Shown in pieces: positions 1 to 64,000 of a stretch of DNA of 64,000 bases (position 1 is its first letter; each line of letters begins with the position of its first letter). The position numbers were made by a program, and so were the translations under genes. The stretch spans positions 1-64,000 of the forward strand of contig ONKD01000006.1 of the NCBI GenBank assembly GCA_900318345.1. Reading direction: 5' to 3'. Under the pieces are notes generated by a model. The model made no database searches. It had not been told where the DNA came from and was given only the letters and a program-made list of their open reading frames with translations. Source of the DNA: an uncultured Prevotellaceae bacterium. Lineage in GTDB: Bacteria; Bacteroidota; Bacteroidia; Bacteroidales; Muribaculaceae.

Positions 1-858
1 CACGTAGTTGCGGAAGAAGATGACCTCACTGCTCTTGCTCAGGTCGAGCGAGTTATAGACCTCGCCATAGTTGGCGGTAAGGCTGTACTTGCCCGAGTTC
101 ATCAGCTGCTGCGAGGCATCAACGCACTCGTTGAGGAACTTCTGGGCACGGGTAGCGTCGGCAGCCTTGCCATTGTCCTCAACAGTGCGGTACTTGCAAT
201 AGGTACCCTCAAACAGGCAGATGTCGCTCTTCATGGCCAGGGCCATATCCTTGCTCCAGGAATTCTTGCCGCCGGCACCCAGGTTCTGAACAGCATAGTT
301 CAGATCCTCGAGCACGAAGTCCATGACCACGTCACGGTCGGTGCGGGGACCATAGACAACATCGCTCTGAGCCTCGGGATCAAGGATGACCTCATCGAGC
401 ATGTTGACATCACCGTACATGCGCACGAGCTGATAATACTGCCAGGCGCGATTCAAGCGGCCAACAGCTACATAATAGCTCTTCTCGCCCTCAGCGAGGG
501 TCGAGCTCTGCAAGCCGGTCAACATATAGTTGCAGCGGCGAATCTCGGTATAAGGCGTGCTCCAGTAGGTCGAGGTGCCGGGAACCGTGGTGAACATCCA
601 GTTATCAAAGCTGGGATTCACCTGGTCGTCGCTCAAACTCTTGAAATAGAACCAGCCAGCGCCACCACCTGTACCATATCCAGTATAGTTCTCATACAGG
701 ACATTGCTATAGCTGGCGACCTGATTGGCATTGCTCCAGAACTCAGGTCCGAGCTCAAACTTGGTGCGTTCGCTCTTGGTGAGCATGTCGTCACAAGACG
801 ACAGCGAGATGACAGCAGCACCCAGTCCACACAGTATAATTGATTTCAATAATTTCAT
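1..858 (-). CDS. SusD/RagB-like outer-membrane lipoprotein, N-terminal part (runs off window)
   Basis: Surface lipoprotein that would cap the neighbouring SusC-like channel and help bind its substrate. The reading frame opens at the ATG at 858 and stays open for 286 codons to the window edge, so the C-terminal half is missing. The first residues (MKLLKSIILCGLG) form a lipoprotein signal peptide ending in a LSSC lipobox, followed by an acidic DD. The body has the tryptophan- and tyrosine-rich helical (TPR-like) pattern of SusD, with stretches such as RRCNYMLTGL and GRLNRAWQYYQLVRMYGD. It follows the SusC-like gene at 997-4920 with a 138-nt spacer and is surely co-transcribed. The signal peptide is nearly identical to that of the SusD-like protein at 9226. 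Substrate unknown. Confidence 0.9.
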   Translation of the reverse strand, partial: MKLLKSIILCGLGAAVISLSSCDDMLTKSERTKFELGPEFWSNANQVASYSNVLYENYTGYGTGGGAGWFYFKSLSDDQVNPSFDNWMFTTVPGTSTYWSTPYTEIRRCNYMLTGLQSSTLAEGEKSYYVAVGRLNRAWQYYQLVRMYGDVNMLDEVILDPEAQSDVVYGPRTDRDVVMDFVLEDLNYAVQNLGAGGKNSWSKDMALAMKSDICLFEGTYCKYRTVEDNGKAADATRAQKFLNECVDASQQLMNSGKYSLTANYGEVYNSLDLSKSSEVIFFRNYV

Positions 859-860
859 AT

Positions 861-990
861 CTTTTTTAGTTTTTAGTTTTTAGTTTTAAGTTTTTAGTTT
901 TAAGTTTTAAGTATGGTTTGTATCGCCTGTAACTGTATCGTCATTCGGTAATATTACTTACAACTTAAAACTTACAACTTAAAACTCAGT
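861..990. repeat. Inverted heptamer arrays in susC1-susD1 spacer
   Basis: Just upstream of the SusD-like start there are about seven tandem copies of TTTTTAG/TTTTAAG (861-912). At 961-986 the complementary run ACTTAAAACTTACAACTTAA appears. The two arms can pair over about 24 bases, giving a long AT-rich stem in the mRNA between the susC and susD coding regions. Equivalent arrangements occur at 9128-9225 and 22156-22256. Confidence 0.6.
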
Positions 991-996
991 TTAACC

Positions 997-3900
997 TTAC
1001 TTCACGATAATCTCGCAGATTGAAACACGGTTCCAGCTCAGTTCATCAAACATGTTGCTGATGCCCTGGCCCTGGGCGTTGATGCGCTTGGCATCGATAC
1101 CATACTTCTTCACGAGCATGTCCTTCACGCTGGCGGCGCGGCCGTTAGCGAGAGTGATGTTGCGGTCCATGGGACCGTCCTTGGAAGCATAACCATTGAT
1201 GACGCAGGTAGCCTCGGGGTGGCTCTTCATGTAAGCGGCGATGCGCTCCACATTGGGCTGCTGGTCGGCATAAACGGCCATCGAGTTAATGGGGAAGTGA
1301 ACCAGGATGGTCATGTACTGCAATGACTTGTCAATCATACCGCTCTTGCTGTTCTGGCAAGCGGCAAGATCACGCTGCAACTGGCTGTTCTGGTTGTTGG
1401 CAGCATTGAGCTGGTTCTGCAGTGCGGCGATGCGGCTGTTGTAAGCGTTCTCGGCATTAGCGAGCTGGGCGCGCAGGTCATTGATCTGAGCGTTCAAGGC
1501 GCTGTTGTCGCCAGTAACGGCTACGGCAGCACTGCGGTTGGTACCGAAGGTCACTTGCAGACCTACAGACCAGGTGCGGTTGATGGGATAGGTGCGGCCC
1601 CAAGTACCGTAGCCCAGAGAGCCCTGTCCGGCGTTCATCTCGGGATCGATGGGGAGGTCACCGCTGCCCTTGTGGAGCAGACACAGGTTGTTCACACTAC
1701 CGTAAACACGCAGTTTCTCGATGAAGGCCTTGCGGGTCAGGTTCTCGGGCAGGGTGTAACCCAGCGTGATGTTCTTGAGGCGCAGGTAGCTCATGTCAAC
1801 GAGGTACTTGGTCTGGGGATAGTAGTTGTGGCAACCACCCTCACCCGAGAGACCTACCACGTTACCAGCAAACTCGTTGCCAGGGTAGAGGCAGGGGAAG
1901 TCGTTGCTCTCGCTGATGTTCACAACGCCATTTTCGGGATCATAGATATTGTACTTGGTCTGGTTAGCAAAGATTGCTAGGTCGGCCGAACGCATCATCG
2001 GGAAGACGAATGCCGACTGGGTCCACATCTCGCGCTTGCCCACGCCCTGGAAGAAGACGTCGAGGTCGAAGCCCTTGAAGAAACCGCCCACGTGGAAGCT
2101 GTACTCATAGCGGGGCATCATGTTACCGATGACCTTGAGGTCGCCATGGTTCTCCTGGGTGCCGTTACCACCGTCAATCTTACCGTTGTTGTCCAGGTCC
2201 TTGTACTTGATGTCACCAGGGCCAAAGACGAAGGTCTGGGTTTGGATACCGGTCTGATCGGCAACGCCGGGAGCATAGATCCAGGAACCATCTTCGTTCT
2301 TGCCAGTGAAGTCACGCTCGGTGAAGTAGCGGTCGGTCTCAAAGCCCCAGATGTCACCCCAGGTCATGCCCTCGTAGGCATAGGCGCTGTTGCAGGGGTA
2401 GCCAATGAGGTGAGAGTCGTTGTTCCACTTGGTCACCTTGGTCTTAGCGTCACCGACGCTTGCGCTGAAGTAAGCGCTAAAGTCCTTGTTGAACTGCTTG
2501 CGCAGGTCGAGGGTAGCTTCCCAACCACGGGTGCGAAGCTTACCGTTGTTGGTCACAGGAGCTGCAGCACCAACCGAGGGGGGCAGTGCGGTGCCAGGAC
2601 CCAGCATGTCGCTGGTGGTGCGCTGGTACCAGTCAAAGCCGAGGGTGAGAATGTCACCAAACAGGCCCAGGTCGATACCGGCATCCATGGTGGTGATGCG
2701 TTCCCAAGTCAGCGAGGAGTTCACCCAGCTGGGCAGGCCGAGCTCGGTCACCTTGGCACCGCTCTCGTTGAGCCAGTAGATGTTGCTCTGGCTGATGGGG
2801 CTGATGAGCGACTGGAACTGGTTCTCGCCCACGGCCTCGTTACCGATGGTACCATAGGAGAAGCGCAGCTTACCGTTATCCACGATGTGGCGCAAGCGGT
2901 CCCAATATTTCTCCTGGGTGAAGCGGTAACCTACCGATCCCGAGGGGAAGAATGCCCAGTGGTCATTCACGGGGAAGCTCGACGAGCCGTCGTAGCGTCC
3001 GTTCAACTCGAGCAGGTAGATGCCCTTGTAGTCATAGTTGATACGGCCAAAGTAACCGGCGGTAGCCTTGTCGCGGGTCCAGCTGGTGATGTTCCACTTG
3101 GTCTGGTCGCCATAGGTCAAAGCCAGCTCGGGATAGGCTTCGCTATAGAGCTGGGGCCTGTAAGCATAGAAGTAGTCGCTGGAGTAGTTGTCACCGTTGA
3201 CACCGACCATGATGTTGAAGTTGTGAGCATCGTTGAAGCTCTTGTTCCAGTTCAAGGTGGCGTTAGCGGCCCACTTGTCGCTCTTGCTGTTGTCGCGCCA
3301 GGCGTTGGTGTTACCGTCGTTCACGATCCACTGGGGGGTGACGCCGCTCCAGTTGTAGCCATAGACGGTGTGGTCGCTTGAACCGCTGTTCATGTTGCCG
3401 ATCTCATAGGTGAAGTCGGCGTTCAAGGTCAGGTCCTTGGTGATGTGCACGGTGGTGAAGGCGGTCATGCTCAGGCGGTCCATGGTGACGTTCTTGCGTG
3501 CAGCCTGCTTCTGCATGGCGATCACGCGGAAGTCGAGCTGCTCGCCCGTGTTGGGATCGGCAATCGTGCCACTAGGGATGAAGAAGGAGCCCCAGCGCCA
3601 GATGTACTGGTACATGTTGTTCCATGTATCGGCGCGCGAGAAGTGGCGGCGCGAGAAGTTGATGCGTGCACCAACGGTCAACCAGTCGGTCAAGTCGGTC
3701 GAGATGTTGGCAGCGGCATTGTAGCGCTTGCGCATGGCAGGATTCCACTTCATGTTATCCTCCTTGTAGTTGTAGCCAAATGACAGGTAGTAGGTGGTGC
3801 GGTTGCTTGCACCGCGCACCGACACGTTGTGGCCCTGTGAGGGAGCAGCGTGGTTGTACCAGATGTTCTGGATGTCATAGTCGGCATAGTACATGGGCTG

Positions 3901-4920
3901 GCTGCCGATGAAGCGGTAATCACCCACGTCACCGTCGCTCACCCAGGGGCGCATCACGCCATAACCAATCTTCTTGCCGCCATTCTGCTGCTTCCATGCC
4001 TCGGCATAGGGCAGCAACTGGTCGAAGTACATACCGAAGAGCTCGACAGCGTCAGAGCCCTCGCGCTTCTTGGCCATGATGGCCGACTTGAGCTGGGTGG
4101 GCACATCGGGGAAGTCGGGCAGGAAGGTGGGATCGTCCCAACCGAAGTTGTTAGAGTAGCTGACGGTGGCGCGCTCACCCTTTTGACCAGCCTTGGTGGT
4201 AATCAAGATGACACCAAAGGCGGCACGGGTACCGTAGATCGATGACGAAGCAGCGTCCTTGAGTACCGATACGGTGGCGATGTCGTTGCCGTTGAGCAGC
4301 TGCAGTCCGTCCATGTCGCTCACCACACCGTCGATGACGATCATGGGCGAGCTGTCCTGGCCGTTGCTCAGGGTGCCGACGCCACGGATGCGCATCGTGG
4401 GATTGCCGTCGATGTCACCACTGGCGTTGATGATGCTCAGTCCAGGCACTGCGCCTTGCAATGCGCGGGACACGTCCTGCTCGGGACGTGAGTTGAAGGT
4501 CTTGTCGATGTCGACAGTGGAAACGGCACCGGTGAGGTTCACCTTCTTCTGTGTACCGTAGCCCACGACAACGAGTTCATCGAGCAGGGCCTTATCCTCG
4601 GCCATGACGATGTTCATGCCCGTAGTGGCACGGGCGGTCACCGTCTTGTAGCCGATGAACGAAATCTGCAGCTTGGCATTGGTGCCAGCTCTCAACGAGA
4701 AGTTACCGTCCACATCGGTCGATGTGCCACGGGTCGTTCCAACCTCGACAATGCTGGCGCCGATGATGGGTTCTCCCTTCTCATCGACGACGCGGCCTGT
4801 CACAATGGTGGTAGCAGAATTGGCCACCACTTGGGGCGCTGGTGCAGCTTGGGCCTGGTTGTAGTAACCAGTGCCGCATAGCATCAGCACTGCGCCCAAA
4901 AGAGCTAAATGTCTTTTCAT
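997..4920 (-). CDS. SusC/RagA-like TonB-dependent receptor with C-terminal coiled coil and OmpA-like domain
   Basis: Outer-membrane TonB-dependent channel of 1307 residues. In order: signal peptide (1-27), carboxypeptidase-regulatory-like fold (about 40-107), the conserved DELVVVGYGTQKK segment (114-126), plug domain with the SusC signature LKDAASSSIYGTRAAFGVI, then a beta-barrel ending in a VGLQVTFGT-type last strand. Unlike ordinary SusC, the chain continues: a coiled coil with heptad-spaced Leu/Ala/Asn (about 1141-1191) and an OmpA-like domain (about 1200-1307) with the motif LANGRAASVKDMLVKKYGI. Both ends of a TonB receptor barrel lie in the periplasm, so the added domain could reach peptidoglycan. 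ATG at 4920 is preferred over an in-frame GTG at 4926 because the signal peptide begins there. No degradative enzyme gene adjoins. Confidence 0.93.
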   Translation of the reverse strand: MKRHLALLGAVLMLCGTGYYNQAQAAPAPQVVANSATTIVTGRVVDEKGEPIIGASIVEVGTTRGTSTDVDGNFSLRAGTNAKLQISFIGYKTVTARATTGMNIVMAEDKALLDELVVVGYGTQKKVNLTGAVSTVDIDKTFNSRPEQDVSRALQGAVPGLSIINASGDIDGNPTMRIRGVGTLSNGQDSSPMIVIDGVVSDMDGLQLLNGNDIATVSVLKDAASSSIYGTRAAFGVILITTKAGQKGERATVSYSNNFGWDDPTFLPDFPDVPTQLKSAIMAKKREGSDAVELFGMYFDQLLPYAEAWKQQNGGKKIGYGVMRPWVSDGDVGDYRFIGSQPMYYADYDIQNIWYNHAAPSQGHNVSVRGASNRTTYYLSFGYNYKEDNMKWNPAMRKRYNAAANISTDLTDWLTVGARINFSRRHFSRADTWNNMYQYIWRWGSFFIPSGTIADPNTGEQLDFRVIAMQKQAARKNVTMDRLSMTAFTTVHITKDLTLNADFTYEIGNMNSGSSDHTVYGYNWSGVTPQWIVNDGNTNAWRDNSKSDKWAANATLNWNKSFNDAHNFNIMVGVNGDNYSSDYFYAYRPQLYSEAYPELALTYGDQTKWNITSWTRDKATAGYFGRINYDYKGIYLLELNGRYDGSSSFPVNDHWAFFPSGSVGYRFTQEKYWDRLRHIVDNGKLRFSYGTIGNEAVGENQFQSLISPISQSNIYWLNESGAKVTELGLPSWVNSSLTWERITTMDAGIDLGLFGDILTLGFDWYQRTTSDMLGPGTALPPSVGAAAPVTNNGKLRTRGWEATLDLRKQFNKDFSAYFSASVGDAKTKVTKWNNDSHLIGYPCNSAYAYEGMTWGDIWGFETDRYFTERDFTGKNEDGSWIYAPGVADQTGIQTQTFVFGPGDIKYKDLDNNGKIDGGNGTQENHGDLKVIGNMMPRYEYSFHVGGFFKGFDLDVFFQGVGKREMWTQSAFVFPMMRSADLAIFANQTKYNIYDPENGVVNISESNDFPCLYPGNEFAGNVVGLSGEGGCHNYYPQTKYLVDMSYLRLKNITLGYTLPENLTRKAFIEKLRVYGSVNNLCLLHKGSGDLPIDPEMNAGQGSLGYGTWGRTYPINRTWSVGLQVTFGTNRSAAVAVTGDNSALNAQINDLRAQLANAENAYNSRIAALQNQLNAANNQNSQLQRDLAACQNSKSGMIDKSLQYMTILVHFPINSMAVYADQQPNVERIAAYMKSHPEATCVINGYASKDGPMDRNITLANGRAASVKDMLVKKYGIDAKRINAQGQGISNMFDELSWNRVSICEIIVK

Positions 4921-5278
4921 AAGCACGTTTTAGTTAGTTAATATTTAGTTAGTTAATCTAGAAGATTCTATAACGACTCTTGCCAAGGGTATAAAGCCTC
5001 AGTTTACATTTGCTTTTTTTAACAAGATGCAAAATTCTATATTTTTTTTGAAATATCCAAAAAATCGAAGAGTTTTTGTAAAACCGAATGTTAAAAACCA
5101 TAAAAAAATGTACATAACAAGTAAAATTTTGGCTAAAAATAACCATATTTGGTGGGCCAAAACCATTTTTTTGGCCATTTTTTTGGCCACATGAATTTTT
5201 GTTTGCAAATTTGCCTTTCAAATCGCAAAAAATTAGAAAGATAATAATTTAATATCTATTAATTTAAAGTAAGTGCGT
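4921..5278. promoter_or_regulatory. Divergent intergenic region between two susC-like genes
   Basis: 358 bp without a plausible gene, very AT-rich, with runs of A and T. It must hold the promoters for both flanking susC-like genes. One TAnnTTTG match reads rightward (TACATTTG, 5005-5012) but lies 266 nt before the rightward start. No convincing element is seen close to either gene. Repeated TTAGTTAGTTAATATTTAG lies just before the leftward gene, and TTTTTTTGGCCA is duplicated at 5166-5188. Both genes are preceded by AGTGCGT/CGTGCTT directly before the ATG. Confidence 0.5.
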
Positions 5279-8200
5279 ATGAAAAAACAATTAGCACTGT
5301 TGGCCGCGCTGGCAATCGCCTGCGGAGCACCAGCTGGGATGACATCGCTTCCCAGTATGGGTTTCACAGCCGAGGCCCAGGCCAACAAAGTCTCTGGCGT
5401 CATACGTGACGCCCAAGGTGAGCCTCTCATCGGCGCGACCGTTAAGGTCAAGGGTACCAACCGCGGTACCGCCACCGATGTGGATGGCAAGTATTCAATT
5501 GTCGCCAACCGTGGTGACGTGCTCGTTGTGTCTTACATCGGCAGCAAGCCCATGGAGGTTACCGTGGGCAGCGGCTCGATGGACATCAACATGCAGGCCG
5601 GTGACCAGGTCCTTGACGAGGTGGTTGTGACCGCGCTCGGTATCCGCAAGGACAAGAAGTCGCTGGGTTATGCCGTTGACGACCTGAAGGCTGATGAGCT
5701 GATGCGCAACAAGAGCGCTAACGCCATCAACTCCCTGTCAGGTAAGATTGCTGGTGTGAACATCACCCAGTCGTCGGGTGCCGCAGGTTCGGGTGCCCAG
5801 ATTATCCTGCGTGGTGGTACGTCGGGTGCCGAGAGTCGCGACAACCAGCCCATATTTGTTGTCGATGGAGTGATCTATGACAACTCGTCGGCTGTTGTCG
5901 GCAACTCTGCCTTCGACGGTATCATGAACAGTGCAACCACAACCTCTAACCGTGTGATGGATATCAACCCCGAGGATATTGACAACATCAGTGTCTTGAA
6001 GGGTCCGGCCGCATCGGCACTCTATGGTAGCCGTGCTGCCAACGGTGTTGTGCTCATCACCACCAAGAAAGGTAAAGAAGGCCGCATTGAGGTTAACTTG
6101 AGCGCCAAGTACATCCTTTCCCAGGTGAGCCACCTGCCCAAGGTGCAGAAGCAGTTTGGTCGTGGTTATCTCCAGGATTACTACGACGCTGATGGCAACT
6201 ATCAGGGCGCTCAATATGGCGATACCCACAGCTATTCAAGCTGGGGTGCCCCCTATAGCCAGTCGGGCTTGAAGTGGTATGACAACATCGGTGAGTTCTT
6301 CCAGGATGGTGGCATTTGGGACACCAACCTGAGCGTGAGCGGTGGTAACAAGAACGGTAACTTCTACTTGAGTGGTTCGTTCTATGACCAGACGGGTATC
6401 GTCCCCGAGACCGGTTACAAGAAAACGACCTTCCGCTTCAACGGCGAGCAGCGCTGGGGCATCTTCACCTTTGGCGCTAACGCAGCCTACAGTGATGCCC
6501 GCACAGCCAAGACTCTGACTGGTGCTGCCCTGTATGGTTCTAGCGGTACCGGTGCGCTATATGCAGTGTACAACTGGCCCACCAGCGAGAACATGAAGCA
6601 TTATATGAACGACGATGGCACCCGCTATCGCATGTTCGGTGACGAGGTTGTGCCCTGGAGTGAGATGGATAACCCCTACTGGATTATCAACAAGAACCCC
6701 ATGAAGGATAACACCGAGCGCTTCACCGGCAACTTCCACGTGAAGGCCGACCTCACCGACTGGTGGTCGATTACTTACCGCATGGGTGTGGACAGCTACA
6801 CGACCGACAACTCGATGCGCATTGCTCGTGGCGGTGTCTTCAAGAACGAGTGGCTCAACGGATTCATGAGCGATAACACGCTGCGTTTCCGCTACCTGAG
6901 CAACAACTTGATGACCAACTTCAACAAGCAGTTTGGCGACTTCAACTTCAACCTGATGCTGGGTGGTTCTACCGACTATACCAAGACCCGCCGCGACTAT
7001 CAGAAGGGTTGGGACTTCCAGATTGCTGATTTCTATAGCTACAATAACGTTCCCGAGTCCAACAAGAAGTTCTCGCACTCCAGCTCGCGCAAGCGCATGG
7101 TGTCGGCCTTCGGTGAGTTCCGCATGGACTGGCGCAACGCCATCTTCCTGACCGTTACCGGCCGTAACGACTGGACTTCTACCCTGCCCATCGAGAACCG
7201 CAGCTACTTCTATCCCAGTGTGAGTGGCGCTATCGCCTTCACCGAGCTCTTCCGTGAGAGCCTGCCCGACTGGTTCAGCTTTGGTAAGATTCGTGGTTCG
7301 TGGGCCAAGGTCGGTAAGGATACCAACCCCTATGAGACCGCCACGACGCTGTGGCCCGTGGGTGAATACCTGAACGGCGCTATCGGTCTGGGTAACAGCT
7401 GGGAGCGTGGTAATCCCTACATCAAGCCCGAGATGGGTAACGCACTCGAGTTTGGTATCGAACTGCGCTTCATCCAGAACCGTTTGAAATTTGATGCTAC
7501 CTGGTACAAGAACAAGTCGGTCAACCAGATTTTGTCACCGCGTGGTCCTCAGTCCACGGCCTACATCTTCTGCTCGATCAACGCCGGTACCGTTTATAAC
7601 AAGGGTATTGAGCTCAGCTTGAGCGGCACTCCCATCCAGACCCGTGACTTCACTTGGGAGACCGGTATCAATGCTGCCGGTAACCGTGGCACCATGGATG
7701 GCCTGCCCACCGGTATGGACATCATGTACCTGACTGATGTACAGTATGGCAGCGCCAAGGCTGCAACCTTCTCGGGTGGTGACTTCATGGCTATCGCAGG
7801 TACCAAGTGGTCGCGCGTGGCTGATACCGAGGAGAACCGCAAGTACAATCCCGACATGATCGGTAAGCTGATTCTTGACAAGAATGGCATGCCTCAGCAG
7901 GCCGAGTCTGGCAAGATCTATGAGGTGGGTAACCGTGAGCCCAAGTTCACTGGCGGTTGGAACAACACCTTTACTTGGAAGAATGTTTCGTTCAACATGT
8001 TGTGGGAATTCCGCGTTGGTGGCGACGTCTTCAACGGCACCAAGTATGCCATGTCGATGAGCGGCGTGAGCGAGCTCAGTGGTGACTGGCGCAACGATCC
8101 CCTGACCATCAGTGGTGTTACTGGTCATGACGAGGTTGTTGGCCAGGATGCTAACGGCAACGACATCATTGCCACTATCTATGATAACGTGTCCAACACG

Positions 8201-9127
8201 TGGAAACCTGGCGAGACCTGCACCTATAACGGCAAGCAGATGAGCTCGACCAACGTGATTACCAACTACTACACTGGTGCCTATGGCTACGAGACCGCTA
8301 ACTGGATCACCAAGGTGAACAGCCTGCGTCTGCGCACCATTTCGTTAAGCTACAGCCTGCCCAGGGCTTTGCTCGCTAAGACCAAGGTTCTCGACCGCGC
8401 CATCATCACTGCAAGTGCTACCAACCTGTTGTTGTTCACCAACTATGATGGTGATCCCGAGGTTGCTGCCGCTGGTGCTGGCCGTGGTGGTTCATCATCA
8501 GTAGGTTTTGACTACTGTGGTGTTCCTTCAACCCGTCAGTATGCACTCGGTGTTAACCTGACCTTTGGTGGCGACTATGCCGCACCTGCACGCGTCAACA
8601 ATGTTGAGCTCGACCTGCTCAACGGCCAGATCAATGACCTGCGCAACCAGTTGACCAACGCTCAGAACGCTCAGAATGCTAACAACGCCCGCATTGCCCA
8701 GCTCGAGGGTGACCTCGCCGCTGCCAATCGTGCCCTTGCTAACTGCAAGAACGACCTGAACGCTGCCAAGAACAAGCCCACAAGCGTTGTTGACAACAGC
8801 AAGCAGTACATGAACGTGCTCGTTCACTTCCCCGTGAACAAGACCGCCGTTAGCACCGACCAGCGTCCCAATGTGGAGCGCGTCGCTGCTTACCTGAAGA
8901 GCCATCCCGAGGCCACCTGCACCATCAAGGGCTTTGCCTCACCCGAGGGCAACCAGGAGAACAACATCAAGCTCGCTAACGGCCGTGCCGCCAGCGTAAA
9001 GGATATGCTCGTCAAGAAGTATGGTATCGCTGCTAACCGCATCAACGCCGCTGGCCAGGGTATCAGCAACATGTTTGATGAGTTGAGCTGGAACCGTGTT
9101 TCAATCTGCGAGATCGTCGTGAAGTAA
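5279..9127 (+). CDS. SusC/RagA-like TonB-dependent receptor with C-terminal coiled coil and OmpA-like domain
   Basis: Outer-membrane TonB-dependent channel of 1282 residues, second of three with the same unusual build. Signal peptide (MKKQLALLAALAIACGAP), carboxypeptidase-regulatory-like fold (about 38-110, with GEPLIGATVKVKGTNRGT), plug domain with the signature LKGPAASALYGSRAANGVV, barrel to about residue 1100, coiled coil with Asn/Ala/Leu heptads (about 1115-1165), OmpA-like domain (about 1177-1282, with ASPEG and LANGRAASVKDMLVKKYGI). The arginine of the LxxxRA motif, which contacts diaminopimelate in OmpA-type domains, is kept; the aspartate normally found in the TDxxG loop is replaced by the ASPEG sequence. 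ATG 5279 is chosen over the in-frame GTG at 5273. Followed by its SusD partner after 98 nt. Substrate unknown. Confidence 0.93.
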   Translation: MKKQLALLAALAIACGAPAGMTSLPSMGFTAEAQANKVSGVIRDAQGEPLIGATVKVKGTNRGTATDVDGKYSIVANRGDVLVVSYIGSKPMEVTVGSGSMDINMQAGDQVLDEVVVTALGIRKDKKSLGYAVDDLKADELMRNKSANAINSLSGKIAGVNITQSSGAAGSGAQIILRGGTSGAESRDNQPIFVVDGVIYDNSSAVVGNSAFDGIMNSATTTSNRVMDINPEDIDNISVLKGPAASALYGSRAANGVVLITTKKGKEGRIEVNLSAKYILSQVSHLPKVQKQFGRGYLQDYYDADGNYQGAQYGDTHSYSSWGAPYSQSGLKWYDNIGEFFQDGGIWDTNLSVSGGNKNGNFYLSGSFYDQTGIVPETGYKKTTFRFNGEQRWGIFTFGANAAYSDARTAKTLTGAALYGSSGTGALYAVYNWPTSENMKHYMNDDGTRYRMFGDEVVPWSEMDNPYWIINKNPMKDNTERFTGNFHVKADLTDWWSITYRMGVDSYTTDNSMRIARGGVFKNEWLNGFMSDNTLRFRYLSNNLMTNFNKQFGDFNFNLMLGGSTDYTKTRRDYQKGWDFQIADFYSYNNVPESNKKFSHSSSRKRMVSAFGEFRMDWRNAIFLTVTGRNDWTSTLPIENRSYFYPSVSGAIAFTELFRESLPDWFSFGKIRGSWAKVGKDTNPYETATTLWPVGEYLNGAIGLGNSWERGNPYIKPEMGNALEFGIELRFIQNRLKFDATWYKNKSVNQILSPRGPQSTAYIFCSINAGTVYNKGIELSLSGTPIQTRDFTWETGINAAGNRGTMDGLPTGMDIMYLTDVQYGSAKAATFSGGDFMAIAGTKWSRVADTEENRKYNPDMIGKLILDKNGMPQQAESGKIYEVGNREPKFTGGWNNTFTWKNVSFNMLWEFRVGGDVFNGTKYAMSMSGVSELSGDWRNDPLTISGVTGHDEVVGQDANGNDIIATIYDNVSNTWKPGETCTYNGKQMSSTNVITNYYTGAYGYETANWITKVNSLRLRTISLSYSLPRALLAKTKVLDRAIITASATNLLLFTNYDGDPEVAAAGAGRGGSSSVGFDYCGVPSTRQYALGVNLTFGGDYAAPARVNNVELDLLNGQINDLRNQLTNAQNAQNANNARIAQLEGDLAAANRALANCKNDLNAAKNKPTSVVDNSKQYMNVLVHFPVNKTAVSTDQRPNVERVAAYLKSHPEATCTIKGFASPEGNQENNIKLANGRAASVKDMLVKKYGIAANRINAAGQGISNMFDELSWNRVSICEIVVK

Positions 9128-9225
9128 GTATAAATCAAGTTTAGAGTTTTGTGTTTAGAGTTTAGAGTGACTTGAGTCATTAAAAACAAAGGACATAAAG
9201 ACTAAAAACTAAAAATTAGAACAAT
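9128..9225. repeat. Heptamer arrays and palindrome in susC2-susD2 spacer
   Basis: The spacer opens with TTTAGAG-type heptamers (9140-9168), then the palindrome TGACTTGAGTCA (9168-9179), then the complementary series ACTAAAAACTAAAAATTAG directly before the SusD ATG. The order array - palindrome - complementary array matches the spacer at 22156-22256. Confidence 0.55.
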
Positions 9226-11133
9226 ATGAAACTTTTGAAATCAATTATACTGTGCGGTTTGGGAGTCGCAGCATTGTCGCTGACCTCGTGCAACGACTGG
9301 CTGGATGTGAACACCGATCCCGATAACCCTTCAGACCAGATCGTGAGCTATGATCAGCGTCTGGCGCACCTTGAGTTCTATTCTAATAGCGCTCACCAAT
9401 TTGCTGACTGGCGCACCAACTTCATTACTGGTGACTGGACCCGTTACTACAATGGTGGAACTTACTGGCACATGTCCTACTGGAATCCCCAGACGGGTGC
9501 CGTGACCACCTCCTATCAGTGGTTCTTTGTCGGCGCCTATGCCAACATCGTTGACATGTACAACAAGGCTATGGCCGCCGACGACAAGAAGTTTGCAGGT
9601 ATCGCTCGACTGATGAAGGCTTATGGCTTCATGCTCATGACCGACCTTCACGGTGAGATGCCCTATACCGAGGCTGGTGGTATCGAGGCTCTGCCTCACT
9701 ACGACACAGGCCGCACCATCTTCATGGGCTGTATCAACGACATCGAGGAGGCTATCGCTCTGCTCGAGGAAGGCCGCAGCCAGACAGGCGCTGAGTTTGC
9801 TAATTTGGCATCGGTTGACTGGTGGAACCAGGGTAATGTTGACAAGTGGATCAAGTTGGCCTACTTCCTGAAAGCCCGCTGGTTGCTCAAGCTCACCAAG
9901 AAGGGTCCTGGCAGCTACAAGGATGGCAAGTATGATGCTAACGAGATTCTCGCATGCCTTGACAAGGCCATGCAGAGCAATGCCGACAACACCATCATCT
10001 ACCACACCGATGACAACGGTGCTACCCACGACGTACTGGGTTGGGATGAGCCTGTTGACTACTCACCCTTGTATTCAGTGTGCGGTATGAATGCCGGTTA
10101 CATGGTGACCAAGATGCTTTATGACAACCTGACTAACTTTGGTGGTTATGGCGTCGAGGATCCCCGTGCTGACCACATCATCCCCTGGGCTTACAGCGAG
10201 AAGGGCGAGAACACGCCCGCCGAGATCAAGTGGATTGGCAACTGGCGTCGTTCGCTGGGTGTTGACATGGCTTCGGGTATCAACCAGGCTGGTGGCCCCC
10301 TGCGTGCCGCTTACACCACATCGGCTGTTGAGAAAGGCCCCGAGGGCAACAAGAAGACCTTCCTGCACTGGTACATCAACGACAACAACCCCGACCGTTG
10401 GGGTGATACCGTCTATGTAGAGTGCACCAGCGAGTCTAAGGGTTATGCTGGCAAGAAGGACCTGCTCTATCGCCGTGGTGGTGCTGATGTTGAGGGTTCC
10501 AAGGAGTCAGGATCATACTACTCCCGCGTGAGCTCGCCCACCTATGTTGGCACTTATGCCGAGTGCTGCCTGATCCGTGCCGAGGTTCTCTTCAACCAGG
10601 GCCAGAAGGCTGCCGCATTTGAAGCCTACAAGAAGGGTATCCAGGCTAGCATCGAGTTGATGAACCAGAAACTGAACGCTTGGGTTTCAGAGGATCCCAG
10701 CCTCGCCGACTGCCCGTCGTTCACCCCGATTCAGCAAGAGGCTATCGACAACTTCTTGAACAATGGTATCGGTAATGCCGGTGACATCACCCTGGGCCAC
10801 ATCCTGACCCAGAAGCGTATCGCCCTTAACTTCTCGGTTGAGATCTGGAACGATATGCGCCGCTATGACTTTGATCCCAACCTGTTCTTCGGTTGGCACA
10901 TCCCCGCTTATCACGCATTTGTAGCCGCTGCCACCAGGGGTATCCCCGAGGGCAAGCAGTTCCGCCGCTGGCGTCAGTGCTCACACGAGTATAACTACAA
11001 TGCAGCCAACTTGCAGGCCATCGGTGCCCAGGTTCCTGGTGCTGTGATGACCAAGGACGGTAAGGAGAACCGCTGGAATGAGGATGATGAGGTCTGGACG
11101 ATTCCCGTATGGTGGGATAGCGACCAGGAGTAA
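9226..11133 (+). CDS. SusD-like outer-membrane lipoprotein
   Basis: Partner lipoprotein of the SusC-like channel at 5279. 635 residues. The N-terminus MKLLKSIILCGLG leads to a LTSC lipobox with Cys at about residue 22; the next residues NDWLDVNTDPDNPS are characteristic of the SusD-like group with an early Asn-Thr-Asp-Pro segment (SusD-like_2). The helical core includes a WFFVGAYANIVDMYNKA helix and a MTDLHGEMPYTEA segment, and near the C-terminus ILTQKRIALNFSVEIWNDMR, a well-conserved SusD motif. Expected to be lipidated and held at the cell surface over the barrel. The gene is the last of its unit and is followed by a strong terminator hairpin. Nothing in context reveals the ligand. Confidence 0.93.
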   Translation: MKLLKSIILCGLGVAALSLTSCNDWLDVNTDPDNPSDQIVSYDQRLAHLEFYSNSAHQFADWRTNFITGDWTRYYNGGTYWHMSYWNPQTGAVTTSYQWFFVGAYANIVDMYNKAMAADDKKFAGIARLMKAYGFMLMTDLHGEMPYTEAGGIEALPHYDTGRTIFMGCINDIEEAIALLEEGRSQTGAEFANLASVDWWNQGNVDKWIKLAYFLKARWLLKLTKKGPGSYKDGKYDANEILACLDKAMQSNADNTIIYHTDDNGATHDVLGWDEPVDYSPLYSVCGMNAGYMVTKMLYDNLTNFGGYGVEDPRADHIIPWAYSEKGENTPAEIKWIGNWRRSLGVDMASGINQAGGPLRAAYTTSAVEKGPEGNKKTFLHWYINDNNPDRWGDTVYVECTSESKGYAGKKDLLYRRGGADVEGSKESGSYYSRVSSPTYVGTYAECCLIRAEVLFNQGQKAAAFEAYKKGIQASIELMNQKLNAWVSEDPSLADCPSFTPIQQEAIDNFLNNGIGNAGDITLGHILTQKRIALNFSVEIWNDMRRYDFDPNLFFGWHIPAYHAFVAAATRGIPEGKQFRRWRQCSHEYNYNAANLQAIGAQVPGAVMTKDGKENRWNEDDEVWTIPVWWDSDQE

Positions 11134-11154
11134 TCCCCCACTCTATCCATTAAT

Positions 11155-11197
11155 AACAACGTCCGCCGAGGCCTATCGCCCCGGCGGCGTTGTTTTT
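11155..11197 (+). terminator. Rho-independent terminator after susC2-susD2
   Basis: AACAACGtCCGCCG (11155-11168) pairs with CGGCGGCGTTGTT (11183-11195), with one bulged base, and a short T run follows. It lies 22 nt after the SusD-like stop codon. Confidence 0.8.
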
Positions 11198-11244
11198 GTG
11201 GATGGGAAATCATGGTGCAGTAATGATAAAAAAGGGCTGATTGT

Positions 11245-11274
11245 TTTGATTGAGCGGGATTTGCAGTATCTTTG
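11245..11274 (+). promoter_or_regulatory. Promoter of nadK
   Basis: -33 element TTTG (11245-11248), 18-nt gap, -7 element TATCTTTG (11267-11274). Only five bases separate the -7 element from the ATG at 11280, so the transcript probably starts at or next to the start codon. Confidence 0.7.
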
Positions 11275-11279
11275 TACTC

Positions 11280-12146
11280 ATGAAACAGTTGGTGATATTT
11301 GGAAACACCTATCATAAGGGTGATATCAAGCGCGTGTTGGGCTTGCTCGACCACTTGCGGCATCAGGGTTTGGAAGTGGCTGTTGAGCGTGACTATCTGG
11401 AGTACTTGAGGACCTCGGGCGAGGCGGTTGACCTGCCGTCGTTTGAGGCACAGTCGGTGCCCATGGCCGACATGGCGCTGTCGCTGGGCGGTGATGGCAC
11501 ATTCCTGACGACGGTGATGTGGGTGTCGCGGCTGGGAATGCCCATCCTGGGGGTGAACCTGGGCCATCTGGGCTATTTGACCGCTGGCGGCCTTGACGAG
11601 CATGGCAACATGATTGACGATGTGCTGGCAGGCAATTACCACATTGAGGAGCGCACGATGCTTCAGGTGGCCTGTGATGCCGTGGAGATTGCCCACCCGT
11701 GGGCATTGAACGAGATTGCTATCCTGCGCCATGACACATCATCGATGCTCGACATGGAGACGCGGCTGCGGGGGCATGAGTTGACGACTTACCGTGGTGA
11801 CGGACTGATTGTGAGTACGCCCACCGGCTCGACGGCCTATAACATGAGCGTTGGAGGGCCTATCCTGGAGCCCACGACGTCGTGCCTGGTGCTGTCGCCC
11901 ATCTCTCCCCACTCGTTGACGATGCGGCCGCTGGTGGTGAGCGATGACAGCGAGATTGTGGTAAGGACCCACTCGCGGGCTGACCATTACGAGGTGAGTA
12001 TCGACGGGGAGGTGACGCTGTGCCCCACGGGCTCGTCGCTGACCATCACCCGCGCGCCCTATTGCGCCCGCGTCGTGCAGCGCATGGGCAACAACTTTGC
12101 CAGCACCCTGCGCCAGAAACTGCTGTGGGGTACCGACCAGCGCTAA
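11280..12146 (+). CDS. nadK: NAD kinase
   Basis: ATP-dependent phosphorylation of NAD+ to NADP+ in the cytoplasm. 288 residues, normal for the family. Visible motifs: the catalytic GGDG in LGGDGTFLTTV, the glycine-rich VNLGHLGYLT, the substrate-contacting NE in ALNEIAIL, and the PTGSTAYNMSVGGPI loop, in the usual order. The ATG at 11280 (MKQLVIFGNTYHKG) is chosen; an in-frame TTG 30 nt upstream would fall ahead of the promoter's predicted start point. Single-gene unit with its own promoter, converging on the glycosyltransferase gene at 12211. Confidence 0.96.
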   Translation: MKQLVIFGNTYHKGDIKRVLGLLDHLRHQGLEVAVERDYLEYLRTSGEAVDLPSFEAQSVPMADMALSLGGDGTFLTTVMWVSRLGMPILGVNLGHLGYLTAGGLDEHGNMIDDVLAGNYHIEERTMLQVACDAVEIAHPWALNEIAILRHDTSSMLDMETRLRGHELTTYRGDGLIVSTPTGSTAYNMSVGGPILEPTTSCLVLSPISPHSLTMRPLVVSDDSEIVVRTHSRADHYEVSIDGEVTLCPTGSSLTITRAPYCARVVQRMGNNFASTLRQKLLWGTDQR

Positions 12147-12147
12147 A

Positions 12148-12180
12148 AGTTACGGCCACGCTAGGGGCGTGACCGTACTT
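12148..12180. terminator. Hairpin between convergent nadK and glycosyltransferase genes
   Basis: AAGTtACGGcCACGC pairs with GCGTGaCCGTaCTT around a short loop. It sits directly after the nadK stop in a 64-bp convergent gap and may terminate both directions. The T run is weak. Confidence 0.5.
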
Positions 12181-12210
12181 AGTTTATTATCAAGTGATTA
12201 TTTTCGAGTT

Positions 12211-13359
12211 TTAACGCTGATAGAGGCGGCGGTGCATGAGCACTGATCGATAGATGTGTATCATGTGATCGGCCAACTCCTTGCCAGTGAAGCGCTCGGT
12301 GTTCTCGCGAGCTGCCTTGAGCAAAGCTATGCGCTTGTTCTCATCCTCCAGGATTTCGCTGAGCTGATCGGCTCCATCACCAAAGTTGTCATAGTAGATG
12401 GCGCCGTCGCCACCGAACTCGCGAGCCTTGGCCGAATCCTTGCAGATGACCAAAGCGCCACTGCGCTGGGCGTTGATGATCTTGTAGTTGTCGCGAATGC
12501 GTTCAGTGTTGGGGATGATGACGGCCTGGGCCATCTTAGCCACGGCGGTGAGGTCGTTGTGGTGGATTTTATCGACCTGCTTGAAGCGGTGGAAGATGTG
12601 CAGGTCATGGGCCTGCTCCTTGACGACGTTGTCAAAGTGTGTGGTGCGGTAGCCGAGCATCACGATCGAAATCTTGCGGTTGCGCAACTCGTGAATGAGC
12701 TGCATGGCCTCCTTGAGGTTGTCGTCCTTGTCGAGGCGTCCCTTGTAGAGAATAAACTTCTCAGGCAGATGATACTTTTCACGGATGATCTCGAACATGT
12801 TCTCGGGGACAGAATCGTCACAGCCCGCAAAGTAGCAGGGATGTACGACCTCGACGTTATCAGGGTTGACGTGGTAGTGGTCGATGATAATCTGACGGTC
12901 CTCCTCGTTGAGCGCGATGACGCGCTTAGCAATCTTGCAGGACTTGCGTGCCCGGCGCTGCATGTACATCCTATCGGCCCAATTCTTAGCTGACTTGTAC
13001 AGGGGGTCGGTCATCGTGAATACGGTAGGGAAACTGCTGCCGGCAAATCCTGAAGCGATGCCGTCGTCAATACCATGGAAGGTGTTGACGCCGTGAGCCT
13101 TGGCCGACTTGACGATACCGTTGTTGAAATACCACCTGGTCTTGTAGTGGATGTAGGAGCGCGGGAATTTCACACGCACGCTCTTATCGTTATACAACTC
13201 GGTCAATCGCTTGTTCCTGGTGCTGCTTTGCTTGGGCGAATACAGGATATAATAGTTGTCGGGATAATATGTGGACAAAGCCTTGATAAGGATACGCCCA
13301 TAGTAAGACGTATCGGTATTCTCCATGACTATCTTGCGGCCACCATAACCTACTACCAT
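12211..13359 (-). CDS. Glycosyltransferase, GT-B fold (GT4-like)
   Basis: Putative sugar transferase using a nucleotide-sugar donor; acceptor unknown. 382 residues with no signal peptide or membrane segment. The C-terminal half carries the recognisable GT4-like pattern: FILYKGRLDKDDNLKEAMQLI at about 203-222 (the usual position of the 'Y-x-G-R-l-x-x-x-K' strand) and NTERIRDNYKIINAQRSG at about 284-301 with GALVICKDSA after it, corresponding to the donor-binding region. The N-terminal half (GYGGRKIVMENTDTSYYGRI) is poorly conserved. Likely acts on cell-surface glycans, but nothing adjacent confirms it. It is a single gene with its own promoter about 60 bp upstream. Confidence 0.8.
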   Translation of the reverse strand: MVVGYGGRKIVMENTDTSYYGRILIKALSTYYPDNYYILYSPKQSSTRNKRLTELYNDKSVRVKFPRSYIHYKTRWYFNNGIVKSAKAHGVNTFHGIDDGIASGFAGSSFPTVFTMTDPLYKSAKNWADRMYMQRRARKSCKIAKRVIALNEEDRQIIIDHYHVNPDNVEVVHPCYFAGCDDSVPENMFEIIREKYHLPEKFILYKGRLDKDDNLKEAMQLIHELRNRKISIVMLGYRTTHFDNVVKEQAHDLHIFHRFKQVDKIHHNDLTAVAKMAQAVIIPNTERIRDNYKIINAQRSGALVICKDSAKAREFGGDGAIYYDNFGDGADQLSEILEDENKRIALLKAARENTERFTGKELADHMIHIYRSVLMHRRLYQR

Positions 13360-13419
13360 AATGTATCTCTATTTTTCGTTTGTATAGTTCTTGATTTGGA
13401 AAGTGTTCCTAAAAACGTG

Positions 13420-13427
13420 CAAATTTA
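13420..13427 (-). promoter_or_regulatory. Promoter -7 element for glycosyltransferase gene
   Basis: TAAATTTG read on the minus strand, 60 nt before the ATG at 13359. No clear -33 element is seen. Confidence 0.5.
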
Positions 13428-13480
13428 CAATATATTTTTCTTTTCTATACCTTTTTATCGGCATTTTTCTCAAAATGAGT

Positions 13481-13488
13481 TAACTTTG
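13481..13488 (+). promoter_or_regulatory. Promoter -7 element for the DUF4923-like gene
   Basis: TAACTTTG, 19 nt before the ATG at 13508. Confidence 0.55.
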
Positions 13489-13507
13489 CGTCAAAAAATG
13501 AGGAAAT

Positions 13508-14113
13508 ATGATGAAGAATATTCTGATGATTCTGTGTGTCGCTGCCGCGTTTTTATCGTGCTCGACCCACAAGCAGACTGACATTTACAACCTGAGCCCC
13601 GACGATGTGTTTGTACTCAATGAGAGCGATATTGCTCGCGAGACCTGGTTGATAAACAACACCATCAAGGGTGAGTGGACCTATAGCGGTCCCAGTGTTG
13701 ACGTGAGCGGCAAGAACGTCTTGGCTGGTCTGGGCAAGCCGCTGGCTAAGAGTAAGTTGAAAAAGAAACTCAAGGAGGCCTACAAGAAGATGGGGCTTAC
13801 CAAAATCAAGCCACAATTTGCTTTTGACCCTGACGGGACGTGCACGATCCAGATTCTGGGCAGGAAAGTCAAGGGCACTTACAACTACAACCCCGATCTG
13901 GAGAAAATCACCATGAAGTGGCATGGTGTGCCTGTGACTGCAAAACTCAAGCGTGATGGTAAGAAGAAGTTGCACCTCACCTTTGATGCCGACAAACTGT
14001 TGTCGCTCATCTCGCTGGTGAGCAGCTTCAGCGACAGTTCTACCGTCAAGGCGCTGGGAACACTCATCGATAACTATGATGACGTGTTGATAGGCTTTGA
14101 ACTCAAGAAGTAG
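13508..14113 (+). CDS. Lipoprotein of the DUF4923 type
   Basis: Exported lipoprotein of unknown function, 201 residues. Signal peptide with lipobox FLSC (Cys at about residue 18). The mature part resembles the DUF4923 family of Bacteroidales: an early NNTIKGEWTYSGPSV segment, then FDPDGTCTIQILGRKVKGTY and YNPDLEKITMKW, alternating strands that suggest a lipocalin-like or beta-rich fold, and a C-terminal helix (LLSLISLVSSF) ending in FELKK. Start could also be the second ATG at 13511. Own promoter and a strong terminator follow, so it is a single-gene unit. The family name is from memory of its pattern and should be treated as probable. Confidence 0.75.
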   Translation: MMKNILMILCVAAAFLSCSTHKQTDIYNLSPDDVFVLNESDIARETWLINNTIKGEWTYSGPSVDVSGKNVLAGLGKPLAKSKLKKKLKEAYKKMGLTKIKPQFAFDPDGTCTIQILGRKVKGTYNYNPDLEKITMKWHGVPVTAKLKRDGKKKLHLTFDADKLLSLISLVSSFSDSSTVKALGTLIDNYDDVLIGFELKK

Positions 14114-14142
14114 CTAGCGCACACAGCGTGTTACAACATAGT

Positions 14143-14180
14143 GGGTCCCAAGAACTGTAACCGGTTCTTGGGACCCTTAT
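14143..14180. terminator. Strong bidirectional terminator hairpin
   Basis: GGGTCCCAAGAAC (14143-14155) pairs perfectly with GTTCTTGGGACCC (14164-14176) around an eight-base loop, followed by TTATTAATT. It lies between two convergent genes, 30 nt after one stop and 21 nt after the other. Confidence 0.85.
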
Positions 14181-14200
14181 TAATTACTCAAGCCTTGTCG

Positions 14201-14815
14201 TTAACGGCGACGGGTCACATCCCTCATGTGCTGCTTGCCCTCGTTGACAGCTTGTTTCTTGTTCATCATGCCGGGCTGGCTTTTGCTCCCGGGCTGGCTC
14301 TTAGATGGGCCCATTCTAGGATACATGCCACTGGGTTGGGGCTGCGACTTGCTCTCGGGAGCCCCAAAGGTGCGTCCACTGTAAGCGCTGTGGTCAAAGT
14401 AGCGGTTCGAGCCCTTGTAAACCTGATATCCGGGAGGAGCCGCATAGTAGAATCGGTCCTTGGGATAGCGGTTATAGACTGTAAAGACAAACTTCTTGTT
14501 TTGCCACGAGATGGGGCGGTAGAAGTAATCCATCGTCATGTAGAGGTTGTACTGCACGGGCGACAACACATAGCGCAGCTCGTTGTTACGGCGTGTCCAA
14601 AAAGTGCCAAAGATGTCGTCATACACGTCAACACACATGATGTAGTCGATGTTGATTTCATACACGGCATTGTATTGGTCGTAGCTAAGTCCAAGCTCAT
14701 AGGCCATCTTATCGGTCAAGAAGAAAGCTTGGTCGCGCGCCGATTTGTAGCTCATCGCGTTGGCGGCTGTCCCGAGGGTCAGCACTGCCACCATTGTTAA
14801 GATAAACCGTTTCAT
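14201..14815 (-). CDS. Secreted protein of unknown function
   Basis: 204 residues with a Sec signal peptide (MKRFILTMVAVLTLGTAANA, cleavage after ANA). The mature domain has aromatic-rich helices (ELGLSYDQYNAVYEINIDY, NLYMTMDYFYRPI), a pattern seen in small Bacteroidales periplasmic proteins, followed from about residue 140 by a low-complexity, basic tail rich in Ser, Gln, Pro, Gly and Lys with repeated SKSQPG units (GPSKSQPG, GSKSQPG), ending in RDVTRRR. I do not recognise a named family. The basic tail could bind nucleic acid, lipopolysaccharide or cell wall, but that is a guess. Single gene with its own promoter. Confidence 0.7.
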   Translation of the reverse strand: MKRFILTMVAVLTLGTAANAMSYKSARDQAFFLTDKMAYELGLSYDQYNAVYEINIDYIMCVDVYDDIFGTFWTRRNNELRYVLSPVQYNLYMTMDYFYRPISWQNKKFVFTVYNRYPKDRFYYAAPPGYQVYKGSNRYFDHSAYSGRTFGAPESKSQPQPSGMYPRMGPSKSQPGSKSQPGMMNKKQAVNEGKQHMRDVTRRR

Positions 14816-14854
14816 AGTGCGTAAGTTTTATTCGTTATTAAATGTTTGTTGCCC

Positions 14855-14886
14855 CAAAATTAGTTTTAATGATATTTTGCTGCAAA
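14855..14886 (-). promoter_or_regulatory. Promoter of the secreted-protein gene
   Basis: Read on the minus strand: TTTG (14886-14883), 20-nt gap, TAATTTTG (14862-14855). The ATG is 39 nt downstream. Confidence 0.65.
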
Positions 14887-15078
14887 TTTTTTAGACAAAT
14901 ATTTATAAATAATCGACTAATTACCCCTATCAGTGCATATCCTGTGCCAATCTGGCCCTGCTATCCCGATGCTGGCAGTAATTCAAGACCAAGGGCCGAT
15001 ATTTGACGTTTAAAAGCTGAAAAAAACCGAAATTCTGAATTTTGGTCACTCATCACCCCAAATATCATGGTTTATTTG

Positions 15079-15086
15079 TATTTTTG
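15079..15086 (+). promoter_or_regulatory. Promoter -7 element for the GH3-family gene
   Basis: TATTTTTG, with only five bases before the ATG at 15092. As at nadK, this predicts a transcript with almost no leader. Confidence 0.55.
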
Positions 15087-15091
15087 CCAGC

Positions 15092-16609
15092 ATGATTGAT
15101 TTCACGCCATTGTTACGCAACCATTTCTTGGGGCGCTTGCGACAGCAGGTGCGCTACATTGACCATGCCGATGCAGTGCAGCAGGGAGAACTGGTGCGCC
15201 TCGTCGAGAAGGCGGCATTGACGCGCATCGGGCGCAAATATGACTTCTCGTCAATCAGGACCTATCGCCAGTTTGCCTCAACCCTGCCCCTCTATAGTTA
15301 CGAGAATCTACAGCCACAGATCATGAGGATGATCAATGGTGCTAAAGACGAATTGTGGCCAGGACGTTGCATCAACTTTGCGCAGTCATCAGGCACGAGC
15401 GACGGGCGCAGCAAGTACATCCCCATCACGCGAGAGTCGTTTAGCTGGAATCATTATCAAGGTAGCAGCGACGTGGTGTCCCACTACCTGAACTTGAATC
15501 CGTCGAGCCGCATTTTTTCGGGCAAGGCGCTGATTCTAGGGGGCAGTTTTTCCACCCGCTTGCAGGTGCCGCGCGGTGTGAGGGTTGGTGACTTGAGCGC
15601 CAACCTCATCGAGAATATGAATCCGCTGGCCAATCTGGTGCGCATTCCTGACCGCCGCGTGGCGCTCATGGAGGACTGGGTCGAGAAGTTGCCCTTATTG
15701 GTTGAGGCAAGCATCGACCAGAACGTGACTAACCTGAGTGGTGTACCCTCATGGTTTCTCACCGTGCTCAAGGAAGTGCTGAAACGCACGGGCAAGTCGA
15801 GCGTCCACGAGGTGTGGCCCAATTTGGAGGTCTTTTTCCATGGTGGCATCGCTTTTGAGCCCTATCGCCAGCAATATGAGGCGATCTGTGACATGAGCAA
15901 GATGCATTTCCTTGATACCTACAATGCCAGTGAAGGCTTCTTTGCCGTGCAGAGCGACTGGGACAGCGAGGCGATGCTATTGCTGCTGGACGTGGGCGTG
16001 TTCTATGAGTTCCTGCCCGTTGAGGAGAGTGACAGTGACACACCCGAGGTCTATCCCATTTGGGAAGTTGAGAAGGGGCGTACCTATGAGTTGATTATCA
16101 CGGCTGCCAACGGCCTGTGGCGCTATCGCCTCGGCGACACTGTGACTATTGAACAACTTAACCCATTGAAAATCACCATTGCAGGTCGAACCCACAGCTT
16201 CATCAACGCCTTTGGCGAGGAATTGATGGTACATAATGCCGACCACGCCATCACACAGGCATCCCAACAAACTGGTGCCGAGGTGCTCAACTACACGGCA
16301 GCTCCAGTCTATACCCACGACGGCGAGCGCGGTCATCACCAGTGGCTCATCGAGTTTGCCCATGAACCGCAGGACAAGGAACGGTTTATGCAGCTGCTCG
16401 ACCAGCACCTGCGTGAGGTGAACAGCGACTACGATGCCAAGCGCACTGGCGATATCTTCCTTGCAGCGCCATCACTCGTTGTTGCACCAGCGGGCCTGTT
16501 TGACCGTTGGCTGGCCTCAACCGGCAAGTTAGGAGGCCAACGCAAGGTGCCGCGCTTGAACAACAACCGCAAAATCATCGAACAGATGCTTCAACTCATG
16601 GAAAAATGA
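15092..16609 (+). CDS. GH3-family acyl-adenylating enzyme
   Basis: 505 residues, the usual length of bacterial GH3 proteins (named for plant auxin-conjugating enzymes of the adenylate-forming superfamily). The ATP-binding signature SSGTSDGRSKYIP is at 99-111. Further conserved features are a FHGGIAFEPYR segment (about 250), the YNASEGFFAVQ motif (about 278) and LWRYRLGDTVTI with TIAGRTHSFINAFGEEL (about 345-375). The family adenylates a carboxylic acid and passes it to an amine or amino acid; the bacterial substrates are mostly unknown. Its stop codon overlaps the next start (ATGA at 16606-16609), so it is translationally coupled to the phosphatase-fold membrane enzyme. Substrate cannot be inferred from the sequence. 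Confidence 0.9.
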   Translation: MIDFTPLLRNHFLGRLRQQVRYIDHADAVQQGELVRLVEKAALTRIGRKYDFSSIRTYRQFASTLPLYSYENLQPQIMRMINGAKDELWPGRCINFAQSSGTSDGRSKYIPITRESFSWNHYQGSSDVVSHYLNLNPSSRIFSGKALILGGSFSTRLQVPRGVRVGDLSANLIENMNPLANLVRIPDRRVALMEDWVEKLPLLVEASIDQNVTNLSGVPSWFLTVLKEVLKRTGKSSVHEVWPNLEVFFHGGIAFEPYRQQYEAICDMSKMHFLDTYNASEGFFAVQSDWDSEAMLLLLDVGVFYEFLPVEESDSDTPEVYPIWEVEKGRTYELIITAANGLWRYRLGDTVTIEQLNPLKITIAGRTHSFINAFGEELMVHNADHAITQASQQTGAEVLNYTAAPVYTHDGERGHHQWLIEFAHEPQDKERFMQLLDQHLREVNSDYDAKRTGDIFLAAPSLVVAPAGLFDRWLASTGKLGGQRKVPRLNNNRKIIEQMLQLMEK

Positions 16610-18582
16610 ACAGGAAAATCAGCATGTGGAAACGAATCATTCACAGTAATATCGGGTCGGCTGCGCTGAATATGCTGGTGGCCTACCTGGTGTGGATGCT
16701 CTCGAGGGTGGCGTTTTTTGCCGAGAACTGCTCCACGTTTGCCCCCTACATGTCATGGTCGCTGTTCAAGAGCGGATTGCACGGAGCCCTGGTGTTTGAC
16801 ACGTCGGCGCTGCTCTATGTCAACAGCCTGTACTTGGTGCTGATGTTGCTGCCATTCCATCTCAAGGAGCGTTCAGGATTTCACAAGGCACTGAAATGGC
16901 TGTTTGTGGTGACCAATGCAGTGGCGGTGGCGATGAACTTGATGGACTCGGTCTATTTCCAGTTTACAGGTCGCCGGTCGACTGTGTCGGTCTTCAGCGA
17001 GTTTGCCAATGAGGGCAATATTACGTCCATCATCTTGACCGAGTTCCTCAACCACTGGTACCTGGTGCTGGCATTCATTGCGTTGATTTTCATCTTGTGG
17101 CGATGCTACACTAAACCTCGACTGGAGGTGTACCGTTTTGGCTTCCAGTACTATATTTCCCAATTCATCGCCCTGCTGGTGATGATACCGCTTGCGATTA
17201 TCGGCATTCGTGGCAGCGTCACGGCTGGCACACGCCCCATTACCATCAGCAATGCCAACGAGTATGTGAACCGTCCTGTCGAGGCCTCGGTGGTGCTCAA
17301 TACGCCCTTCTCGATGATTAGGAGCATCGGCAAGAAACCCTTTGTCACGCCCGATTACATGACAACCGAGCAGATGGAGGCCACCTACAGCCCCATTCAC
17401 CGCCATCCCGTGGTTGATGGCTTGAGCCACCCGGGCAAAAATGTGATTATTCTCATCGTAGAGAGCATGGGCAAGGAGTATGTGGGGTCACTTAACCCCG
17501 AGCTTGATGAAGGCCGTTACAGCGGTTATATGCCTTTTATCGATAGCATTGTCGCCAAGTCCTTGACCTTTAAATACAGCTATGCCAACGGGCGCATCAG
17601 CATGGACGCCATGCCATCCATCCTGTCGGGCCTGCCCATGATGGTTGAGCCGTTTTTCCTCACGCCCGCGTCGCTCAACGACGTTGACGGCATCTCGTCA
17701 ATGCTGGCCCGACAGGGCTATAGTACCGCCTTTTTCCACGGCGGGCACAATATTTCGATGGGATTCAGCGCCTATGCCCACAGCATCGGCTACCAGCAAT
17801 ATTATGGCCTGGACGAGTATTGCAAGTCCACCAAGTATGGCGGCATGGACGACTGGGACGGCAAATGGGCCATTTGGGATGAGCCTTTCCTGCAATTTAC
17901 CCTTGACAATATCAACGGGCTGAAACAGCCCTTCCTGTCAACGGTGTTCACGGCCTCGTCCCACCACCCCTTTAACGTGCCCGAGCAGTATAGCGACTCG
18001 CTCAAGGACGAGGGCGGCCAACCCATTCACAAGTGTGTGCGCTACACCGACCTGGCGTTACGGCGCTTCTTTGAGCGCGCCAGCAAGGAGCCCTGGTACC
18101 AGAACACGATTTTTGTGCTTGTCGCCGACCACACCAATCAGGCATCCCATGACGTATACAAGACCGACCTGGGCTTATATAGCATACCCATCATCTTCTT
18201 TGCTCCTGACGGCTCTATCGCACCCGCCATGCGCGACGATGCCATCGCCCAGCAGACCGACATCACCCCCACCCTGTTGCATCTGTTGGGCTACAATAAG
18301 CCATATCTCGCCTTTGGCGACGACCTGCTCTCGGGCGACAGTTCCCAAACATGGGCATTCAACTACAATGCAGGCATTTATCAGTTTGTCAAGGGTGACC
18401 TGCTGCTGCAGTTTGACGGCACCAAGGCCACGGCCTTGTACCGTTTCAAGACCGACCCGTTACTCAAGCAAAACCTTGTGGGTACCTTGCCCGAGCAGCA
18501 GTCCATGGAGGCGCAGCTCAAGGCCATCATCCAGCAGTACATGTCGCGCATGAACGAGAACCGCCTCCTGCCAGACAGATAG
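16606..18582 (+). CDS. LTA-synthase-like/sulfatase-superfamily membrane protein
   Basis: 658 residues. About five transmembrane segments occupy the first 220 residues, followed by an extracytoplasmic alkaline-phosphatase-fold domain. Metal and catalytic motifs are visible: IILIVESMGKE (Glu at about 285), NGRISMDAMPSILSG (the Ser in RISMDA, about 331, stands where LtaS-type enzymes have their nucleophile), FFHGGHN (about 380) and LVADHTNQASHD (Asp-His at about 507). Such enzymes move phosphoglycerol or phosphoethanolamine groups between lipids and glycans. In Bacteroidales a role in modifying lipid A or a surface polymer is likely, but the exact reaction is inference. The ATG at 16606 overlaps the upstream stop by four bases; a second ATG at 16624 is possible. 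Confidence 0.9.
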   Translation: MNRKISMWKRIIHSNIGSAALNMLVAYLVWMLSRVAFFAENCSTFAPYMSWSLFKSGLHGALVFDTSALLYVNSLYLVLMLLPFHLKERSGFHKALKWLFVVTNAVAVAMNLMDSVYFQFTGRRSTVSVFSEFANEGNITSIILTEFLNHWYLVLAFIALIFILWRCYTKPRLEVYRFGFQYYISQFIALLVMIPLAIIGIRGSVTAGTRPITISNANEYVNRPVEASVVLNTPFSMIRSIGKKPFVTPDYMTTEQMEATYSPIHRHPVVDGLSHPGKNVIILIVESMGKEYVGSLNPELDEGRYSGYMPFIDSIVAKSLTFKYSYANGRISMDAMPSILSGLPMMVEPFFLTPASLNDVDGISSMLARQGYSTAFFHGGHNISMGFSAYAHSIGYQQYYGLDEYCKSTKYGGMDDWDGKWAIWDEPFLQFTLDNINGLKQPFLSTVFTASSHHPFNVPEQYSDSLKDEGGQPIHKCVRYTDLALRRFFERASKEPWYQNTIFVLVADHTNQASHDVYKTDLGLYSIPIIFFAPDGSIAPAMRDDAIAQQTDITPTLLHLLGYNKPYLAFGDDLLSGDSSQTWAFNYNAGIYQFVKGDLLLQFDGTKATALYRFKTDPLLKQNLVGTLPEQQSMEAQLKAIIQQYMSRMNENRLLPDR

Positions 18583-18644
18583 CCCTAGGGACGGTATCAG
18601 GAAAAAGCTTCGCTAGGGGTGACAGATTGTGCGTGTTGTGTTTT

Positions 18645-18695
18645 CCGTTTTTTCTTTTTTTTCTGCGCATACACGTGTGGAAAGAAAAAAAACGA
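18645..18695. repeat. Poly-T/poly-A palindrome, copy 1
   Basis: A T-rich arm beginning CCGTTTTTTCTTTT, a GC-containing centre (TGCGCATACACGTGTGG) and an A-rich arm (AAAGAAAAAAAACGAG) make an imperfect hairpin. The left arm and centre recur nearly unchanged at 19058-19090, so the two copies flank the 56-codon ORF at 18734. Just before it, GCTAGGGGTGACAGATTGTG resembles GTTAGTGGCGACAGATTGTG at 52748-52767. Confidence 0.6.
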
Positions 18696-18733
18696 GAAAT
18701 CAGACCCATTTTTTATTTACCATTTTAAAAACC

Positions 18734-18904
18734 ATGATTACCATGAGAACCCAATTATTGTATGACCTGGCTTGCAGCATTGCAGATGTGCTCAAGCAGG
18801 GAGTAGAACCGGAAATCTGCAAGCGTGACGGGATCGTTGACGTCAGCGTCATCGACCCCGGTAGCAACAACCGCGTCGTTGTCACCCGACAGTCAGGTGG
18901 TTAA
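18734..18904 (+). CDS. Small hypothetical protein (56 aa)
   Basis: Begins at the ATG of MITMRTQLLYD; a second in-frame ATG follows three codons later. Contains an amphipathic helix (LLYDLACSIADVLKQG) and a short beta-rich part (VDVSVIDPGSNNRVVVTR). No signal peptide or membrane segment. Coding character is supported by GC-rich codons in an otherwise very AT-rich stretch of about 780 bp. It lies alone between two copies of a poly-T/poly-A palindrome. I do not recognise it; the fold is too short to assign. Confidence 0.5.
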   Translation: MITMRTQLLYDLACSIADVLKQGVEPEICKRDGIVDVSVIDPGSNNRVVVTRQSGG

Positions 18905-19057
18905 GTAACTTTCTCGTTTTCTCATTTTTCCCATTTTATATATATAAAGAGAAAAAAGAGAAAAATGATAAATATAGAAATTTGGTTATCTCTATAATTT
19001 TGATCAATAATTTCTATATAGATTATTCAACTAAGACAGATAGAAAAATCTAAAATT

Positions 19058-19109
19058 CCATTTTTTCTTTTTTTTCTACGCACACACGTGAAAAAAAAAG
19101 AAAAAACGG
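19058..19109. repeat. Poly-T/poly-A palindrome, copy 2
   Basis: CCATTTTTTCTTTT... CTACGCACACACGTG followed by AAAAAAAAAGAAAAAACGG. Same orientation and layout as 18645-18695, differing by a few bases. Confidence 0.6.
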
Positions 19110-19248
19110 AAAAACGAACGATAAAGGCCGCAGGCCGATCAATAATTGAGTCATACGAGTTTTGCAACAGCCTTGTGCAGGCCTTCAGCCTGCATCTTTC
19201 CTCGGATACTGATGACAATAAGCAGTTGATTAACAAAGCCATAACGAT

Positions 19249-19264
19249 GGTTTCACGTGAAACT
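19249..19264. other. parS-like ParB-binding palindrome
   Basis: GGTTTCACGTGAAACT contains the perfect 14-bp palindrome GTTTCACGTGAAAC. It matches the near-universal parS sequence TGTTTCACGTGAAACA except for the outermost base on each side. Two better matches lie at 27650 and 28715. Confidence 0.65.
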
Positions 19265-19304
19265 ATCATGATAGTATAGCAGCAACACACAACGGGCAAT
19301 GTAA

Positions 19305-19343
19305 CAATCAGCCGCAATGGAGCAGATCCATTGCGGCTGATAA
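19305..19343 (-). terminator. Terminator of the susC3-susD3-lipoprotein unit
   Basis: ATCAGCCGCAATGGA (19307-19321) and TCCATTGCGGCTGAT (19327-19341) make a perfect 15-bp stem with a five-base loop, 21 nt beyond the stop codon of the minus-strand lipoprotein gene. Confidence 0.75.
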
Positions 19344-19362
19344 AGTGTTATTGTCCTGTGCT

Positions 19363-20241
19363 TTACTCGATCACGAACTGATAGAGCGTGCAACGGATGC
19401 TCTTGCTGCCGCAGTTACCAGCGGCAATCTGGCGATATGCGCGGCCGATGTACCAGGTCCAGTAGTCGGTGAACTCACCGGTGTTGCCATTGGACAAGGT
19501 GTAAGGCAGCTTACCGGTTACATTGCCATTGTTATCTACAGCGAAGAGGCAAACCTCACGGCGCTGCGAACCAGAGCTGTTGAAAACGGTCTTGCGGATC
19601 TTGACAGTGAACCACTTGGTGCACTCGCCAAAGCCGATGGGCTCGCCAACGGGCTCATACTCCTTGGTGTCAAGGTTTTGTACACCATACTGTACCTTGC
19701 CGGTGTAGGGCTGGCCATCAGCCTCATAGAGCAGGTTGATGAACTGCACGCGGCACAGCGAGTCGGTATCCAGAGCCTTGCCAAACTCGGGAGCGGCGGT
19801 CATCTCGATGGGGATGGGCGCCTTGTTCAGGTCATGCACATAGAGGCAATAGCGCTTGCCAGCCTCGACGGTTACGTTCTGATCATAAACGACAGGATAG
19901 GTGTAACCGCCATTGCCGTCGCTCACGCGCTTGTGCAGCTTGAGGTTGACGTTACCTGCATCCACTGCATAGTAGCGGTTAGTGCCGCCCGAGGGAACGG
20001 TGTTGAAGGTAGCCAGGAAGGTGGCACCATCGTTGCCATACTCGACACCATTGATGTCGATGAAGTACATGTAATTGGCTGCGCCGGCGGTGATGGGCTC
20101 ATAGTAGCCGACCTGGATGTAAGCCTTTGAGGACTCGTCAACGGGTTCGGCCATATAGGAGACGTCCTTCTTGTCACAGGAGCCCATTGTCACTGCCACC
20201 AGCAGCAATAATGCTATATATTTGAAAAATTTCATAGTCAT
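19363..20241 (-). CDS. Lipoprotein, accessory to SusC/SusD pair
   Basis: 292 residues, third gene of the susC3 unit, 27 nt after the SusD-like stop. Lipoprotein signal peptide with lipobox MGSC (Cys at about residue 22) followed by DKKD. The mature protein is beta-rich, with segments such as NYMYFIDINGVEYGNDG, RYYAVDAGNVNLKLHKR and KRYCLYVHDLNKAPIPIEM, reminiscent of Ig-like or DUF4397-like extracytoplasmic domains. Such third lipoproteins often sit on the cell surface and help bind the ligand. ATG 20241 and 20235 are both possible starts; the second gives a more typical signal peptide. No enzyme motif is visible, so function beyond surface binding is a guess. Confidence 0.8.
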   Translation of the reverse strand: MTMKFFKYIALLLLVAVTMGSCDKKDVSYMAEPVDESSKAYIQVGYYEPITAGAANYMYFIDINGVEYGNDGATFLATFNTVPSGGTNRYYAVDAGNVNLKLHKRVSDGNGGYTYPVVYDQNVTVEAGKRYCLYVHDLNKAPIPIEMTAAPEFGKALDTDSLCRVQFINLLYEADGQPYTGKVQYGVQNLDTKEYEPVGEPIGFGECTKWFTVKIRKTVFNSSGSQRREVCLFAVDNNGNVTGKLPYTLSNGNTGEFTDYWTWYIGRAYRQIAAGNCGSKSIRCTLYQFVIE

Positions 20242-20268
20242 TGAATTTTTAAATCAATTAATAAAACA

Positions 20269-22155
20269 TCATCTTGTAGTGGGCATATCGCCAGGATAGC
20301 AGAACCACATGATTGAGCACTGGTAGTCAAGTTCCTGGCCGCCGATGGGCAGGAGTGCATCCAGATTGGTCTTGTTCCACATGTACTCTGAGTTGTAGCG
20401 CGGGCGCAGGCGGAAGCAAGGTGAACCGTTGTTGTCGGTATTGAAAGCGCTCTTGCGACCCTGTACCTGTGCGGGCTGCAGCCAGAATCCCTTGTAAACC
20501 TTGGTGGGATCGGTGTCAAGCTTTTGGTTGAGGGTCGTCCTGTCCCAACCGTTGCCGTTCTTGGGATAGTCGCCAGTGTACTCAATGTCATAGAAGTACT
20601 TGCGCAGGTCAACCCAAGCCTCGGGAGCGCCCCAAGGATAGAGGGCGAGGTACTTCTGCATAATGATGTGCGAGAGCGAGAACTCGCTCAGGGGCAGACC
20701 AGCCACGTAGGGACCACTGAGGTATTCCTGGGCCAGCGTGTTGAAGGTGGCCTTGGTCACGCGGTCGCCCTGACGGTAGTTGCCGTTCAATGTACCAGGA
20801 ACGATATAGCTGGCGGTGAACTCCATGTCAGCGGCCATAGCCTTCTTCCAGGTCTCAAATGCTTCGCTCTTGCTACCATACTTGAACTGTACCTCGGCGA
20901 GGTCAAACAGCAGCTCGGCATAGGTGGCCATGATGTAGGGAGCGTCGTCATAGTACAGCCAGTGGCCAGCGCCGTCATAGACGGTGTTGCTGGTAGCGTT
21001 GCGGCCCCAGAACGAGGGAGCAGTGCCGATGGGACCAGTAGCGCCAGTGAAGCCCGAGCCCACATAGTAGAGGCTACGGAGCACCTCGCGGTCGGCGATG
21101 GTGGCATAGTTGCTGCTGTCGGTCGTGGCCAGTTTCACGAGGCGGCGCGGGTCAAAGTGACCTGCATCGGGCAGCGTGTCGCTGGTGATCTGCTTGTCGA
21201 GCAACTGGTAGGGATAGTGCTGCTTGTTCAAGGGCAGGGTATCCTCGGTCTGGATGTAGTTGCCCTGCTCGTCATACTTGCGGATGGTACCCGTGAACAG
21301 CTGCACGGCATAGTCGTGCTGGAAGTAGCTGTAAACCAAGTTGCCGCGATAGGTGCCCCAGAAGTTGTTGTAGCCGCTTTCGGCAGCGTCAGCACCACCA
21401 CCGGCGATCTTCAGGGTTGCGTTGTCGTCGTTGCTGGCAAAAGCCTTGTTGACGGCGGTGATGAACTCGTTATAGTATTTCTCTTGGAAATCCCTCTTGT
21501 TGGTCAACGAGGCCAGGTTGCGGGCAATCACAGCATAGGCGAACTTGATCCACTTGTCCTTGTCGCCACCGTAAATGTAATCATTGTTCTTGATGCGGTT
21601 GCCATAGGCTGAGTTATCCTCCTTCTGCAGGTACTCGATAGCCTGATAGGCCCACTCACGCACCTGGGGATAGATGTCATACTGGTAGTCATACTCATGA
21701 GAGAGACGGCCTGCCTCGTAGGCCTGCTTCATGGGAGCCTCACCATTGACCTTGGTCAGCAGGTCCCAAGAGAAAGCCTTCATGGCCAATCCGATGCCGG
21801 CAAGCGTCCAGTTCTCGGCCTCAACACTCTGGTTGATCATGTTCTCCAGGTTCATACCCTGGTTCCAGTATACCATACGCCAAGTCTCACCACCGGCATC
21901 ACTAGCCTTGGTGTAGTAGTGGTTGGCAAAGTTGGTGTAGCTCGAGGTGCCCATCATCTGGGTGAGCGGTCCAATGGCACGGATGTCCCAGTAGATGCCC
22001 TGATAGGCCTGCTGGATGCCCGCCAGATAGAGGTAGCCCTCCACATAGTCAGGGGCGTCGGTGTTCTTGTTCACATCCAGGTAGTCGTCACAGGATGTCA
22101 AACCCAACGTCACGCAAGCCAGCGCACACAGTATAATTGATTTGAATGATTTCAT
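20269..22155 (-). CDS. SusD-like outer-membrane lipoprotein
   Basis: 628 residues, partner of the SusC-like receptor at 22257. Signal peptide ending in lipobox LTSC (Cys at about 22), then DDYLDVNKNTDAPDYV, typical of the SusD-like_2 group. Helical core with a Trp/Tyr-rich ligand face (GNLVYSYFQHDYAVQLFTGTI and NGWDRTTLNQ among others), and a C-terminal LIMQKYLALYPWGAPEAWVDLRK-type segment that matches the conserved SusD pattern where the protein packs on the barrel. The N-terminal codons resemble those of the other two SusD genes here. It precedes an accessory lipoprotein in the same unit. Confidence 0.92.
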   Translation of the reverse strand: MKSFKSIILCALACVTLGLTSCDDYLDVNKNTDAPDYVEGYLYLAGIQQAYQGIYWDIRAIGPLTQMMGTSSYTNFANHYYTKASDAGGETWRMVYWNQGMNLENMINQSVEAENWTLAGIGLAMKAFSWDLLTKVNGEAPMKQAYEAGRLSHEYDYQYDIYPQVREWAYQAIEYLQKEDNSAYGNRIKNNDYIYGGDKDKWIKFAYAVIARNLASLTNKRDFQEKYYNEFITAVNKAFASNDDNATLKIAGGGADAAESGYNNFWGTYRGNLVYSYFQHDYAVQLFTGTIRKYDEQGNYIQTEDTLPLNKQHYPYQLLDKQITSDTLPDAGHFDPRRLVKLATTDSSNYATIADREVLRSLYYVGSGFTGATGPIGTAPSFWGRNATSNTVYDGAGHWLYYDDAPYIMATYAELLFDLAEVQFKYGSKSEAFETWKKAMAADMEFTASYIVPGTLNGNYRQGDRVTKATFNTLAQEYLSGPYVAGLPLSEFSLSHIIMQKYLALYPWGAPEAWVDLRKYFYDIEYTGDYPKNGNGWDRTTLNQKLDTDPTKVYKGFWLQPAQVQGRKSAFNTDNNGSPCFRLRPRYNSEYMWNKTNLDALLPIGGQELDYQCSIMWFCYPGDMPTTR

Positions 22156-22256
22156 AATATATATCTTAGTTTTTAGTTTTTAGTTCTTAGTCCTTAGTTT
22201 GTAGTAACTTAAGTCACATTAAACTCTAAACCCTAAACTCTAAACTTGATTTATAC
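22156..22256. repeat. Heptamer arrays and palindrome in susC3-susD3 spacer
   Basis: Read on the coding (minus) strand: TTTAGAG-type heptamers, palindrome GTGACTTAAGTTAC, then repeated ACTAAAA/ACTAAGA up to the SusD start. The first 25 bases after the susC stop are the same as after the stop at 9127. Confidence 0.6.
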
Positions 22257-25200
22257 TTACTTCACGACGATTTCGCAAATCGAAACACGGTTCCAGCTCA
22301 ACTCGTCAAACATGTTGCTGATACCCTGGCCAGCAGCGTTGATGCGGTTGGGGGCGATACCATACTTCTTGACGAGCATATCCTTCACGCTGGCGGCACG
22401 GCCGTTAGCGAGCTTGATGTTGTTCTCCTGGTTGCCCTCGGGTGAGGCATAGCCCTTGATGGTGCAGGTGGCCTCGGGGTGGCTCTTCAGGTAGGCAGCG
22501 ACACGCTCCACATTGGGACGCTGGTCGGTGCTAACGGCGGTCTTGTTCACGGGGAAGTGAACGAGCACGTTCATGTACTGCTTGCTGTTGTCAACTAGCG
22601 TGGGCGTGGGAGCAGGCTTGTTCTTGGCAGCGTTCAGGTCGTTGCGGCAGTTGGCCAGGGCGCGGTTAGCGGCGTCGAGGTCACTCTGCAGCTGTGCCAG
22701 GCGGCCATTGTAGTTGTTCTCGGCGTCGGCGAGCTGGGCACGCAGCGTGTTGATCTGGTCATTGAGAGCAGTGGTGTTGGTGTAAGCGGCCTTGGCTGCA
22801 TCATCATTGCTGCCGAAGGTCACGCTCAGACCTACTGAGTAGCTGCGCGGAGTGGGCAGCGACCAGCAGTCGTAGCCCTCACCACCAGTACCACCAGCGG
22901 CAGCCGACAGGGTGTTACCAGCCACGTCGGTACCGGTGTAGTTGGTGATGGTGAACAAGTCGTTGGCTGCGGCATAGATGCTTGCATTCTGAATGGTACC
23001 CTTGGTCACACGGTTGAGCCAGCTGTGCGGGAAGATGTAAGCCAGACGCAATTCCTGGCAGCGGATGTAGTTGATCTTGTGCTGGATCCAGTCCTCATCA
23101 CCACCAGTGTAGGTGTAAGAACCATACTCGCCCAGGTTAACGGCGATGTTGTTGGGAGTGGGATTGGCACTCTCCTGCTTGCCGTCATAGAGCACGCCGT
23201 CAAATACCACGAAGCCCTGCTCACGCATGTCAACCGACAGCCAGTTCAAACCGGTACCCAACATGTCGCGCATGGTAGCGTTGACAACGTCGGCATGGTA
23301 GCGGCCCTGGAACATGGCACTCAGTCGCCAGTTCTTCACATTCAGGGCGGTGGTGATACCAAAGCGCAGTTTGGGCTCACGGTTACCTAGGATGCTCCAG
23401 TCAGCACTGGTGCGAGGCAGACCGGTGGTCGGGTCGATCAGGATCTGGCCAGCCTTGTTGCGCTCGTAGGCACGACCGGTAACGGTGCTGATGGGATGTC
23501 CCCTCATCACACCGTTGCGGATGTTACCTGAGTTCCAGGTGTAAGCGTTATAGAACTCGGTCAAGTTCTCGGGCAGGTAAACAACCTCACTGTTGGTGTG
23601 AGAGACGTTCACGCCCACATTCCAGCGGATATCGTTAGTGCGAACAACGTCAACATCGGCGTGGCCTTCCCAGCCCCACGTGTTAAACGTACCCACGTTC
23701 ATGTTGTTAAGCACGAAACCGGTAGCGTAACTCATGCGGAAGCCGGTCACGATCTGGTCGGCGCAGTGGGTGCGGAACCAGGTGAAGTCGGCATTGATGC
23801 GGTCGTTCCAGAAGCGGGCCTCAACACCAGCCTCATAGGAGGTGGTCATCTCAGGCTTGAGGCTGCGGTTAGGACCAGTGTAGCCATACTTGTAACCGCC
23901 ACCAGTCAGGCCTGTGGGCTCGAGCTCGGGGTCAATCGAGAGCACGGGAGCATCCTTACCTACCTGGGCGATAGCGCCACGCAGTTTCAGGTAATTGATG
24001 AAGCCCACATTCTTCATGAAGCCCATCTCGCTCAGCACGATAGCAAGCTCGCCAGCGGGATAGAAGTAGCTGTTGTTATCCTTGGGCAGGGTCGACGACC
24101 AGTCGTTACGGAAACGGCCGGTCAAGAAGATCATGTTGTTAAAGCCCAGCTCTAACTGACCCGAGATAGCCTGCACGCGGCGCTTGGTCGAGCGCTTCTT
24201 GCTGGTCACGGTGCTCTCGGTACAGTTGTTGATGCTGTAGAAGTCGATCACCTTAAAGTTGGTGCCATAGGATGACAAACTGGTAACACCGTTCTCCAAC
24301 TGGTGGTAACCGGCCTGAACACCCAGTGAGAACTTGTTGTCCCACCAGCTGTTGTTGTAACCGGCCAGCACGTTGAGCGTCGGGTCGTTGGTGTTGTACT
24401 TGGTGATGTTGTAGGTACCGCTGTTGTTGCTGTCATCGACACTCTGGTTAGCACTAGTATAGTAGGGGTGAGTGCCGTTCTCATAGGTCGAGGTGCTCAC
24501 GTCCCAACCCATCTGCAAGCGCAGGTAGGTGTGGGCAATCGGGGTGAAGTTCAGCGAGAAAGCGCTGATGATGCGGTCGGTCTCATCGTGCATCAGGTTC
24601 TTCTTCAAGGCGAACAGGGGGTTCAGCAGGTCGGTGTCGGTGTAGTAAGCGGGATACTTCATGTGAGCACCGTCCTCGGCCAGATACTGGCTCATGTCAT
24701 CGACGCTCGGCCAGCGGTAGCTGTAACGCACAGGACCATAAAGACCACGCAGGGCCTTGTCGTTCTTGGCGTTGACATACTGCATGCTACCTTCCATCGA
24801 CAACCACTTGGTCAGCTCGGCGCGACCGGCCAGTGACAGGTTGGTGCGCTTCAGGCTCGTGGTCTTGATGACACCATCCTGGTCAAAGAACGAAGCACTG
24901 GCGCGAACCGACATCTTGTCGTTACCAGCCTCCATCGAGAGGTTGTGGCGGTGCATGAAACCGGTCTGCAGCACGGCAGCCGTGTTGTCATAGAACGGCA
25001 TTGTGCCATCATACAGCGAACCATAGCGGCTGGTGTAGTAGAAGTTGGCAGCACCATAAGCACCATTGATGTACTTGTCCTGGATCTCGGGCCATCCATA
25101 GGCCTTGGACCAAGTGAACTGGTTGCTGTAGGTCACGCGAGCGCGGCCCGAGCGGCCTTTCTTGGTGGTGATGATGATGGCACCATTGGACGCGTCACTA

Positions 25201-25964
25201 CCATAAAGAGCGGCAGCAGCGGCACCCTTCAGCACGGTCATCGACTCGATATCCTCGGGGTTAAAGTCATTACCACGTGACGAGTAGTCGGTCGAGCGGG
25301 GCGTCAGACCAGCAGAACCACCATCCTCAACGGCCAGGCCGCTGGTGGGGTTGAACGAGGTGTTGTTCATGGGGATACCATCGATGACATACAACGGCTG
25401 GTTGTTACCGCTCAGCGACGTGGCACTGCGCAGCACTACCGTGGTTGATGCACCAGGGGCACCACCCGAACTAACAACGCTCATACCCGACACACGACCT
25501 TGCAGGGCCGAGATAAAGTCGGTGCGGCCCGACTCGATAATGTCCTGGGCCTTCACGTTCTGCACCGAGGAACCCACGGTGCGGGCAACACGTTTCATAC
25601 CAAACTCGGCGGTCACCACCACGTCTTGCAGCGTGTTGGCGCCTTCGGCCAGTACGATGTTGGCGGCTTTTGACGCGGGAACTTCCATCGCGTCATAGCC
25701 CACAAAGGAGAAGACCAGCGTCTGGTTCGGGTCGGCCTTAATCGAGTAACGGCCATCGAGGTCGGTGGTCGTTCCCGTGTTGGTGCCTTTTACCCTTACA
25801 TTAACGCCAATCATCGGCTCTCCGTTGGCGTCCTTGACAACGCCCGAAACTCGGTTGCTCTGGGCCATAGCCGTGAAGCCCGTGGTGTAATGACCATGTG
25901 TCATCACCGTCGGGGCGCCCATGGCTATTGCCAGCGTGCAGAGCAGTGCTAATTGTTTTTTCAT
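22257..25964 (-). CDS. SusC/RagA-like TonB-dependent receptor with C-terminal coiled coil and OmpA-like domain
   Basis: 1235 residues, third receptor with the added wall-binding tail. Signal peptide (MKKQLALLCTLAIAMG), carboxypeptidase-regulatory-like fold (GEPMIGVNVRVKGTNTGT), plug with LKGAAAAALYGSDASNGAI, barrel with terminal strand SVGLSVTFGS, coiled coil (about 1072-1120) and OmpA-like domain (about 1130-1235). The OmpA-like part is nearly identical to that of the receptor at 5279, differing at a handful of residues (for example GYASPEG against GFASPEG), whereas the barrels are much less alike. ATG at 25964 is preferred over an in-frame GTG at 25970. First gene of a three-gene unit. Confidence 0.93.
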   Translation of the reverse strand: MKKQLALLCTLAIAMGAPTVMTHGHYTTGFTAMAQSNRVSGVVKDANGEPMIGVNVRVKGTNTGTTTDLDGRYSIKADPNQTLVFSFVGYDAMEVPASKAANIVLAEGANTLQDVVVTAEFGMKRVARTVGSSVQNVKAQDIIESGRTDFISALQGRVSGMSVVSSGGAPGASTTVVLRSATSLSGNNQPLYVIDGIPMNNTSFNPTSGLAVEDGGSAGLTPRSTDYSSRGNDFNPEDIESMTVLKGAAAAALYGSDASNGAIIITTKKGRSGRARVTYSNQFTWSKAYGWPEIQDKYINGAYGAANFYYTSRYGSLYDGTMPFYDNTAAVLQTGFMHRHNLSMEAGNDKMSVRASASFFDQDGVIKTTSLKRTNLSLAGRAELTKWLSMEGSMQYVNAKNDKALRGLYGPVRYSYRWPSVDDMSQYLAEDGAHMKYPAYYTDTDLLNPLFALKKNLMHDETDRIISAFSLNFTPIAHTYLRLQMGWDVSTSTYENGTHPYYTSANQSVDDSNNSGTYNITKYNTNDPTLNVLAGYNNSWWDNKFSLGVQAGYHQLENGVTSLSSYGTNFKVIDFYSINNCTESTVTSKKRSTKRRVQAISGQLELGFNNMIFLTGRFRNDWSSTLPKDNNSYFYPAGELAIVLSEMGFMKNVGFINYLKLRGAIAQVGKDAPVLSIDPELEPTGLTGGGYKYGYTGPNRSLKPEMTTSYEAGVEARFWNDRINADFTWFRTHCADQIVTGFRMSYATGFVLNNMNVGTFNTWGWEGHADVDVVRTNDIRWNVGVNVSHTNSEVVYLPENLTEFYNAYTWNSGNIRNGVMRGHPISTVTGRAYERNKAGQILIDPTTGLPRTSADWSILGNREPKLRFGITTALNVKNWRLSAMFQGRYHADVVNATMRDMLGTGLNWLSVDMREQGFVVFDGVLYDGKQESANPTPNNIAVNLGEYGSYTYTGGDEDWIQHKINYIRCQELRLAYIFPHSWLNRVTKGTIQNASIYAAANDLFTITNYTGTDVAGNTLSAAAGGTGGEGYDCWSLPTPRSYSVGLSVTFGSNDDAAKAAYTNTTALNDQINTLRAQLADAENNYNGRLAQLQSDLDAANRALANCRNDLNAAKNKPAPTPTLVDNSKQYMNVLVHFPVNKTAVSTDQRPNVERVAAYLKSHPEATCTIKGYASPEGNQENNIKLANGRAASVKDMLVKKYGIAPNRINAAGQGISNMFDELSWNRVSICEIVVK

Positions 25965-26296
25965 ACGCACTTTGCTTTTAATTGATTAGTTAATGAAATG
26001 GTTAAGTTATTGATGTTTCAATTGTTCTTAATCACTGGGTCGATGTGAAACCCTTCACGCCCGCGCGTGTACCTTAGTAAACGGGTTTCATTTGGCAAAA
26101 ATGCAAAAAAAGTTTAACCCCTGCAAATTTTTCCTCTTAAAATGCAATAAAAACAGCACTTTTTTAAATAAAATGGCAGGAAAATAGAGAAATAGGCATC
26201 ATAATGCGATTCCGCATTATGGATTAACCGCAATTTTTTCATAAAATTAACAAACCGTGATTATGGGGCCTGTAGGACCTATATGTCCTATAAGAC
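25965..26296. promoter_or_regulatory. Upstream region of susC3 and 3' flank of uvrC
   Basis: 332 bp, AT-rich, no gene. It should contain the susC3 promoter, but no clear TAnnTTTG element reads leftward. It holds a perfect palindrome at 26200-26221 and, next to uvrC, degenerate 9-bp tandem repeats (26270-26305). Confidence 0.5.
26200..26221. other. Perfect inverted repeat (operator or terminator)
   Basis: CATAATGCG-ATTC-CGCATTATG. It lies 76 nt past the uvrC stop and 236 nt before the susC3 start, so it could end the ybeY-uvrC operon or be a protein-binding site. No T run follows it directly. Confidence 0.45.
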
Positions 26297-26305
26297 TTAT
26301 AGGCC
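26270..26305. repeat. Degenerate 9-bp tandem repeats
   Basis: CCTGTAGGA, CCTATATGT, CCTATAAGA and CTTATAGGC follow each other and overlap the uvrC stop codon. Related units are at 54881-54910. Confidence 0.5.
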
Positions 26306-28129
26306 TTTAGGGGCTGGTTGTTGCTCCTGGAGGGCGGTGAGAAGGGCGTTGGACTTGGCGGGGCCGATGAGGGCCTCGAGCTCCTGTGGCGTCGCCTCGC
26401 GGATGCGTTTGACCGACTTGAAATGCTTGAGCAGCAATGTGCGTGTCTTGGGGCCAATGCCGGGCACATCATCAAGGATACTTTGAATTTGGCTCTTGCT
26501 GCGCTGCTTGCGGTGGAACGTGATGGCGAAGCGGTGGGCCTCGTCGCGCAGTCGCTGGATGACGTGCAGCGTCTCGCTGTTCTTGTCGATGTAGAGGGGC
26601 ACGCTGTCGCCTGGGAAATAGACCTCGTTGAGCCGCTTGGCGATGCCCACGACGGTCATCTGGCCGCGCAGGCCGATGCCCTCCAGGGCCTCGAGTGCGG
26701 CGTTGACCTGACCCTTGCCGCCATCGACGATGAGCAGCTGTGGCAGTTCCTGTCCCTCCTGGACGAGGCGACTGTAGCGGCGATTGACGACCTCGCGCAT
26801 CGTGGCGAAGTCATCAGCCCCCTCGACGGTCTTGATGTTGAAGTGGCGGTACTCCTTCTTGGCCGGTTTGGCGTTGCGGAACACGACGCACGAGGCGACG
26901 GCGCTCGTGCCACCGATGTTGCTGTTGTCAAAGCACTCGACATGGTGCGGCAGGACGTTCATGCGCAGGTCGCGCTGCATGGTGGTGAGGGTGCGTGTGG
27001 TGCGTTGCTCGGGGTTCAGCTTCTCCATCATGCGCAGGCGCTCATCGCGGTGCTGGGTGGCGTTTTTCAAGGCGATTTCCAGCAGGTGTTTCTTGTCGCC
27101 GCGCTGGGGGATGATAAACGACAGCCCCGTGAATTCCACGTCGGGGATGACGTTGACCAGGACCTCGGTGACACGGTCGTTGCGGTAGGTCTCGGCGAAG
27201 CGCTGCCGCACCTCGGCCAGCGCCATCGACATGAGCTCGGCATCGGTCTCGTCGTGAGTCGAGAGACGGTATTCCAAGGTGACCGATTGCACCACTGCCC
27301 CACCCCTCATGTGCATGTAGTTGACGTGGGCTGCATCCTCGTCGCGCAACAGTCCAAACACGTCTATGTTGTGAATCGTGGGGCTGACGATGACCGAGCG
27401 ACGCCTGACGTGCTCCAGCAGCTTGTAGCGCCGCTTGAGCAGTTCGGCCTCCTCAAAGCGCAGCTCTGCAGCCAGCTGCTGCATCTGGGTCATGAGCAGG
27501 TCCATGAGCTGATGAGTGTCGCCGTTGAGGATCTGCCTGATCTCGCTGATGTACTCCCCATAGCGCTCGGGTGTGACCAGCCCCTTGCAGCAACCCTCGC
27601 AGCGGTGGATGTGGTACTGCAGGCACAGGCGGTGCTTGTCGGCCTCGATTGTTTCACGTGAAACATTGAGGCGGCAGGTGCGCAAGGGGTAGATCTGGCG
27701 GATGGTGTCGATGAGCACCTTGGCGACCTCGGCGCGCGGATAGGGCCCGTAGTAGCGGTCGCCCTTGGCGCGTGCCTCGCGGGTGATATAGACGCGCGGA
27801 TAAAGACCGCCCGAGACGCATATCCAAGGGTAGCTCTTGTCATCCTTGAGCATGACGTTGTAGCGCGGCTGGTGCTCCTTGATGAGGGCGTTCTCGAGGT
27901 CCAGGGCCTCCTCCTCGGTGTTGACGACGGTGTATTCCAGGTCGGCAATGTTGCGCACGAGCATGGTGGTGCGCAGCGAGGTGTGCTCGCGGTTGAAGTA
28001 GGAATTGACGCGTCGCCTGAGGTTCTTGGCCTTACCCACATAGATGATGACGCCCTCGCGGTTGCGATAGCGGTACACGCCCGGTACGTCGGGGAGCAGC
28101 GACAGCTTGAGCTTGAGTTCGTCAGTCAT
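26297..28129 (-). CDS. uvrC: UvrABC system protein C
   Basis: Nucleotide-excision-repair endonuclease that cuts on both sides of a DNA lesion after UvrA/UvrB loading. 610 residues. GIY-YIG nuclease domain at the N-terminus (PGVYRYRNREGVIIYVGKA, about 15-33), a UVR motif that binds UvrB (about 205-235, AAELRFEEAELLKRR), the RNase H-like second nuclease (about 380-545, with HVECFDNSNIGG and LIVDGGKGQVNAA) and a C-terminal helix-hairpin-helix (DDVPGIGPKTRTLLLKHF). Last gene of the ybeY-mnmG-apt-uvrC operon, 24 nt after apt. The coding sequence contains a perfect parS palindrome where residues NVSRET are encoded. Confidence 0.97.
   Translation of the reverse strand: MTDELKLKLSLLPDVPGVYRYRNREGVIIYVGKAKNLRRRVNSYFNREHTSLRTTMLVRNIADLEYTVVNTEEEALDLENALIKEHQPRYNVMLKDDKSYPWICVSGGLYPRVYITREARAKGDRYYGPYPRAEVAKVLIDTIRQIYPLRTCRLNVSRETIEADKHRLCLQYHIHRCEGCCKGLVTPERYGEYISEIRQILNGDTHQLMDLLMTQMQQLAAELRFEEAELLKRRYKLLEHVRRRSVIVSPTIHNIDVFGLLRDEDAAHVNYMHMRGGAVVQSVTLEYRLSTHDETDAELMSMALAEVRQRFAETYRNDRVTEVLVNVIPDVEFTGLSFIIPQRGDKKHLLEIALKNATQHRDERLRMMEKLNPEQRTTRTLTTMQRDLRMNVLPHHVECFDNSNIGGTSAVASCVVFRNAKPAKKEYRHFNIKTVEGADDFATMREVVNRRYSRLVQEGQELPQLLIVDGGKGQVNAALEALEGIGLRGQMTVVGIAKRLNEVYFPGDSVPLYIDKNSETLHVIQRLRDEAHRFAITFHRKQRSKSQIQSILDDVPGIGPKTRTLLLKHFKSVKRIREATPQELEALIGPAKSNALLTALQEQQPAPKGL
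27650..27665. other. parS site (ParB-binding) inside uvrC
   Basis: TGTTTCACGTGAAACA, a perfect 16-bp palindrome equal to the widely conserved parS consensus, embedded in codons for NVSRET. Confidence 0.85.
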
Positions 28130-28153
28130 CAGGTAAAGGCTTTGAAACGCTCG

Positions 28154-28687
28154 TTAGAATGTGAACAGAGAGGTGATTTCTACCTCGGGCGGGAACACGT
28201 CGCGGCCGTGCAGGTCGGCGAGGTCACACAGGAAGTTGATGTAAATCTTCTTGGGGTTCATCGACTTCACCAGCTCATAGGCTGCCAGCATCGTGCCGCC
28301 CGTGGCGAGCAGGTCGTCATGGATGATCACCACGTCGTCGGCAGTGATGGCGTCCTTGTGGATCTCGATGGTGTCGGTGCCATACTCCTTGGTGTAGGAC
28401 TTCTGGATGACCTCGGCGGGGAGCTTGCCGGGTTTGCGCAGGGGGACAAATCCTGCTCCGAGCTGGGTGGCGAGGATGGCGCCGCCGATGAATCCGCGTG
28501 CCTCGATGCCCACCACGCGGGTCACGCCCTTGTCGCGATACAGGTCAGCCATGGCCTTGGTCATGATTTGTAACGCTTCAGGGTCCTTGAATGCTGTGGT
28601 CAAGTCCTTGAACTGGATGCCTGGAACAGGGAAGTCAGGGATGTTGCGCACAATGCTTTTTACGCTTTCTAGATCTTTGTTATTCAT
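28154..28687 (-). CDS. apt: Adenine phosphoribosyltransferase
   Basis: Purine salvage: adenine plus PRPP gives AMP and pyrophosphate, in the cytoplasm. 177 residues, standard length. Key motifs: FPVPGIQFKDLT near the N-terminus, the VVGIEARGFIGGAILA segment, and the PRPP-binding loop VIIHDDLLATGGTMLAA. Third gene of the ybeY-mnmG-apt-uvrC operon. The 45-nt spacer before it holds a parS site. Confidence 0.97.
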   Translation of the reverse strand: MNNKDLESVKSIVRNIPDFPVPGIQFKDLTTAFKDPEALQIMTKAMADLYRDKGVTRVVGIEARGFIGGAILATQLGAGFVPLRKPGKLPAEVIQKSYTKEYGTDTIEIHKDAITADDVVIIHDDLLATGGTMLAAYELVKSMNPKKIYINFLCDLADLHGRDVFPPEVEITSLFTF

Positions 28688-28714
28688 TGTAAGTCAGTAT
28701 GTTAAGTTAGTAAA

Positions 28715-28730
28715 TGTTTCACGTGGAACA
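28715..28730. other. parS site (ParB-binding) between mnmG and apt
   Basis: TGTTTCACGTGGAACA; its complement TGTTCCACGTGAAACA is exactly the classic Bacillus parS sequence. About 1.05 kb from the perfect site in uvrC. Confidence 0.85.
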
Positions 28731-28732
28731 AA

Positions 28733-30606
<1,874 letters not shown>

Positions 30607-30610
<4 letters not shown>

Positions 30611-31047
30611 TTCAGGATTACATTTGCGGGCAGGATTGCCAGCGCCTCATTCTCGTGTTGCTCCATGATTTCGCGTTCGCCGGGTCCCTTGTCGTTGATA
30701 CCGCACAGGTGTAACACGCCATGGATGATGACGCGCAGCAGTTCGGTGTCATAGGGGGCGCCCAGTGCCTCGGCATTGGTGCGCACGGTGTCCAGGGAGA
30801 TGACCATGTCGCCCGCGATGCGGTGTGAGTTGGAGTAATCAAAGGTGATGATGTCGGTGTAGTAGTCATGGCCCAGGAACTGGCGATTAGTCTCGAGGAT
30901 GTATTCATCGTCACAGAATACATAGGTGAGGCACCCCACCCGCTTGCCATGCCTGCGGGCTACCTCGACAATCCAGTCGCGCAATGCCAGCTCGTCGTGA
31001 GCCGGCATGATGGCGTTGCCTTGTACCATGCGATTAATATCGGTCAT
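30607..31047 (-). CDS. ybeY: Endoribonuclease YbeY (16S rRNA maturation)
   Basis: Zinc-dependent endoribonuclease needed for 16S rRNA 3'-end maturation and ribosome quality control. 146 residues from ATG 31047 (MTDINRMVQ). The metal motif reads HGVLHLCGINDKG: two of the three usual histidines are present and the third position is lysine, as is common in Bacteroidota. The LGHDYYTDIITFDYS segment (about 73-87) is the other family hallmark. An upstream in-frame start would lie before the promoter's start point and was rejected. First gene of the ybeY-mnmG-apt-uvrC operon. Confidence 0.93.
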
Positions 31048-31074
31048 TTTCTCGTTCAATTGAAAAGAGGGACA

Positions 31075-31082
31075 CAAAGATA
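31075..31082 (-). promoter_or_regulatory. Promoter -7 element of the ybeY-mnmG-apt-uvrC operon
   Basis: TATCTTTG on the minus strand, 27 nt before the ybeY ATG; a weak TTG lies 17 nt further upstream. Confidence 0.6.
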
Positions 31083-31301
31083 GCACAATTTTTCTTATTC
31101 AAGAAAAAAACGCCAAGTTTTAAGGGGTGGGTGCTGCAATCGGGGCTAACCGCTCCCCTACCCGATTTTTCTGACGATTTGCTCAAAATGCCTAAAATGG
31201 CTGAAAAACAGCCTAAAACGGCATTTTAACCCGCTGAGAATTGCAAATTCTGCGCCAACTGGTACAATTATGGGGAATTTTTTACGTTTTTTGGCATAAA
31301 A

Positions 31302-31333
31302 TTTGCAGGTATGATGATAAATCTATACCTTTG
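31302..31333 (+). promoter_or_regulatory. Promoter of the NfeD/stomatin operon
   Basis: TTTG (31302-31305), 20-nt gap, TACCTTTG (31326-31333). The leader before the ATG at 31520 would be about 180 nt. Confidence 0.65.
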
Positions 31334-31519
31334 AGGATACCCAAAGATGAGTTCCTGGGCACACGATAAATTTGAAATGATGATTCATCCATGTGGATGA
31401 TGCGCGTGAAAAAAGTTGGCCAATCGTGTAGTTTTTATCATGGCACTTGCGTCTAATGGATGAAACCTGATAATGAAAAAAATGTAATTAACAATATCAA
31501 CCTATAAAAATATATAGTT

Positions 31520-31975
31520 ATGATCGAGTATCTCACATCAAACCTCTGGCTAATTTGGATCATTATTTCGATCCTATGCTTGATTCTTGAACTTTCTTCA
31601 GGCGACTTTTTCATCTTGTGTTTCGCTATAGGTTCGGCTGTTGCTGCAATCGTTGCAGGATGTGGCCTGTCGCTCACCTGGCAGATTATCATCTTTGCCG
31701 TTGTTTCGGCACTGAGCCTGCTACTCGTGCGGCCTGCACTCATCAGGAAACTGCACAAGCCCAGCAAGGAGCGCCTGAGCAATGCTGAGGCCATGATTGG
31801 CCGTGAGGGCCGCGTCACCGAGGAAATCGAGGCCAATGGCTATGGCCGTGTCGCTATCGATGGCGATGACTGGAAGGCTCGTTCTCGTGAAGGCATCGCG
31901 ATTGCCAAGGGCGCACGCGTTCGCGTCGTGAAAATGGACAGCATCATCTTGACTGTTGTACCAGTTGAGGATTAA
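31520..31975 (+). CDS. NfeD family membrane protein
   Basis: 151 residues. Two or three transmembrane segments (about 8-70, including LWLIWIIISILCLILELSSGDFFIL) followed by a C-terminal OB-fold (about 85-151) with IGREGRVTEEIEANGYGRV and WKARSREGIAIAKGARVRVV, the NfeD pattern. It is the short form without the ClpP-like protease domain. NfeD proteins work with the stomatin/SPFH-family partner encoded next; together they are thought to organise membrane microdomains or assist membrane protein quality control. 48 nt separate the two genes. Confidence 0.9.
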   Translation: MIEYLTSNLWLIWIIISILCLILELSSGDFFILCFAIGSAVAAIVAGCGLSLTWQIIIFAVVSALSLLLVRPALIRKLHKPSKERLSNAEAMIGREGRVTEEIEANGYGRVAIDGDDWKARSREGIAIAKGARVRVVKMDSIILTVVPVED

Positions 31976-32023
31976 AAAATTAAAGTTGAAATCTAAACAA
32001 TAACCATTTTAAATCATATTATT

Positions 32024-33001
32024 ATGTCACAGCCGTTATTAATATTCCTGATTGTTATCATCCTGTTGGCACTCATCCTCGTCAAGAACAGCTTGGTTAT
32101 CATTCCGCAGAGCGAGACCAAGATCATTGAGCGCCTGGGTAAATACTATGCCACGCTCAAGCCGGGCATCAACGTGATTATCCCGTTTATTGACCGCGCC
32201 AAGAGCATCGTTTCCTATGAGCACGGCCGTTACCGCACGACCAACGTGATTGACCTGCGTGAACAGGTGTATGACTTTGACAAGCAGAATGTGATCACCA
32301 AGGATAACGTAATGACTCAGATCAACGCGTTGCTCTATTTCCAGATTATGGACCCGTTCAAGGCTGTTTATGAAATCAACAACCTGCCCAACGCTATCGA
32401 GAAACTGACGCAGACCACCTTGCGTAACATTATTGGTGAACTCGAGTTGGACCAGACACTTACCTCGCGCGACACCATCAACAGCAAGCTGCGCGCTGTG
32501 CTTGACGACGCTACCAACAAGTGGGGTATCAAGGTGAACCGCGTGGAGCTGCAGGACATCCAGCCGCCTCAAACCGTGCTCCAGGCCATGGAGAAGCAGA
32601 TGCAGGCCGAGCGTAACAAGCGTGCTACCATTTTGACCAGTGAGGGTCAAAAACAGGCCGCTATCCTCCAGTCCGAGGGTCAGAAGACTGCTCGCATCAA
32701 TCAGGCCGAGGCCGACAAGCAGACCGAGATCCTGCGTGCCGAGGGTGAGGCTCAGGCCCGAATCCGCAAGGCTGAAGCCGAGGCTATCGCTATCGACAAG
32801 ATTACTCAGGCTGTGGGCCAGAGCACCAATCCCGCTAACTATCTGCTCGCCCAGAAGTATATCCAGATGCTTGACACTGTGGCTAGCGGTGACAAGACCA
32901 AGACCGTTTACTTGCCCTATGAGGCTACCAACCTGTTGGGCTCGATTGGAGGCATCAAGGAACTGTTTGGCAACAACGATCCTGTCAAGAAGGAGAAGTA
33001 G
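32024..33001 (+). CDS. SPFH/stomatin-like membrane protein
   Basis: 325 residues. One N-terminal membrane anchor (LLIFLIVIILLALILVK), then the SPFH/Band-7 domain (about 27-200; IIPQSETKIIERLGKYYATL, NVITKDNVMTQINALLYFQI, LDQTLTSRDTINSKL, WGIKVNRVELQDIQPP), then an Ala/Glu/Lys-rich helical stretch (about 195-275) able to form coiled coils, as in the QmcA/slipin subgroup. Forms large ring-like oligomers on the membrane. Paired with NfeD directly upstream, the usual operon for this subgroup. A rho-independent terminator follows. Confidence 0.93.
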   Translation: MSQPLLIFLIVIILLALILVKNSLVIIPQSETKIIERLGKYYATLKPGINVIIPFIDRAKSIVSYEHGRYRTTNVIDLREQVYDFDKQNVITKDNVMTQINALLYFQIMDPFKAVYEINNLPNAIEKLTQTTLRNIIGELELDQTLTSRDTINSKLRAVLDDATNKWGIKVNRVELQDIQPPQTVLQAMEKQMQAERNKRATILTSEGQKQAAILQSEGQKTARINQAEADKQTEILRAEGEAQARIRKAEAEAIAIDKITQAVGQSTNPANYLLAQKYIQMLDTVASGDKTKTVYLPYEATNLLGSIGGIKELFGNNDPVKKEK

Positions 33002-33037
33002 AGTAGGGGAGGGCAACCCTATCCTGTAAAATGAAAT

Positions 33038-33085
33038 ACCGGTCGCGGAGGCTCATGAGCGCTTGCCGTGACCGGTTTATTTTGT
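33038..33085 (+). terminator. Terminator after the NfeD/stomatin operon
   Basis: ACCGGTCGCG (33038-33047) pairs with CGTGACCGGT (33067-33076), followed by TTTATTTTG. It also lies just past the end of the convergent AraC-type gene. Confidence 0.75.
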
Positions 33086-33096
33086 ATTGTGTGGCG

Positions 33097-34179
33097 TTAT
33101 CGCTTGCCCGCGTTGGTCATCCTCCACTTGCCAGGCGTTGTTTTCTCGCTTGCTTTAAACGAGTTGATGAAATGGGACTTGGAAGCGAAGCCCGTCATCT
33201 TGGCTATGCTGTCGATGGGCAGGGTGGGGGAGGATGCCAGCAACCGCTTGGCCTCGGTGAGACGTAACTGCGTGAGCCACGTGTTGAAACTGCAGCCGTA
33301 GCGTGTGTTGATATACTTCGACAGGTAGGTGCGGTTGGTTGATAAGAGTTGTGCCATCTGTATCATGGTGATCCCCGGTTGGCAATAAGCGCCGCTGTCT
33401 ATCCAGTTGTTCACCTTTTGGGCCAGCTCGGCGTGTGGCGTCAACGAGACATCATCATCACTTGAAGTCTTTAAATCACTCATTTCTAAATGATTAGAGT
33501 CGATTATCAAGTTAATGATCTGAATAAAGAGGTAAGCCCACACAAAGAGGACGGCAAAGTTGAAAAACGCCTTTGGTACTTCGGGTAACATGACGATAAA
33601 AATGTGAAGTATGGCGAATAGAGAGAGCAGGATGATGTTCCGCACGACCAAACTCAAGCAATTGAAACGCTCCTCCTCGCTGCTGCCTGGTATGCGTTCT
33701 TGGATACTCAGAGTTTTATAATTATAGATGAGAGCAAGTGTAAGTCTCACTAATTCCACAATAAAAATCGCTATTGAGGCAACTAATACGATCTGTGATA
33801 GTAAGTCATTAAGCCATAGCGATAGCCACGCCAATGAGGTACAGCACAGAAACTCAAATGTGGATATAATTCTCCGCATAGGAGTCAGATAGGATTTACT
33901 GGCGAGTGGCGAGAATGCCAAGGTCAGTAGGAAGGTAATTAGATATAACATGGTGATAGTCAGTGATATATCTAATTTTTTATTGATTGAGTCTAGATTA
34001 TAAGCATATAGTATGGCGGTGAAAACTGCCGCCAAAATAAACACAGTGGCAACCATCCTTTTGGCTTGCTTTAGCCAATAGGTTGATCGAATTCTCTCGT
34101 TGCCGATGAGCGCTAGAGTCACACCTAAAACGAGCGTTTCGACAATGTAGGCCAGCTGAGAATATTTAAGGAGTGTCAT
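33097..34179 (-). CDS. Membrane-anchored AraC-family transcription regulator
   Basis: 360 residues. Six or seven hydrophobic segments fill the first 230 residues (for example LVVRNIILLSLFAILHIFIVM and FNFAVLFVWAYLFIQIINLI). A C-terminal AraC-type DNA-binding domain follows (about 255-355), with two helix-turn-helix units: MIQMAQLLSTNRTYLSKYIN and IDSIAKMTGFASKSHFINSF. No periplasmic sensor domain is recognisable, so the signal may be sensed in the membrane. It is divergently oriented to a related regulator (start 34327), 147 bp away. Visibly more AT-rich than its neighbours. Confidence 0.88.
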   Translation of the reverse strand: MTLLKYSQLAYIVETLVLGVTLALIGNERIRSTYWLKQAKRMVATVFILAAVFTAILYAYNLDSINKKLDISLTITMLYLITFLLTLAFSPLASKSYLTPMRRIISTFEFLCCTSLAWLSLWLNDLLSQIVLVASIAIFIVELVRLTLALIYNYKTLSIQERIPGSSEEERFNCLSLVVRNIILLSLFAILHIFIVMLPEVPKAFFNFAVLFVWAYLFIQIINLIIDSNHLEMSDLKTSSDDDVSLTPHAELAQKVNNWIDSGAYCQPGITMIQMAQLLSTNRTYLSKYINTRYGCSFNTWLTQLRLTEAKRLLASSPTLPIDSIAKMTGFASKSHFINSFKASEKTTPGKWRMTNAGKR

Positions 34180-34213
34180 TGATAAGAGTCATTGTTGCCT
34201 GTTAAACAGTTGA

Positions 34214-34221
34214 CAAAAGTA
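34214..34221 (-). promoter_or_regulatory. Promoter -7 element of the left AraC-type gene
   Basis: TACTTTTG on the minus strand, 34 nt before the ATG at 34179. Confidence 0.5.
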
Positions 34222-34294
34222 GGTAAAAACCGTGAAATTGTTGATAAAAATGGCTAAAAGTGCTGCCATTTCAAGCCAAAGAGACAAATTTTTG

Positions 34295-34302
34295 TATTTT
34301 TG
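34295..34302 (+). promoter_or_regulatory. Promoter -7 element of the right AraC-type gene
   Basis: TATTTTTG, 24 nt before the ATG at 34327. It is 73 bp from the opposing promoter, so one regulator bound between them could affect both. Confidence 0.5.
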
Positions 34303-34326
34303 TGGCGCTTTTTTCAAAAATATGCG

Positions 34327-35463
34327 ATGAACTACGACTTGATTGAATATAATTTGGTCCTCATTGGCTGGGTGGTTGCACTGCTGTTAGGCATGGCGTT
34401 GTTGGTCATCAAGGTCCCTGAGACCGCTGGCCACACGTCCTACTCGAGGGGGAAGAAAACTGGTGCGATCGTGATATTGCTCTTTGGTGCCGAGATTTTT
34501 TTCCAGTGGCTGATCCGTTTTTATTTACAAATCGCTGATCCAATGTTGTCGGTGTCGGCCTATCTGTTTACCTTTTTTGTCGCCGCTATGATGATTTCAG
34601 GTGGTTTTTGCTCCATGATGGCGCCCATGTTGTTTACTCGTCGACAACGCATTATTTCCATTTGCCTGGCAACATTCTACCTCTGCCTGTTGATTGTGGT
34701 CTATTTCTTGCCTGGGAAGAGGTTACAATCCTATGGGATTCTGCTGTGTTGTGGTTTGCTGTTCTTGCTGGCCTGTGCGTGCATCTACAAGTGCATTGTG
34801 ATCTACCGCAAGGCAATCAATGATTTGCGCACCTATTACTCTGATGTGGTGGAGAATCTGATACGCTGGATGCCAGGCGTGGGTTTTGGCATTATGTTGT
34901 TCATGCTATCGGCGCCCATCACCTGCCTGTGTCCCCGTTGGATTGGTATCAACCAGTTGGCTCTGGGCATTATCATGATGATTTACACGTTTGTATGTGT
35001 CATTAATTTCTCGTTAAATTATAATAAGGTGGCCGTCGCTATTACCACTCCTGCAGATGAAAAGGATGTTGATGAGCCTAAAAATGTTGAAAACGAGGAG
35101 GCTATGTCTGCTGCTAGCTCTCTGAACGATACGTTGTGCGACATCTTGCACGAGAAGGCGCAGCGGTGGGTTGAACGTGGAGGTTATCGTACACCTGGCA
35201 TCACCATTGAGCATGTCGCTCGCGACATGGGCACCAACCGCAGCTACCTCTCTCGGTACTTGAACGAGCTGTGCCACGTGAATTTTTATGAGTGGGTGGC
35301 TCGGTTGCGCATCGAGGAAGCACAGTCGCTCATGAGCACTCATCCCTCCATGTTGATCGAGCAAATTGCTACCCGTGTGGGTTTCACATCGGCATCAACA
35401 TTTTCGAGCACATTCAAGAAAATAGTAGGTATCACCCCCAATAAGTGGCGAAATCAGCTTTGA
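34327..35463 (+). CDS. Membrane-anchored AraC-family transcription regulator
   Basis: 378 residues from ATG 34327 (MNYDLIEYN); an upstream TTG/GTG extension would overlap the promoter. Seven or so transmembrane segments in the first 235 residues (LVLIGWVVALLLGMALLVI, ILLCCGLLFLLACACIYKCI and others), then a charged linker and an AraC-type DNA-binding domain (about 275-375) with ITIEHVARDMGTNRSYLSRYL and LIEQIATRVGFTSASTFSST. Organisation mirrors the divergent gene at 33097, and the DNA-binding domains share the NRxYLSxYxN core, so the two are probably paralogues. Targets unknown; nearby GT4 or the divergent partner are candidates. Confidence 0.88.
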   Translation: MNYDLIEYNLVLIGWVVALLLGMALLVIKVPETAGHTSYSRGKKTGAIVILLFGAEIFFQWLIRFYLQIADPMLSVSAYLFTFFVAAMMISGGFCSMMAPMLFTRRQRIISICLATFYLCLLIVVYFLPGKRLQSYGILLCCGLLFLLACACIYKCIVIYRKAINDLRTYYSDVVENLIRWMPGVGFGIMLFMLSAPITCLCPRWIGINQLALGIIMMIYTFVCVINFSLNYNKVAVAITTPADEKDVDEPKNVENEEAMSAASSLNDTLCDILHEKAQRWVERGGYRTPGITIEHVARDMGTNRSYLSRYLNELCHVNFYEWVARLRIEEAQSLMSTHPSMLIEQIATRVGFTSASTFSSTFKKIVGITPNKWRNQL

Positions 35464-35485
35464 ATCGATTAAAAATTGTTTTATT

Positions 35486-35525
35486 CAAAAAATGGCGGTT
35501 TCATCGAATAAATCGGCCGTTTTTG
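35486..35525 (+). terminator. Weak terminator after AraC-type gene
   Basis: AAAAATGGCGG and CGGCCGTTTTT can pair with one mismatch and one wobble; the right arm ends in the T run. Confidence 0.35.
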
Positions 35526-35589
35526 TGGTGCGTATTCGTCAAAAAAATTGGTACACCACAATTAATAATCCTGCTGCGAGAATAACTGC

Positions 35590-35619
35590 TTGCCACTATT
35601 TTTTTTATTTGTAATTTTG
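35590..35619 (+). promoter_or_regulatory. Promoter in the 35.5-kb gap
   Basis: TTG (35590-35592), 19-nt gap, TAATTTTG (35612-35619). No coding sequence begins nearby. Confidence 0.5.
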
Positions 35620-35624
35620 CATTG

Positions 35625-35850
35625 CAAGAAATAACAAAATGATACTGTTTTTTCTTGTTTAAAAGGTGACTTTACTTTTTATGAGTAATCTGTTTGAGAG
35701 AAATGTGCATTAATAATACGAAAGAAAAGAGTGAAAGTAGTATCCTTTAAGAAAAGTGTTATTTGACTTACTGGGCGATTGTATCGCTTTACAGTATTTA
35801 GATTAAGCAAGGATTTTCGGCTCTCCTGTGAAGGACGGCTGAATTTTTTT
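35625..35850 (+). ncRNA. Candidate small RNA or attenuated leader
   Basis: Bounded by the promoter at 35590-35619 and an intrinsic terminator. The only ATG-started frames inside are about 10 codons or shorter. I do not recognise 6S, tmRNA, RNase P or a known riboswitch. If the terminator is leaky, it could control the downstream GT4 gene instead. Confidence 0.3.
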
Positions 35851-35851
35851 A
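35816..35851 (+). terminator. Intrinsic terminator/attenuator upstream of GT4 gene
   Basis: TTCGGC (35816-35821) pairs with GCTGAA (35838-35843), TCCT with AGGA inside, loop GTGA, then seven T. It lies 90 bp before the start codon of the next gene. Confidence 0.65.
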
Positions 35852-35940
35852 TACCTAGTTGAGCATTTAAATCAAAAATTATGATTAATTTCGTGCTTTC
35901 ACAATCAATGGTCATTGTGAGCATAAAAAAATCATAAGGG

Positions 35941-37074
35941 ATGATAAACGTTTTCCATATCGTTTCTAATAAGCATTGGACCGGTGCCGAGCAGTACACC
36001 TATGACCTGGTGGCCCTCTTGCGCAAGGATACTGATTTCTATGTCGAGGTCGTGTGCCGCAAGTATCCCAATGTGCTGAAACAGTACCGCCGCCTGGAGA
36101 TTCCCATTTCGATCCTTCCCCTCAAGGGGGTGACCGATATCGAGAGTCCTGTGCGCTTCGCCCGGCTGTTGCGCAAGGGCCACAACATCATTCATGTTCA
36201 CAGTTTCAAGGACGCCTTCATGGCTGTGATGGCCCGCCGCATCAGCGAGAACCGCAATACGCGTGTGATTGTGAGCGTCCACGGCGTGTATGAGCCTAAG
36301 CGCAGTTACATGTACACCAAGCTCTACAAGTCTATTGATTGTTTTGTGTTCTCGTCTCAGATGGCTTGTGAGGCCTTTGTCGGGAAAGCCCGCAAGCAGT
36401 ATGCCGACCGTGCCGTTGTGCTGCGCGATAGCGTGTGCGACAGTCAGTTGGGCACTCATGTCCCTGACTTGCGGCGCGAGTTAGGCGTGGAGCCTCACCA
36501 GGTTCTCATCATGTATCATGGCAAGTTGGCCGAGGAAAAGGGATTGGACGTGTTATTGCAGGCTCTGGTTCACGTGGATAAGAGCAAATACCATCTTGCC
36601 ATCATTGGCGATGGACAGCCCAAGTACAAGGCCAAAATCAAGGGCTTCATCGTTGCCAACGGACTCGTCCAGAACGTGTCGTTGCTCGGTTTCAGGGACA
36701 ACATCCTGGAGTACCTGCGACAGGCCGACTTTGGCGTGTTGCCCTCGGTGCGTCCCGAGGCTTTGGGTATTTCCAACCTGGAGTATATGATGGCCGGCAA
36801 GGCCCACATCTGCAGCAATAACGGAGCTCAGCCCGAGTATGTGACCGATGGCGAGAATGGCCTGTTGGTGCCCCCTGGCGACGTTGACGCGCTGGCTGCA
36901 GCCATCAACCTCCTGATGAACGACGCGGCTGCCCGCTCACGCATGGGTACACGGGCGCAGCATGACTTTGAGCAGCATCTCGATTATCCTGGTTTCTACA
37001 AGAAGATGACCGACCTGTACCGCACGCTGCTTGACAGCGACCCCGCTGTCGATATTGAATATGAGGCCGAGTAG
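35941..37074 (+). CDS. Glycosyltransferase family 4
   Basis: 377 residues, GT-B fold. N-terminal acceptor domain starts with INVFHIVSNKHWTGAEQYTYD, the usual glycine/alanine motif after the first strand, then NIIHVHSFKDAFMAVMA. In the donor domain: VLIMYHGKLAEEKGLDVLLQA (about 190-210), the SLLGFRDNILEYLRQADFGVLPSVRPEALGISNLEYMMAG region (240-280), in which PEALGISNLE is the retaining GT4 E-x7-E motif, and VTDGENGLLVPPGDVDAL. Expected to add a sugar to a lipid-linked or surface glycan from the cytoplasmic face. It stands alone, without polysaccharide genes around it. Confidence 0.92.
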   Translation: MINVFHIVSNKHWTGAEQYTYDLVALLRKDTDFYVEVVCRKYPNVLKQYRRLEIPISILPLKGVTDIESPVRFARLLRKGHNIIHVHSFKDAFMAVMARRISENRNTRVIVSVHGVYEPKRSYMYTKLYKSIDCFVFSSQMACEAFVGKARKQYADRAVVLRDSVCDSQLGTHVPDLRRELGVEPHQVLIMYHGKLAEEKGLDVLLQALVHVDKSKYHLAIIGDGQPKYKAKIKGFIVANGLVQNVSLLGFRDNILEYLRQADFGVLPSVRPEALGISNLEYMMAGKAHICSNNGAQPEYVTDGENGLLVPPGDVDALAAAINLLMNDAAARSRMGTRAQHDFEQHLDYPGFYKKMTDLYRTLLDSDPAVDIEYEAE

Positions 37075-37170
37075 CCAAGCCCTGGCCCAATTATGCGTGG
37101 CAGTGTGCAAAAAGCTGTCTGATAGAAAAAAATAGCAATCGCAAGCTAATGTTTTTTCTGAAAAAGTTAC

Positions 37171-37178
37171 TAAATTTG
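37171..37178 (+). promoter_or_regulatory. Promoter -7 element of the GYF/CD225-like gene
   Basis: TAAATTTG. Five bases later a 25-codon ORF begins (37184), and the main gene starts at 37277. Confidence 0.55.
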
Positions 37179-37183
37179 CGACA

Positions 37184-37261
37184 ATGAATCCAGTTCTGGA
37201 TGAAGGTTCAAACAAGGTTACGCCAGTTCATGGCCTGGTATCGATTATTGTTAACAACTAA
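37184..37261 (+). CDS. Possible 25-residue leader peptide
   Basis: ATG to TAA, 25 codons (MNPVLDEGSN... GLVSIIVNN), starting five bases after the -7 element and ending 15 nt before the next start. Could be a leaderless upstream ORF controlling the following gene, or chance. No homology recognised. Confidence 0.3.
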   Translation: MNPVLDEGSNKVTPVHGLVSIIVNN

Positions 37262-37276
37262 AATATAAGACTCACA

Positions 37277-37954
37277 ATGAAGTACTACATTGCAGAAAAT
37301 GGCCAGCAGGCTGGCCCGTTTGAAACCAGTGAATTGCTTGCTCACGGCTTGACGGTCAATTCGCTTGTGTGGTGTGAAGGTATGCCTAACTGGACCTCGG
37401 CTAGCCAGGTACCCGAGTTGATGGCGCTGTTGAGTGGACAAACCTTTAATCCAGGCAATATCGATACCCAGCTGCCGCAGATGCCCCCCATGGGCGGTCA
37501 GACCCAGCTGCCGCAGACTCCACCTTTCAATCCGCAGCAGCCCACAACCTATGGCACACCCTACGGCCAGGGTACGCCCAACCAGCCTTATGCACCGCCG
37601 CAATATGGCCCCAGCACCAACCAGCCGCAGAACATGATGCCCAAGACGTGGCTCACCGAGTCGATTATCGCCACGATAGTCTGCAGCCTGTGCTGTGGTG
37701 CGTCATTCATCACCCTGATCACTGGTGTCATTGCCATCTTCCAGGCCAATGGTGTCAAGACAAAATTCAACAGCGGTGACTATGCCGGTGCCAACAAGAA
37801 GTCGGCATCAGCCAAGATGTGGATGCTAATCACAGTGGGACTCGGTATTGCAGCTTCGCTGTACAGTGCCTATATGCTCATATCCAACCCCGAGTTGTTG
37901 CAGCAGATTCAGGAAGGCTCAGGCATCAGCAATCTGTATCCTTTCTTGAAGTAG
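37277..37954 (+). CDS. GYF_2 (DUF4339) and CD225-like membrane protein
   Basis: 225 residues in three parts: a GYF_2/DUF4339 domain (1-52; MKYYIAENGQQAGPFETSEL... VWCEGMPNWTSA), a low-complexity linker rich in Pro, Gln, Gly, Tyr and Thr (about 58-117), and a CD225/dispanin-like part with two membrane segments (about 122-220; ESIIATIVCSLCCGASFITL, then AKMWMLITVGLGIAASLYSA) and FQANGVKTKFNSGDYAGA between them. The last part has the pattern of the dispanin family. GYF-type domains bind proline-rich peptides in eukaryotes; the bacterial role is unknown. Its 3' end overlaps the convergent transporter gene by 29 bp. Confidence 0.85.
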   Translation: MKYYIAENGQQAGPFETSELLAHGLTVNSLVWCEGMPNWTSASQVPELMALLSGQTFNPGNIDTQLPQMPPMGGQTQLPQTPPFNPQQPTTYGTPYGQGTPNQPYAPPQYGPSTNQPQNMMPKTWLTESIIATIVCSLCCGASFITLITGVIAIFQANGVKTKFNSGDYAGANKKSASAKMWMLITVGLGIAASLYSAYMLISNPELLQQIQEGSGISNLYPFLK

Positions 37955-38858
37955 ATTCTTTTGATGCTCTGTTGTTGACAACGAGCCACACTCCCGTGAA
38001 AATGAGTGCGGCAGCCACACCGTGTGCCCATTGCGGGGCAGCCAGCCCCATGGCCATGCTGGCGACGACGGCGACAAAGGGCTGCACGTAGTTATAGACG
38101 CTCACTGTGGTGGGCTGGAGGCGCCGCTGGGCAAACACCACCAGCAGGAAGGTGAAGAAGGTCGCCCCAGCCACGATATAGATGATTTCGCACGCTGTTC
38201 GGGCGCTCATCCCTGGCCAGTCAATCTGCATGATGTGGGGTAGAGTGAACGGCAAGATGAACAGGCTGGCAAAGGTAAAAGTCCACTTGTTGAACGTGAA
38301 AGCGTCATACTTGCGTATGACCTTAGAATAATGTGTCAGGTAGAAGGCATAGCCCACCTGTGAGATGAGGATAAGGATGTCGCCTCGCAGGTCAGTGGGA
38401 CGACCGTCGCCCGCTGTGGTGCGGGTAATTAGCAGGATGGCCCCGGTGAAGCCCATGATGATGCCTAGCGCCCGCCGTGGCGTGATGCGCTCATGCAGCA
38501 GGATCGAGGACAGGATGAGGGTGAAGATGGGCATGGTTGTCAACTCAATGGTGGCGTTGATGGGTGAGGTGAAACTCAAGCCCACGATGTAGCCACCTTG
38601 TGCCAGCGCAAAGCCGAAAAAGCCTGCACCGGCAATCTTGAGGAAATCCCGTGGCTCGATGCGCTGCTGTGGAACGATAATCGATCCCAGCCAGAACAAT
38701 ATGGCTGCACCGATGACCCTGAAGGCCACCAGTTGAGGCCCCGTAATGCCGCCGTTGGTGAGCACGTCCTTGGAGAACGTCGCCATCAGCCCAAACAGCA
38801 CCATGGCCAGCAGCATTGCCCCATGCGCCTTAAAATCCTTATGAGTTTCGGTGGTCAT
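37926..38858 (-). CDS. EamA/DMT-family transporter
   Basis: 310 residues with ten hydrophobic segments in two EamA repeats (for example AMLLAMVLFGLMATFSKDVL at the N-terminus and MGFTGAILLITRTTAG in the middle). Drug/metabolite transporter superfamily, probably an exporter of amino acids or other small metabolites; substrate not predictable. The start at 38858 (MTTETHKDF) is set by the promoter 16 nt upstream; a longer in-frame version would start before the transcript does. The last 29 bp overlap the 3' end of the convergent gene at 37277. Confidence 0.9.
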   Translation of the reverse strand: MTTETHKDFKAHGAMLLAMVLFGLMATFSKDVLTNGGITGPQLVAFRVIGAAILFWLGSIIVPQQRIEPRDFLKIAGAGFFGFALAQGGYIVGLSFTSPINATIELTTMPIFTLILSSILLHERITPRRALGIIMGFTGAILLITRTTAGDGRPTDLRGDILILISQVGYAFYLTHYSKVIRKYDAFTFNKWTFTFASLFILPFTLPHIMQIDWPGMSARTACEIIYIVAGATFFTFLLVVFAQRRLQPTTVSVYNYVQPFVAVVASMAMGLAAPQWAHGVAAALIFTGVWLVVNNRASKESTSRKDTDC

Positions 38859-38873
38859 TTCGTTTTCAGCCCG

Positions 38874-38904
38874 CAAAGTTACAATTTTTATCCCCATCAA
38901 CAAA
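38874..38904 (-). promoter_or_regulatory. Promoter of the EamA transporter gene
   Basis: On the minus strand: TTTG (38904-38901), 19-nt gap, TAACTTTG (38881-38874), 16 nt before the ATG. Confidence 0.65.
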
Positions 38905-38970
38905 ATTACTGCTGGCAGGTCACTCGTCCCTGCCAGCAGCATTATGAGAAAGTCCCGAAAAAGATTGGGA

Positions 38971-40470
38971 TTACTTCATGAACTTGGAGTAGTCGGTCTT
39001 GCGCATGTCGCCCTCGTGCAGCAGGGTGCTGTGGAAGGCAAAGGCGATGTCGGGGTTCATCATCACGTGGCCCTTCTTGGCGAGGTTGAGGTACTCGCGC
39101 AGCAGGGGACGATAAACGGGATGAGCAGCGTGCTCAATGATTTCGTGTGCGCTCTGGACGGGATCCTTGCCGCGCAGGTCGGCAATGCCCTGGTCGGTGA
39201 TGATGATGTCTACCGAGTGCGGGTTGTGGTCAGGATAGGAAACCATGGGCACGATGGTGCTGATGCAGTCGTCCTTCTTGATCGACGGGCACAAGAAGAT
39301 GCTGATGTAGGCATTGCGGGTGAAGTCGCCCGAACCGCCCACACCATTCATCAGGCGCGTGCCGCTCACGTGGGTCGAGTTGATGTGGCCATAGATGTCG
39401 GCCTCGATGGCGGTGTTCATCGTGATGACACCCAGACGGCGCACAACCTCGGGGTTGTTGCTGATCTCGCTGGGGCGCATGAGCACCTTGTTGTGAAGGG
39501 CCTCGCCCTTCTCAAAGAACTCGGTCATGGCTTGGCTGGAGAAGGTCATCGAGCAGGTGCTGGCAAACTTGCACTTGCCGCTCTCGAGCAGTTCGAGAAC
39601 GCTGTCCTGGATCACCTCGGTGTACATCTCAAACGGGGGGATGTCGTCGCTCTTGTCAAGGGCGTCGAGCACGGCGTTGGCGATGTTGCCCACACCACTC
39701 TGCAAGGGCAGGAACTCCTTGGGGATGCGGCCAGCCTTGAGCTCATTGACGAGGAACGCGCACACGTTGCGGCCGATGGCTGCTGTCACCTCATCAACGG
39801 GGGTGAAAGCGCCCTCCTTGCTGATGGGCAGCGAGGTCTTGACAACGCCCAGCACCTTCTTGGGGTCAACATGGGCCGTGGGGGAGCCTACGCGATCGTG
39901 AGGCGTGTAAATGGGAATCTCGCGACGGTAAGGCGGGTCGTTGGGGGTATAGACATCGTGCATGCCACGGATGCTCTCGGGAATCTGGTCGTTAATCTCA
40001 ACAATCACCTTGTCGGCCGTCTTGAGCCAGGTGGCGGTGTTGCCCATCGACGTGCCCAGCACGAGCTCACCGTCGTCGGTGATGCTCTGAGCCTCGACGA
40101 TAGCGATATCCATCTTGCCATAGAAACCATAGCGGAACTCCTGTGCCAGCTCGCTCAGGTGGCGGTCGTTATAGTGGATATCGTTGGCATTGATGGCCTT
40201 GCGCATGTCGGGATGAGACTGATAGGGGGTGCGGAAGTTCAGTGCATTGGCGCGTGTTAATTCGCCGTCGATGTGGTCGCTTGTCGAAGCGCCGCTGAAC
40301 AGGTTGATCTTGAACTCGCGGCCTGCCTCATGCTCGCGCTTAGCGCGCTCGGCAATAGCAACAGGTACTGCTTGAGGACAACCAGGCGAAGTAAAGCCCG
40401 AAACACCCACTGTGAAGCCATTTTGTACAAATTCGGCGGCTTCCTCGGCCGAAATAATCGGATAAATCAT
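38971..40470 (-). CDS. Acetyl-CoA hydrolase/transferase family CoA-transferase
   Basis: 499 residues, class I CoA-transferase. The likely reaction is exchange of CoA between succinyl-CoA and acetate (or propionyl-CoA and succinate), which serves the succinate-propionate fermentation common in this order. Seen in the sequence: GFTSPGCPQAVPVAIAERA near the N-terminus, GASTSDHIDGELTRA, PLQSGVGNIANAVLDAL, then FEMYTEVIQDSVLELLESG (the Glu of YTEV is the probable catalytic residue that carries CoA) and GVGGSGDFTRNAYISIF. Single gene; the flanking spacers are short or without a clear promoter motif. Exact CoA donor cannot be told from sequence. Confidence 0.9.
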   Translation of the reverse strand: MIYPIISAEEAAEFVQNGFTVGVSGFTSPGCPQAVPVAIAERAKREHEAGREFKINLFSGASTSDHIDGELTRANALNFRTPYQSHPDMRKAINANDIHYNDRHLSELAQEFRYGFYGKMDIAIVEAQSITDDGELVLGTSMGNTATWLKTADKVIVEINDQIPESIRGMHDVYTPNDPPYRREIPIYTPHDRVGSPTAHVDPKKVLGVVKTSLPISKEGAFTPVDEVTAAIGRNVCAFLVNELKAGRIPKEFLPLQSGVGNIANAVLDALDKSDDIPPFEMYTEVIQDSVLELLESGKCKFASTCSMTFSSQAMTEFFEKGEALHNKVLMRPSEISNNPEVVRRLGVITMNTAIEADIYGHINSTHVSGTRLMNGVGGSGDFTRNAYISIFLCPSIKKDDCISTIVPMVSYPDHNPHSVDIIITDQGIADLRGKDPVQSAHEIIEHAAHPVYRPLLREYLNLAKKGHVMMNPDIAFAFHSTLLHEGDMRKTDYSKFMK

Positions 40471-40561
40471 TTGTTTGTTTTTTTTGTTTTTAAACTACCC
40501 ATCACGCTAATTATCAGTTTGTGTGATTGGTAGTGTTGAGTTTCTGGTATATGTGTTGTAA

Positions 40562-41881
40562 TTATTGTTTGAGTTTCTCCTTGATGGCTGCGGTGGCTTC
40601 CTCGTGGCCAGGCTTCTCGAGCAAGGCAAACATGTTTTTCTTGTAGGCCTCGACACCGGGCTGGTCAAACGGGTTCACACCGAGCATATAACCGCTCACG
40701 CCGCACGCTTTCTCAAAGAAGTAGATCAGTTGACCCATGTAGCGCTCGGTCACAGCGGGGATGGTGATGAGCAGGTTGGGCACACCGCCATCGATGTGAG
40801 CCAGACGCGTACCCAACTCGGCCATCTTGTTCACATAGTCCACATTCTTGCCGGCGATGTAGTTGAGTCCGTCAAGGTCGGCCTCATCGGTGGGGATGAT
40901 GACCTCGTGCTGCTGGTCACCCACGCTAACGACAGTCTCAAAGATGGTGCGCTCGCCATCCTGGATCCACTGTCCCATGCTGTGCAGATCGGTCGTGAAA
41001 TCGACGCTGGCGGGGAAAATGCCCTTGTGCTGCTTGCCCTCGCTCTCGCCGTAGAGCTGCTTCCACCACTCGGCCAGGAAGTGCAGGCGCGGCGTGAAGT
41101 TAACCAGGATCTCGATCTTCTTGCCGCTCTGATACAGGGCATTGCGGGCGATGGCATAGTTCATCACCTGTTCGTCGCCATTCTGCTCCATCTCGACGGC
41201 ACCAGCCACCAGCGCGCGAATGTCAAATCCAGCCACTGCGATGGGCAGTAGGCCCACGGGAGTGAGCACCGAGAAGCGGCCACCCACGTTGTCGGGGATG
41301 ACAAAGGTGGCATAGCCCTCCTGGGTTGCCAGGTTGCGCAGGGCACCGCGACGGGCATCGGTCACAGCAACGATATTGCGCTGGGCAAATGCCTTGCCCT
41401 CTTGCTGCTCGAGCATCTCCTTGAACAGGCGGAAGGCGATGGCGGGCTCGGTTGTGGTGCCAGACTTGGAGATGACGATGATGCCGAACTTATGTCCTTT
41501 TACCAGGTCCATCAGGTCATACAGGTAATCCTCGCCGATGTTGTTGCCGGCAAAGAGCACCTTGGGACCGTTGCCAGCCTTGTAGGCGGCAAAGTGGTCG
41601 CTCAGGGCCTCGATGATGGCCTTGGCGCCCAGGTAGCTGCCACCGATGCCGATGGTGATGACATACTCGCACTCCTCGCGCAACACAGCGGCACATTTCT
41701 CAATCTCCTGCAACTGCTGCTCATCGATGCTGCTGGGCAGGTGTAACCATCCCAGGAAATCGTTGCCGGCCCCATTGCCGCTCTCGAGCGTCTGCTTGGC
41801 GGCAATCGCGCATTCGTTCAATGCCTGTGACTCCAGCCCCTCAAGGGCATATTTGCTGATCACTTGAATTTTCTCGTTCAT
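40562..41881 (-). CDS. pgi: Glucose-6-phosphate isomerase
   Basis: Interconverts glucose 6-phosphate and fructose 6-phosphate in glycolysis. 439 residues, the short bacterial form. Sugar-phosphate-binding motifs: [20 protein letters not shown] (about 74-93) and [14 protein letters not shown] (about 133-146), and the conserved [17 protein letters not shown] loop. The C-terminal part has the [27 protein letters not shown] signature, with the catalytic lysine. Followed by the convergent-free CoA-transferase gene 91 nt downstream on the same strand. Confidence 0.97.
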
Positions 41882-41947
41882 AATTGTATGGTTATATGGT
41901 TAATTCTCAATCATTAATCATTATTCACTAATCACTAACCCCTAATC

Positions 41948-41976
41948 AATTTGATTTGCAGGATGCAAATCAAATT
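41948..41976. other. 13-bp inverted repeat at the end of the GNAT gene
   Basis: AATTTGATTTGCA-GGA-TGCAAATCAAATT, a perfect stem with a three-base loop. It includes the stop codon at 41970-41972. Without a T run on either side it may be an mRNA 3'-end stabiliser rather than a classical terminator. Confidence 0.6.
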
Positions 41977-43103
41977 TCCTTAGTGTAGGCTCGGCGGCGC
42001 TTGTGTTGCTCGTGCTCAAAGTAATCCCACTGCTTGAGGACCTTGCTGTTGAGCTCCAGCTCGCGGTTACTCTCGGCATACTTGTATCCGTTCTCGTTGA
42101 AGCATGGAATCAGGTCGGTGAACAGCAGCGAGTTCACACCCTTGTTCTGGTACTCAGGCTTGACGGCGATGAGCATCAGATCCACCACGTCGTTGTGCTT
42201 GAACGCGTGCAGCAGGGGCTTCCATCCCATGGGGAACAAGCGCCCGCGGTTCTTGATGAGTGCCTTGGCCATCGAGGGGATGGAGATGCCCACAGCGATG
42301 AGTTCGCGTGTGTCCTTCTCAACAGCCATGGCAAGGTCGTTGAGCGGCAGGAAGGGCAGGTACATCTTGATGTAGTGCTGGATTTGCTTGTCTGACAGGG
42401 GAGAGTAGCCGAAGATGTCATCATAGGCCACGTTGATCAACTTGAAGATGGCGTCGCCGTAGTCGGCCACGAGTTTCTTGCGGTCGGTGTACTTGATGGT
42501 CTCCAGGTTGTAGCGATCGGCGACAATGCTGGAGATGCGGGCCATCTTTTCGGGAATATCCTTCGGGATGGTGATGAGCATCTCAATCCAGTCGGCATCC
42601 TTGACAAATCCCAAGCGCTCCATGTGCTTGGGGTAGTAAGGGTGGTTGTAGATGCCACCGCTGGTGCCCACGCGGTCAAATCCCTCGACGAGCATGCCCT
42701 CGGGGTCCATGTCGGTAAAACTCAAGGGTCCGGTCAGGTGTTCCATGCCCTTGCTTTTGCCCCAACGGGTCACGGCATCGATGAGCGCGTCAACGACCTC
42801 GGCATCATCGATGAAGTCGATGTAGCTGAAGCGGGCTTCCTTCTTGCCCGAACGCTCGTTGCACACGTGGTTGATGATACCAGCCACACGGCCCACAATC
42901 TTGCCGTCACGGTAAGCCAGGTAGTAAACGGCTTCACAGAAGTCAAATGCCGGGTTCTTGTCGGGCCTGAGGGTATTCAATTCGTCGGTCACCAGGGGCG
43001 GGACAAAATACTCACTGTCGCGGTAGATGACATCGATGGGAAAATGCACAAACTTGAGCAGATTGCGCTTGGTGGGTTGGATTTCTCTAATTTCTATTGC
43101 CAT
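41970..43103 (-). CDS. GNAT-fold N-acetyltransferase-like protein
   Basis: 377 residues, cytoplasmic. Two GNAT-like halves are suggested: the N-terminal part with KIVGRVAGIINHVCNERSG and FIDDAEVVDALIDAVTRWG (about 70-125), where VxGRVAGI resembles the acetyl-CoA-binding strand, and a C-terminal half with DLMLIAVKPEYQNKGVNSLL (about 303-322), a good match to the acetyl-CoA loop (V-x-P-x-x-x-x-x-G). Found widely in Bacteroidales as an uncharacterised acetyltransferase. Last gene of a unit with a zinc-ribbon membrane protein and a 36-residue membrane peptide. Confidence 0.8.
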   Translation of the reverse strand: MAIEIREIQPTKRNLLKFVHFPIDVIYRDSEYFVPPLVTDELNTLRPDKNPAFDFCEAVYYLAYRDGKIVGRVAGIINHVCNERSGKKEARFSYIDFIDDAEVVDALIDAVTRWGKSKGMEHLTGPLSFTDMDPEGMLVEGFDRVGTSGGIYNHPYYPKHMERLGFVKDADWIEMLITIPKDIPEKMARISSIVADRYNLETIKYTDRKKLVADYGDAIFKLINVAYDDIFGYSPLSDKQIQHYIKMYLPFLPLNDLAMAVEKDTRELIAVGISIPSMAKALIKNRGRLFPMGWKPLLHAFKHNDVVDLMLIAVKPEYQNKGVNSLLFTDLIPCFNENGYKYAESNRELELNSKVLKQWDYFEHEQHKRRRAYTKEI

Positions 43104-43133
43104 ATCTCTCTCGGGTGTATATTGATGGGTGGT

Positions 43134-43244
43134 TTACCCAGCGTAAACGACATTATTGAGCCACCACAGCAGCGCGAGCAGCGCCACCAGGATCAGGTCC
43201 AGCTTGAGGAAAAACCACGTGTAGTATCGTTTCTCGGGCGTCAT
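43134..43244 (-). CDS. 36-residue single-span membrane peptide
   Basis: ATG at 43244, two bases after the zinc-ribbon gene's stop, and TAA at 43134, 30 nt before the GNAT start. The protein has a short charged head (MTPEKRYYTW) and one strong membrane span (LKLDLILVALLALLWWLNN), ending in VVYAG. Close packing in the operon and the clean hydrophobic span support a real gene. Not a recognised family. Confidence 0.6.
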   Translation of the reverse strand: MTPEKRYYTWFFLKLDLILVALLALLWWLNNVVYAG

Positions 43245-43246
43245 GA

Positions 43247-44719
43247 TCAGTTAGCGTTTTTGGCCTTGTCATGCACCAGGTCATAGGTGATGGAGCCGTT
43301 GCTTGTCTTGATGAGCACATTGTTGTCACCGCTGAAGCTGATGCCGCTAGCCGCGCCGTTCTTGCCGCCATAGATGGTGAAATACTTGCGGGTATTCTTG
43401 TTGAAGCCCACTACCGAGCCCTTAGTGTCGAGGAAAACAAGGTAACGGTCGTTCTCGAGCTTGTCCTTGATTTCCTTCATGTTGATGATGGGCTTGTCAT
43501 ACTGGGTGGGCTTCATGCGCACTTCCTCGCCCTCCTTGAGCTTGTCCATGTTCTCGGCATTGTCATGGTCCCACTTGGCCTCGGCGTTTTCCTCGCCAGC
43601 CAGGGCTTTTTCTTCCTCTTCCTTGGCTTTGGCTTCCTCCTCGGCGTCAATCTCGTCCTGGGTAGCCACGCGAATCGCGCCTATGTTGGCTGCCTCTTGG
43701 GCGAGGAACGAGCGCTCGCTGGTGCCTGTGTTCTCGAGGGCACCACGGCAATAGACATACTGGCGTCCATCGGTGCGGGAGCGTATTTTTCCGTCATAGG
43801 TCAACGGGGTCAACTTCTTGCCCTCCAGGTCATAGAGGCACAGCGTTACCCTGCCGTTACCGCCCTCGCCAGCACCCTTGAGGTGGTTGAGGAAGGCAAA
43901 ATACAGGTATTCCTTGCCGTCCATGGTCACGGCGCGGGGCACATACATGGCATCGGTGATGAGCGACGAATTGTCCATGTTGATGATGCGCCCGTCATAG
44001 TACTTGGTCTGGGCCAGCTCGGTCTTCCAGCCACCGCCCTCGCGAGTGAGCTGGTAAATCTTGATGAATGGGCGGTCAACGTCGTCATTGAAGGTGACAC
44101 CCACGATGTGGTCGGGGTTATCGGGGTCGGTGCCGGCATAGCGCACGGCGCAGCCGATGTTGGCACCGTCGTCGGTCATCTGGTTGCGGCTGAGCTCAGC
44201 GCTCAGGATGGCCACGGGCTCCTGGCTGCTGTCGGCGATGACGGCGGCGCTGTCGGCCAGTGCCTGGTCGCGGTCGTTCTCGCGGCTGTTGCAGTGCTTC
44301 ATCATGCTGAGCAGGCCGATGATCAAGGCGCCCAATATGATGCAGATGATGAGGTTGCGGTTAAAGTTGGAGCGGGGAGCGCCATTGTCATCGTCGTCAT
44401 CATCATCATCGTCATCGTCATATTCGGGTTCCACGGGCTTGGCGGGCTGTTGCCAGGCGTTGGCGCGGCGTTGGGCGGCGCGCTGCTCATTGTAGGTGGT
44501 GCCAGCCGCGGGGGTAGGGGAGGCCGCGGGGCGCTCCTGGCGGGCGACATTCATCGCATTGTCGACGGCCTTGCCGCAATGGGGGCAGAACACCGATGTG
44601 GCAGGCATCAGCTCGTGGCAATAGCTGCACGGGATTTCGTTAGTAGTCATGCGGTAGCCGCAATGGTTGCAAAAGGCAGAGCCTTCGGGGACTTCATGTC
44701 CGCAATGTTGACATTTCAT
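43247..44719 (-). CDS. Zinc-ribbon membrane protein of unknown function
   Basis: 490 residues. Two zinc ribbons at the N-terminus: CQHCGHEVPEGSAFCNHCG (3-21) and CSYCHELMPATSVFCPHCG (31-49). An Ala/Pro/Arg-rich linker ends in an 11-residue aspartate run (about 102-112), then one membrane span (LIICIILGALIIGLLSMM, about 122-139), and a large external domain of beta-propeller-like or lipoprotein-like strands with a Glu/Lys/Ala-rich coiled segment (about 370-400). The ATG at 44719 begins directly at the first zinc ribbon; upstream in-frame codons begin with TTG. Topology puts the ribbons in the cytoplasm. First gene of the unit with the 36-residue peptide and the GNAT protein. Confidence 0.82.
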   Translation of the reverse strand: MKCQHCGHEVPEGSAFCNHCGYRMTTNEIPCSYCHELMPATSVFCPHCGKAVDNAMNVARQERPAASPTPAAGTTYNEQRAAQRRANAWQQPAKPVEPEYDDDDDDDDDDDNGAPRSNFNRNLIICIILGALIIGLLSMMKHCNSRENDRDQALADSAAVIADSSQEPVAILSAELSRNQMTDDGANIGCAVRYAGTDPDNPDHIVGVTFNDDVDRPFIKIYQLTREGGGWKTELAQTKYYDGRIINMDNSSLITDAMYVPRAVTMDGKEYLYFAFLNHLKGAGEGGNGRVTLCLYDLEGKKLTPLTYDGKIRSRTDGRQYVYCRGALENTGTSERSFLAQEAANIGAIRVATQDEIDAEEEAKAKEEEEKALAGEENAEAKWDHDNAENMDKLKEGEEVRMKPTQYDKPIINMKEIKDKLENDRYLVFLDTKGSVVGFNKNTRKYFTIYGGKNGAASGISFSGDNNVLIKTSNGSITYDLVHDKAKNAN

Positions 44720-44765
44720 AATCTTATTTTGATTGGTTGATGATGTTTCGTTTTGATTCAAACTG

Positions 44766-44773
44766 CAAAGGTA
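44766..44773 (-). promoter_or_regulatory. Promoter -7 element of the zinc-ribbon operon
   Basis: TACCTTTG on the minus strand, 46 nt before the ATG at 44719. Confidence 0.55.
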
Positions 44774-44862
44774 TTCAATAATCTTTGATTATTGTCCCAT
44801 TTTTCATCAAAAAACGACGATTTGGCCCTCCAGCGCATGAAAACCCAAACCATTTGGTCCTT

Positions 44863-45774
44863 TTACCGGGTGAGGGCGGCTGCGGTGAGGGCAGCGAGGC
44901 GGGCGTTGTTGAGCACCAGTTGGATGTTGCTGGCGAGGCTGTCGCCGCCGGTGAGGTCCTTGACCTTGGCCAGCAGGAAAGGTGTCGTTTCCTTGCCGCG
45001 GATGCCCAGGCGGTTGGCCTCGTCGATGGCTTCGTCGATAGCCTTGTTGATGACATCGGCGGGCATGGAGTACTCCTCGGGGATGGGGTTGGTCACGAGC
45101 ATACCACCCTGCAGACCCATCTCGAGTTTGGCGCGGAATGCCGCTGCCAAATCCTCGGGCGTGTCGATGCGGTAGTCCACCTTGAAACCGCTATGACGGG
45201 TGTAGAAGGCGGGTAATTCCTCGGTGCCATAGCCGATGACGGGAACACCCTTGGTCTCGAGGTATTCCAGCGTGAGCCCCAGGTCCAGGATGGACTTGGC
45301 CCCGGCACAGATGACCATGACGGGGGTCATGGCAAGTTCCTCAAGATCAGCGCTGATGTCCATGGTGGTCTCGGCACCGCGGTGCACGCCGCCGATGCCG
45401 CCAGTGGCAAACACCTTGATGCCTGCCATGGCCGCGATGATCATCGTGGTGGTGACTGTGGTGGCACCGTCCTCGCCGCGGGCGATGAGCACGGGCAGGT
45501 CGCGGCGCGAGGCTTTGGTCACGGCCTGGCCTTTCTTGCCCAGGTATTCGATTTCGTCGGGCGTGCAGCCGGCTTTGAGTTTGCCGCCAATGATGGCGAT
45601 GGTAGCGGGTGTGGCACCGTTGTCACGGATGGTCTGCTCTACCTTCAGCGCCGTTTCCACATTTTGCGGATAGGGCATACCGTGGGAGATGATGGTGGAC
45701 TCTAAAGCCACTACGGGCTTGCCCTCGTCAAGGGCTTTTTTCACTTCGGGTGAAATGGATAAATATTTGTTCAT
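44863..45774 (-). CDS. psuG: Pseudouridine-5'-phosphate glycosidase
   Basis: Breaks the C-C glycosidic bond of pseudouridine 5'-phosphate to give uracil and ribose 5-phosphate. 303 residues. Family hallmarks: VALESTIISHGMPYPQNVETA (about 22-42, ESTIISHG is diagnostic), KASRRDLPVLIARGEDGATTV (with the lysine and arginine of the active site), ATGGIGGVHRGAETTMDISADL and CAGAKSILDLGLTLEYLETKGVPVIGY. Four nucleotides after psuK, so the two act together in pseudouridine salvage from RNA turnover. The uracil released can be used by Upp encoded at 48786. Confidence 0.96.
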   Translation of the reverse strand: MNKYLSISPEVKKALDEGKPVVALESTIISHGMPYPQNVETALKVEQTIRDNGATPATIAIIGGKLKAGCTPDEIEYLGKKGQAVTKASRRDLPVLIARGEDGATTVTTTMIIAAMAGIKVFATGGIGGVHRGAETTMDISADLEELAMTPVMVICAGAKSILDLGLTLEYLETKGVPVIGYGTEELPAFYTRHSGFKVDYRIDTPEDLAAAFRAKLEMGLQGGMLVTNPIPEEYSMPADVINKAIDEAIDEANRLGIRGKETTPFLLAKVKDLTGGDSLASNIQLVLNNARLAALTAAALTR

Positions 45775-45778
45775 AGTT

Positions 45779-46672
45779 TTATAGATATTTGTTGATGTCG
45801 GGATTAACGGTTTGCTGGGAGAGTAGGGTAGCGTGAGCGGCCCGCAGCCCTATCTGGGCGCACTCGGGGAAGGGCGTTTGCCCCAGCAGGCCGTGGACCA
45901 CGCCAGCCATGAAGGCATCGCCAGCGCCCGTGGTGTTGACCACATGGGTGGGGATGGCGGGCAGATGCTGGCTGAGGGTGTCGTTACTGCAATACACGCC
46001 CTCGCTGCCCAGGGTGATATAAACCTCCTGAACACCCATCGCGGTGAGTTGGTCGGCGGCTTCCCTGGCGTTATCGCATCGGGTGACCGCCTGGGCCTCC
46101 TGGATGTTGAGTTTCAAAGCGTGGAGCCGCCCCGTGGCGCTTTGCCGCAGGGCAGTAATCACGCGAGGCGCTTTGGCGGTGCTAACGGTGTCAACAAGCA
46201 GCGGCGCCTTGCAGTGGTCGATAAGGTATTGCAGGGCCTCGATAGAGATGTTGGTGTCGGCAACGACGGCAGCCGAGCCATTGATGGTATCGATGCGCTG
46301 CTCCAGGAAGGCTGGGGTGAGGTGGGCAATAATGTCGGTATCGGCCACGGCAGCCCGCATCTCGCCAAACATGTCGTTTACGCACAGGTACAGGCCGTTA
46401 CGCTGCCCCTCCATGCGTTCGGCCAGCGACAGGTCGAGCCCGATGGCCTCACACTCGCGGTGGCACATCTCGCCGAAGATGTCACCCCCAAACACGCTCA
46501 CAAATTTCACATCATTGCCCATGAGCAACAGGTTGTGGGCGATGTTGCGCGCCACGCCCCCGCAACCCATGGTCACATGGCCAGGTACCGAGTCGGCGGG
46601 AACAAACGGTGCCGTCAAAGCCGCCGAAATGTCCATGTTTACCCCACCGATAACTGTCACATATTTGTTCAT
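45779..46672 (-). CDS. psuK: PfkB-family pseudouridine kinase
   Basis: Phosphorylates pseudouridine to its 5'-phosphate for PsuG. 297 residues, ribokinase fold. N-terminal GGVNMDISAAL and the CGGVARNIAHNL motif (about 34-45) recognise the nucleoside; the C-terminal anion-hole signature NTTGAGDAFMAGVVHGL (about 248-264) holds the catalytic aspartate. The kinase alone could be called a general PfkB sugar kinase, but the direct operon link to psuG makes pseudouridine the likely substrate. Own promoter upstream. Confidence 0.93.
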   Translation of the reverse strand: MNKYVTVIGGVNMDISAALTAPFVPADSVPGHVTMGCGGVARNIAHNLLLMGNDVKFVSVFGGDIFGEMCHRECEAIGLDLSLAERMEGQRNGLYLCVNDMFGEMRAAVADTDIIAHLTPAFLEQRIDTINGSAAVVADTNISIEALQYLIDHCKAPLLVDTVSTAKAPRVITALRQSATGRLHALKLNIQEAQAVTRCDNAREAADQLTAMGVQEVYITLGSEGVYCSNDTLSQHLPAIPTHVVNTTGAGDAFMAGVVHGLLGQTPFPECAQIGLRAAHATLLSQQTVNPDINKYL

Positions 46673-46701
46673 AAGTTGTTCTTTTCCCTTAATTCAGTAG
46701 G

Positions 46702-46733
46702 CAAAGTTACCACATCTTGTCCATTTCTCCAAA
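46702..46733 (-). promoter_or_regulatory. Promoter of psuK-psuG
   Basis: On the minus strand: TTTG (46733-46730), 20-nt gap, TAACTTTG (46709-46702), 30 nt before the psuK ATG. Confidence 0.7.
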
Positions 46734-46836
46734 TCACGTTTTTTAAATGGCATTCATCAACCGCAATAGAGCGCCTGCCTTTTTGCCATGAGAAAGGCTC
46801 CACCGCCTCATGGCAAATCAAAAAAATGCTTATTTG

Positions 46837-46868
46837 TTTGTCATTACGCTCACCTTGCACTATCTTTG
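46837..46868 (+). promoter_or_regulatory. Promoter of the SDR gene
   Basis: TTTG (46837-46840), 20-nt gap, TATCTTTG (46861-46868). It lies about 39 nt before the ATG at 46907. Confidence 0.75.
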
Positions 46869-46906
46869 CGGGTTGGAAAGAAAAGAACCATAAAACTAAA
46901 ACGATT

Positions 46907-47767
46907 ATGATGACCGACAATAATCAAGTGGTGGATGCTGACATGGCGCCGTTGTATATCGTCACGGGTTCGACCGACAGCATGGGTAGCGTCATCACGC
47001 GCAAACTTGCCGAGCAGGGCAAGGCCGTGTTACTCGCCAGCCGCGATATCAAGAAAGCCGAGAGCTATGCCGCTCAACTGCGCACTGTGACCCGCAACAA
47101 GGATATCACATGCCTGCAACTCGACTTGAACTCTTTTGAATTGGTCAAAGACTTTGTGAAGCGCTTGCGGGCGTTGAATCGTCCTGTTGCTGCGCTCATC
47201 AACAATGCTGGCCTGCTGCCTCGCCGCAGCGAGATTTCTGAGAATGGTTTTGAGCACTCGGTACAGGTCAACTACCTGAGCACGGTGTTGTTGTCGATGC
47301 TGGTCTATCCGCTCATCAACGAGGGTGGTAGCATCATCTTGTCAACCAGCGTGTCGCGCCGCTTTGTCACGCTGCCCTATGAGTTCCCGGCCGTGTCCCA
47401 CTTCACGCCTTGGGGTGCCTATGCCCAGAGCAAGTTGGCGCTGACGCTGTTCTCGATTTACATGTCGAGCGTGATGAAGACCCGCCGCGTGAAGGTGAAC
47501 TGCGTCAATCCTGGCCTGCTCAAGAGCGGCGCCCTGGCCATGTCGCGCTGGATGGACCGCGTGCCCGACTACCTGAGCCGCAACATCCCCAGCCCTGAGG
47601 CTGGCGTCGTGCCCACCTTGCGCGCCCTGGAGAGCAACGAGACGGGTTACCTGTTCTCGGGTACCGACAAGCAGGTCAAGACCAGCACTATGCTCAAGAA
47701 CCGCGAGATGTTCATCCGTGTGTGCAACGACACAATGCGCATCTTGAAAGAATATCTTGACAAGTAA
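46907..47767 (+). CDS. Short-chain dehydrogenase/reductase family protein
   Basis: 286 residues, Rossmann-fold SDR. The cofactor loop reads VTGSTDSMGSVITRKLAEQG (about 19-38), a variant of TGxxxGIG in which Met replaces the usual Ile; NNAG is at about 105-108; the catalytic tetrad residues are visible as ILSTSVS (Ser, about 145) and GAYAQSKLAL (Tyr-x-x-x-Lys, about 171-175). N-C-V-N-P-G-L-L follows. Similar to SDRs annotated as retinol dehydrogenase-like or oxidoreductases of unknown substrate in Bacteroidales. ATG at 46907 or 46910; the frame stays open far upstream but the promoter at 46837-46868 sets the start here. A terminator follows. Confidence 0.9.
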   Translation: MMTDNNQVVDADMAPLYIVTGSTDSMGSVITRKLAEQGKAVLLASRDIKKAESYAAQLRTVTRNKDITCLQLDLNSFELVKDFVKRLRALNRPVAALINNAGLLPRRSEISENGFEHSVQVNYLSTVLLSMLVYPLINEGGSIILSTSVSRRFVTLPYEFPAVSHFTPWGAYAQSKLALTLFSIYMSSVMKTRRVKVNCVNPGLLKSGALAMSRWMDRVPDYLSRNIPSPEAGVVPTLRALESNETGYLFSGTDKQVKTSTMLKNREMFIRVCNDTMRILKEYLDK

Positions 47768-47776
47768 TTATTAATG

Positions 47777-47806
47777 AGTGGATTTCATGTGAATCCACTT
47801 TTTTTG
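47777..47806 (+). terminator. Terminator after the SDR gene
   Basis: AGTGGATT (47777-47784) and AATCCACT (47792-47799) form a stem, followed by a run of T. It separates the SDR gene from ribF. Confidence 0.8.
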
Positions 47807-47833
47807 CAACCTTATATCGCTGAACTATAGGGA

Positions 47834-48775
47834 ATGAGGATACTGGGCGAACACGACCACCTGCCGCAGGGCAGCACAGTCGCTACGATAGGCATGTTTG
47901 ATGGGGTACACCGTGGGCATGTCTTGCTGGTCGATTTCCTTAAACGTCAAGCCGAGCAGGCGGGCAAACAGTCATTGGTGATCACCTTCAGGCACCATCC
48001 GCGCCAGGTGTTACATCCCGATGGCGCTTTCCGCCTTATTATGCCAACTGAGGATCGGTTAAAGCATCTTGGGGCTTTGGATCCTGACTTGCTGTTGCCG
48101 CTTGACTTCACCCGCGAGCTCTCGCAGCTCGACTCTTATCAGTTTATTGAATTATTGCATGACCGCTGGGGCGTGGACATGCTGGTGGCTGGCTATAACC
48201 ACCGGTTTGGCCACAGCCGGGGCGAGACATTTGAGGATTACCGCCGTCATGGTGAGCGCCTGGGCGTGAGAGTCATCAAGGCGCCCGAGTACTTGGGGGA
48301 ATATGCCCCTGTGAGCTCTACCATCATCCGCAACCTCATCAGCGCCGGCAAGGTGGCCGACGCCTTGCACTGCATGGGGCATCCGTTTACCCTCAAGGGC
48401 AAGGTGGTGCACGGCTTCCACAATGGGCGCGGTCTGGGTTTCCCAACGGCTAATGTGGGCGAGATTGACCCGCAGGTGCTGTTGCCCCACAACGGCGCTT
48501 ATGCCGTGCTGGCCCATGTGGGCGGCGAGGTATTGCAGGGCATGGTGAACATCGGCAAGCGTCCCACGCTCGACAACGGCGACCAGTTGAGCATCGAGGT
48601 CAATCTGTTTGACTTTGACCGCGATATCTATGGCGAGGCTATCGCGCTGGAGTTCATCAGCTTCTTGAGGCTGGAATTTAAGATGTGCGGCCTCGATGAG
48701 CTCAAGCATCAGCTCACGCTTGACCGCGACAACGCCAAGCGCCTGTTACATGAATATTTAACCACTAAAAAATAA
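47834..48775 (+). CDS. ribF: Bifunctional riboflavin kinase/FAD synthetase
   Basis: Makes FMN and then FAD from riboflavin. 313 residues, the typical bacterial length. N-terminal nucleotidyltransferase domain with TIGMFDGVHRGHVLLVDFL (about 17-35), ITFRHHPRQVL (about 50-60) and NHRFGHSRGETF (about 120-131); C-terminal flavokinase domain with GHPFTLKGKVVHGFHNGRGL (about 178-197), GFPTANVG, GAYAVLAHVG and NIGKRPTLDNG. Eleven nucleotides before upp; the two probably share a transcript. Confidence 0.96.
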   Translation: MRILGEHDHLPQGSTVATIGMFDGVHRGHVLLVDFLKRQAEQAGKQSLVITFRHHPRQVLHPDGAFRLIMPTEDRLKHLGALDPDLLLPLDFTRELSQLDSYQFIELLHDRWGVDMLVAGYNHRFGHSRGETFEDYRRHGERLGVRVIKAPEYLGEYAPVSSTIIRNLISAGKVADALHCMGHPFTLKGKVVHGFHNGRGLGFPTANVGEIDPQVLLPHNGAYAVLAHVGGEVLQGMVNIGKRPTLDNGDQLSIEVNLFDFDRDIYGEAIALEFISFLRLEFKMCGLDELKHQLTLDRDNAKRLLHEYLTTKK

Positions 48776-48785
48776 AACGACCAAA

Positions 48786-49442
48786 ATGGACATTATCAAT
48801 CTGTGTGACCAAAACTCGCTCGTGGGTCAGTTCATGAGCGAAATCCGCAATAAGGATTTGCAGCAGGAGCGCCTGCGTTTCCGCGCCAATATCCAGCGTC
48901 TGGGTCAGATTATGGCCTACGAAATCTCTAAAAGGCTCATTTATAGCACAGTGGGTGTTACCACTCCGCTGGGCGTGAAGCAGTGCAATGTATTGGACGA
49001 CCGCGTGGTGCTGGCCACATTGTTGCGCGCTGGCCTGCCGTTCCACGAGGGCTTTTTGAATTTCTTTGACGGCGCTGAGAACGCATTTGTGTCGGCCTAC
49101 AGGAAATATTTCCCCAAGACCGATGACTTTGTCGTCCACATCGAGTACATCGCCAGCCCGCGCCTTGACGACAAGACGCTGATCATCGTTGACCCGATGC
49201 TGGCCACCGGCTCATCGATGGAGCTCGCCTATCAGGCGCTGGTGACTAAGGGCCATCCCGCCCATATCCACGTGGCAAGCGTTGTGGCTACGCCTAAGGC
49301 CATCGAGGTCGTGCGTCAGCATCTGCCCGAGGACAGGACCACGCTGTGGACCTGTGACATTGACAACGAACTCAACGAGCACAGCTACATCGTTCCCGGC
49401 CTGGGCGACTGCGGCGACCTGCTCTACGGCGAGAAAGAATAA
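48786..49442 (+). CDS. upp: Uracil phosphoribosyltransferase
   Basis: Salvages uracil: uracil plus PRPP gives UMP. 218 residues. PRPP-binding loop IIVDPMLATGSSMELA (about 136-151), earlier conserved LRAGLPFHEGFL (about 80-91) and the uracil-recognition C-terminal YIVPGLGDCGDLLYG. Likely in one unit with ribF. The uracil can come from PsuG (44863), so two steps of pseudouridine salvage are encoded within 4 kb. Confidence 0.96.
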   Translation: MDIINLCDQNSLVGQFMSEIRNKDLQQERLRFRANIQRLGQIMAYEISKRLIYSTVGVTTPLGVKQCNVLDDRVVLATLLRAGLPFHEGFLNFFDGAENAFVSAYRKYFPKTDDFVVHIEYIASPRLDDKTLIIVDPMLATGSSMELAYQALVTKGHPAHIHVASVVATPKAIEVVRQHLPEDRTTLWTCDIDNELNEHSYIVPGLGDCGDLLYGEKE

Positions 49443-49500
49443 CTAACGGTTAGAAACTAAGTACAAGTGACTTAGGACTAGCGCCTAAAAGACTAAAATA
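49443..49500. repeat. Heptamer-like repeats before nadB
   Basis: GTGACTTAGGACTAG and CTAAAAGACTAAAATA precede the nadB ATG. The same order (GTGACTTA, then ACTAAAA units, then ATG) is seen before the susD-like genes at 9226 and 22155. Confidence 0.45.
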
Positions 49501-51093
49501 ATGGTACGCAAATATGATTACCTCATCATCGGCTCGGGTGTGGCCGGTATGAGTTTTGCCCTCAAGGTGGCAAAAACAGGGACTGTGGCACTCGTGTGTA
49601 AGTCCAAGATGGAAGAGGCCAATACCGACCTGGCCCAAGGCGGTGTCGCCACCGTAACCAACCTCGAGGTGGACAACTTTGACAAGCACATCCACGACAC
49701 CATGGTCGCCGGCGACTGGCTCAGCGACCCCGAGGCCGTGAAGAAGGTCGTTACCGAGGCTCCCAGCCAGATCCAGGAACTGCTGGGCTGGGGCGTGGAC
49801 TTTGACAGGAACGAGAAGGGCGAGTTTGACTTGCACCGCGAGGGCGGCCACAGCGAGTTCCGCATCCTGCACCATGCCGACAACACGGGCCACGAGATCC
49901 AGGTGTCGCTCATCAAGACGGTCAAGAACCACCCTAATATCGATATCTATGAGGACCACTTCGCTGTGGAGATCCTCACCCAGCACCACTTGGGCAAAAT
50001 CGTGACGCGCCGCACGCCCGGCATCGAGTGCTATGGCGCCTATGTGCTCAATCAGGAAACGGGCGAGGTCGATACATTCCTGTCCCGCGTGACGTTGATG
50101 GCAACGGGTGGCGTTGGTTGTGTTTATCACACCACGACCAACCCGCTGGTGGCAACCGGTGACGGCATCGCCATGGTCTATCGTGCCAAGGGCACGGTCC
50201 AGGATATGGAGTTCGTACAGTTCCATCCCACAGCCTTGTATCACCCCGGCGACCGTCCCGCGTTTCTCATCACCGAAGCCATGCGCGGTTATGGCGGCGT
50301 GTTGCGCAACCTGGGCGGCGAGGAGTTCATGCAGAAGTATGACCCGCGCCTCTCGCTCGCTCCCCGTGACGTGGTGGCCCGCGCCATCGATAACGAGATG
50401 AAGCAGCGAGGCGAGGACCACGTCTATCTCGACGTGACCCACAAGGACCCCGAGGAGACCAAGCATCACTTCCCCAACATCTACAAGCACTGCTTGGATT
50501 TGGGTATCGATATTACCAAGGAGTATATCCCCGTGGTGCCCGCGGCCCATTACATGTGCGGCGGCATCAAGGTCGACCTGAACGCCTGCTCGAGCATCAA
50601 GCGCCTGTATGCTGTGGGCGAGTGCTCATGCACAGGCCTGCATGGCGGCAACCGCCTGGCGAGCAATTCGCTCATTGAGGCGGTTGTGTATGCCGACGCT
50701 GCGGCCAAGCATGCCACTGAACACCTCAACGAGTACACTTGGCGCGAGGACATCCCCGCCTGGGACGATGCTGGCACGACCCACCCCGAGGAGATGGTGC
50801 TCATCAGCCAGAGCGAGAAGGAAGTGGGTGAGATCATGGCAACCTACGTGGGCATCGTGCGCAGCAATTTGCGTCTCGACAGGGCCTGGAACCGACTGGA
50901 TATCCTCTATGAGGAGACCGAGAAACTCTTCAAGACCAGCAAGGTGTCGCGCCGCATCTGCGAGTTGCGCAACATCATCAACGTGGCCTATCTCATCACC
51001 CGCCAGGCCAAGGACCGCAAGGAATCCCGCGGCTTGCATTACACCATTGACTATCCTCCTCAACCCAAGAGCGAGGACGACCTCAAGCTGTAA
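49501..51093 (+). CDS. nadB: L-aspartate oxidase
   Basis: First step of de novo NAD synthesis: oxidises L-aspartate to iminoaspartate using FAD. 530 residues. N-terminal FAD-binding GSGVAGMSFALKVA (about 12-25) and the substrate loop KSKMEEANTDLAQGGVATV (about 36-54); HREGGHSEFRILHHADNTG (about 113-131), TGGVGCVYHTTTNPLVATGDG, HPTALYHPGDRPAFLITEAMRG, and CGGIKVDLNACSSIKRLYAVGE; the C-terminal helical domain ends in DYPPQP. No nadA or nadC in this window. The NAD it helps to make would be the substrate of NadK (11280). Confidence 0.96.
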   Translation: MVRKYDYLIIGSGVAGMSFALKVAKTGTVALVCKSKMEEANTDLAQGGVATVTNLEVDNFDKHIHDTMVAGDWLSDPEAVKKVVTEAPSQIQELLGWGVDFDRNEKGEFDLHREGGHSEFRILHHADNTGHEIQVSLIKTVKNHPNIDIYEDHFAVEILTQHHLGKIVTRRTPGIECYGAYVLNQETGEVDTFLSRVTLMATGGVGCVYHTTTNPLVATGDGIAMVYRAKGTVQDMEFVQFHPTALYHPGDRPAFLITEAMRGYGGVLRNLGGEEFMQKYDPRLSLAPRDVVARAIDNEMKQRGEDHVYLDVTHKDPEETKHHFPNIYKHCLDLGIDITKEYIPVVPAAHYMCGGIKVDLNACSSIKRLYAVGECSCTGLHGGNRLASNSLIEAVVYADAAAKHATEHLNEYTWREDIPAWDDAGTTHPEEMVLISQSEKEVGEIMATYVGIVRSNLRLDRAWNRLDILYEETEKLFKTSKVSRRICELRNIINVAYLITRQAKDRKESRGLHYTIDYPPQPKSEDDLKL

Positions 51094-51115
51094 GTCTTTC
51101 AAATATACGGTAACA

Positions 51116-51164
51116 AACAACCACGCCAACGGGATTCAGGTCTCGCTGGCGCGGCTGTTTTATT
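51116..51164. terminator. Bidirectional terminator, nadB / muramidase
   Basis: AACAACCACGCCAAC (51116-51130) and GCTGGCGCGGCTGTT (51145-51159) are complementary apart from three positions that are G-U pairs in the minus-strand RNA. T runs flank it on both strands. It lies 22 nt after nadB and 62 nt after the convergent gene. Confidence 0.75.
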
Positions 51165-51226
51165 GATCGTCGGCAGCTTGTAGAAATCATCGAAGTGATT
51201 TGTCGAGCTAGCCGATGAATGGGTTA

Positions 51227-52255
51227 CTATTTTTTACTTAGTTTTTTGTATTTTTCATAGGCCTCCTGGAGTTTGATGTGGTACTTATTTTTCTCGTAAC
51301 CTGCACCATTGTAACAACGAGCAAAACTTGCCCATGGTATGTTGCCAGTATGGTCAGGCTTCAGGTACCTTTGCATATTGTGATGCTTGATAAATTCCAC
51401 AAACAGATTGAGCTGTTCAGCCTCACTCGTGCACATGCGTGTAACGAATTCTTCTACTGATTTGCATCCGCAGTCTTTGAAATTTTTACCCATGATCTGG
51501 AACAGTCCCCAACTGGCTGAGGCATTGGCCGCATCAATGTTAATGTCGCGGGCCTTTTTCAAGCGGACATACTCAGCCACGCCACTCACATAGTGATCTT
51601 TAGTCCATTTCTGGTACAGAATATCACTGTCGCTATACTTGCTGGGCGTACCGTTGCATTTATCAAGTTCTTTCCAGAACACATGGCCCTCGAACAAAAT
51701 GACAGGATGATTACTGAACACATATCCCGATCCGCTCGATTCCACGTCTTTGATGGCTTTGACCACTTCAACCTCAACGTCTAACTCATTGGCGGCATTC
51801 TCATAATCCTGGTCACTGATTCCACTGTTGGAAATCCTGCTTTTGCCTAGGTTAATGAGTTTGGTCCAGGTTTTCCTTCCAACTTCACCATCAACATCCA
51901 AGCCATAGTCAGCTTGGAATTTCTCGACCGCTTGCCTGGTCAGTGGACCAAATTTACCATCGGCCGTCAATGGATATCTCAGCTCATTAAGTATGCTCTG
52001 CAGCAGCCAAGCTTTGGGATTATAGGGCTTAGACTCCCTTACAGTTCCCAGATAACCCAGCAACGTCACTTTCTTTTTCTTTATGGATCTGGACATGCCT
52101 CCAACAACCTCAGAATAAGGTTCATTAGGGTCATGACCTTCATAAGGTTCCTGAGGTTCGTTTTCATCGGAATCGAATTCGATTACTTCATTAACTTCAC
52201 TTAATAGACCACGCTCAAATAATTCAAAATCTTCTTCCATCAAAAAATCTTCCAT
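51227..52255 (-). CDS. Peptidoglycan muramidase with PG-binding domain, no signal peptide
   Basis: 342 residues. A strongly acidic N-terminal 50 residues (MEDFLMEEDFELF... DSDENEPQEPYEGHDP) is followed by a short basic patch (SRSIKKKK), a peptidoglycan-binding type 1 domain (about 80-135; PLTADGKFGPLTRQAVEKFQ, VGRKTWTKL) and an N-acetylmuramidase domain (about 155-340) with the motif KDVESSGSG (Glu172 is the candidate acid), NHPVILFEGHVFW and ASWGLFQIMGKNF. Such domain pairs are typical of phage endolysins and secreted wall-degrading toxins. There is no Sec signal peptide, so delivery must be by lysis, a holin or a dedicated secretion system. The gene is more AT-rich than its neighbours and lies next to repeat elements, suggesting transfer. 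Confidence 0.88.
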   Translation of the reverse strand: MEDFLMEEDFELFERGLLSEVNEVIEFDSDENEPQEPYEGHDPNEPYSEVVGGMSRSIKKKKVTLLGYLGTVRESKPYNPKAWLLQSILNELRYPLTADGKFGPLTRQAVEKFQADYGLDVDGEVGRKTWTKLINLGKSRISNSGISDQDYENAANELDVEVEVVKAIKDVESSGSGYVFSNHPVILFEGHVFWKELDKCNGTPSKYSDSDILYQKWTKDHYVSGVAEYVRLKKARDINIDAANASASWGLFQIMGKNFKDCGCKSVEEFVTRMCTSEAEQLNLFVEFIKHHNMQRYLKPDHTGNIPWASFARCYNGAGYEKNKYHIKLQEAYEKYKKLSKK

Positions 52256-52317
52256 AATGATTTAGGGTATTAAAATGATAAATGTTGTTTGCTCTTGGGT
52301 TAAGAATTGATATGATG

Positions 52318-52348
52318 CAAAATTACAACAAAAACGTTCTTGAACAAA
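52318..52348 (-). promoter_or_regulatory. Promoter of the muramidase gene
   Basis: On the minus strand: TTTG (52348-52345), 19-nt gap, TAATTTTG (52325-52318), 62 nt before the ATG. Confidence 0.65.
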
Positions 52349-52670
52349 GAATATATATCAATATTTATTAGTTTCCGGGGTTTTTCTATCCAGCGAAACG
52401 CCTGCTGAAATGCCTCACGCCAAGTTGTTGATACCTAAGTTGTTTATATTCAATCAAATAGATTTATTGAATAAAAGCTAAGCGTCTTTGTGTCTTGGTG
52501 TGGGATCAAACGAAAAGCTGCAATTCGTGTAGGCTGTAAAAATTTTTCACGTGAATTAATCATATAATTAATCATTCGTGCCCTGTAAATAATTGGCAAA
52601 GCTCAATAAGAAGTTGAATATCATAAACTTAAGGTGGTTTTATATTAAAGGGCTTACTCTTAAACTCGTA

Positions 52671-52876
52671 GAGCTGGCAGGGTATAGGCAGGGGTGTAGC
52701 GAAGCGGAACCCCTGTAATTGAATGCCACACACGAACATTAGCCACGTTAGTGGCGACAGATTGTGTTTCAATGATTAACTGCCGCCCCGATGGGGCTAA
52801 AGCCAATGCTGTCGACTATTGCAGGGGTTTCACTCGGCTTTGCCTCGTTACACCCCTGCCTATGCCCTGGCCGCTC
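52671..52876. repeat. 206-bp inverted-repeat element (REP/MITE-like)
   Basis: Arms 52671-52715 and 52822-52876 are imperfect reverse complements, sharing CAGGGGTT, the TACACCCCTGCCTAT core and CCCTG. Between and within them lie small perfect hairpins: GCCAC-GTTA-GTGGC, GCCCC-GAT-GGGGC and GCTCC-TAAC-GGAGC. No transposase is present. Confidence 0.7.
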
Positions 52877-53011
52877 CTAACGGAGCTTTCTCCGAACATC
52901 AATGATATTAATGAAAAATTCATGGTAATTATATGTAAAAAAACCTTCGCGTCTTTGCGTAGGATCAAACGGCTGAACAGTTTCGTCCAGGGAAAGCCTT
53001 ATGGATTTGTT

Positions 53012-53335
53012 TTAGATTTCCTCGAATTCGGCGTCGGTCACCTGCTCCTCGATGATTGTGCGGGTTTCACTTGTCGTGGTGGTTTCCTCGACGATGGTGC
53101 CGCCTGAGACTTCCTCAAAGTCGGCATACTCGCCCTCGTTGCTGGTGTAGATTTTGCGCTCGCCGGTTTCGGTGTACTCCTCCTCGGCCTCGCGGCGTGG
53201 GCGCTCGTGCTGCTGGCGGCCGCGGAACGACTCATTGACGCGGCGCTTCAGGTTCTGCATGTATAACCATCCCCGTATCAGCGGAATACCCACCAAAAGG
53301 AACAGGATCAGCAATATGAATAAAATGAGACCCAT
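53012..53335 (-). CDS. DUF4834-like small membrane protein
   Basis: 107 residues. One N-terminal span (LILFILLILFLLVGIPLIRG) followed by a basic segment (QNLKRRVNESFRGRQQ) and an acidic, Thr/Glu-rich tail (EEVSGGTIVEETTTTSETRT). The GxxYxxNEGEYADFEEV-like middle resembles Bacteroidota DUF4834 proteins. The ATG follows the pssA stop with no gap, so translation is coupled. Function unknown; its position in the phosphatidylethanolamine operon hints at a link with membrane lipid synthesis. Confidence 0.8.
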   Translation of the reverse strand: MGLILFILLILFLLVGIPLIRGWLYMQNLKRRVNESFRGRQQHERPRREAEEEYTETGERKIYTSNEGEYADFEEVSGGTIVEETTTTSETRTIIEEQVTDAEFEEI

Positions 53336-54034
53336 TTATTTCTCTCTTTTAATGATTGACAGTAGCACATAGAGCATGATGGCGGGAGCCAGCCCCCGCA
53401 ACCCCATGAGCACGACAAATGCTACAGTAGCCACTACCTGCAAATATTGTGCCCAATTTTCCTTGAGCGATGACAGGTTGTGCATCTTCAACGAGAACAT
53501 GCGCATGGTGCACACCATCAGCAGTGACAGCGCCACGATGAGCACAACCACCATCCACAGCGGGGTGGGGTACGTGGCATACCATGCCGTGAAGCCAATC
53601 CAGAAGATGGCGTTGGCGGGGATGGGCAGTCCGGTAAATACTGTTCCTTGGGTGGGGTCAGTATTGTAGCGGGCAAGCCTGATGGCGCCAAATACTGGCA
53701 GCAACATGGCCAGCAGCGCCCAATGTCCCTCACCGTGCTCAAGCATCATATTATACAGCACCATGGCCGGCGCGATGCCAAAGCTCACCAGGTCGGCCAG
53801 CGAGTCCAGCTCAGCGCCGATGTCGCTCACGGCATGCAGCATTCGTGCCACCAGTCCGTCACAAAAGTCGGCCACCGCCGCCAGCCCAATGAGTATAAAG
53901 GCCCACTGGTAGCCCTTTAGCGCCGTGCCGCACATCGGGTCAAAGCAGCTGAACGCAGCGATGCACGCCAAACACCCGCACAGCAGGTTCAGCGACGTGA
54001 TCGCGTTGGGTATGTTGTTGCGTATTGCTTTCAT
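53336..54034 (-). CDS. pssA: CDP-diacylglycerol-serine O-phosphatidyltransferase
   Basis: Makes phosphatidylserine from CDP-diacylglycerol and serine in the inner membrane. 232 residues, several transmembrane helices. The catalytic CDP-alcohol phosphotransferase signature is complete: DGLVARMLHAVSDIGAELDS-LAD (Asp-Gly-x2-Ala-Arg-x8-Gly-x3-Asp-x3-Asp, about 60-82). N-terminal NIPNAITSLNLLCGCLACI is the usual start. Eleven nucleotides after psd, so the unit encodes both steps to phosphatidylethanolamine. Confidence 0.95.
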   Translation of the reverse strand: MKAIRNNIPNAITSLNLLCGCLACIAAFSCFDPMCGTALKGYQWAFILIGLAAVADFCDGLVARMLHAVSDIGAELDSLADLVSFGIAPAMVLYNMMLEHGEGHWALLAMLLPVFGAIRLARYNTDPTQGTVFTGLPIPANAIFWIGFTAWYATYPTPLWMVVVLIVALSLLMVCTMRMFSLKMHNLSSLKENWAQYLQVVATVAFVVLMGLRGLAPAIMLYVLLSIIKREK

Positions 54035-54045
54035 GTGTCTCTTGT

Positions 54046-54729
54046 CTAGTTTTTCTTGTTGTTAAGACGTGCTATAAGGGTCTCACCGCCCCAAGTGCGG
54101 TCACCCAGTTTGACCTTGATCTCGGTGTCCAGCGGCAGGAAGATATCCACCCTCGAACCGAACTTGATAAACCCGATGAAGTCGTTGATATCCACTTCCT
54201 CGCCCTGCTCAACATAGGTCACGATGCGTCGTGCCACAGCACCCGCGATTTGGCGCACCAGCACCTCCTCGCCCGTACTCGTGCGGATCACGATCGACGA
54301 GCGCTCATTGTCGCTGCTCGACTTGGGCAGGTTAGCGGCCAGGAAACGTCCCGAGTGGTGCTTGTAGTAGGTGATTTCGCCCTTCACGGGCACCCAGTTG
54401 GCATGCACGTTAAATATCGTCATGAACACCGAGAGCTGGATGCAGTTGCGGTGCAGGTACTCGTCCTCATACACCTCCTCGAGCGCCACCACTGTGCCGT
54501 CAACACTCGACACCACAGCTGTGCCGTCACTGTTCTCGCCACTGAAGTGGCGACGCGGCAGCCTGAAGAAATTCAGCACCAGCAGGAACAGCACAGCCAT
54601 CAGCGCGATGAGCACCCACGCCACCGGCTTGTAGTCAAAGAACCGGTAGGCCAATGCACCACTGGCCAGTATGATCAAGAACAGCATCAGCAGGATGTTC
54701 TCGCCCTCGTGATGGATTTTGACTTTCAT
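54046..54729 (-). CDS. psd: Phosphatidylserine decarboxylase
   Basis: Converts phosphatidylserine to phosphatidylethanolamine. 227 residues, the short (archaeal-type) Psd. Two membrane segments near the N-terminus (LLMLFLIILASGALAYRFF, WVLIALMAVLFLLVLNFFR). Later VHANWVPVKGEITYYKHHSG and the self-cleavage site in IKFGSRVDIFLP, where the Gly-Ser bond is cut to form the pyruvoyl cofactor on the Ser. First gene of psd-pssA-DUF4834, with its own promoter 26 nt upstream. Confidence 0.95.
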   Translation of the reverse strand: MKVKIHHEGENILLMLFLIILASGALAYRFFDYKPVAWVLIALMAVLFLLVLNFFRLPRRHFSGENSDGTAVVSSVDGTVVALEEVYEDEYLHRNCIQLSVFMTIFNVHANWVPVKGEITYYKHHSGRFLAANLPKSSSDNERSSIVIRTSTGEEVLVRQIAGAVARRIVTYVEQGEEVDINDFIGFIKFGSRVDIFLPLDTEIKVKLGDRTWGGETLIARLNNKKN

Positions 54730-54754
54730 CTCTACGTTTTATTCGTTTAACCTG

Positions 54755-54762
54755 CAAAGATA
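54755..54762 (-). promoter_or_regulatory. Promoter -7 element of psd-pssA operon
   Basis: TATCTTTG on the minus strand, 25 nt before the psd ATG. Confidence 0.6.
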
Positions 54763-54880
54763 ATCTTTTTTAACCAATATCCACCCCAATTTCCCCCTTT
54801 TCTCACTTTTTCCCGAAAAATCACAAAAGAATCCTCCTCCAGCCCCATGAAAATCCCATAAACCTTTATGCCATATAGGC

Positions 54881-54912
54881 CCTATAAGTCTTATAAGTCC
54901 TATAAGTCTTAT
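54881..54912. repeat. 9-bp tandem repeats
   Basis: CCTATAAGT, CTTATAAGT, CCTATAAGT, then a partial CTTATTA. Related to 26270-26305 near uvrC. Confidence 0.6.
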
Positions 54913-55032
54913 TACCCCAATTAGTAAAATTCGTGGTTTTTTATTTTAAGTTGTTTGGGTTGTTTGAAGCCCAGAGCGTGGATCAAGAAAACTGCAAGGT
55001 TGCAGGAAAAAAGGGTGCATTTTCCTTATCTA

Positions 55033-55040
55033 TATCTTTG
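55033..55040 (+). promoter_or_regulatory. Promoter -7 element of the VWA gene
   Basis: TATCTTTG, 68 nt before the ATG at 55109. Confidence 0.55.
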
Positions 55041-55108
55041 CAACGTCATCGGGGGGCGAGCCCGGTGAGCCTATAATTTTATTAACCATTAAAAGAAAGG
55101 AATAAGCG

Positions 55109-55789
55109 ATGAAAACTAGAGTTTTTAATGTGATTGTTCTTGACAAGAGCGGATCGATGAGTAGTATTGCCCGTCAGGCGATCGATGGCGTGAACGAGAC
55201 CATCGGCAGCATCAAGAGTGCCCAGGAAAAGAACCCCGACCAGGAACACATGGTAACGCTCGTGGCGTTTTGCGGCTGCGAGATGCGCAGCATCTATGAC
55301 AACGTGCCAGTGGCTGAGGTGAAGCCACTCACCGACAAGGACTATCGCCCGTGCTGCATGACGCCGCTCTATGACGCCATCGGCACGACCATCACCCGCG
55401 TCCATGCCGCCAAGAGCCAGGTGAGCGACTCGTTGGCGCTGGTGACCATCATCACCGATGGCTATGAGAACGCATCGCGCGAGTATAGCCATGCTGCCAT
55501 CCGCGCGCTCATCGAGAGTTACAAGGAGCAGGGCTGGCAGTTCACCTACATCGGCGCTGATCACGACGTGGAACACGTGTCCTTCTCGCTGAGCATCGAA
55601 CATCACCTGCAGTTCGACAAGACCGCCCAGGGCACGCAGGCAATGTTCGCCAAGGAGCGCAAGTCGCGTCACCGCTGGCTGGATAAAACCGAGCGTTTGA
55701 AAAAGGAATATGGAACAATGGCATCTCCATGTGCTATGAGAGACCTCAAAAAAATGAACGATGAGGCCTATTTTGACGACGAACAATAA
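55109..55789 (+). CDS. VWA-domain protein
   Basis: 226 residues, nearly all one von Willebrand factor A fold, without signal peptide or membrane span, so probably cytoplasmic. The metal-ion-dependent adhesion site is complete: Asp-x-Ser-x-Ser in VLDKSGSMS (12-16), Thr85 in CCMTPLYDAIG and Asp117 in IITDGYENA. The C-terminal 45 residues are helical and charged. Similar short VWA proteins in bacteria serve as ligand-binding or assembly parts of signalling and conflict systems. It is followed by two genes of unknown function (56024, 56515) in the same orientation, separated by repeat elements. Partner and ligand unknown. Confidence 0.85.
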   Translation: MKTRVFNVIVLDKSGSMSSIARQAIDGVNETIGSIKSAQEKNPDQEHMVTLVAFCGCEMRSIYDNVPVAEVKPLTDKDYRPCCMTPLYDAIGTTITRVHAAKSQVSDSLALVTIITDGYENASREYSHAAIRALIESYKEQGWQFTYIGADHDVEHVSFSLSIEHHLQFDKTAQGTQAMFAKERKSRHRWLDKTERLKKEYGTMASPCAMRDLKKMNDEAYFDDEQ

Positions 55790-55828
55790 CACTAACATGA
55801 GTTCGATGAGAATAAAGTGCTGTCTATC

Positions 55829-55965
55829 AACTCCTCCCCTAAGATAGGGGAGGTGGCGCGTAGCGCCGGAGGAGTATGATTTGCCCTCAAAATATATCTA
55901 ATATAGTATCGACGCCCCCGCCGCTACCGCGGCACCCCCTCTTATCCAAGAGAGGGAGTAGCTAA
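55829..55965. repeat. Palindromic repeat element after the VWA gene
   Basis: Two arms (55829-55875 and 55912-55965) are imperfect reverse complements. Each holds smaller hairpins: CTCCCCTaagatAGGGGAG, GGCGCgtaGCGCC, and CTCTTatccAAGAG. This looks like a dispersed palindromic repeat pair (BIME-like). Confidence 0.7.
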
Positions 55966-56023
55966 CTCCCTGATCAACAAACAACAAATTCATCGAACTC
56001 ACTTTAACTTATTATCGATTATT

Positions 56024-56260
56024 ATGGACATGACAATCATTCAACCTAATCTTGTTGATGGGGCCGTTCCCATCATTTGCAGAATCCCCAGTTACTCGAT
56101 GTCGCAGTGGCTGGTGCAGATTGATGACCAGACCATCCGCATCGAGTCGAGCAACAGGGTGGTGGCTTACTTGAAGGCTAGGCTGCTGTTCCCCAGCGCC
56201 AAGCGCATCCGTGTCGTGAAGCAGGTGAAAAAGCGCGAGCGCGACATCTTTATCGAGTGA
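56024..56260 (+). CDS. Small hypothetical protein (78 aa)
   Basis: Starts at ATG 56024 (MDMTIIQPNL); 56030 is an alternative. Predicted alpha/beta, with SMSQWLVQIDDQTIRIESSN, then a basic C-terminus (RIRVVKQVKKRERDIFIE). No signal peptide or membrane segment. Sits between the VWA gene and the 391-residue protein, in the same direction, and is flanked by a repeat element on each side. Not recognised. Good codon use for this genome supports a real gene. Confidence 0.6.
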   Translation: MDMTIIQPNLVDGAVPIICRIPSYSMSQWLVQIDDQTIRIESSNRVVAYLKARLLFPSAKRIRVVKQVKKRERDIFIE

Positions 56261-56267
56261 GGCGAGA

Positions 56268-56446
56268 TGGCTGTGTCATAATTGCAATGCCACTACATAT
56301 ATCGGCCTACGGCCGAGAAATTTAAACAAATTAATAATGAAATTGACATTTAAAATTTATAATTATAAAAATTTTAATACAAAATTTTTTTAATTTCCCG
56401 CCCGAAGGGCGGTTATAATTCCAGCAGATGATTTATGACACAGCCA
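56268..56446. mobile_element. MITE-like element with 14-bp terminal inverted repeats
   Basis: TGGCTGTGTCATAA (56268-56281) is repeated exactly, inverted, as TTATGACACAGCCA (56433-56446). The 179-bp interior is AT-rich, with hairpins CGGCCtaCGGCCG-like (56302-56315) and CCGCCCgaaGGGCGG (56399-56412). GGCTGTGTCA-type ends are common in insertion sequences of this phylum. No transposase, and no clear target-site duplication. Confidence 0.6.
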
Positions 56447-56514
56447 CAACAGCCCTTTGGCACGATTTTTGCCGCAACTGAACTTATTAACGATTAACCA
56501 ATCCCGTCAAGATT

Positions 56515-57690
56515 ATGGAACATCCCAACGCTCAAAACCTCAAGTACGGCATCATCTACATGTATAGTGACCGCCGCTTCTCACATGGTGTGCATAATCC
56601 TGAAGCCATCGTTGAGCAGTTTGTCTATCCCCTGCAAGTCAAATGGATTGACGAGCCGGGGAGCAGCGACTTGCTATTGATAGCGAGACGATTCAACTTG
56701 GGCAACATCGGCCAATATGCCACCGTGAGCTTGACTTTAAGCCGCACGAATCGCTCGGGCGGCTGGTTTGAGGCGATACGCCATTTTGCCGATGTGCTGA
56801 TGGGCGTGACCGATATAGGTGAAGGCGACATCGTGATCGATGAGTTTGACGATGGCTATGACTACAGTGACAAATCGTCTGTCTTCAACACAATGTGTGA
56901 AGAAGCACCGACCATGCCATCGGCGGCGCCACAGGACCACACTAGGGTAGAGTGTAGTCAAGAGAACAAAGCCAAACAGGGACTGGTCAAGCGATTGAAG
57001 GAGAAACTGGAGTCCTTCCTTCCCGAGGAAAATATCCTTGAAGAGGCTGTCCCAAGAAAGGGCAAGGCATTCAACAAGTTTCATAGGGAGGCCATCCGCC
57101 TAGAGGTTGAGGAGTGCCGCGAATTTGAAATCATCGAGCGAGAGCGGGAGCGGGATTTGGAGCGCATCAAGAGGGACATCGTCAACTACATCGCCCGCTA
57201 TCACGATGACCCCAAGGAACTCATGGGCGAACTCCTGCGCGGCAAGGTGGTCGTGGGACAGCCGGGGCGCGTGCTGGTCAACGGTGACATGAAGATTGTG
57301 TTGCCCGAGTATGACGAGATGGAGGTCAAGATGCCCGCGATGAGCCGCACGCTCTATATCCTGTTCATGAAGTTGCGCAAACAGGGCATGGACGGCATCG
57401 TGTTGAAAAACATCGACCAGTACCGCGACGATATCATCGATATCTACAATCTGGTCAAGCCAGGAGCGAGAGAGCGTCGAGTGGCCCAGTCGGTCGATAA
57501 CCTGTGTGACCCGTTGAGTGATTCGCTCAACCAAGCCATATCACGCGTCAACCGCTGCATCAAGAGCGTCATCACCGACAAGAAGCTGGTTGAGCAATAC
57601 ATGATCACAGGAACCAGGGGCGAGGAATATGGCATCGCCCTCGACCCAGAATTGATGGAGTTGCCCCGCGCCGTGACGGGGGCCGAGTGA
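56515..57690 (+). CDS. Hypothetical protein, VWA-locus partner (391 aa)
   Basis: No signal peptide or membrane segment. An N-terminal alpha/beta region (1-110; YGIIYMYSDRRFSHGVHNPE), a linker rich in acid residues, a charged helical stretch likely to coil (about 186-225, with EVEECREFEIIERERERD), and a C-terminal domain (about 258-385; MPAMSRTLYILFMKL... ISRVNRCIKSVI... EYGIAL). The last part has the look of a winged helix-turn-helix of the OmpR-C type (a recognition-like helix before a Gly-rich wing, EYMITGTRGEEYGI-like), which is inference. I do not know a characterised relative. Third in a same-strand series with the VWA gene and a 78-residue ORF, it ends 15 nt before the convergent NagB-like/PIG-L gene. 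Confidence 0.7.
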   Translation: MEHPNAQNLKYGIIYMYSDRRFSHGVHNPEAIVEQFVYPLQVKWIDEPGSSDLLLIARRFNLGNIGQYATVSLTLSRTNRSGGWFEAIRHFADVLMGVTDIGEGDIVIDEFDDGYDYSDKSSVFNTMCEEAPTMPSAAPQDHTRVECSQENKAKQGLVKRLKEKLESFLPEENILEEAVPRKGKAFNKFHREAIRLEVEECREFEIIERERERDLERIKRDIVNYIARYHDDPKELMGELLRGKVVVGQPGRVLVNGDMKIVLPEYDEMEVKMPAMSRTLYILFMKLRKQGMDGIVLKNIDQYRDDIIDIYNLVKPGARERRVAQSVDNLCDPLSDSLNQAISRVNRCIKSVITDKKLVEQYMITGTRGEEYGIALDPELMELPRAVTGAE

Positions 57691-57705
57691 TAGAAATCTT
57701 AGATT

Positions 57706-59676
57706 TTACGGGCGGTACTGGACAAAGGCCTCGATGGCTTCATAGGTGGCCAGTCCCAACTGCTGATAGACTTCGGCAAGGTTGCTGTTACGCTCGATGG
57801 AGCGTTGCCACGACAGTTTGCCGTCGGCACTGGTGCGGAACGGCGCGTCATGGATCTGGGACTGGAACTTAAGAATGGCGTCGCGCTTGTCGCTGAACTC
57901 CTCGGGGCTCATGGGCACAGCCATTTCCACCTGGTCCACATTCCATTGTCCCCATTGCCCGCGATACATCCACACACGGCAATCACTCATAAATTCCTCG
58001 TTTTTAAGGCCATCCAGCGCATGGATGATGGCAGAGTGGGCGCGCACATGGGTGCCGTGCGGGTCCACGAGGTCATTGTCAATGAAGATCTGGTGAGGTT
58101 TCACTCGGGTAATGAGGTCTTTTATCACAGCGATGTCGGCATCGGTGATTTTGCCCTGCCCGTGAGGGTCATCGGTATAAAACGGCATCCTCAGGTCGTA
58201 GATGTTCTCCCTGGGCACGCCCATCTGGCGACAGGCCATCAAGGCCTCACTGAGCATGATTGACCCTTTGAAGAAGCGCACGTCGGCGTCAGTGTCGGCA
58301 TTGGGTGACTTGCCATTGACCATCGATTTCATCGCGTCGATGAAATCGTGGCTCACGTCGGGCTTGAAGTGCCCCAGCAAGCGCTCGGCAAGGATGCAGC
58401 AGCGCATCAGGTCTTCGTCGCTCACAGCCACATCGCCGTCGGTCTGGAAGGCGATTCTCACGTCATGGCCCTGTTGCACAAGCCGCCTCACGGTGCCGCC
58501 CATCGAGACCATCACGTCGTCGGGGTGGGGGCTGAAGATGAGCACCCGCTTGGGGTGGGGCTCGGCGCGCTCGGGGCGGTAGGTGTCGTCGGCGTTGGGT
58601 TTGCCGCCAGGCCAGCCGGTGATGGTGTGCTGCAGGTCGTTAAATATCTTGATGTTGACATTATAGGCCGAGTCATATAGCGCGACCAGCTCGCTCAGGC
58701 CATAATCGTTGTAGTCCTTGTTAGTGAGTTTGAGGATGGGCTTACCCGTTTGCCCGCACAGCCACACGATGGCACGGCGGATGAGGTAGTCGTTCCACTC
58801 ACATGAGGTGACCTTCCAGGGATAGCTGATGCGCGTCAACCGTGACGCGGCATCCAGGTCAGCGATGATTTTCACGTCGTTGTGGACTTGCAGGAACGAG
58901 GCTGGCACCAGGTCGGTCATCTTGCCCTCGATGGCGTTGAGCAGAGCCACGGCCGATTCCTCTTCCCATGCCACGCAGATGACCTTGCGGGCACTCAGGA
59001 TGTTGCCAATGCCTAGCGTGACGCCCGTCTTGGGGGCGTTGTCGCTCTGGAGGGCATCGGCAACACGCGAACGCGAATCGCTGCCCAGCAGTATCAGGCG
59101 GCAGGCGCTGTTGCGGGCCGAGCCAGGCTCGTTAAAGGCGATGGAGCCGTCTTTGGTCAAGTCGCACAACACCAGATCAAGGCCACCGGCATCGATGATT
59201 TGGCGCTCATAGGCTTTGCACTGGCCGTGCACATCCTCGATGGTCGTATGCTTGTTAAAGGTGTGGATGTTATCGGGCTCGATATCCACCTTGGCAAAGA
59301 GTTGATTGTGGATGAGGCGGTGCAGGCTCAGCTCGTCATCGTCGCCCAGTCCTAGTTCGCTCAGGTTAAATGCCACCACATCGGCAAAGCTCACCTTGTC
59401 GGCAAAATAGAGTTTGACCAACTCGTCATAGACCTTGAACACATAGCGTCCCGAGCCAAATGCGATGACGCAGCGTCCCTTGTCCTCGACGCACCGGTTG
59501 ATGACACCAGCCACATCGAGTGCCGCCTCTCGGGCGCCCTCATCGGCGCTCTCCATGACCTTGGTATATACTTTCTCATATCGCGTGAGCGACGCGAGCT
59601 CGATTTCATTCTCAGGGCGGTAATACCTGCTCGATACCTGATAGAACTTGGTGTTGGCCTTTAAATCTGTCTTCAT
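57706..59676 (-). CDS. NagB-like (glucosamine-6-phosphate deaminase) and PIG-L deacetylase fusion
   Basis: 656 residues from ATG 59676 (MKTDLKANTKF); upstream in-frame codons lie before the promoter. N-terminal half (about 30-330) is related to NagB/6-phosphogluconolactonase: IAFGSGRYVFKVYDELV, KDGSIAFNEPGSARNSACR, GVTLGIGNILSARKVICVAW. Key NagB residues are changed: the DE of the catalytic FNxDE motif reads FNLSELG and the His of DGHIAFNEP reads DGSIAFNEP, so deaminase activity is doubtful. C-terminal half (about 375-650) is a PIG-L/LmbE-type deacetylase with SPHPDDVMVSMGG and VDPHGTHVRAHSAI, the zinc ligands. Fits N-acetylglucosamine or related amino-sugar use. Similar fusions are common in Bacteroidales. 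Confidence 0.87.
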   Translation of the reverse strand: MKTDLKANTKFYQVSSRYYRPENEIELASLTRYEKVYTKVMESADEGAREAALDVAGVINRCVEDKGRCVIAFGSGRYVFKVYDELVKLYFADKVSFADVVAFNLSELGLGDDDELSLHRLIHNQLFAKVDIEPDNIHTFNKHTTIEDVHGQCKAYERQIIDAGGLDLVLCDLTKDGSIAFNEPGSARNSACRLILLGSDSRSRVADALQSDNAPKTGVTLGIGNILSARKVICVAWEEESAVALLNAIEGKMTDLVPASFLQVHNDVKIIADLDAASRLTRISYPWKVTSCEWNDYLIRRAIVWLCGQTGKPILKLTNKDYNDYGLSELVALYDSAYNVNIKIFNDLQHTITGWPGGKPNADDTYRPERAEPHPKRVLIFSPHPDDVMVSMGGTVRRLVQQGHDVRIAFQTDGDVAVSDEDLMRCCILAERLLGHFKPDVSHDFIDAMKSMVNGKSPNADTDADVRFFKGSIMLSEALMACRQMGVPRENIYDLRMPFYTDDPHGQGKITDADIAVIKDLITRVKPHQIFIDNDLVDPHGTHVRAHSAIIHALDGLKNEEFMSDCRVWMYRGQWGQWNVDQVEMAVPMSPEEFSDKRDAILKFQSQIHDAPFRTSADGKLSWQRSIERNSNLAEVYQQLGLATYEAIEAFVQYRP

Positions 59677-59713
59677 CTTTTTTACCTTAGTGGGTTGGTC
59701 CCTATCCAAATAA

Positions 59714-59721
59714 CAAAGGTA
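59714..59721 (-). promoter_or_regulatory. Promoter -7 element of the NagB-like/PIG-L gene
   Basis: TACCTTTG on the minus strand, 38 nt before the ATG at 59676. Confidence 0.55.
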
Positions 59722-59827
59722 CATCTTTTTTCTTTACCATCAGCTACAATTCTGTAAAAACAGACCTGAGCCGGCAGTTTTTCTGAATTTGGCATCAAAT
59801 AATGGTGATGACAAATGACTTTTTATG

Positions 59828-59835
59828 TACTTTTG
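59828..59835 (+). promoter_or_regulatory. Promoter -7 element of miaB
   Basis: TACTTTTG, eight bases before the ATG at 59844. The transcript may be leaderless or begin just upstream of a second ATG at 59859. Confidence 0.5.
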
Positions 59836-59843
59836 TGCATTAA

Positions 59844-61220
59844 ATGATATCAAGGACAATGGAATTGAAATATGATAGTCAGGGCGATGCCCCCAAGCGG
59901 TTGCTGCTGGAGACCTACGGTTGCCAGATGAACGTCGCCGACAGTGAGGTGGTCGCCACCGTGATGAAGATGGCGGGCTATGAGACCTGTGATACGATTG
60001 ACGAGGCCGATGCGATTTTCATCAACACCTGCTCGGTGCGCGACAATGCCGAGCAACGCATCTTCTCGCGCCTTAACCAGTTGAACGCCTACCGTCACAA
60101 GCGCCAGCGCCGACTCATCATTGGCATCATCGGCTGCATGGCCGAGCGCCTGAAGGAAGTGCTCATTAGCGAGCATGACGTTGACGTGGTGGCAGGCCCC
60201 GACGCTTATCTGGAACTGCCCTCGCTCATCGCTCTGGCCGAGAACGGCGAGAAGGCCATCAACACTGAGCTGTCAACCACCGAGACCTATCGTGACATTA
60301 TCCCGTCGCGCGTGGGCGGCAGCAGGGTGAGCGGCTTCATCAGCATCATGAGGGGGTGCAACAACTTCTGCACCTACTGCATCGTGCCTTATACCCGTGG
60401 CCGTGAACGCAGCCGCGAGCCTCAGAGCATCCTCAACGAGTTGGCCGACCTGCGTGAGCGTGGCTTCAAGGAGGTGACGCTACTGGGTCAGAATGTCAAT
60501 TCCTACCTCTACAAGCCTGCCGATGGCAGTGCGCCTGTTGACCTGGCCGCATTGCTGGCCATGGTCGCCGAGGCCGCTCCCGAGATGCGCGTGCGTTTCA
60601 CCACCAGCAACCCCGAGGATCTGAGCGACGCCATCATCGACACGATGGCGAGCCATGCCAACATCTGCAATCACATCCACCTGCCCGTGCAGAGCGGTAG
60701 CAACAAGGTGCTGAAATTGATGAACCGCAAATATACCCGCGAATGGTACCTCGACCGCATTGCCCGCATCCGTGCCGCCATGCCCGACTGTGGCATCTCT
60801 ACCGACATGTTCACGGGCTTCCACGACGAGACCGAGGAGGATTTCCAGGAGACCTTGTCGCTGATGCGCGAAGTAGGCTTTGACTCATCCTTCATGTTCA
60901 AGTACAGTGAGCGTCCTGGCACCTTTGCCGCCAAGAACTTGCCCGATAATGTCCCCGAGGACGTGAAGATTGACCGCTTGAACCGCATGATCGCCTTGCA
61001 AAATGAACTGTCGTTATGCAGCAATCGCAAGGATGTGGGCAAGACCTTTGAAGTGCTGGTCGAGGGCTACAGCAAGCGTAGCCATGACGACATGTTTGGC
61101 CGCACGCAGCAGAACAAGGTCATCGTCTTTCCCGCCAACGGCGAGAAACCTGGCGACAAGGTGATGTGTCGCGTATTAAGCGCATCGAGCGCGACCCTCA
61201 AGGGTGAGCGCGTCGATTAA
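59844..61220 (+). CDS. miaB: tRNA-2-methylthio-N6-dimethylallyladenosine synthase
   Basis: Radical-SAM methylthiotransferase that turns i6A37 of tRNA into ms2i6A37. 458 residues. UPF0004 domain with three cysteines for the auxiliary cluster (YGCQMN, NTCSVR, GIIGCMAER), radical SAM core with CNNFCTYCIVPYTRG (Cys-x3-Cys-x2-Cys, about 172-186), LLGQNVNSY, HLPVQSGSNKVLKLMNRKYT, and a C-terminal TRAM domain (about 385-458). Start may be ATG 59844 or 59859 (MELKYDSQG). Confidence 0.97.
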   Translation: MISRTMELKYDSQGDAPKRLLLETYGCQMNVADSEVVATVMKMAGYETCDTIDEADAIFINTCSVRDNAEQRIFSRLNQLNAYRHKRQRRLIIGIIGCMAERLKEVLISEHDVDVVAGPDAYLELPSLIALAENGEKAINTELSTTETYRDIIPSRVGGSRVSGFISIMRGCNNFCTYCIVPYTRGRERSREPQSILNELADLRERGFKEVTLLGQNVNSYLYKPADGSAPVDLAALLAMVAEAAPEMRVRFTTSNPEDLSDAIIDTMASHANICNHIHLPVQSGSNKVLKLMNRKYTREWYLDRIARIRAAMPDCGISTDMFTGFHDETEEDFQETLSLMREVGFDSSFMFKYSERPGTFAAKNLPDNVPEDVKIDRLNRMIALQNELSLCSNRKDVGKTFEVLVEGYSKRSHDDMFGRTQQNKVIVFPANGEKPGDKVMCRVLSASSATLKGERVD

Positions 61221-61247
61221 TCCATTGCATTTCTCCCGGGATATGCT

Positions 61248-61255
61248 TAAATTTG
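61248..61255 (+). promoter_or_regulatory. Promoter -7 element of the DUF4254-GT9 unit
   Basis: TAAATTTG, with ATTG 20 nt upstream (61224-61227); 27 nt before the ATG at 61283. Confidence 0.55.
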
Positions 61256-61282
61256 TCCTATAAACTAACACCATACAACGAA

Positions 61283-61888
61283 ATGACTTTTGCCAACAAA
61301 TGTAACGAGATATTTGACCAAACGGTGAGGCTCTACCATGTCACCGACGATGTGGATGCCAAGTTCAACAATCCGTTTGAAAACGATAGCATTGAGGGTC
61401 GCCTTGCTCGCAAGAACTGGATTGATGCCGTGCAATGGCACCTCGAGGACATCATCCGTGACGAGAACATCGACCCCGTTGAGGCGCTTGCCCTGAAGCG
61501 CCGCATCGACCGCAGCAACCAAGACCGCACCGACCTCGTGGAAGAGATAGACACCTACTTCCGCCAGGAGTATGCCGACGTGATTGTGAGGCCCGAGGCG
61601 ACCATCAACACCGAGAGCCCCGCATGGGCCATCGACCGCTTGTCGATCCTTGCCCTCAAGATTTGGCACATGCGCGAGCAGACCGAGCGCGCTGACGCCG
61701 ATGCCGCCCATGTCGCCAAGTGCCAGGCCAAGCTCGACGTGCTGCTGGAGCAGCGCGAAGACCTGACGGCCGCGATCGACCAGTTGCTGGCCGACATCGC
61801 CGCCGGCCGCAAGTTCATGAAGGTGTATCGCCAGATGAAGATGTATAACGACCCCGATACTAATCCGGTGCTCTATGGCAAAAAATGA
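61283..61888 (+). CDS. DUF4254 family protein
   Basis: 201 residues, all helical and charged, cytoplasmic. Family features: MTFANKCNEIFDQTVRLYHV at the N-terminus, ENDSIEGRLARKNWIDAVQWHLEDIIRDENI in the middle (Trp-x4-Gln-Trp-His-Leu-Glu-Asp is the hallmark), ALKRRIDRSNQDRTDLVE, and IDRLSILALKIWHM. The ATG at 61283 is chosen because the longer in-frame TTG start falls inside the -7 promoter element. Overlaps the following glycosyltransferase gene by 14 bases. It is consistently encoded beside such glycosyltransferases in Bacteroidales, which suggests a shared role in surface glycolipid synthesis; this is inference. Confidence 0.85.
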   Translation: MTFANKCNEIFDQTVRLYHVTDDVDAKFNNPFENDSIEGRLARKNWIDAVQWHLEDIIRDENIDPVEALALKRRIDRSNQDRTDLVEEIDTYFRQEYADVIVRPEATINTESPAWAIDRLSILALKIWHMREQTERADADAAHVAKCQAKLDVLLEQREDLTAAIDQLLADIAAGRKFMKVYRQMKMYNDPDTNPVLYGKK

Positions 61889-62930
61889 CCAGCCCCGTCG
61901 TCATGTGCTCGTCATGCGCTTCTCGGCGCTGGGCGATGTCGCCATGACCATTCCGGTGCTCTATCCCATGTGCCGCGCTAACCCTGACACCCGCTTTGTC
62001 ATGGTGACTAAGCCCTGGCCCGCATCGATGTTCCACGACCGTCCCGATAACCTCGAGGTGGTGGGAATTGATGTGAAGGAGAAGTACAAGGGGCTCTTCG
62101 GCTTGATGAGGCTCGCTGGGCAGCTGCGCAAGCAATATGAGATTGATGCCGTAGCTGACCTGCACAACGTGTTGCGCACCCGCGTCATCAGTCTGTTCAT
62201 GAAGCTGCATGGCATCCCCGTGGCACGGCTTGACAAGGAGCGTGCCCGCCGCAAGGCGCTCATCACCCACAAGGGCGGCCCTGTCACACCCACCCATGAC
62301 CGCTACCGCAATGTGTTCAATGAGCTGGGATTTGACGCTCCTGACAATTTCACCCGCTTGTATGACGGCAAGCCCTTGCCCGTGAGCCCTATCGTGCTTG
62401 AGAAGGAACCAGGGCAGCGCTGGATCGCTGTCGCCCCGTTCTCGGCCCACGATGGCAAGAATTACCCGCTTGAACTCATGTCCCAGGTGGTGGCTGAGTT
62501 GTCCAAGCGTGAGGATTACTGGATTTTCCTCATGGGCGGCGGCAAGACCGAGAAAATCGCCCTGCGTGGCATCGCCCGCACTAACAAACGCGTCATCTCG
62601 ATGGCCGAGATTAAGCACGGCTTCAATGACGAGTTTGCTTTGCTGGCCAAGTGTGACCTCATGCTCACGATGGACTCGGCCAACATGCACTTGGCATCAC
62701 TGATGGGTCTCAAGGCTATCACCATCTGGGGCGCGACTTCGCCCGCCTGTGGTTTCCTGGGTTATGGCCAACAAGCTGACAACGACATCCAGCTCGACAT
62801 GGATTGCCGGCCCTGCTCAATTTATGGTGAGCGTGATTGCCGTTACGGCGATTACCGTTGCCTGCGGAACATCGAGCCGGGACGCATCGCTGCCCATGTG
62901 GTCGAGATCGTCGAGCGCGCGCGGCAATAA
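61875..62930 (+). CDS. Glycosyltransferase family 9 (heptosyltransferase-like)
   Basis: 351 residues. Transfers a sugar (heptose in characterised relatives) in the making of the LPS core or similar glycolipids, at the cytoplasmic face of the inner membrane. Motifs: VLVMRFSALGDVAMTIPVLY (the usual N-terminal glycine loop, about 13-32), VADLHNVLRTRVISLF, GKNYPLELMSQVVAEL, FLMGGGKTEKIALRG and MTMDSANMHLASLMGLKAIT, where D-S-A-N-M-H is the donor-binding signature, then WGATSPACGFLGYGQ. Overlaps DUF4254 by 14 bases, and a very similar frameshifted gene follows. Confidence 0.95.
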   Translation: MAKNDQPRRHVLVMRFSALGDVAMTIPVLYPMCRANPDTRFVMVTKPWPASMFHDRPDNLEVVGIDVKEKYKGLFGLMRLAGQLRKQYEIDAVADLHNVLRTRVISLFMKLHGIPVARLDKERARRKALITHKGGPVTPTHDRYRNVFNELGFDAPDNFTRLYDGKPLPVSPIVLEKEPGQRWIAVAPFSAHDGKNYPLELMSQVVAELSKREDYWIFLMGGGKTEKIALRGIARTNKRVISMAEIKHGFNDEFALLAKCDLMLTMDSANMHLASLMGLKAITIWGATSPACGFLGYGQQADNDIQLDMDCRPCSIYGERDCRYGDYRCLRNIEPGRIAAHVVEIVERARQ

Positions 62931-62962
62931 TTTGCATAATTCGCCGATTATTTATATCTTTG
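62931..62962 (+). promoter_or_regulatory. Promoter of the second GT9 gene
   Basis: TTTG (62931-62934), 20-nt gap, TATCTTTG (62955-62962), 34 nt before the ATG at 62997. Confidence 0.65.
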
Positions 62963-62996
62963 CCAATCGAATAGAATAATCACAACCCAGTGTAAT

Positions 62997-64000
62997 ATGG
63001 CAACGAATAACCAAAAGCATCGCAATGTACTCGTCATACGCTTGTCTGTATTGGGCAACGTGGCGATGACTATCCCTGTTCTTTACCCCTTGTGCAAAGC
63101 TAATCCTGACACCCGCTTCATCATGCTCACCAAGCGGTGGCCCGCCTCGATGTTCCATGACCGTCCCGCCAACCTCAAGGTGGTGGACTTTGACGTGAAG
63201 GAGAACCACAGTGGCTTGTTCGGGTTGTTGAGAAGTTGGCCTCCCAGTTGCACAAGCTCTATGATATCGATGCTGTTGCCGACCTGCACAACGTGTCGGG
63301 AACGTGGATTATTGACGCGTGGATGAAATCACATGGCATTCAGGTGGCACGACTTGACCGTGAGGAGCCCAAGCGCCGTGCCCTGGTTACCCACAAGACC
63401 AATGAGCCCGTGACCCCTATCCATGAGCGCTACCGCAGGGTGTTCAGGGAATTGGGGCTTGAGGCGCCCGACACCTTCACCCGCCTGTATGAGGGCCGCG
63501 ATTGGCCCACGAGCCGCATCGTGCCCACCAAGCAGGAGGGAGAGCGCTGGATTGCCGTTTCGCCGTTCTCGTCCCACCGCCAGAAGGCCTATCCTCTGGA
63601 GCAGATGGAGCAGGTGATTGATGAACTGAGCAAACGTGAGAATTACCATATTTTCCTCATGGGTGGCGGCAAGGCCGAGAAAGTTGCCCTGCGTCCCATT
63701 GCCCGCAAGTACAAAAACGTGACCTCGATGGCCGAGGTGAAACATCAATTCATTGACGAGTATGCCCTGCTGGCGCAATGTGATGTCATGCTCACGATGG
63801 AGTCGGCCAACATGCACCTGGCGTCGCTGGTGGACCTGCAGGCCATCACCGTGTGGGGACCCACCTCGCCAGCCTGTGGCTATCTGGGCTATAACCAGAT
63901 GGAAGAGGACGATATCCACCTCGATATGCCGTGTCGTCCGTGCTCCATCACGGGTGACAAGCCTTGCAAGTTTGGTGATTTCCGTTGCTTGAAGGACATC
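62997..64000 (+). pseudogene. Glycosyltransferase family 9, frameshifted and cut by window end
   Basis: Close paralogue of the gene at 61875. The first frame reads VLVIRLSVLGNVAMTIPVLY and continues correctly to GLFGLLR (near 63230), then goes out of frame and stops at 63326. In the next frame translation resumes as EKLASQLHKLYDIDAVADLHN and remains open to the window edge, with MESANMHLASLVDLQAITVW and WGPTSPACGYLGYNQ intact. One missing base near 63231-63236 would restore a full-length protein (for example LLRKLASQL). Either a real frameshift mutation or a sequencing/assembly error. The 3' end lies outside the window. Function as for the previous gene if intact. Confidence 0.8.

Follow-up and report, generated by a model that had tools for sequence, protein, structure and literature searches.

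The locus described here raises the question of how three SusC-type transporters came to run on past their barrels into an OmpA-like domain, and what this addition may do for an importer. We analysed a stretch of 64,000 nucleotides of contig ONKD01000006.1 from an uncultured Prevotellaceae bacterium (referred to as the window), for which three SusC-like receptors fused to an OmpA-like domain had been predicted from the sequence alone, each with an extension of about 170–190 residues. The genes, their tails and their SusD-type partners are as follows.

997..4920, minus strand: SusC gene 1 (type A), a TonB-dependent transporter with a coiled-coil and OmpA tail, 1307 aa
997..1542, minus strand: tail of gene 1, consisting of a linker, a long helix and the OmpA domain, 181 aa, with PF00691 at residues 1209–1289
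5279..9127, plus strand: SusC gene 2 (type B) with tail, 1282 aa
8570..9127, plus strand: tail of gene 2, 185 aa, with the OmpA domain at residues 1184–1264
22257..25964, minus strand: SusC gene 3 (type C) with tail, 1235 aa
22257..22811, minus strand: tail of gene 3, 184 aa, with the OmpA domain at residues 1137–1217
1..858, minus strand: SusD-type partner of gene 1, truncated by the contig start, with a match to NanU (SusD-family) at E 1e-7, under the model cut-off
9226..11133, plus strand: SusD-like lipoprotein, partner of gene 2 (PF12771, PF12741)
20269..22155, minus strand: SusD-like lipoprotein, partner of gene 3 (PF12771, PF12741)

Architecture of the tailed transporters

All three genes are open and complete frames, and Pfam models recognised a CarbopepD_reg_2, a Plug, a TonB barrel and an OmpA domain (PF00691) in each of them, including the Plug and barrel domains expected of SusC/RagA proteins. 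The scores for the SusC/RagA model TIGR04056 (645.7, 797.3 and 632.2 bits for genes 1, 2 and 3; curated cut-off 368.25) and for PF00691 (46.4, 43.8 and 48.0 bits; gathering cut-off 27.2) exceed the cut-offs in every case. Together with the fold matches described below, these results bear out the predicted fusion and remove the objection that an HMM search might reveal no OmpA similarity. The extension past the last barrel strand measures 181, 185 and 184 aa in genes 1, 2 and 3, within the predicted range, and the motif LANGRAASVKDMLVKKYGI named in the original prediction is common to all three tails. The usual SusC end at the last barrel strand, a feature outside the TIGR04056 model, is absent from the three genes, as is the small N-terminal barrel of an OmpA porin, which has the SusC body in its place. 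A SusD-type lipoprotein gene lies directly downstream of each receptor, supported by Pfam for genes 2 and 3 and by a weak match for gene 1. Genes 2 and 3 are 80% alike at the DNA level over their signal-peptide regions (5271–5344 and 25899–25972), although the bodies are 36% identical in protein. Behind the SusD gene of gene 3, positions 19363–20241 code for a protein with a DUF4397 match under the cut-off, and relatives contain a gene of ~300 aa at the same place.

Elsewhere in the genome, a fourth fused copy was found at positions 1–2268 of contig C56, where it is truncated by the contig end; the part of its body that is present is 94% identical to gene 1. The genome contains 17 SusC proteins over the TIGR04056 cut-off, one of which runs off its contig. 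Among the 16 with a visible C-terminus, four are tailed and 12 stop at the barrel.

The original prediction had described a Leu/Ala/Asn heptad stretch ahead of the OmpA domain. Our model of the tail shows one continuous helix of 58 residues, corresponding to a length of ~87 Å at 1.5 Å per residue and predicted with pLDDT values of 83–93 over most of its length (mean of the model 78.0, pTM 0.50); the heptad period of ~3.5 proved mostly borderline in eight single sequences, for which 18 to 403 of 500 shuffles were as strong. The best fold match of the tail model was 3td3, with the DAP- and pentapeptide-bound structures 3td4 and 3td5 at ranks 6 and 7; structures of A. baumannii OmpA with glycine, with DAP and with a pentapeptide are thus among the best matches. 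A full-chain model of mature gene 3 gave SusC structures as best matches and, further along the chain, showed a helix of 50 residues and then an OmpA-type fold, at low confidence (mean pLDDT 59.8, pTM 0.58). Because TonB-receptor barrels have both termini on the periplasmic side, the tail should be located in the periplasm.

Distribution and gene order

A genome scan with the tail as query detected 119 relatives, of which the best 80 were retained, representing 79 distinct loci. All 79 show SusC-type barrel ends running on into the tail, two of them (L093 and L155) with an altered end; because the tail served as query and the best 80 of 119 relatives were retained, these numbers give no estimate of how often SusC is tail-less. 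In the genus sample, the tail lies in a long frame in at least 37 of 101 genomes, or at least 38 of 101 if G027 with a copy truncated by the contig end is included; the 37 genomes were counted by hand among the matches listed (to E ~2e-54) and represent a lower bound. Among the matches listed for the family sample (397 genomes, best nine candidates per genome, to E ~1e-50), the long tailed frames all came from the window's genus, and the ~400-aa frames from other genera are standalone OmpA. Among the best five candidates per genome in the samples of the order (393 genomes) and of the phylum (395 genomes), no genome other than that of the window showed the fusion; the family, order and phylum searches could miss a distant fusion of SusC and OmpA that arose independently. 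In the samples searched and among the matches listed, the fusion is limited to part of one genus. In genome G073 (94% complete), the subclade's OmpA is present and the fusion was not found. The records of the tailed loci are labelled Muribaculaceae, Prevotellaceae, Porphyromonadaceae or Bacteroidales, and the carriers are gut bacteria, mostly from ruminants, with several records naming goat, roe deer, buffalo or sheep.

Four SusC types (A–D) bear the tail, usually near each other. Among 57 of the 79 loci, judged to share contigs, we found 23 contigs with at least two tailed genes. On 16 of these 23, a type A gene precedes a type B or C gene on the opposite strand, and five of the 16 have the order A(-) B(+) C(+); type D, where present on the same contig, lies 12–75 kb from the nearest other tailed copy. 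The A(-) B(+) C(+) genes of the relatives stand in a row on these five contigs, and gene 3 of the window is inverted and lies 13 kb from gene 2; the inverted tails could act as mediators of such inversions. Shortened or altered tails were found in six copies from three genomes, two in G056 (including L093), three in G071 (including L155) and one in G048. The shortening or alteration inside the OmpA domain represents either decay or an assembly collapse at repeats; near-identical repeats could cause assembly errors. The six copies suggest that the OmpA domain is not indispensable on every copy.

Three palindromes GTTTCACGTGAAAC, which we take to resemble the parS consensus, are located near the cluster at 19250–19263, 27651–27664 and 28716–28729, two of them perfect and one with a mismatch, compared to a mean of 0.02 expected by chance; a GidA/MnmG gene is present at 28733–30610. 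The 3.17-Mb assembly contains no perfect sites besides these two, so the cluster of tailed SusC genes may be located in the partition/origin region of the chromosome. The intergenic region 18641–19113 beside one parS-like site contains a pair of A-T rich inverted repeats of 52 nt (73%) and further palindromes.

Origin and exchange of the tail

Among the orthologues of gene 3, those at 91% identity or more are tailed or truncated by a contig end before the tail, and those at 65–75% stop at the barrel or are fragments, with frames mostly of 1050–1080 aa. The orthologues of gene 1 are tailed at 91% identity or more and tail-less at 56–72%, with a mixed type-A group at 49–52%, and those of gene 2 are tailed at 93% or more and include both tailed and tail-less copies at 63–76%. 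The tail-less orthologues in sister species terminate at the last barrel strand: all eight tail-less type C genes retrieved end in VTF, and types B and C of the single-contig genome G004 end in '...FGVNLTF' and '...GLSVTF', respectively. The order of SusD genes after B and C in tail-less G004 is the same as in tailed G015. In trees of 81 fused tails (of 83 fused copies, the two whose ends are altered were excluded), the fused tails form a clade with the standalone OmpA of the same subclade (0.998 nt; 0.91 aa), and all 81 fall together at a weak node (0.30 nt; 0.75 aa). The standalone OmpA consists of a small barrel, a coil and an OmpA domain, and the copy of this genome (on contig C29) shares 64–66% aa identity with the fused copies in the OmpA domain. 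The tail-less ends, the clade with standalone OmpA and the shared layout show that the tail corresponds to the periplasmic half of the major OmpA of this lineage, placed right after the last barrel strand of SusC. A single capture of this half is the simplest reading, although it is left unproven by the weak node. The strands, this source of the tail, the limit to part of one genus and the clustering go beyond the original prediction.

It had also been suggested that the fusions might replace OmpA-like tethers, which is mostly unsupported. Among the matches listed, a standalone OmpA is present in 35 of the 37 fused genomes, as an intact frame of 414–473 aa in 31 of them, and we rejected replacement as a general rule because of this retention. 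The standalone gene is split over two frames in G050, G054 and G058 (loci L216, L217 and L218), which represents either real loss or assembly error, and truncated at the contig start in G064. No standalone match at E 1e-10 was found in G029 and G060, where a replacement of OmpA is possible.

The window also contains the following inverted repeat.

8789..9227, plus strand: arm of the inverted repeat, from the OmpA domain over the stop codon and the intergenic region to the SusD start, 439 nt, 92%
22157..22595, minus strand: second arm of the 439-nt inverted repeat, 92% identical to 8789–9227

The identity between genes 2 and 3 amounts to ~0.5–0.6 at the barrel end and 0.92–1.00 from the OmpA domain to just past the stop codon, and it is back to ~0.5 inside the mature SusD. 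A KSIIL-type SusD signal peptide occurs in all 15 tailed type C units, in all 24 type A units in which this part was seen (it was not seen in six) and in 16 of 19 type B units, the other three including one wrong match and one near variant. It was found in none of the eight tail-less type C loci, and none of the 15 type D units have the shared signal peptide. These data fit the transfer of a tract that starts at the barrel end and runs as far as the SusD lipobox, with the stretch in type C extending into the SusD signal peptide. In the tail tree, types B, C and D are intermixed. Tail identity between types B and C is 0.925 within genomes (8 pairs) versus 0.879 between genomes (296 pairs), and the corresponding values are 0.822/0.826 for A-B, 0.814/0.815 for A-C, 0.798/0.796 for A-D, 0.864/0.862 for B-D and 0.871/0.872 for C-D. 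With all type pairs pooled, 35 of 2000 permutations gave values as high as the observed within-genome identity. Because the five other pairs lack an excess, we rejected a general homogenisation of tails within genomes except for B-C; recent exchange is visible only between these two types.

Possible functions and comparison with known systems

According to PMC6572160, residues D271 and R286 of A. baumannii OmpA bind DAP. Ser takes the place of the Asp equivalent to D271 in each of the 102 domains counted, 81 of them fused and 21 standalone, and likewise in all seven additional Bacteroidales OmpAs that showed the motif, out of 10 loci scanned; the Arg equivalent to R286 is kept in all 81 fused domains. 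Because fused and standalone domains alike contain Ser, it is the normal form in this lineage rather than decay in the fusions, and because it stands in place of Asp, peptidoglycan binding may be altered or absent. Both kinds of domains show the same pattern GYAS-x-[E/D]-G ... RA ... WNRV. The median dN/dS values of the OmpA domain are 0.11–0.20 by type; by this measure, the domain is under purifying selection, which argues for a function. By analogy, peptidoglycan anchoring by the tail is plausible.

We consider it on balance probable that the tail anchors a TonB-dependent SusCD importer to peptidoglycan non-covalently and that the helix acts as a spacer or oligomeriser. OmpA's long helix and domain were grafted directly behind the last barrel strand of what look like working SusC transporters. 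The helix would span part of the periplasm and perhaps pair the two SusC proteins of a SusCD dimer or pair with OmpA, and the OmpA domain would grip peptidoglycan non-covalently. The wall would then hold the importer in place during the pull of TonB on the plug, and tailed SusC proteins would add links between outer membrane and wall in a phylum without a detected pal gene. The Ser at the D271 site, the six shortened or altered tails, G073, in which no fusion was found, and the tail-less sister species speak against an anchor. The wider proposal that clustered SusCD importers were turned into staples between outer membrane and wall, with the graft passed between neighbours and the tract reaching into the partner's signal peptide in one type, is tentative and could go either way.

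The tail may instead mainly oligomerise, its helix pairing with OmpA or other tailed SusC proteins to form mixed assemblies in which binding to the wall plays a secondary part or has been lost. The model predicts the helix well, the helix occurs together with the OmpA domain and resembles a stretch in standalone OmpA, and the change from Asp to Ser at the DAP site would suit such a role, as would the trimers formed by the OmpA-like proteins Pgm6/7 of P. gingivalis according to PMC6112661. However, the coil is less conserved than the OmpA domain in pairwise comparisons of genes 1–3 (47–64% versus 78–98% aa), and its heptad periodicity is mostly borderline, and we regard a mainly oligomerising tail as rather unlikely. 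A tail with little function of its own, hitch-hiking as a homologous patch for sequence exchange at the SusC-SusD junction, would agree with the 439-nt repeat, the climb in identity of genes 2 and 3 over the OmpA domain, the B-C excess within genomes and the SusD signal peptide that tailed type C units share with A and B units. The purifying selection, the motif residues kept as in standalone OmpA and the five type pairs without within-genome excess make this improbable. As for an artefact, the sequence is a draft MAG with near-identical repeats, but many separate assemblies agree in the junction, in having open frames and in a gene order that recurs, which rules out a frameshift, misassembly or chimera joining two genes, and the chance of such an origin is negligible. 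The original observation is confirmed, and its interpretation as a whole is partly supported.

Among the outer-membrane proteins of Bacteroidota, SusCD complexes are major ones, and the tailed and tail-less orthologues within one genus offer a natural set for testing wall fixation of a TonB-driven importer by its effects on transport, mobility and vesicle loading. The tail would also be an example of a periplasmic anchor passed on as a module from one transporter to another. If the anchor reading is true, one protein would serve both transport and envelope tethering in a phylum without detected pal. In PMC12204202, pal was undetected in Bacteroidetes in the database used, PorE is proposed as a tether between outer membrane and wall, and the mode of fastening in Bacteroidota is treated as an open question. 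We found neither OmpA nor peptidoglycan in PMC12578637, and no description of a fusion of SusC or another TonB receptor with OmpA in the open-licence PMC literature, which is weak evidence of absence.

Compared to known systems, the SusC/RagA transporters BT2261-2264, BT1762-1763 and RagAB have the same CarbopepD domain, plug, barrel and SusD partner, and 5fq7, 6z9a and 6slj were fold matches; the usual SusC stops at the last strand, whereas the window genes continue for 181–185 residues. The lineage's standalone major OmpA has the same coil and OmpA domain, but a small N-terminal barrel instead of the SusC body. The C-terminal domains of A. baumannii OmpA and P. aeruginosa OprF share the fold and the R286-type Arg with the tails, but contain the D271-type Asp where tailed SusC proteins have Ser. 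Intimin-type barrels possess a periplasmic wall-binding domain, and a barrel is tied to the wall in the Acinetobacter adhesin/TpgA pair. Both represent the same idea of a barrel tied to the wall, but they are adhesins, unlike the TonB-driven importers described here, and the match of the TpgA model to the window proteins is far under the cut-off. The SusC and OmpA halves are of known kinds, and their combination and its spread are new.
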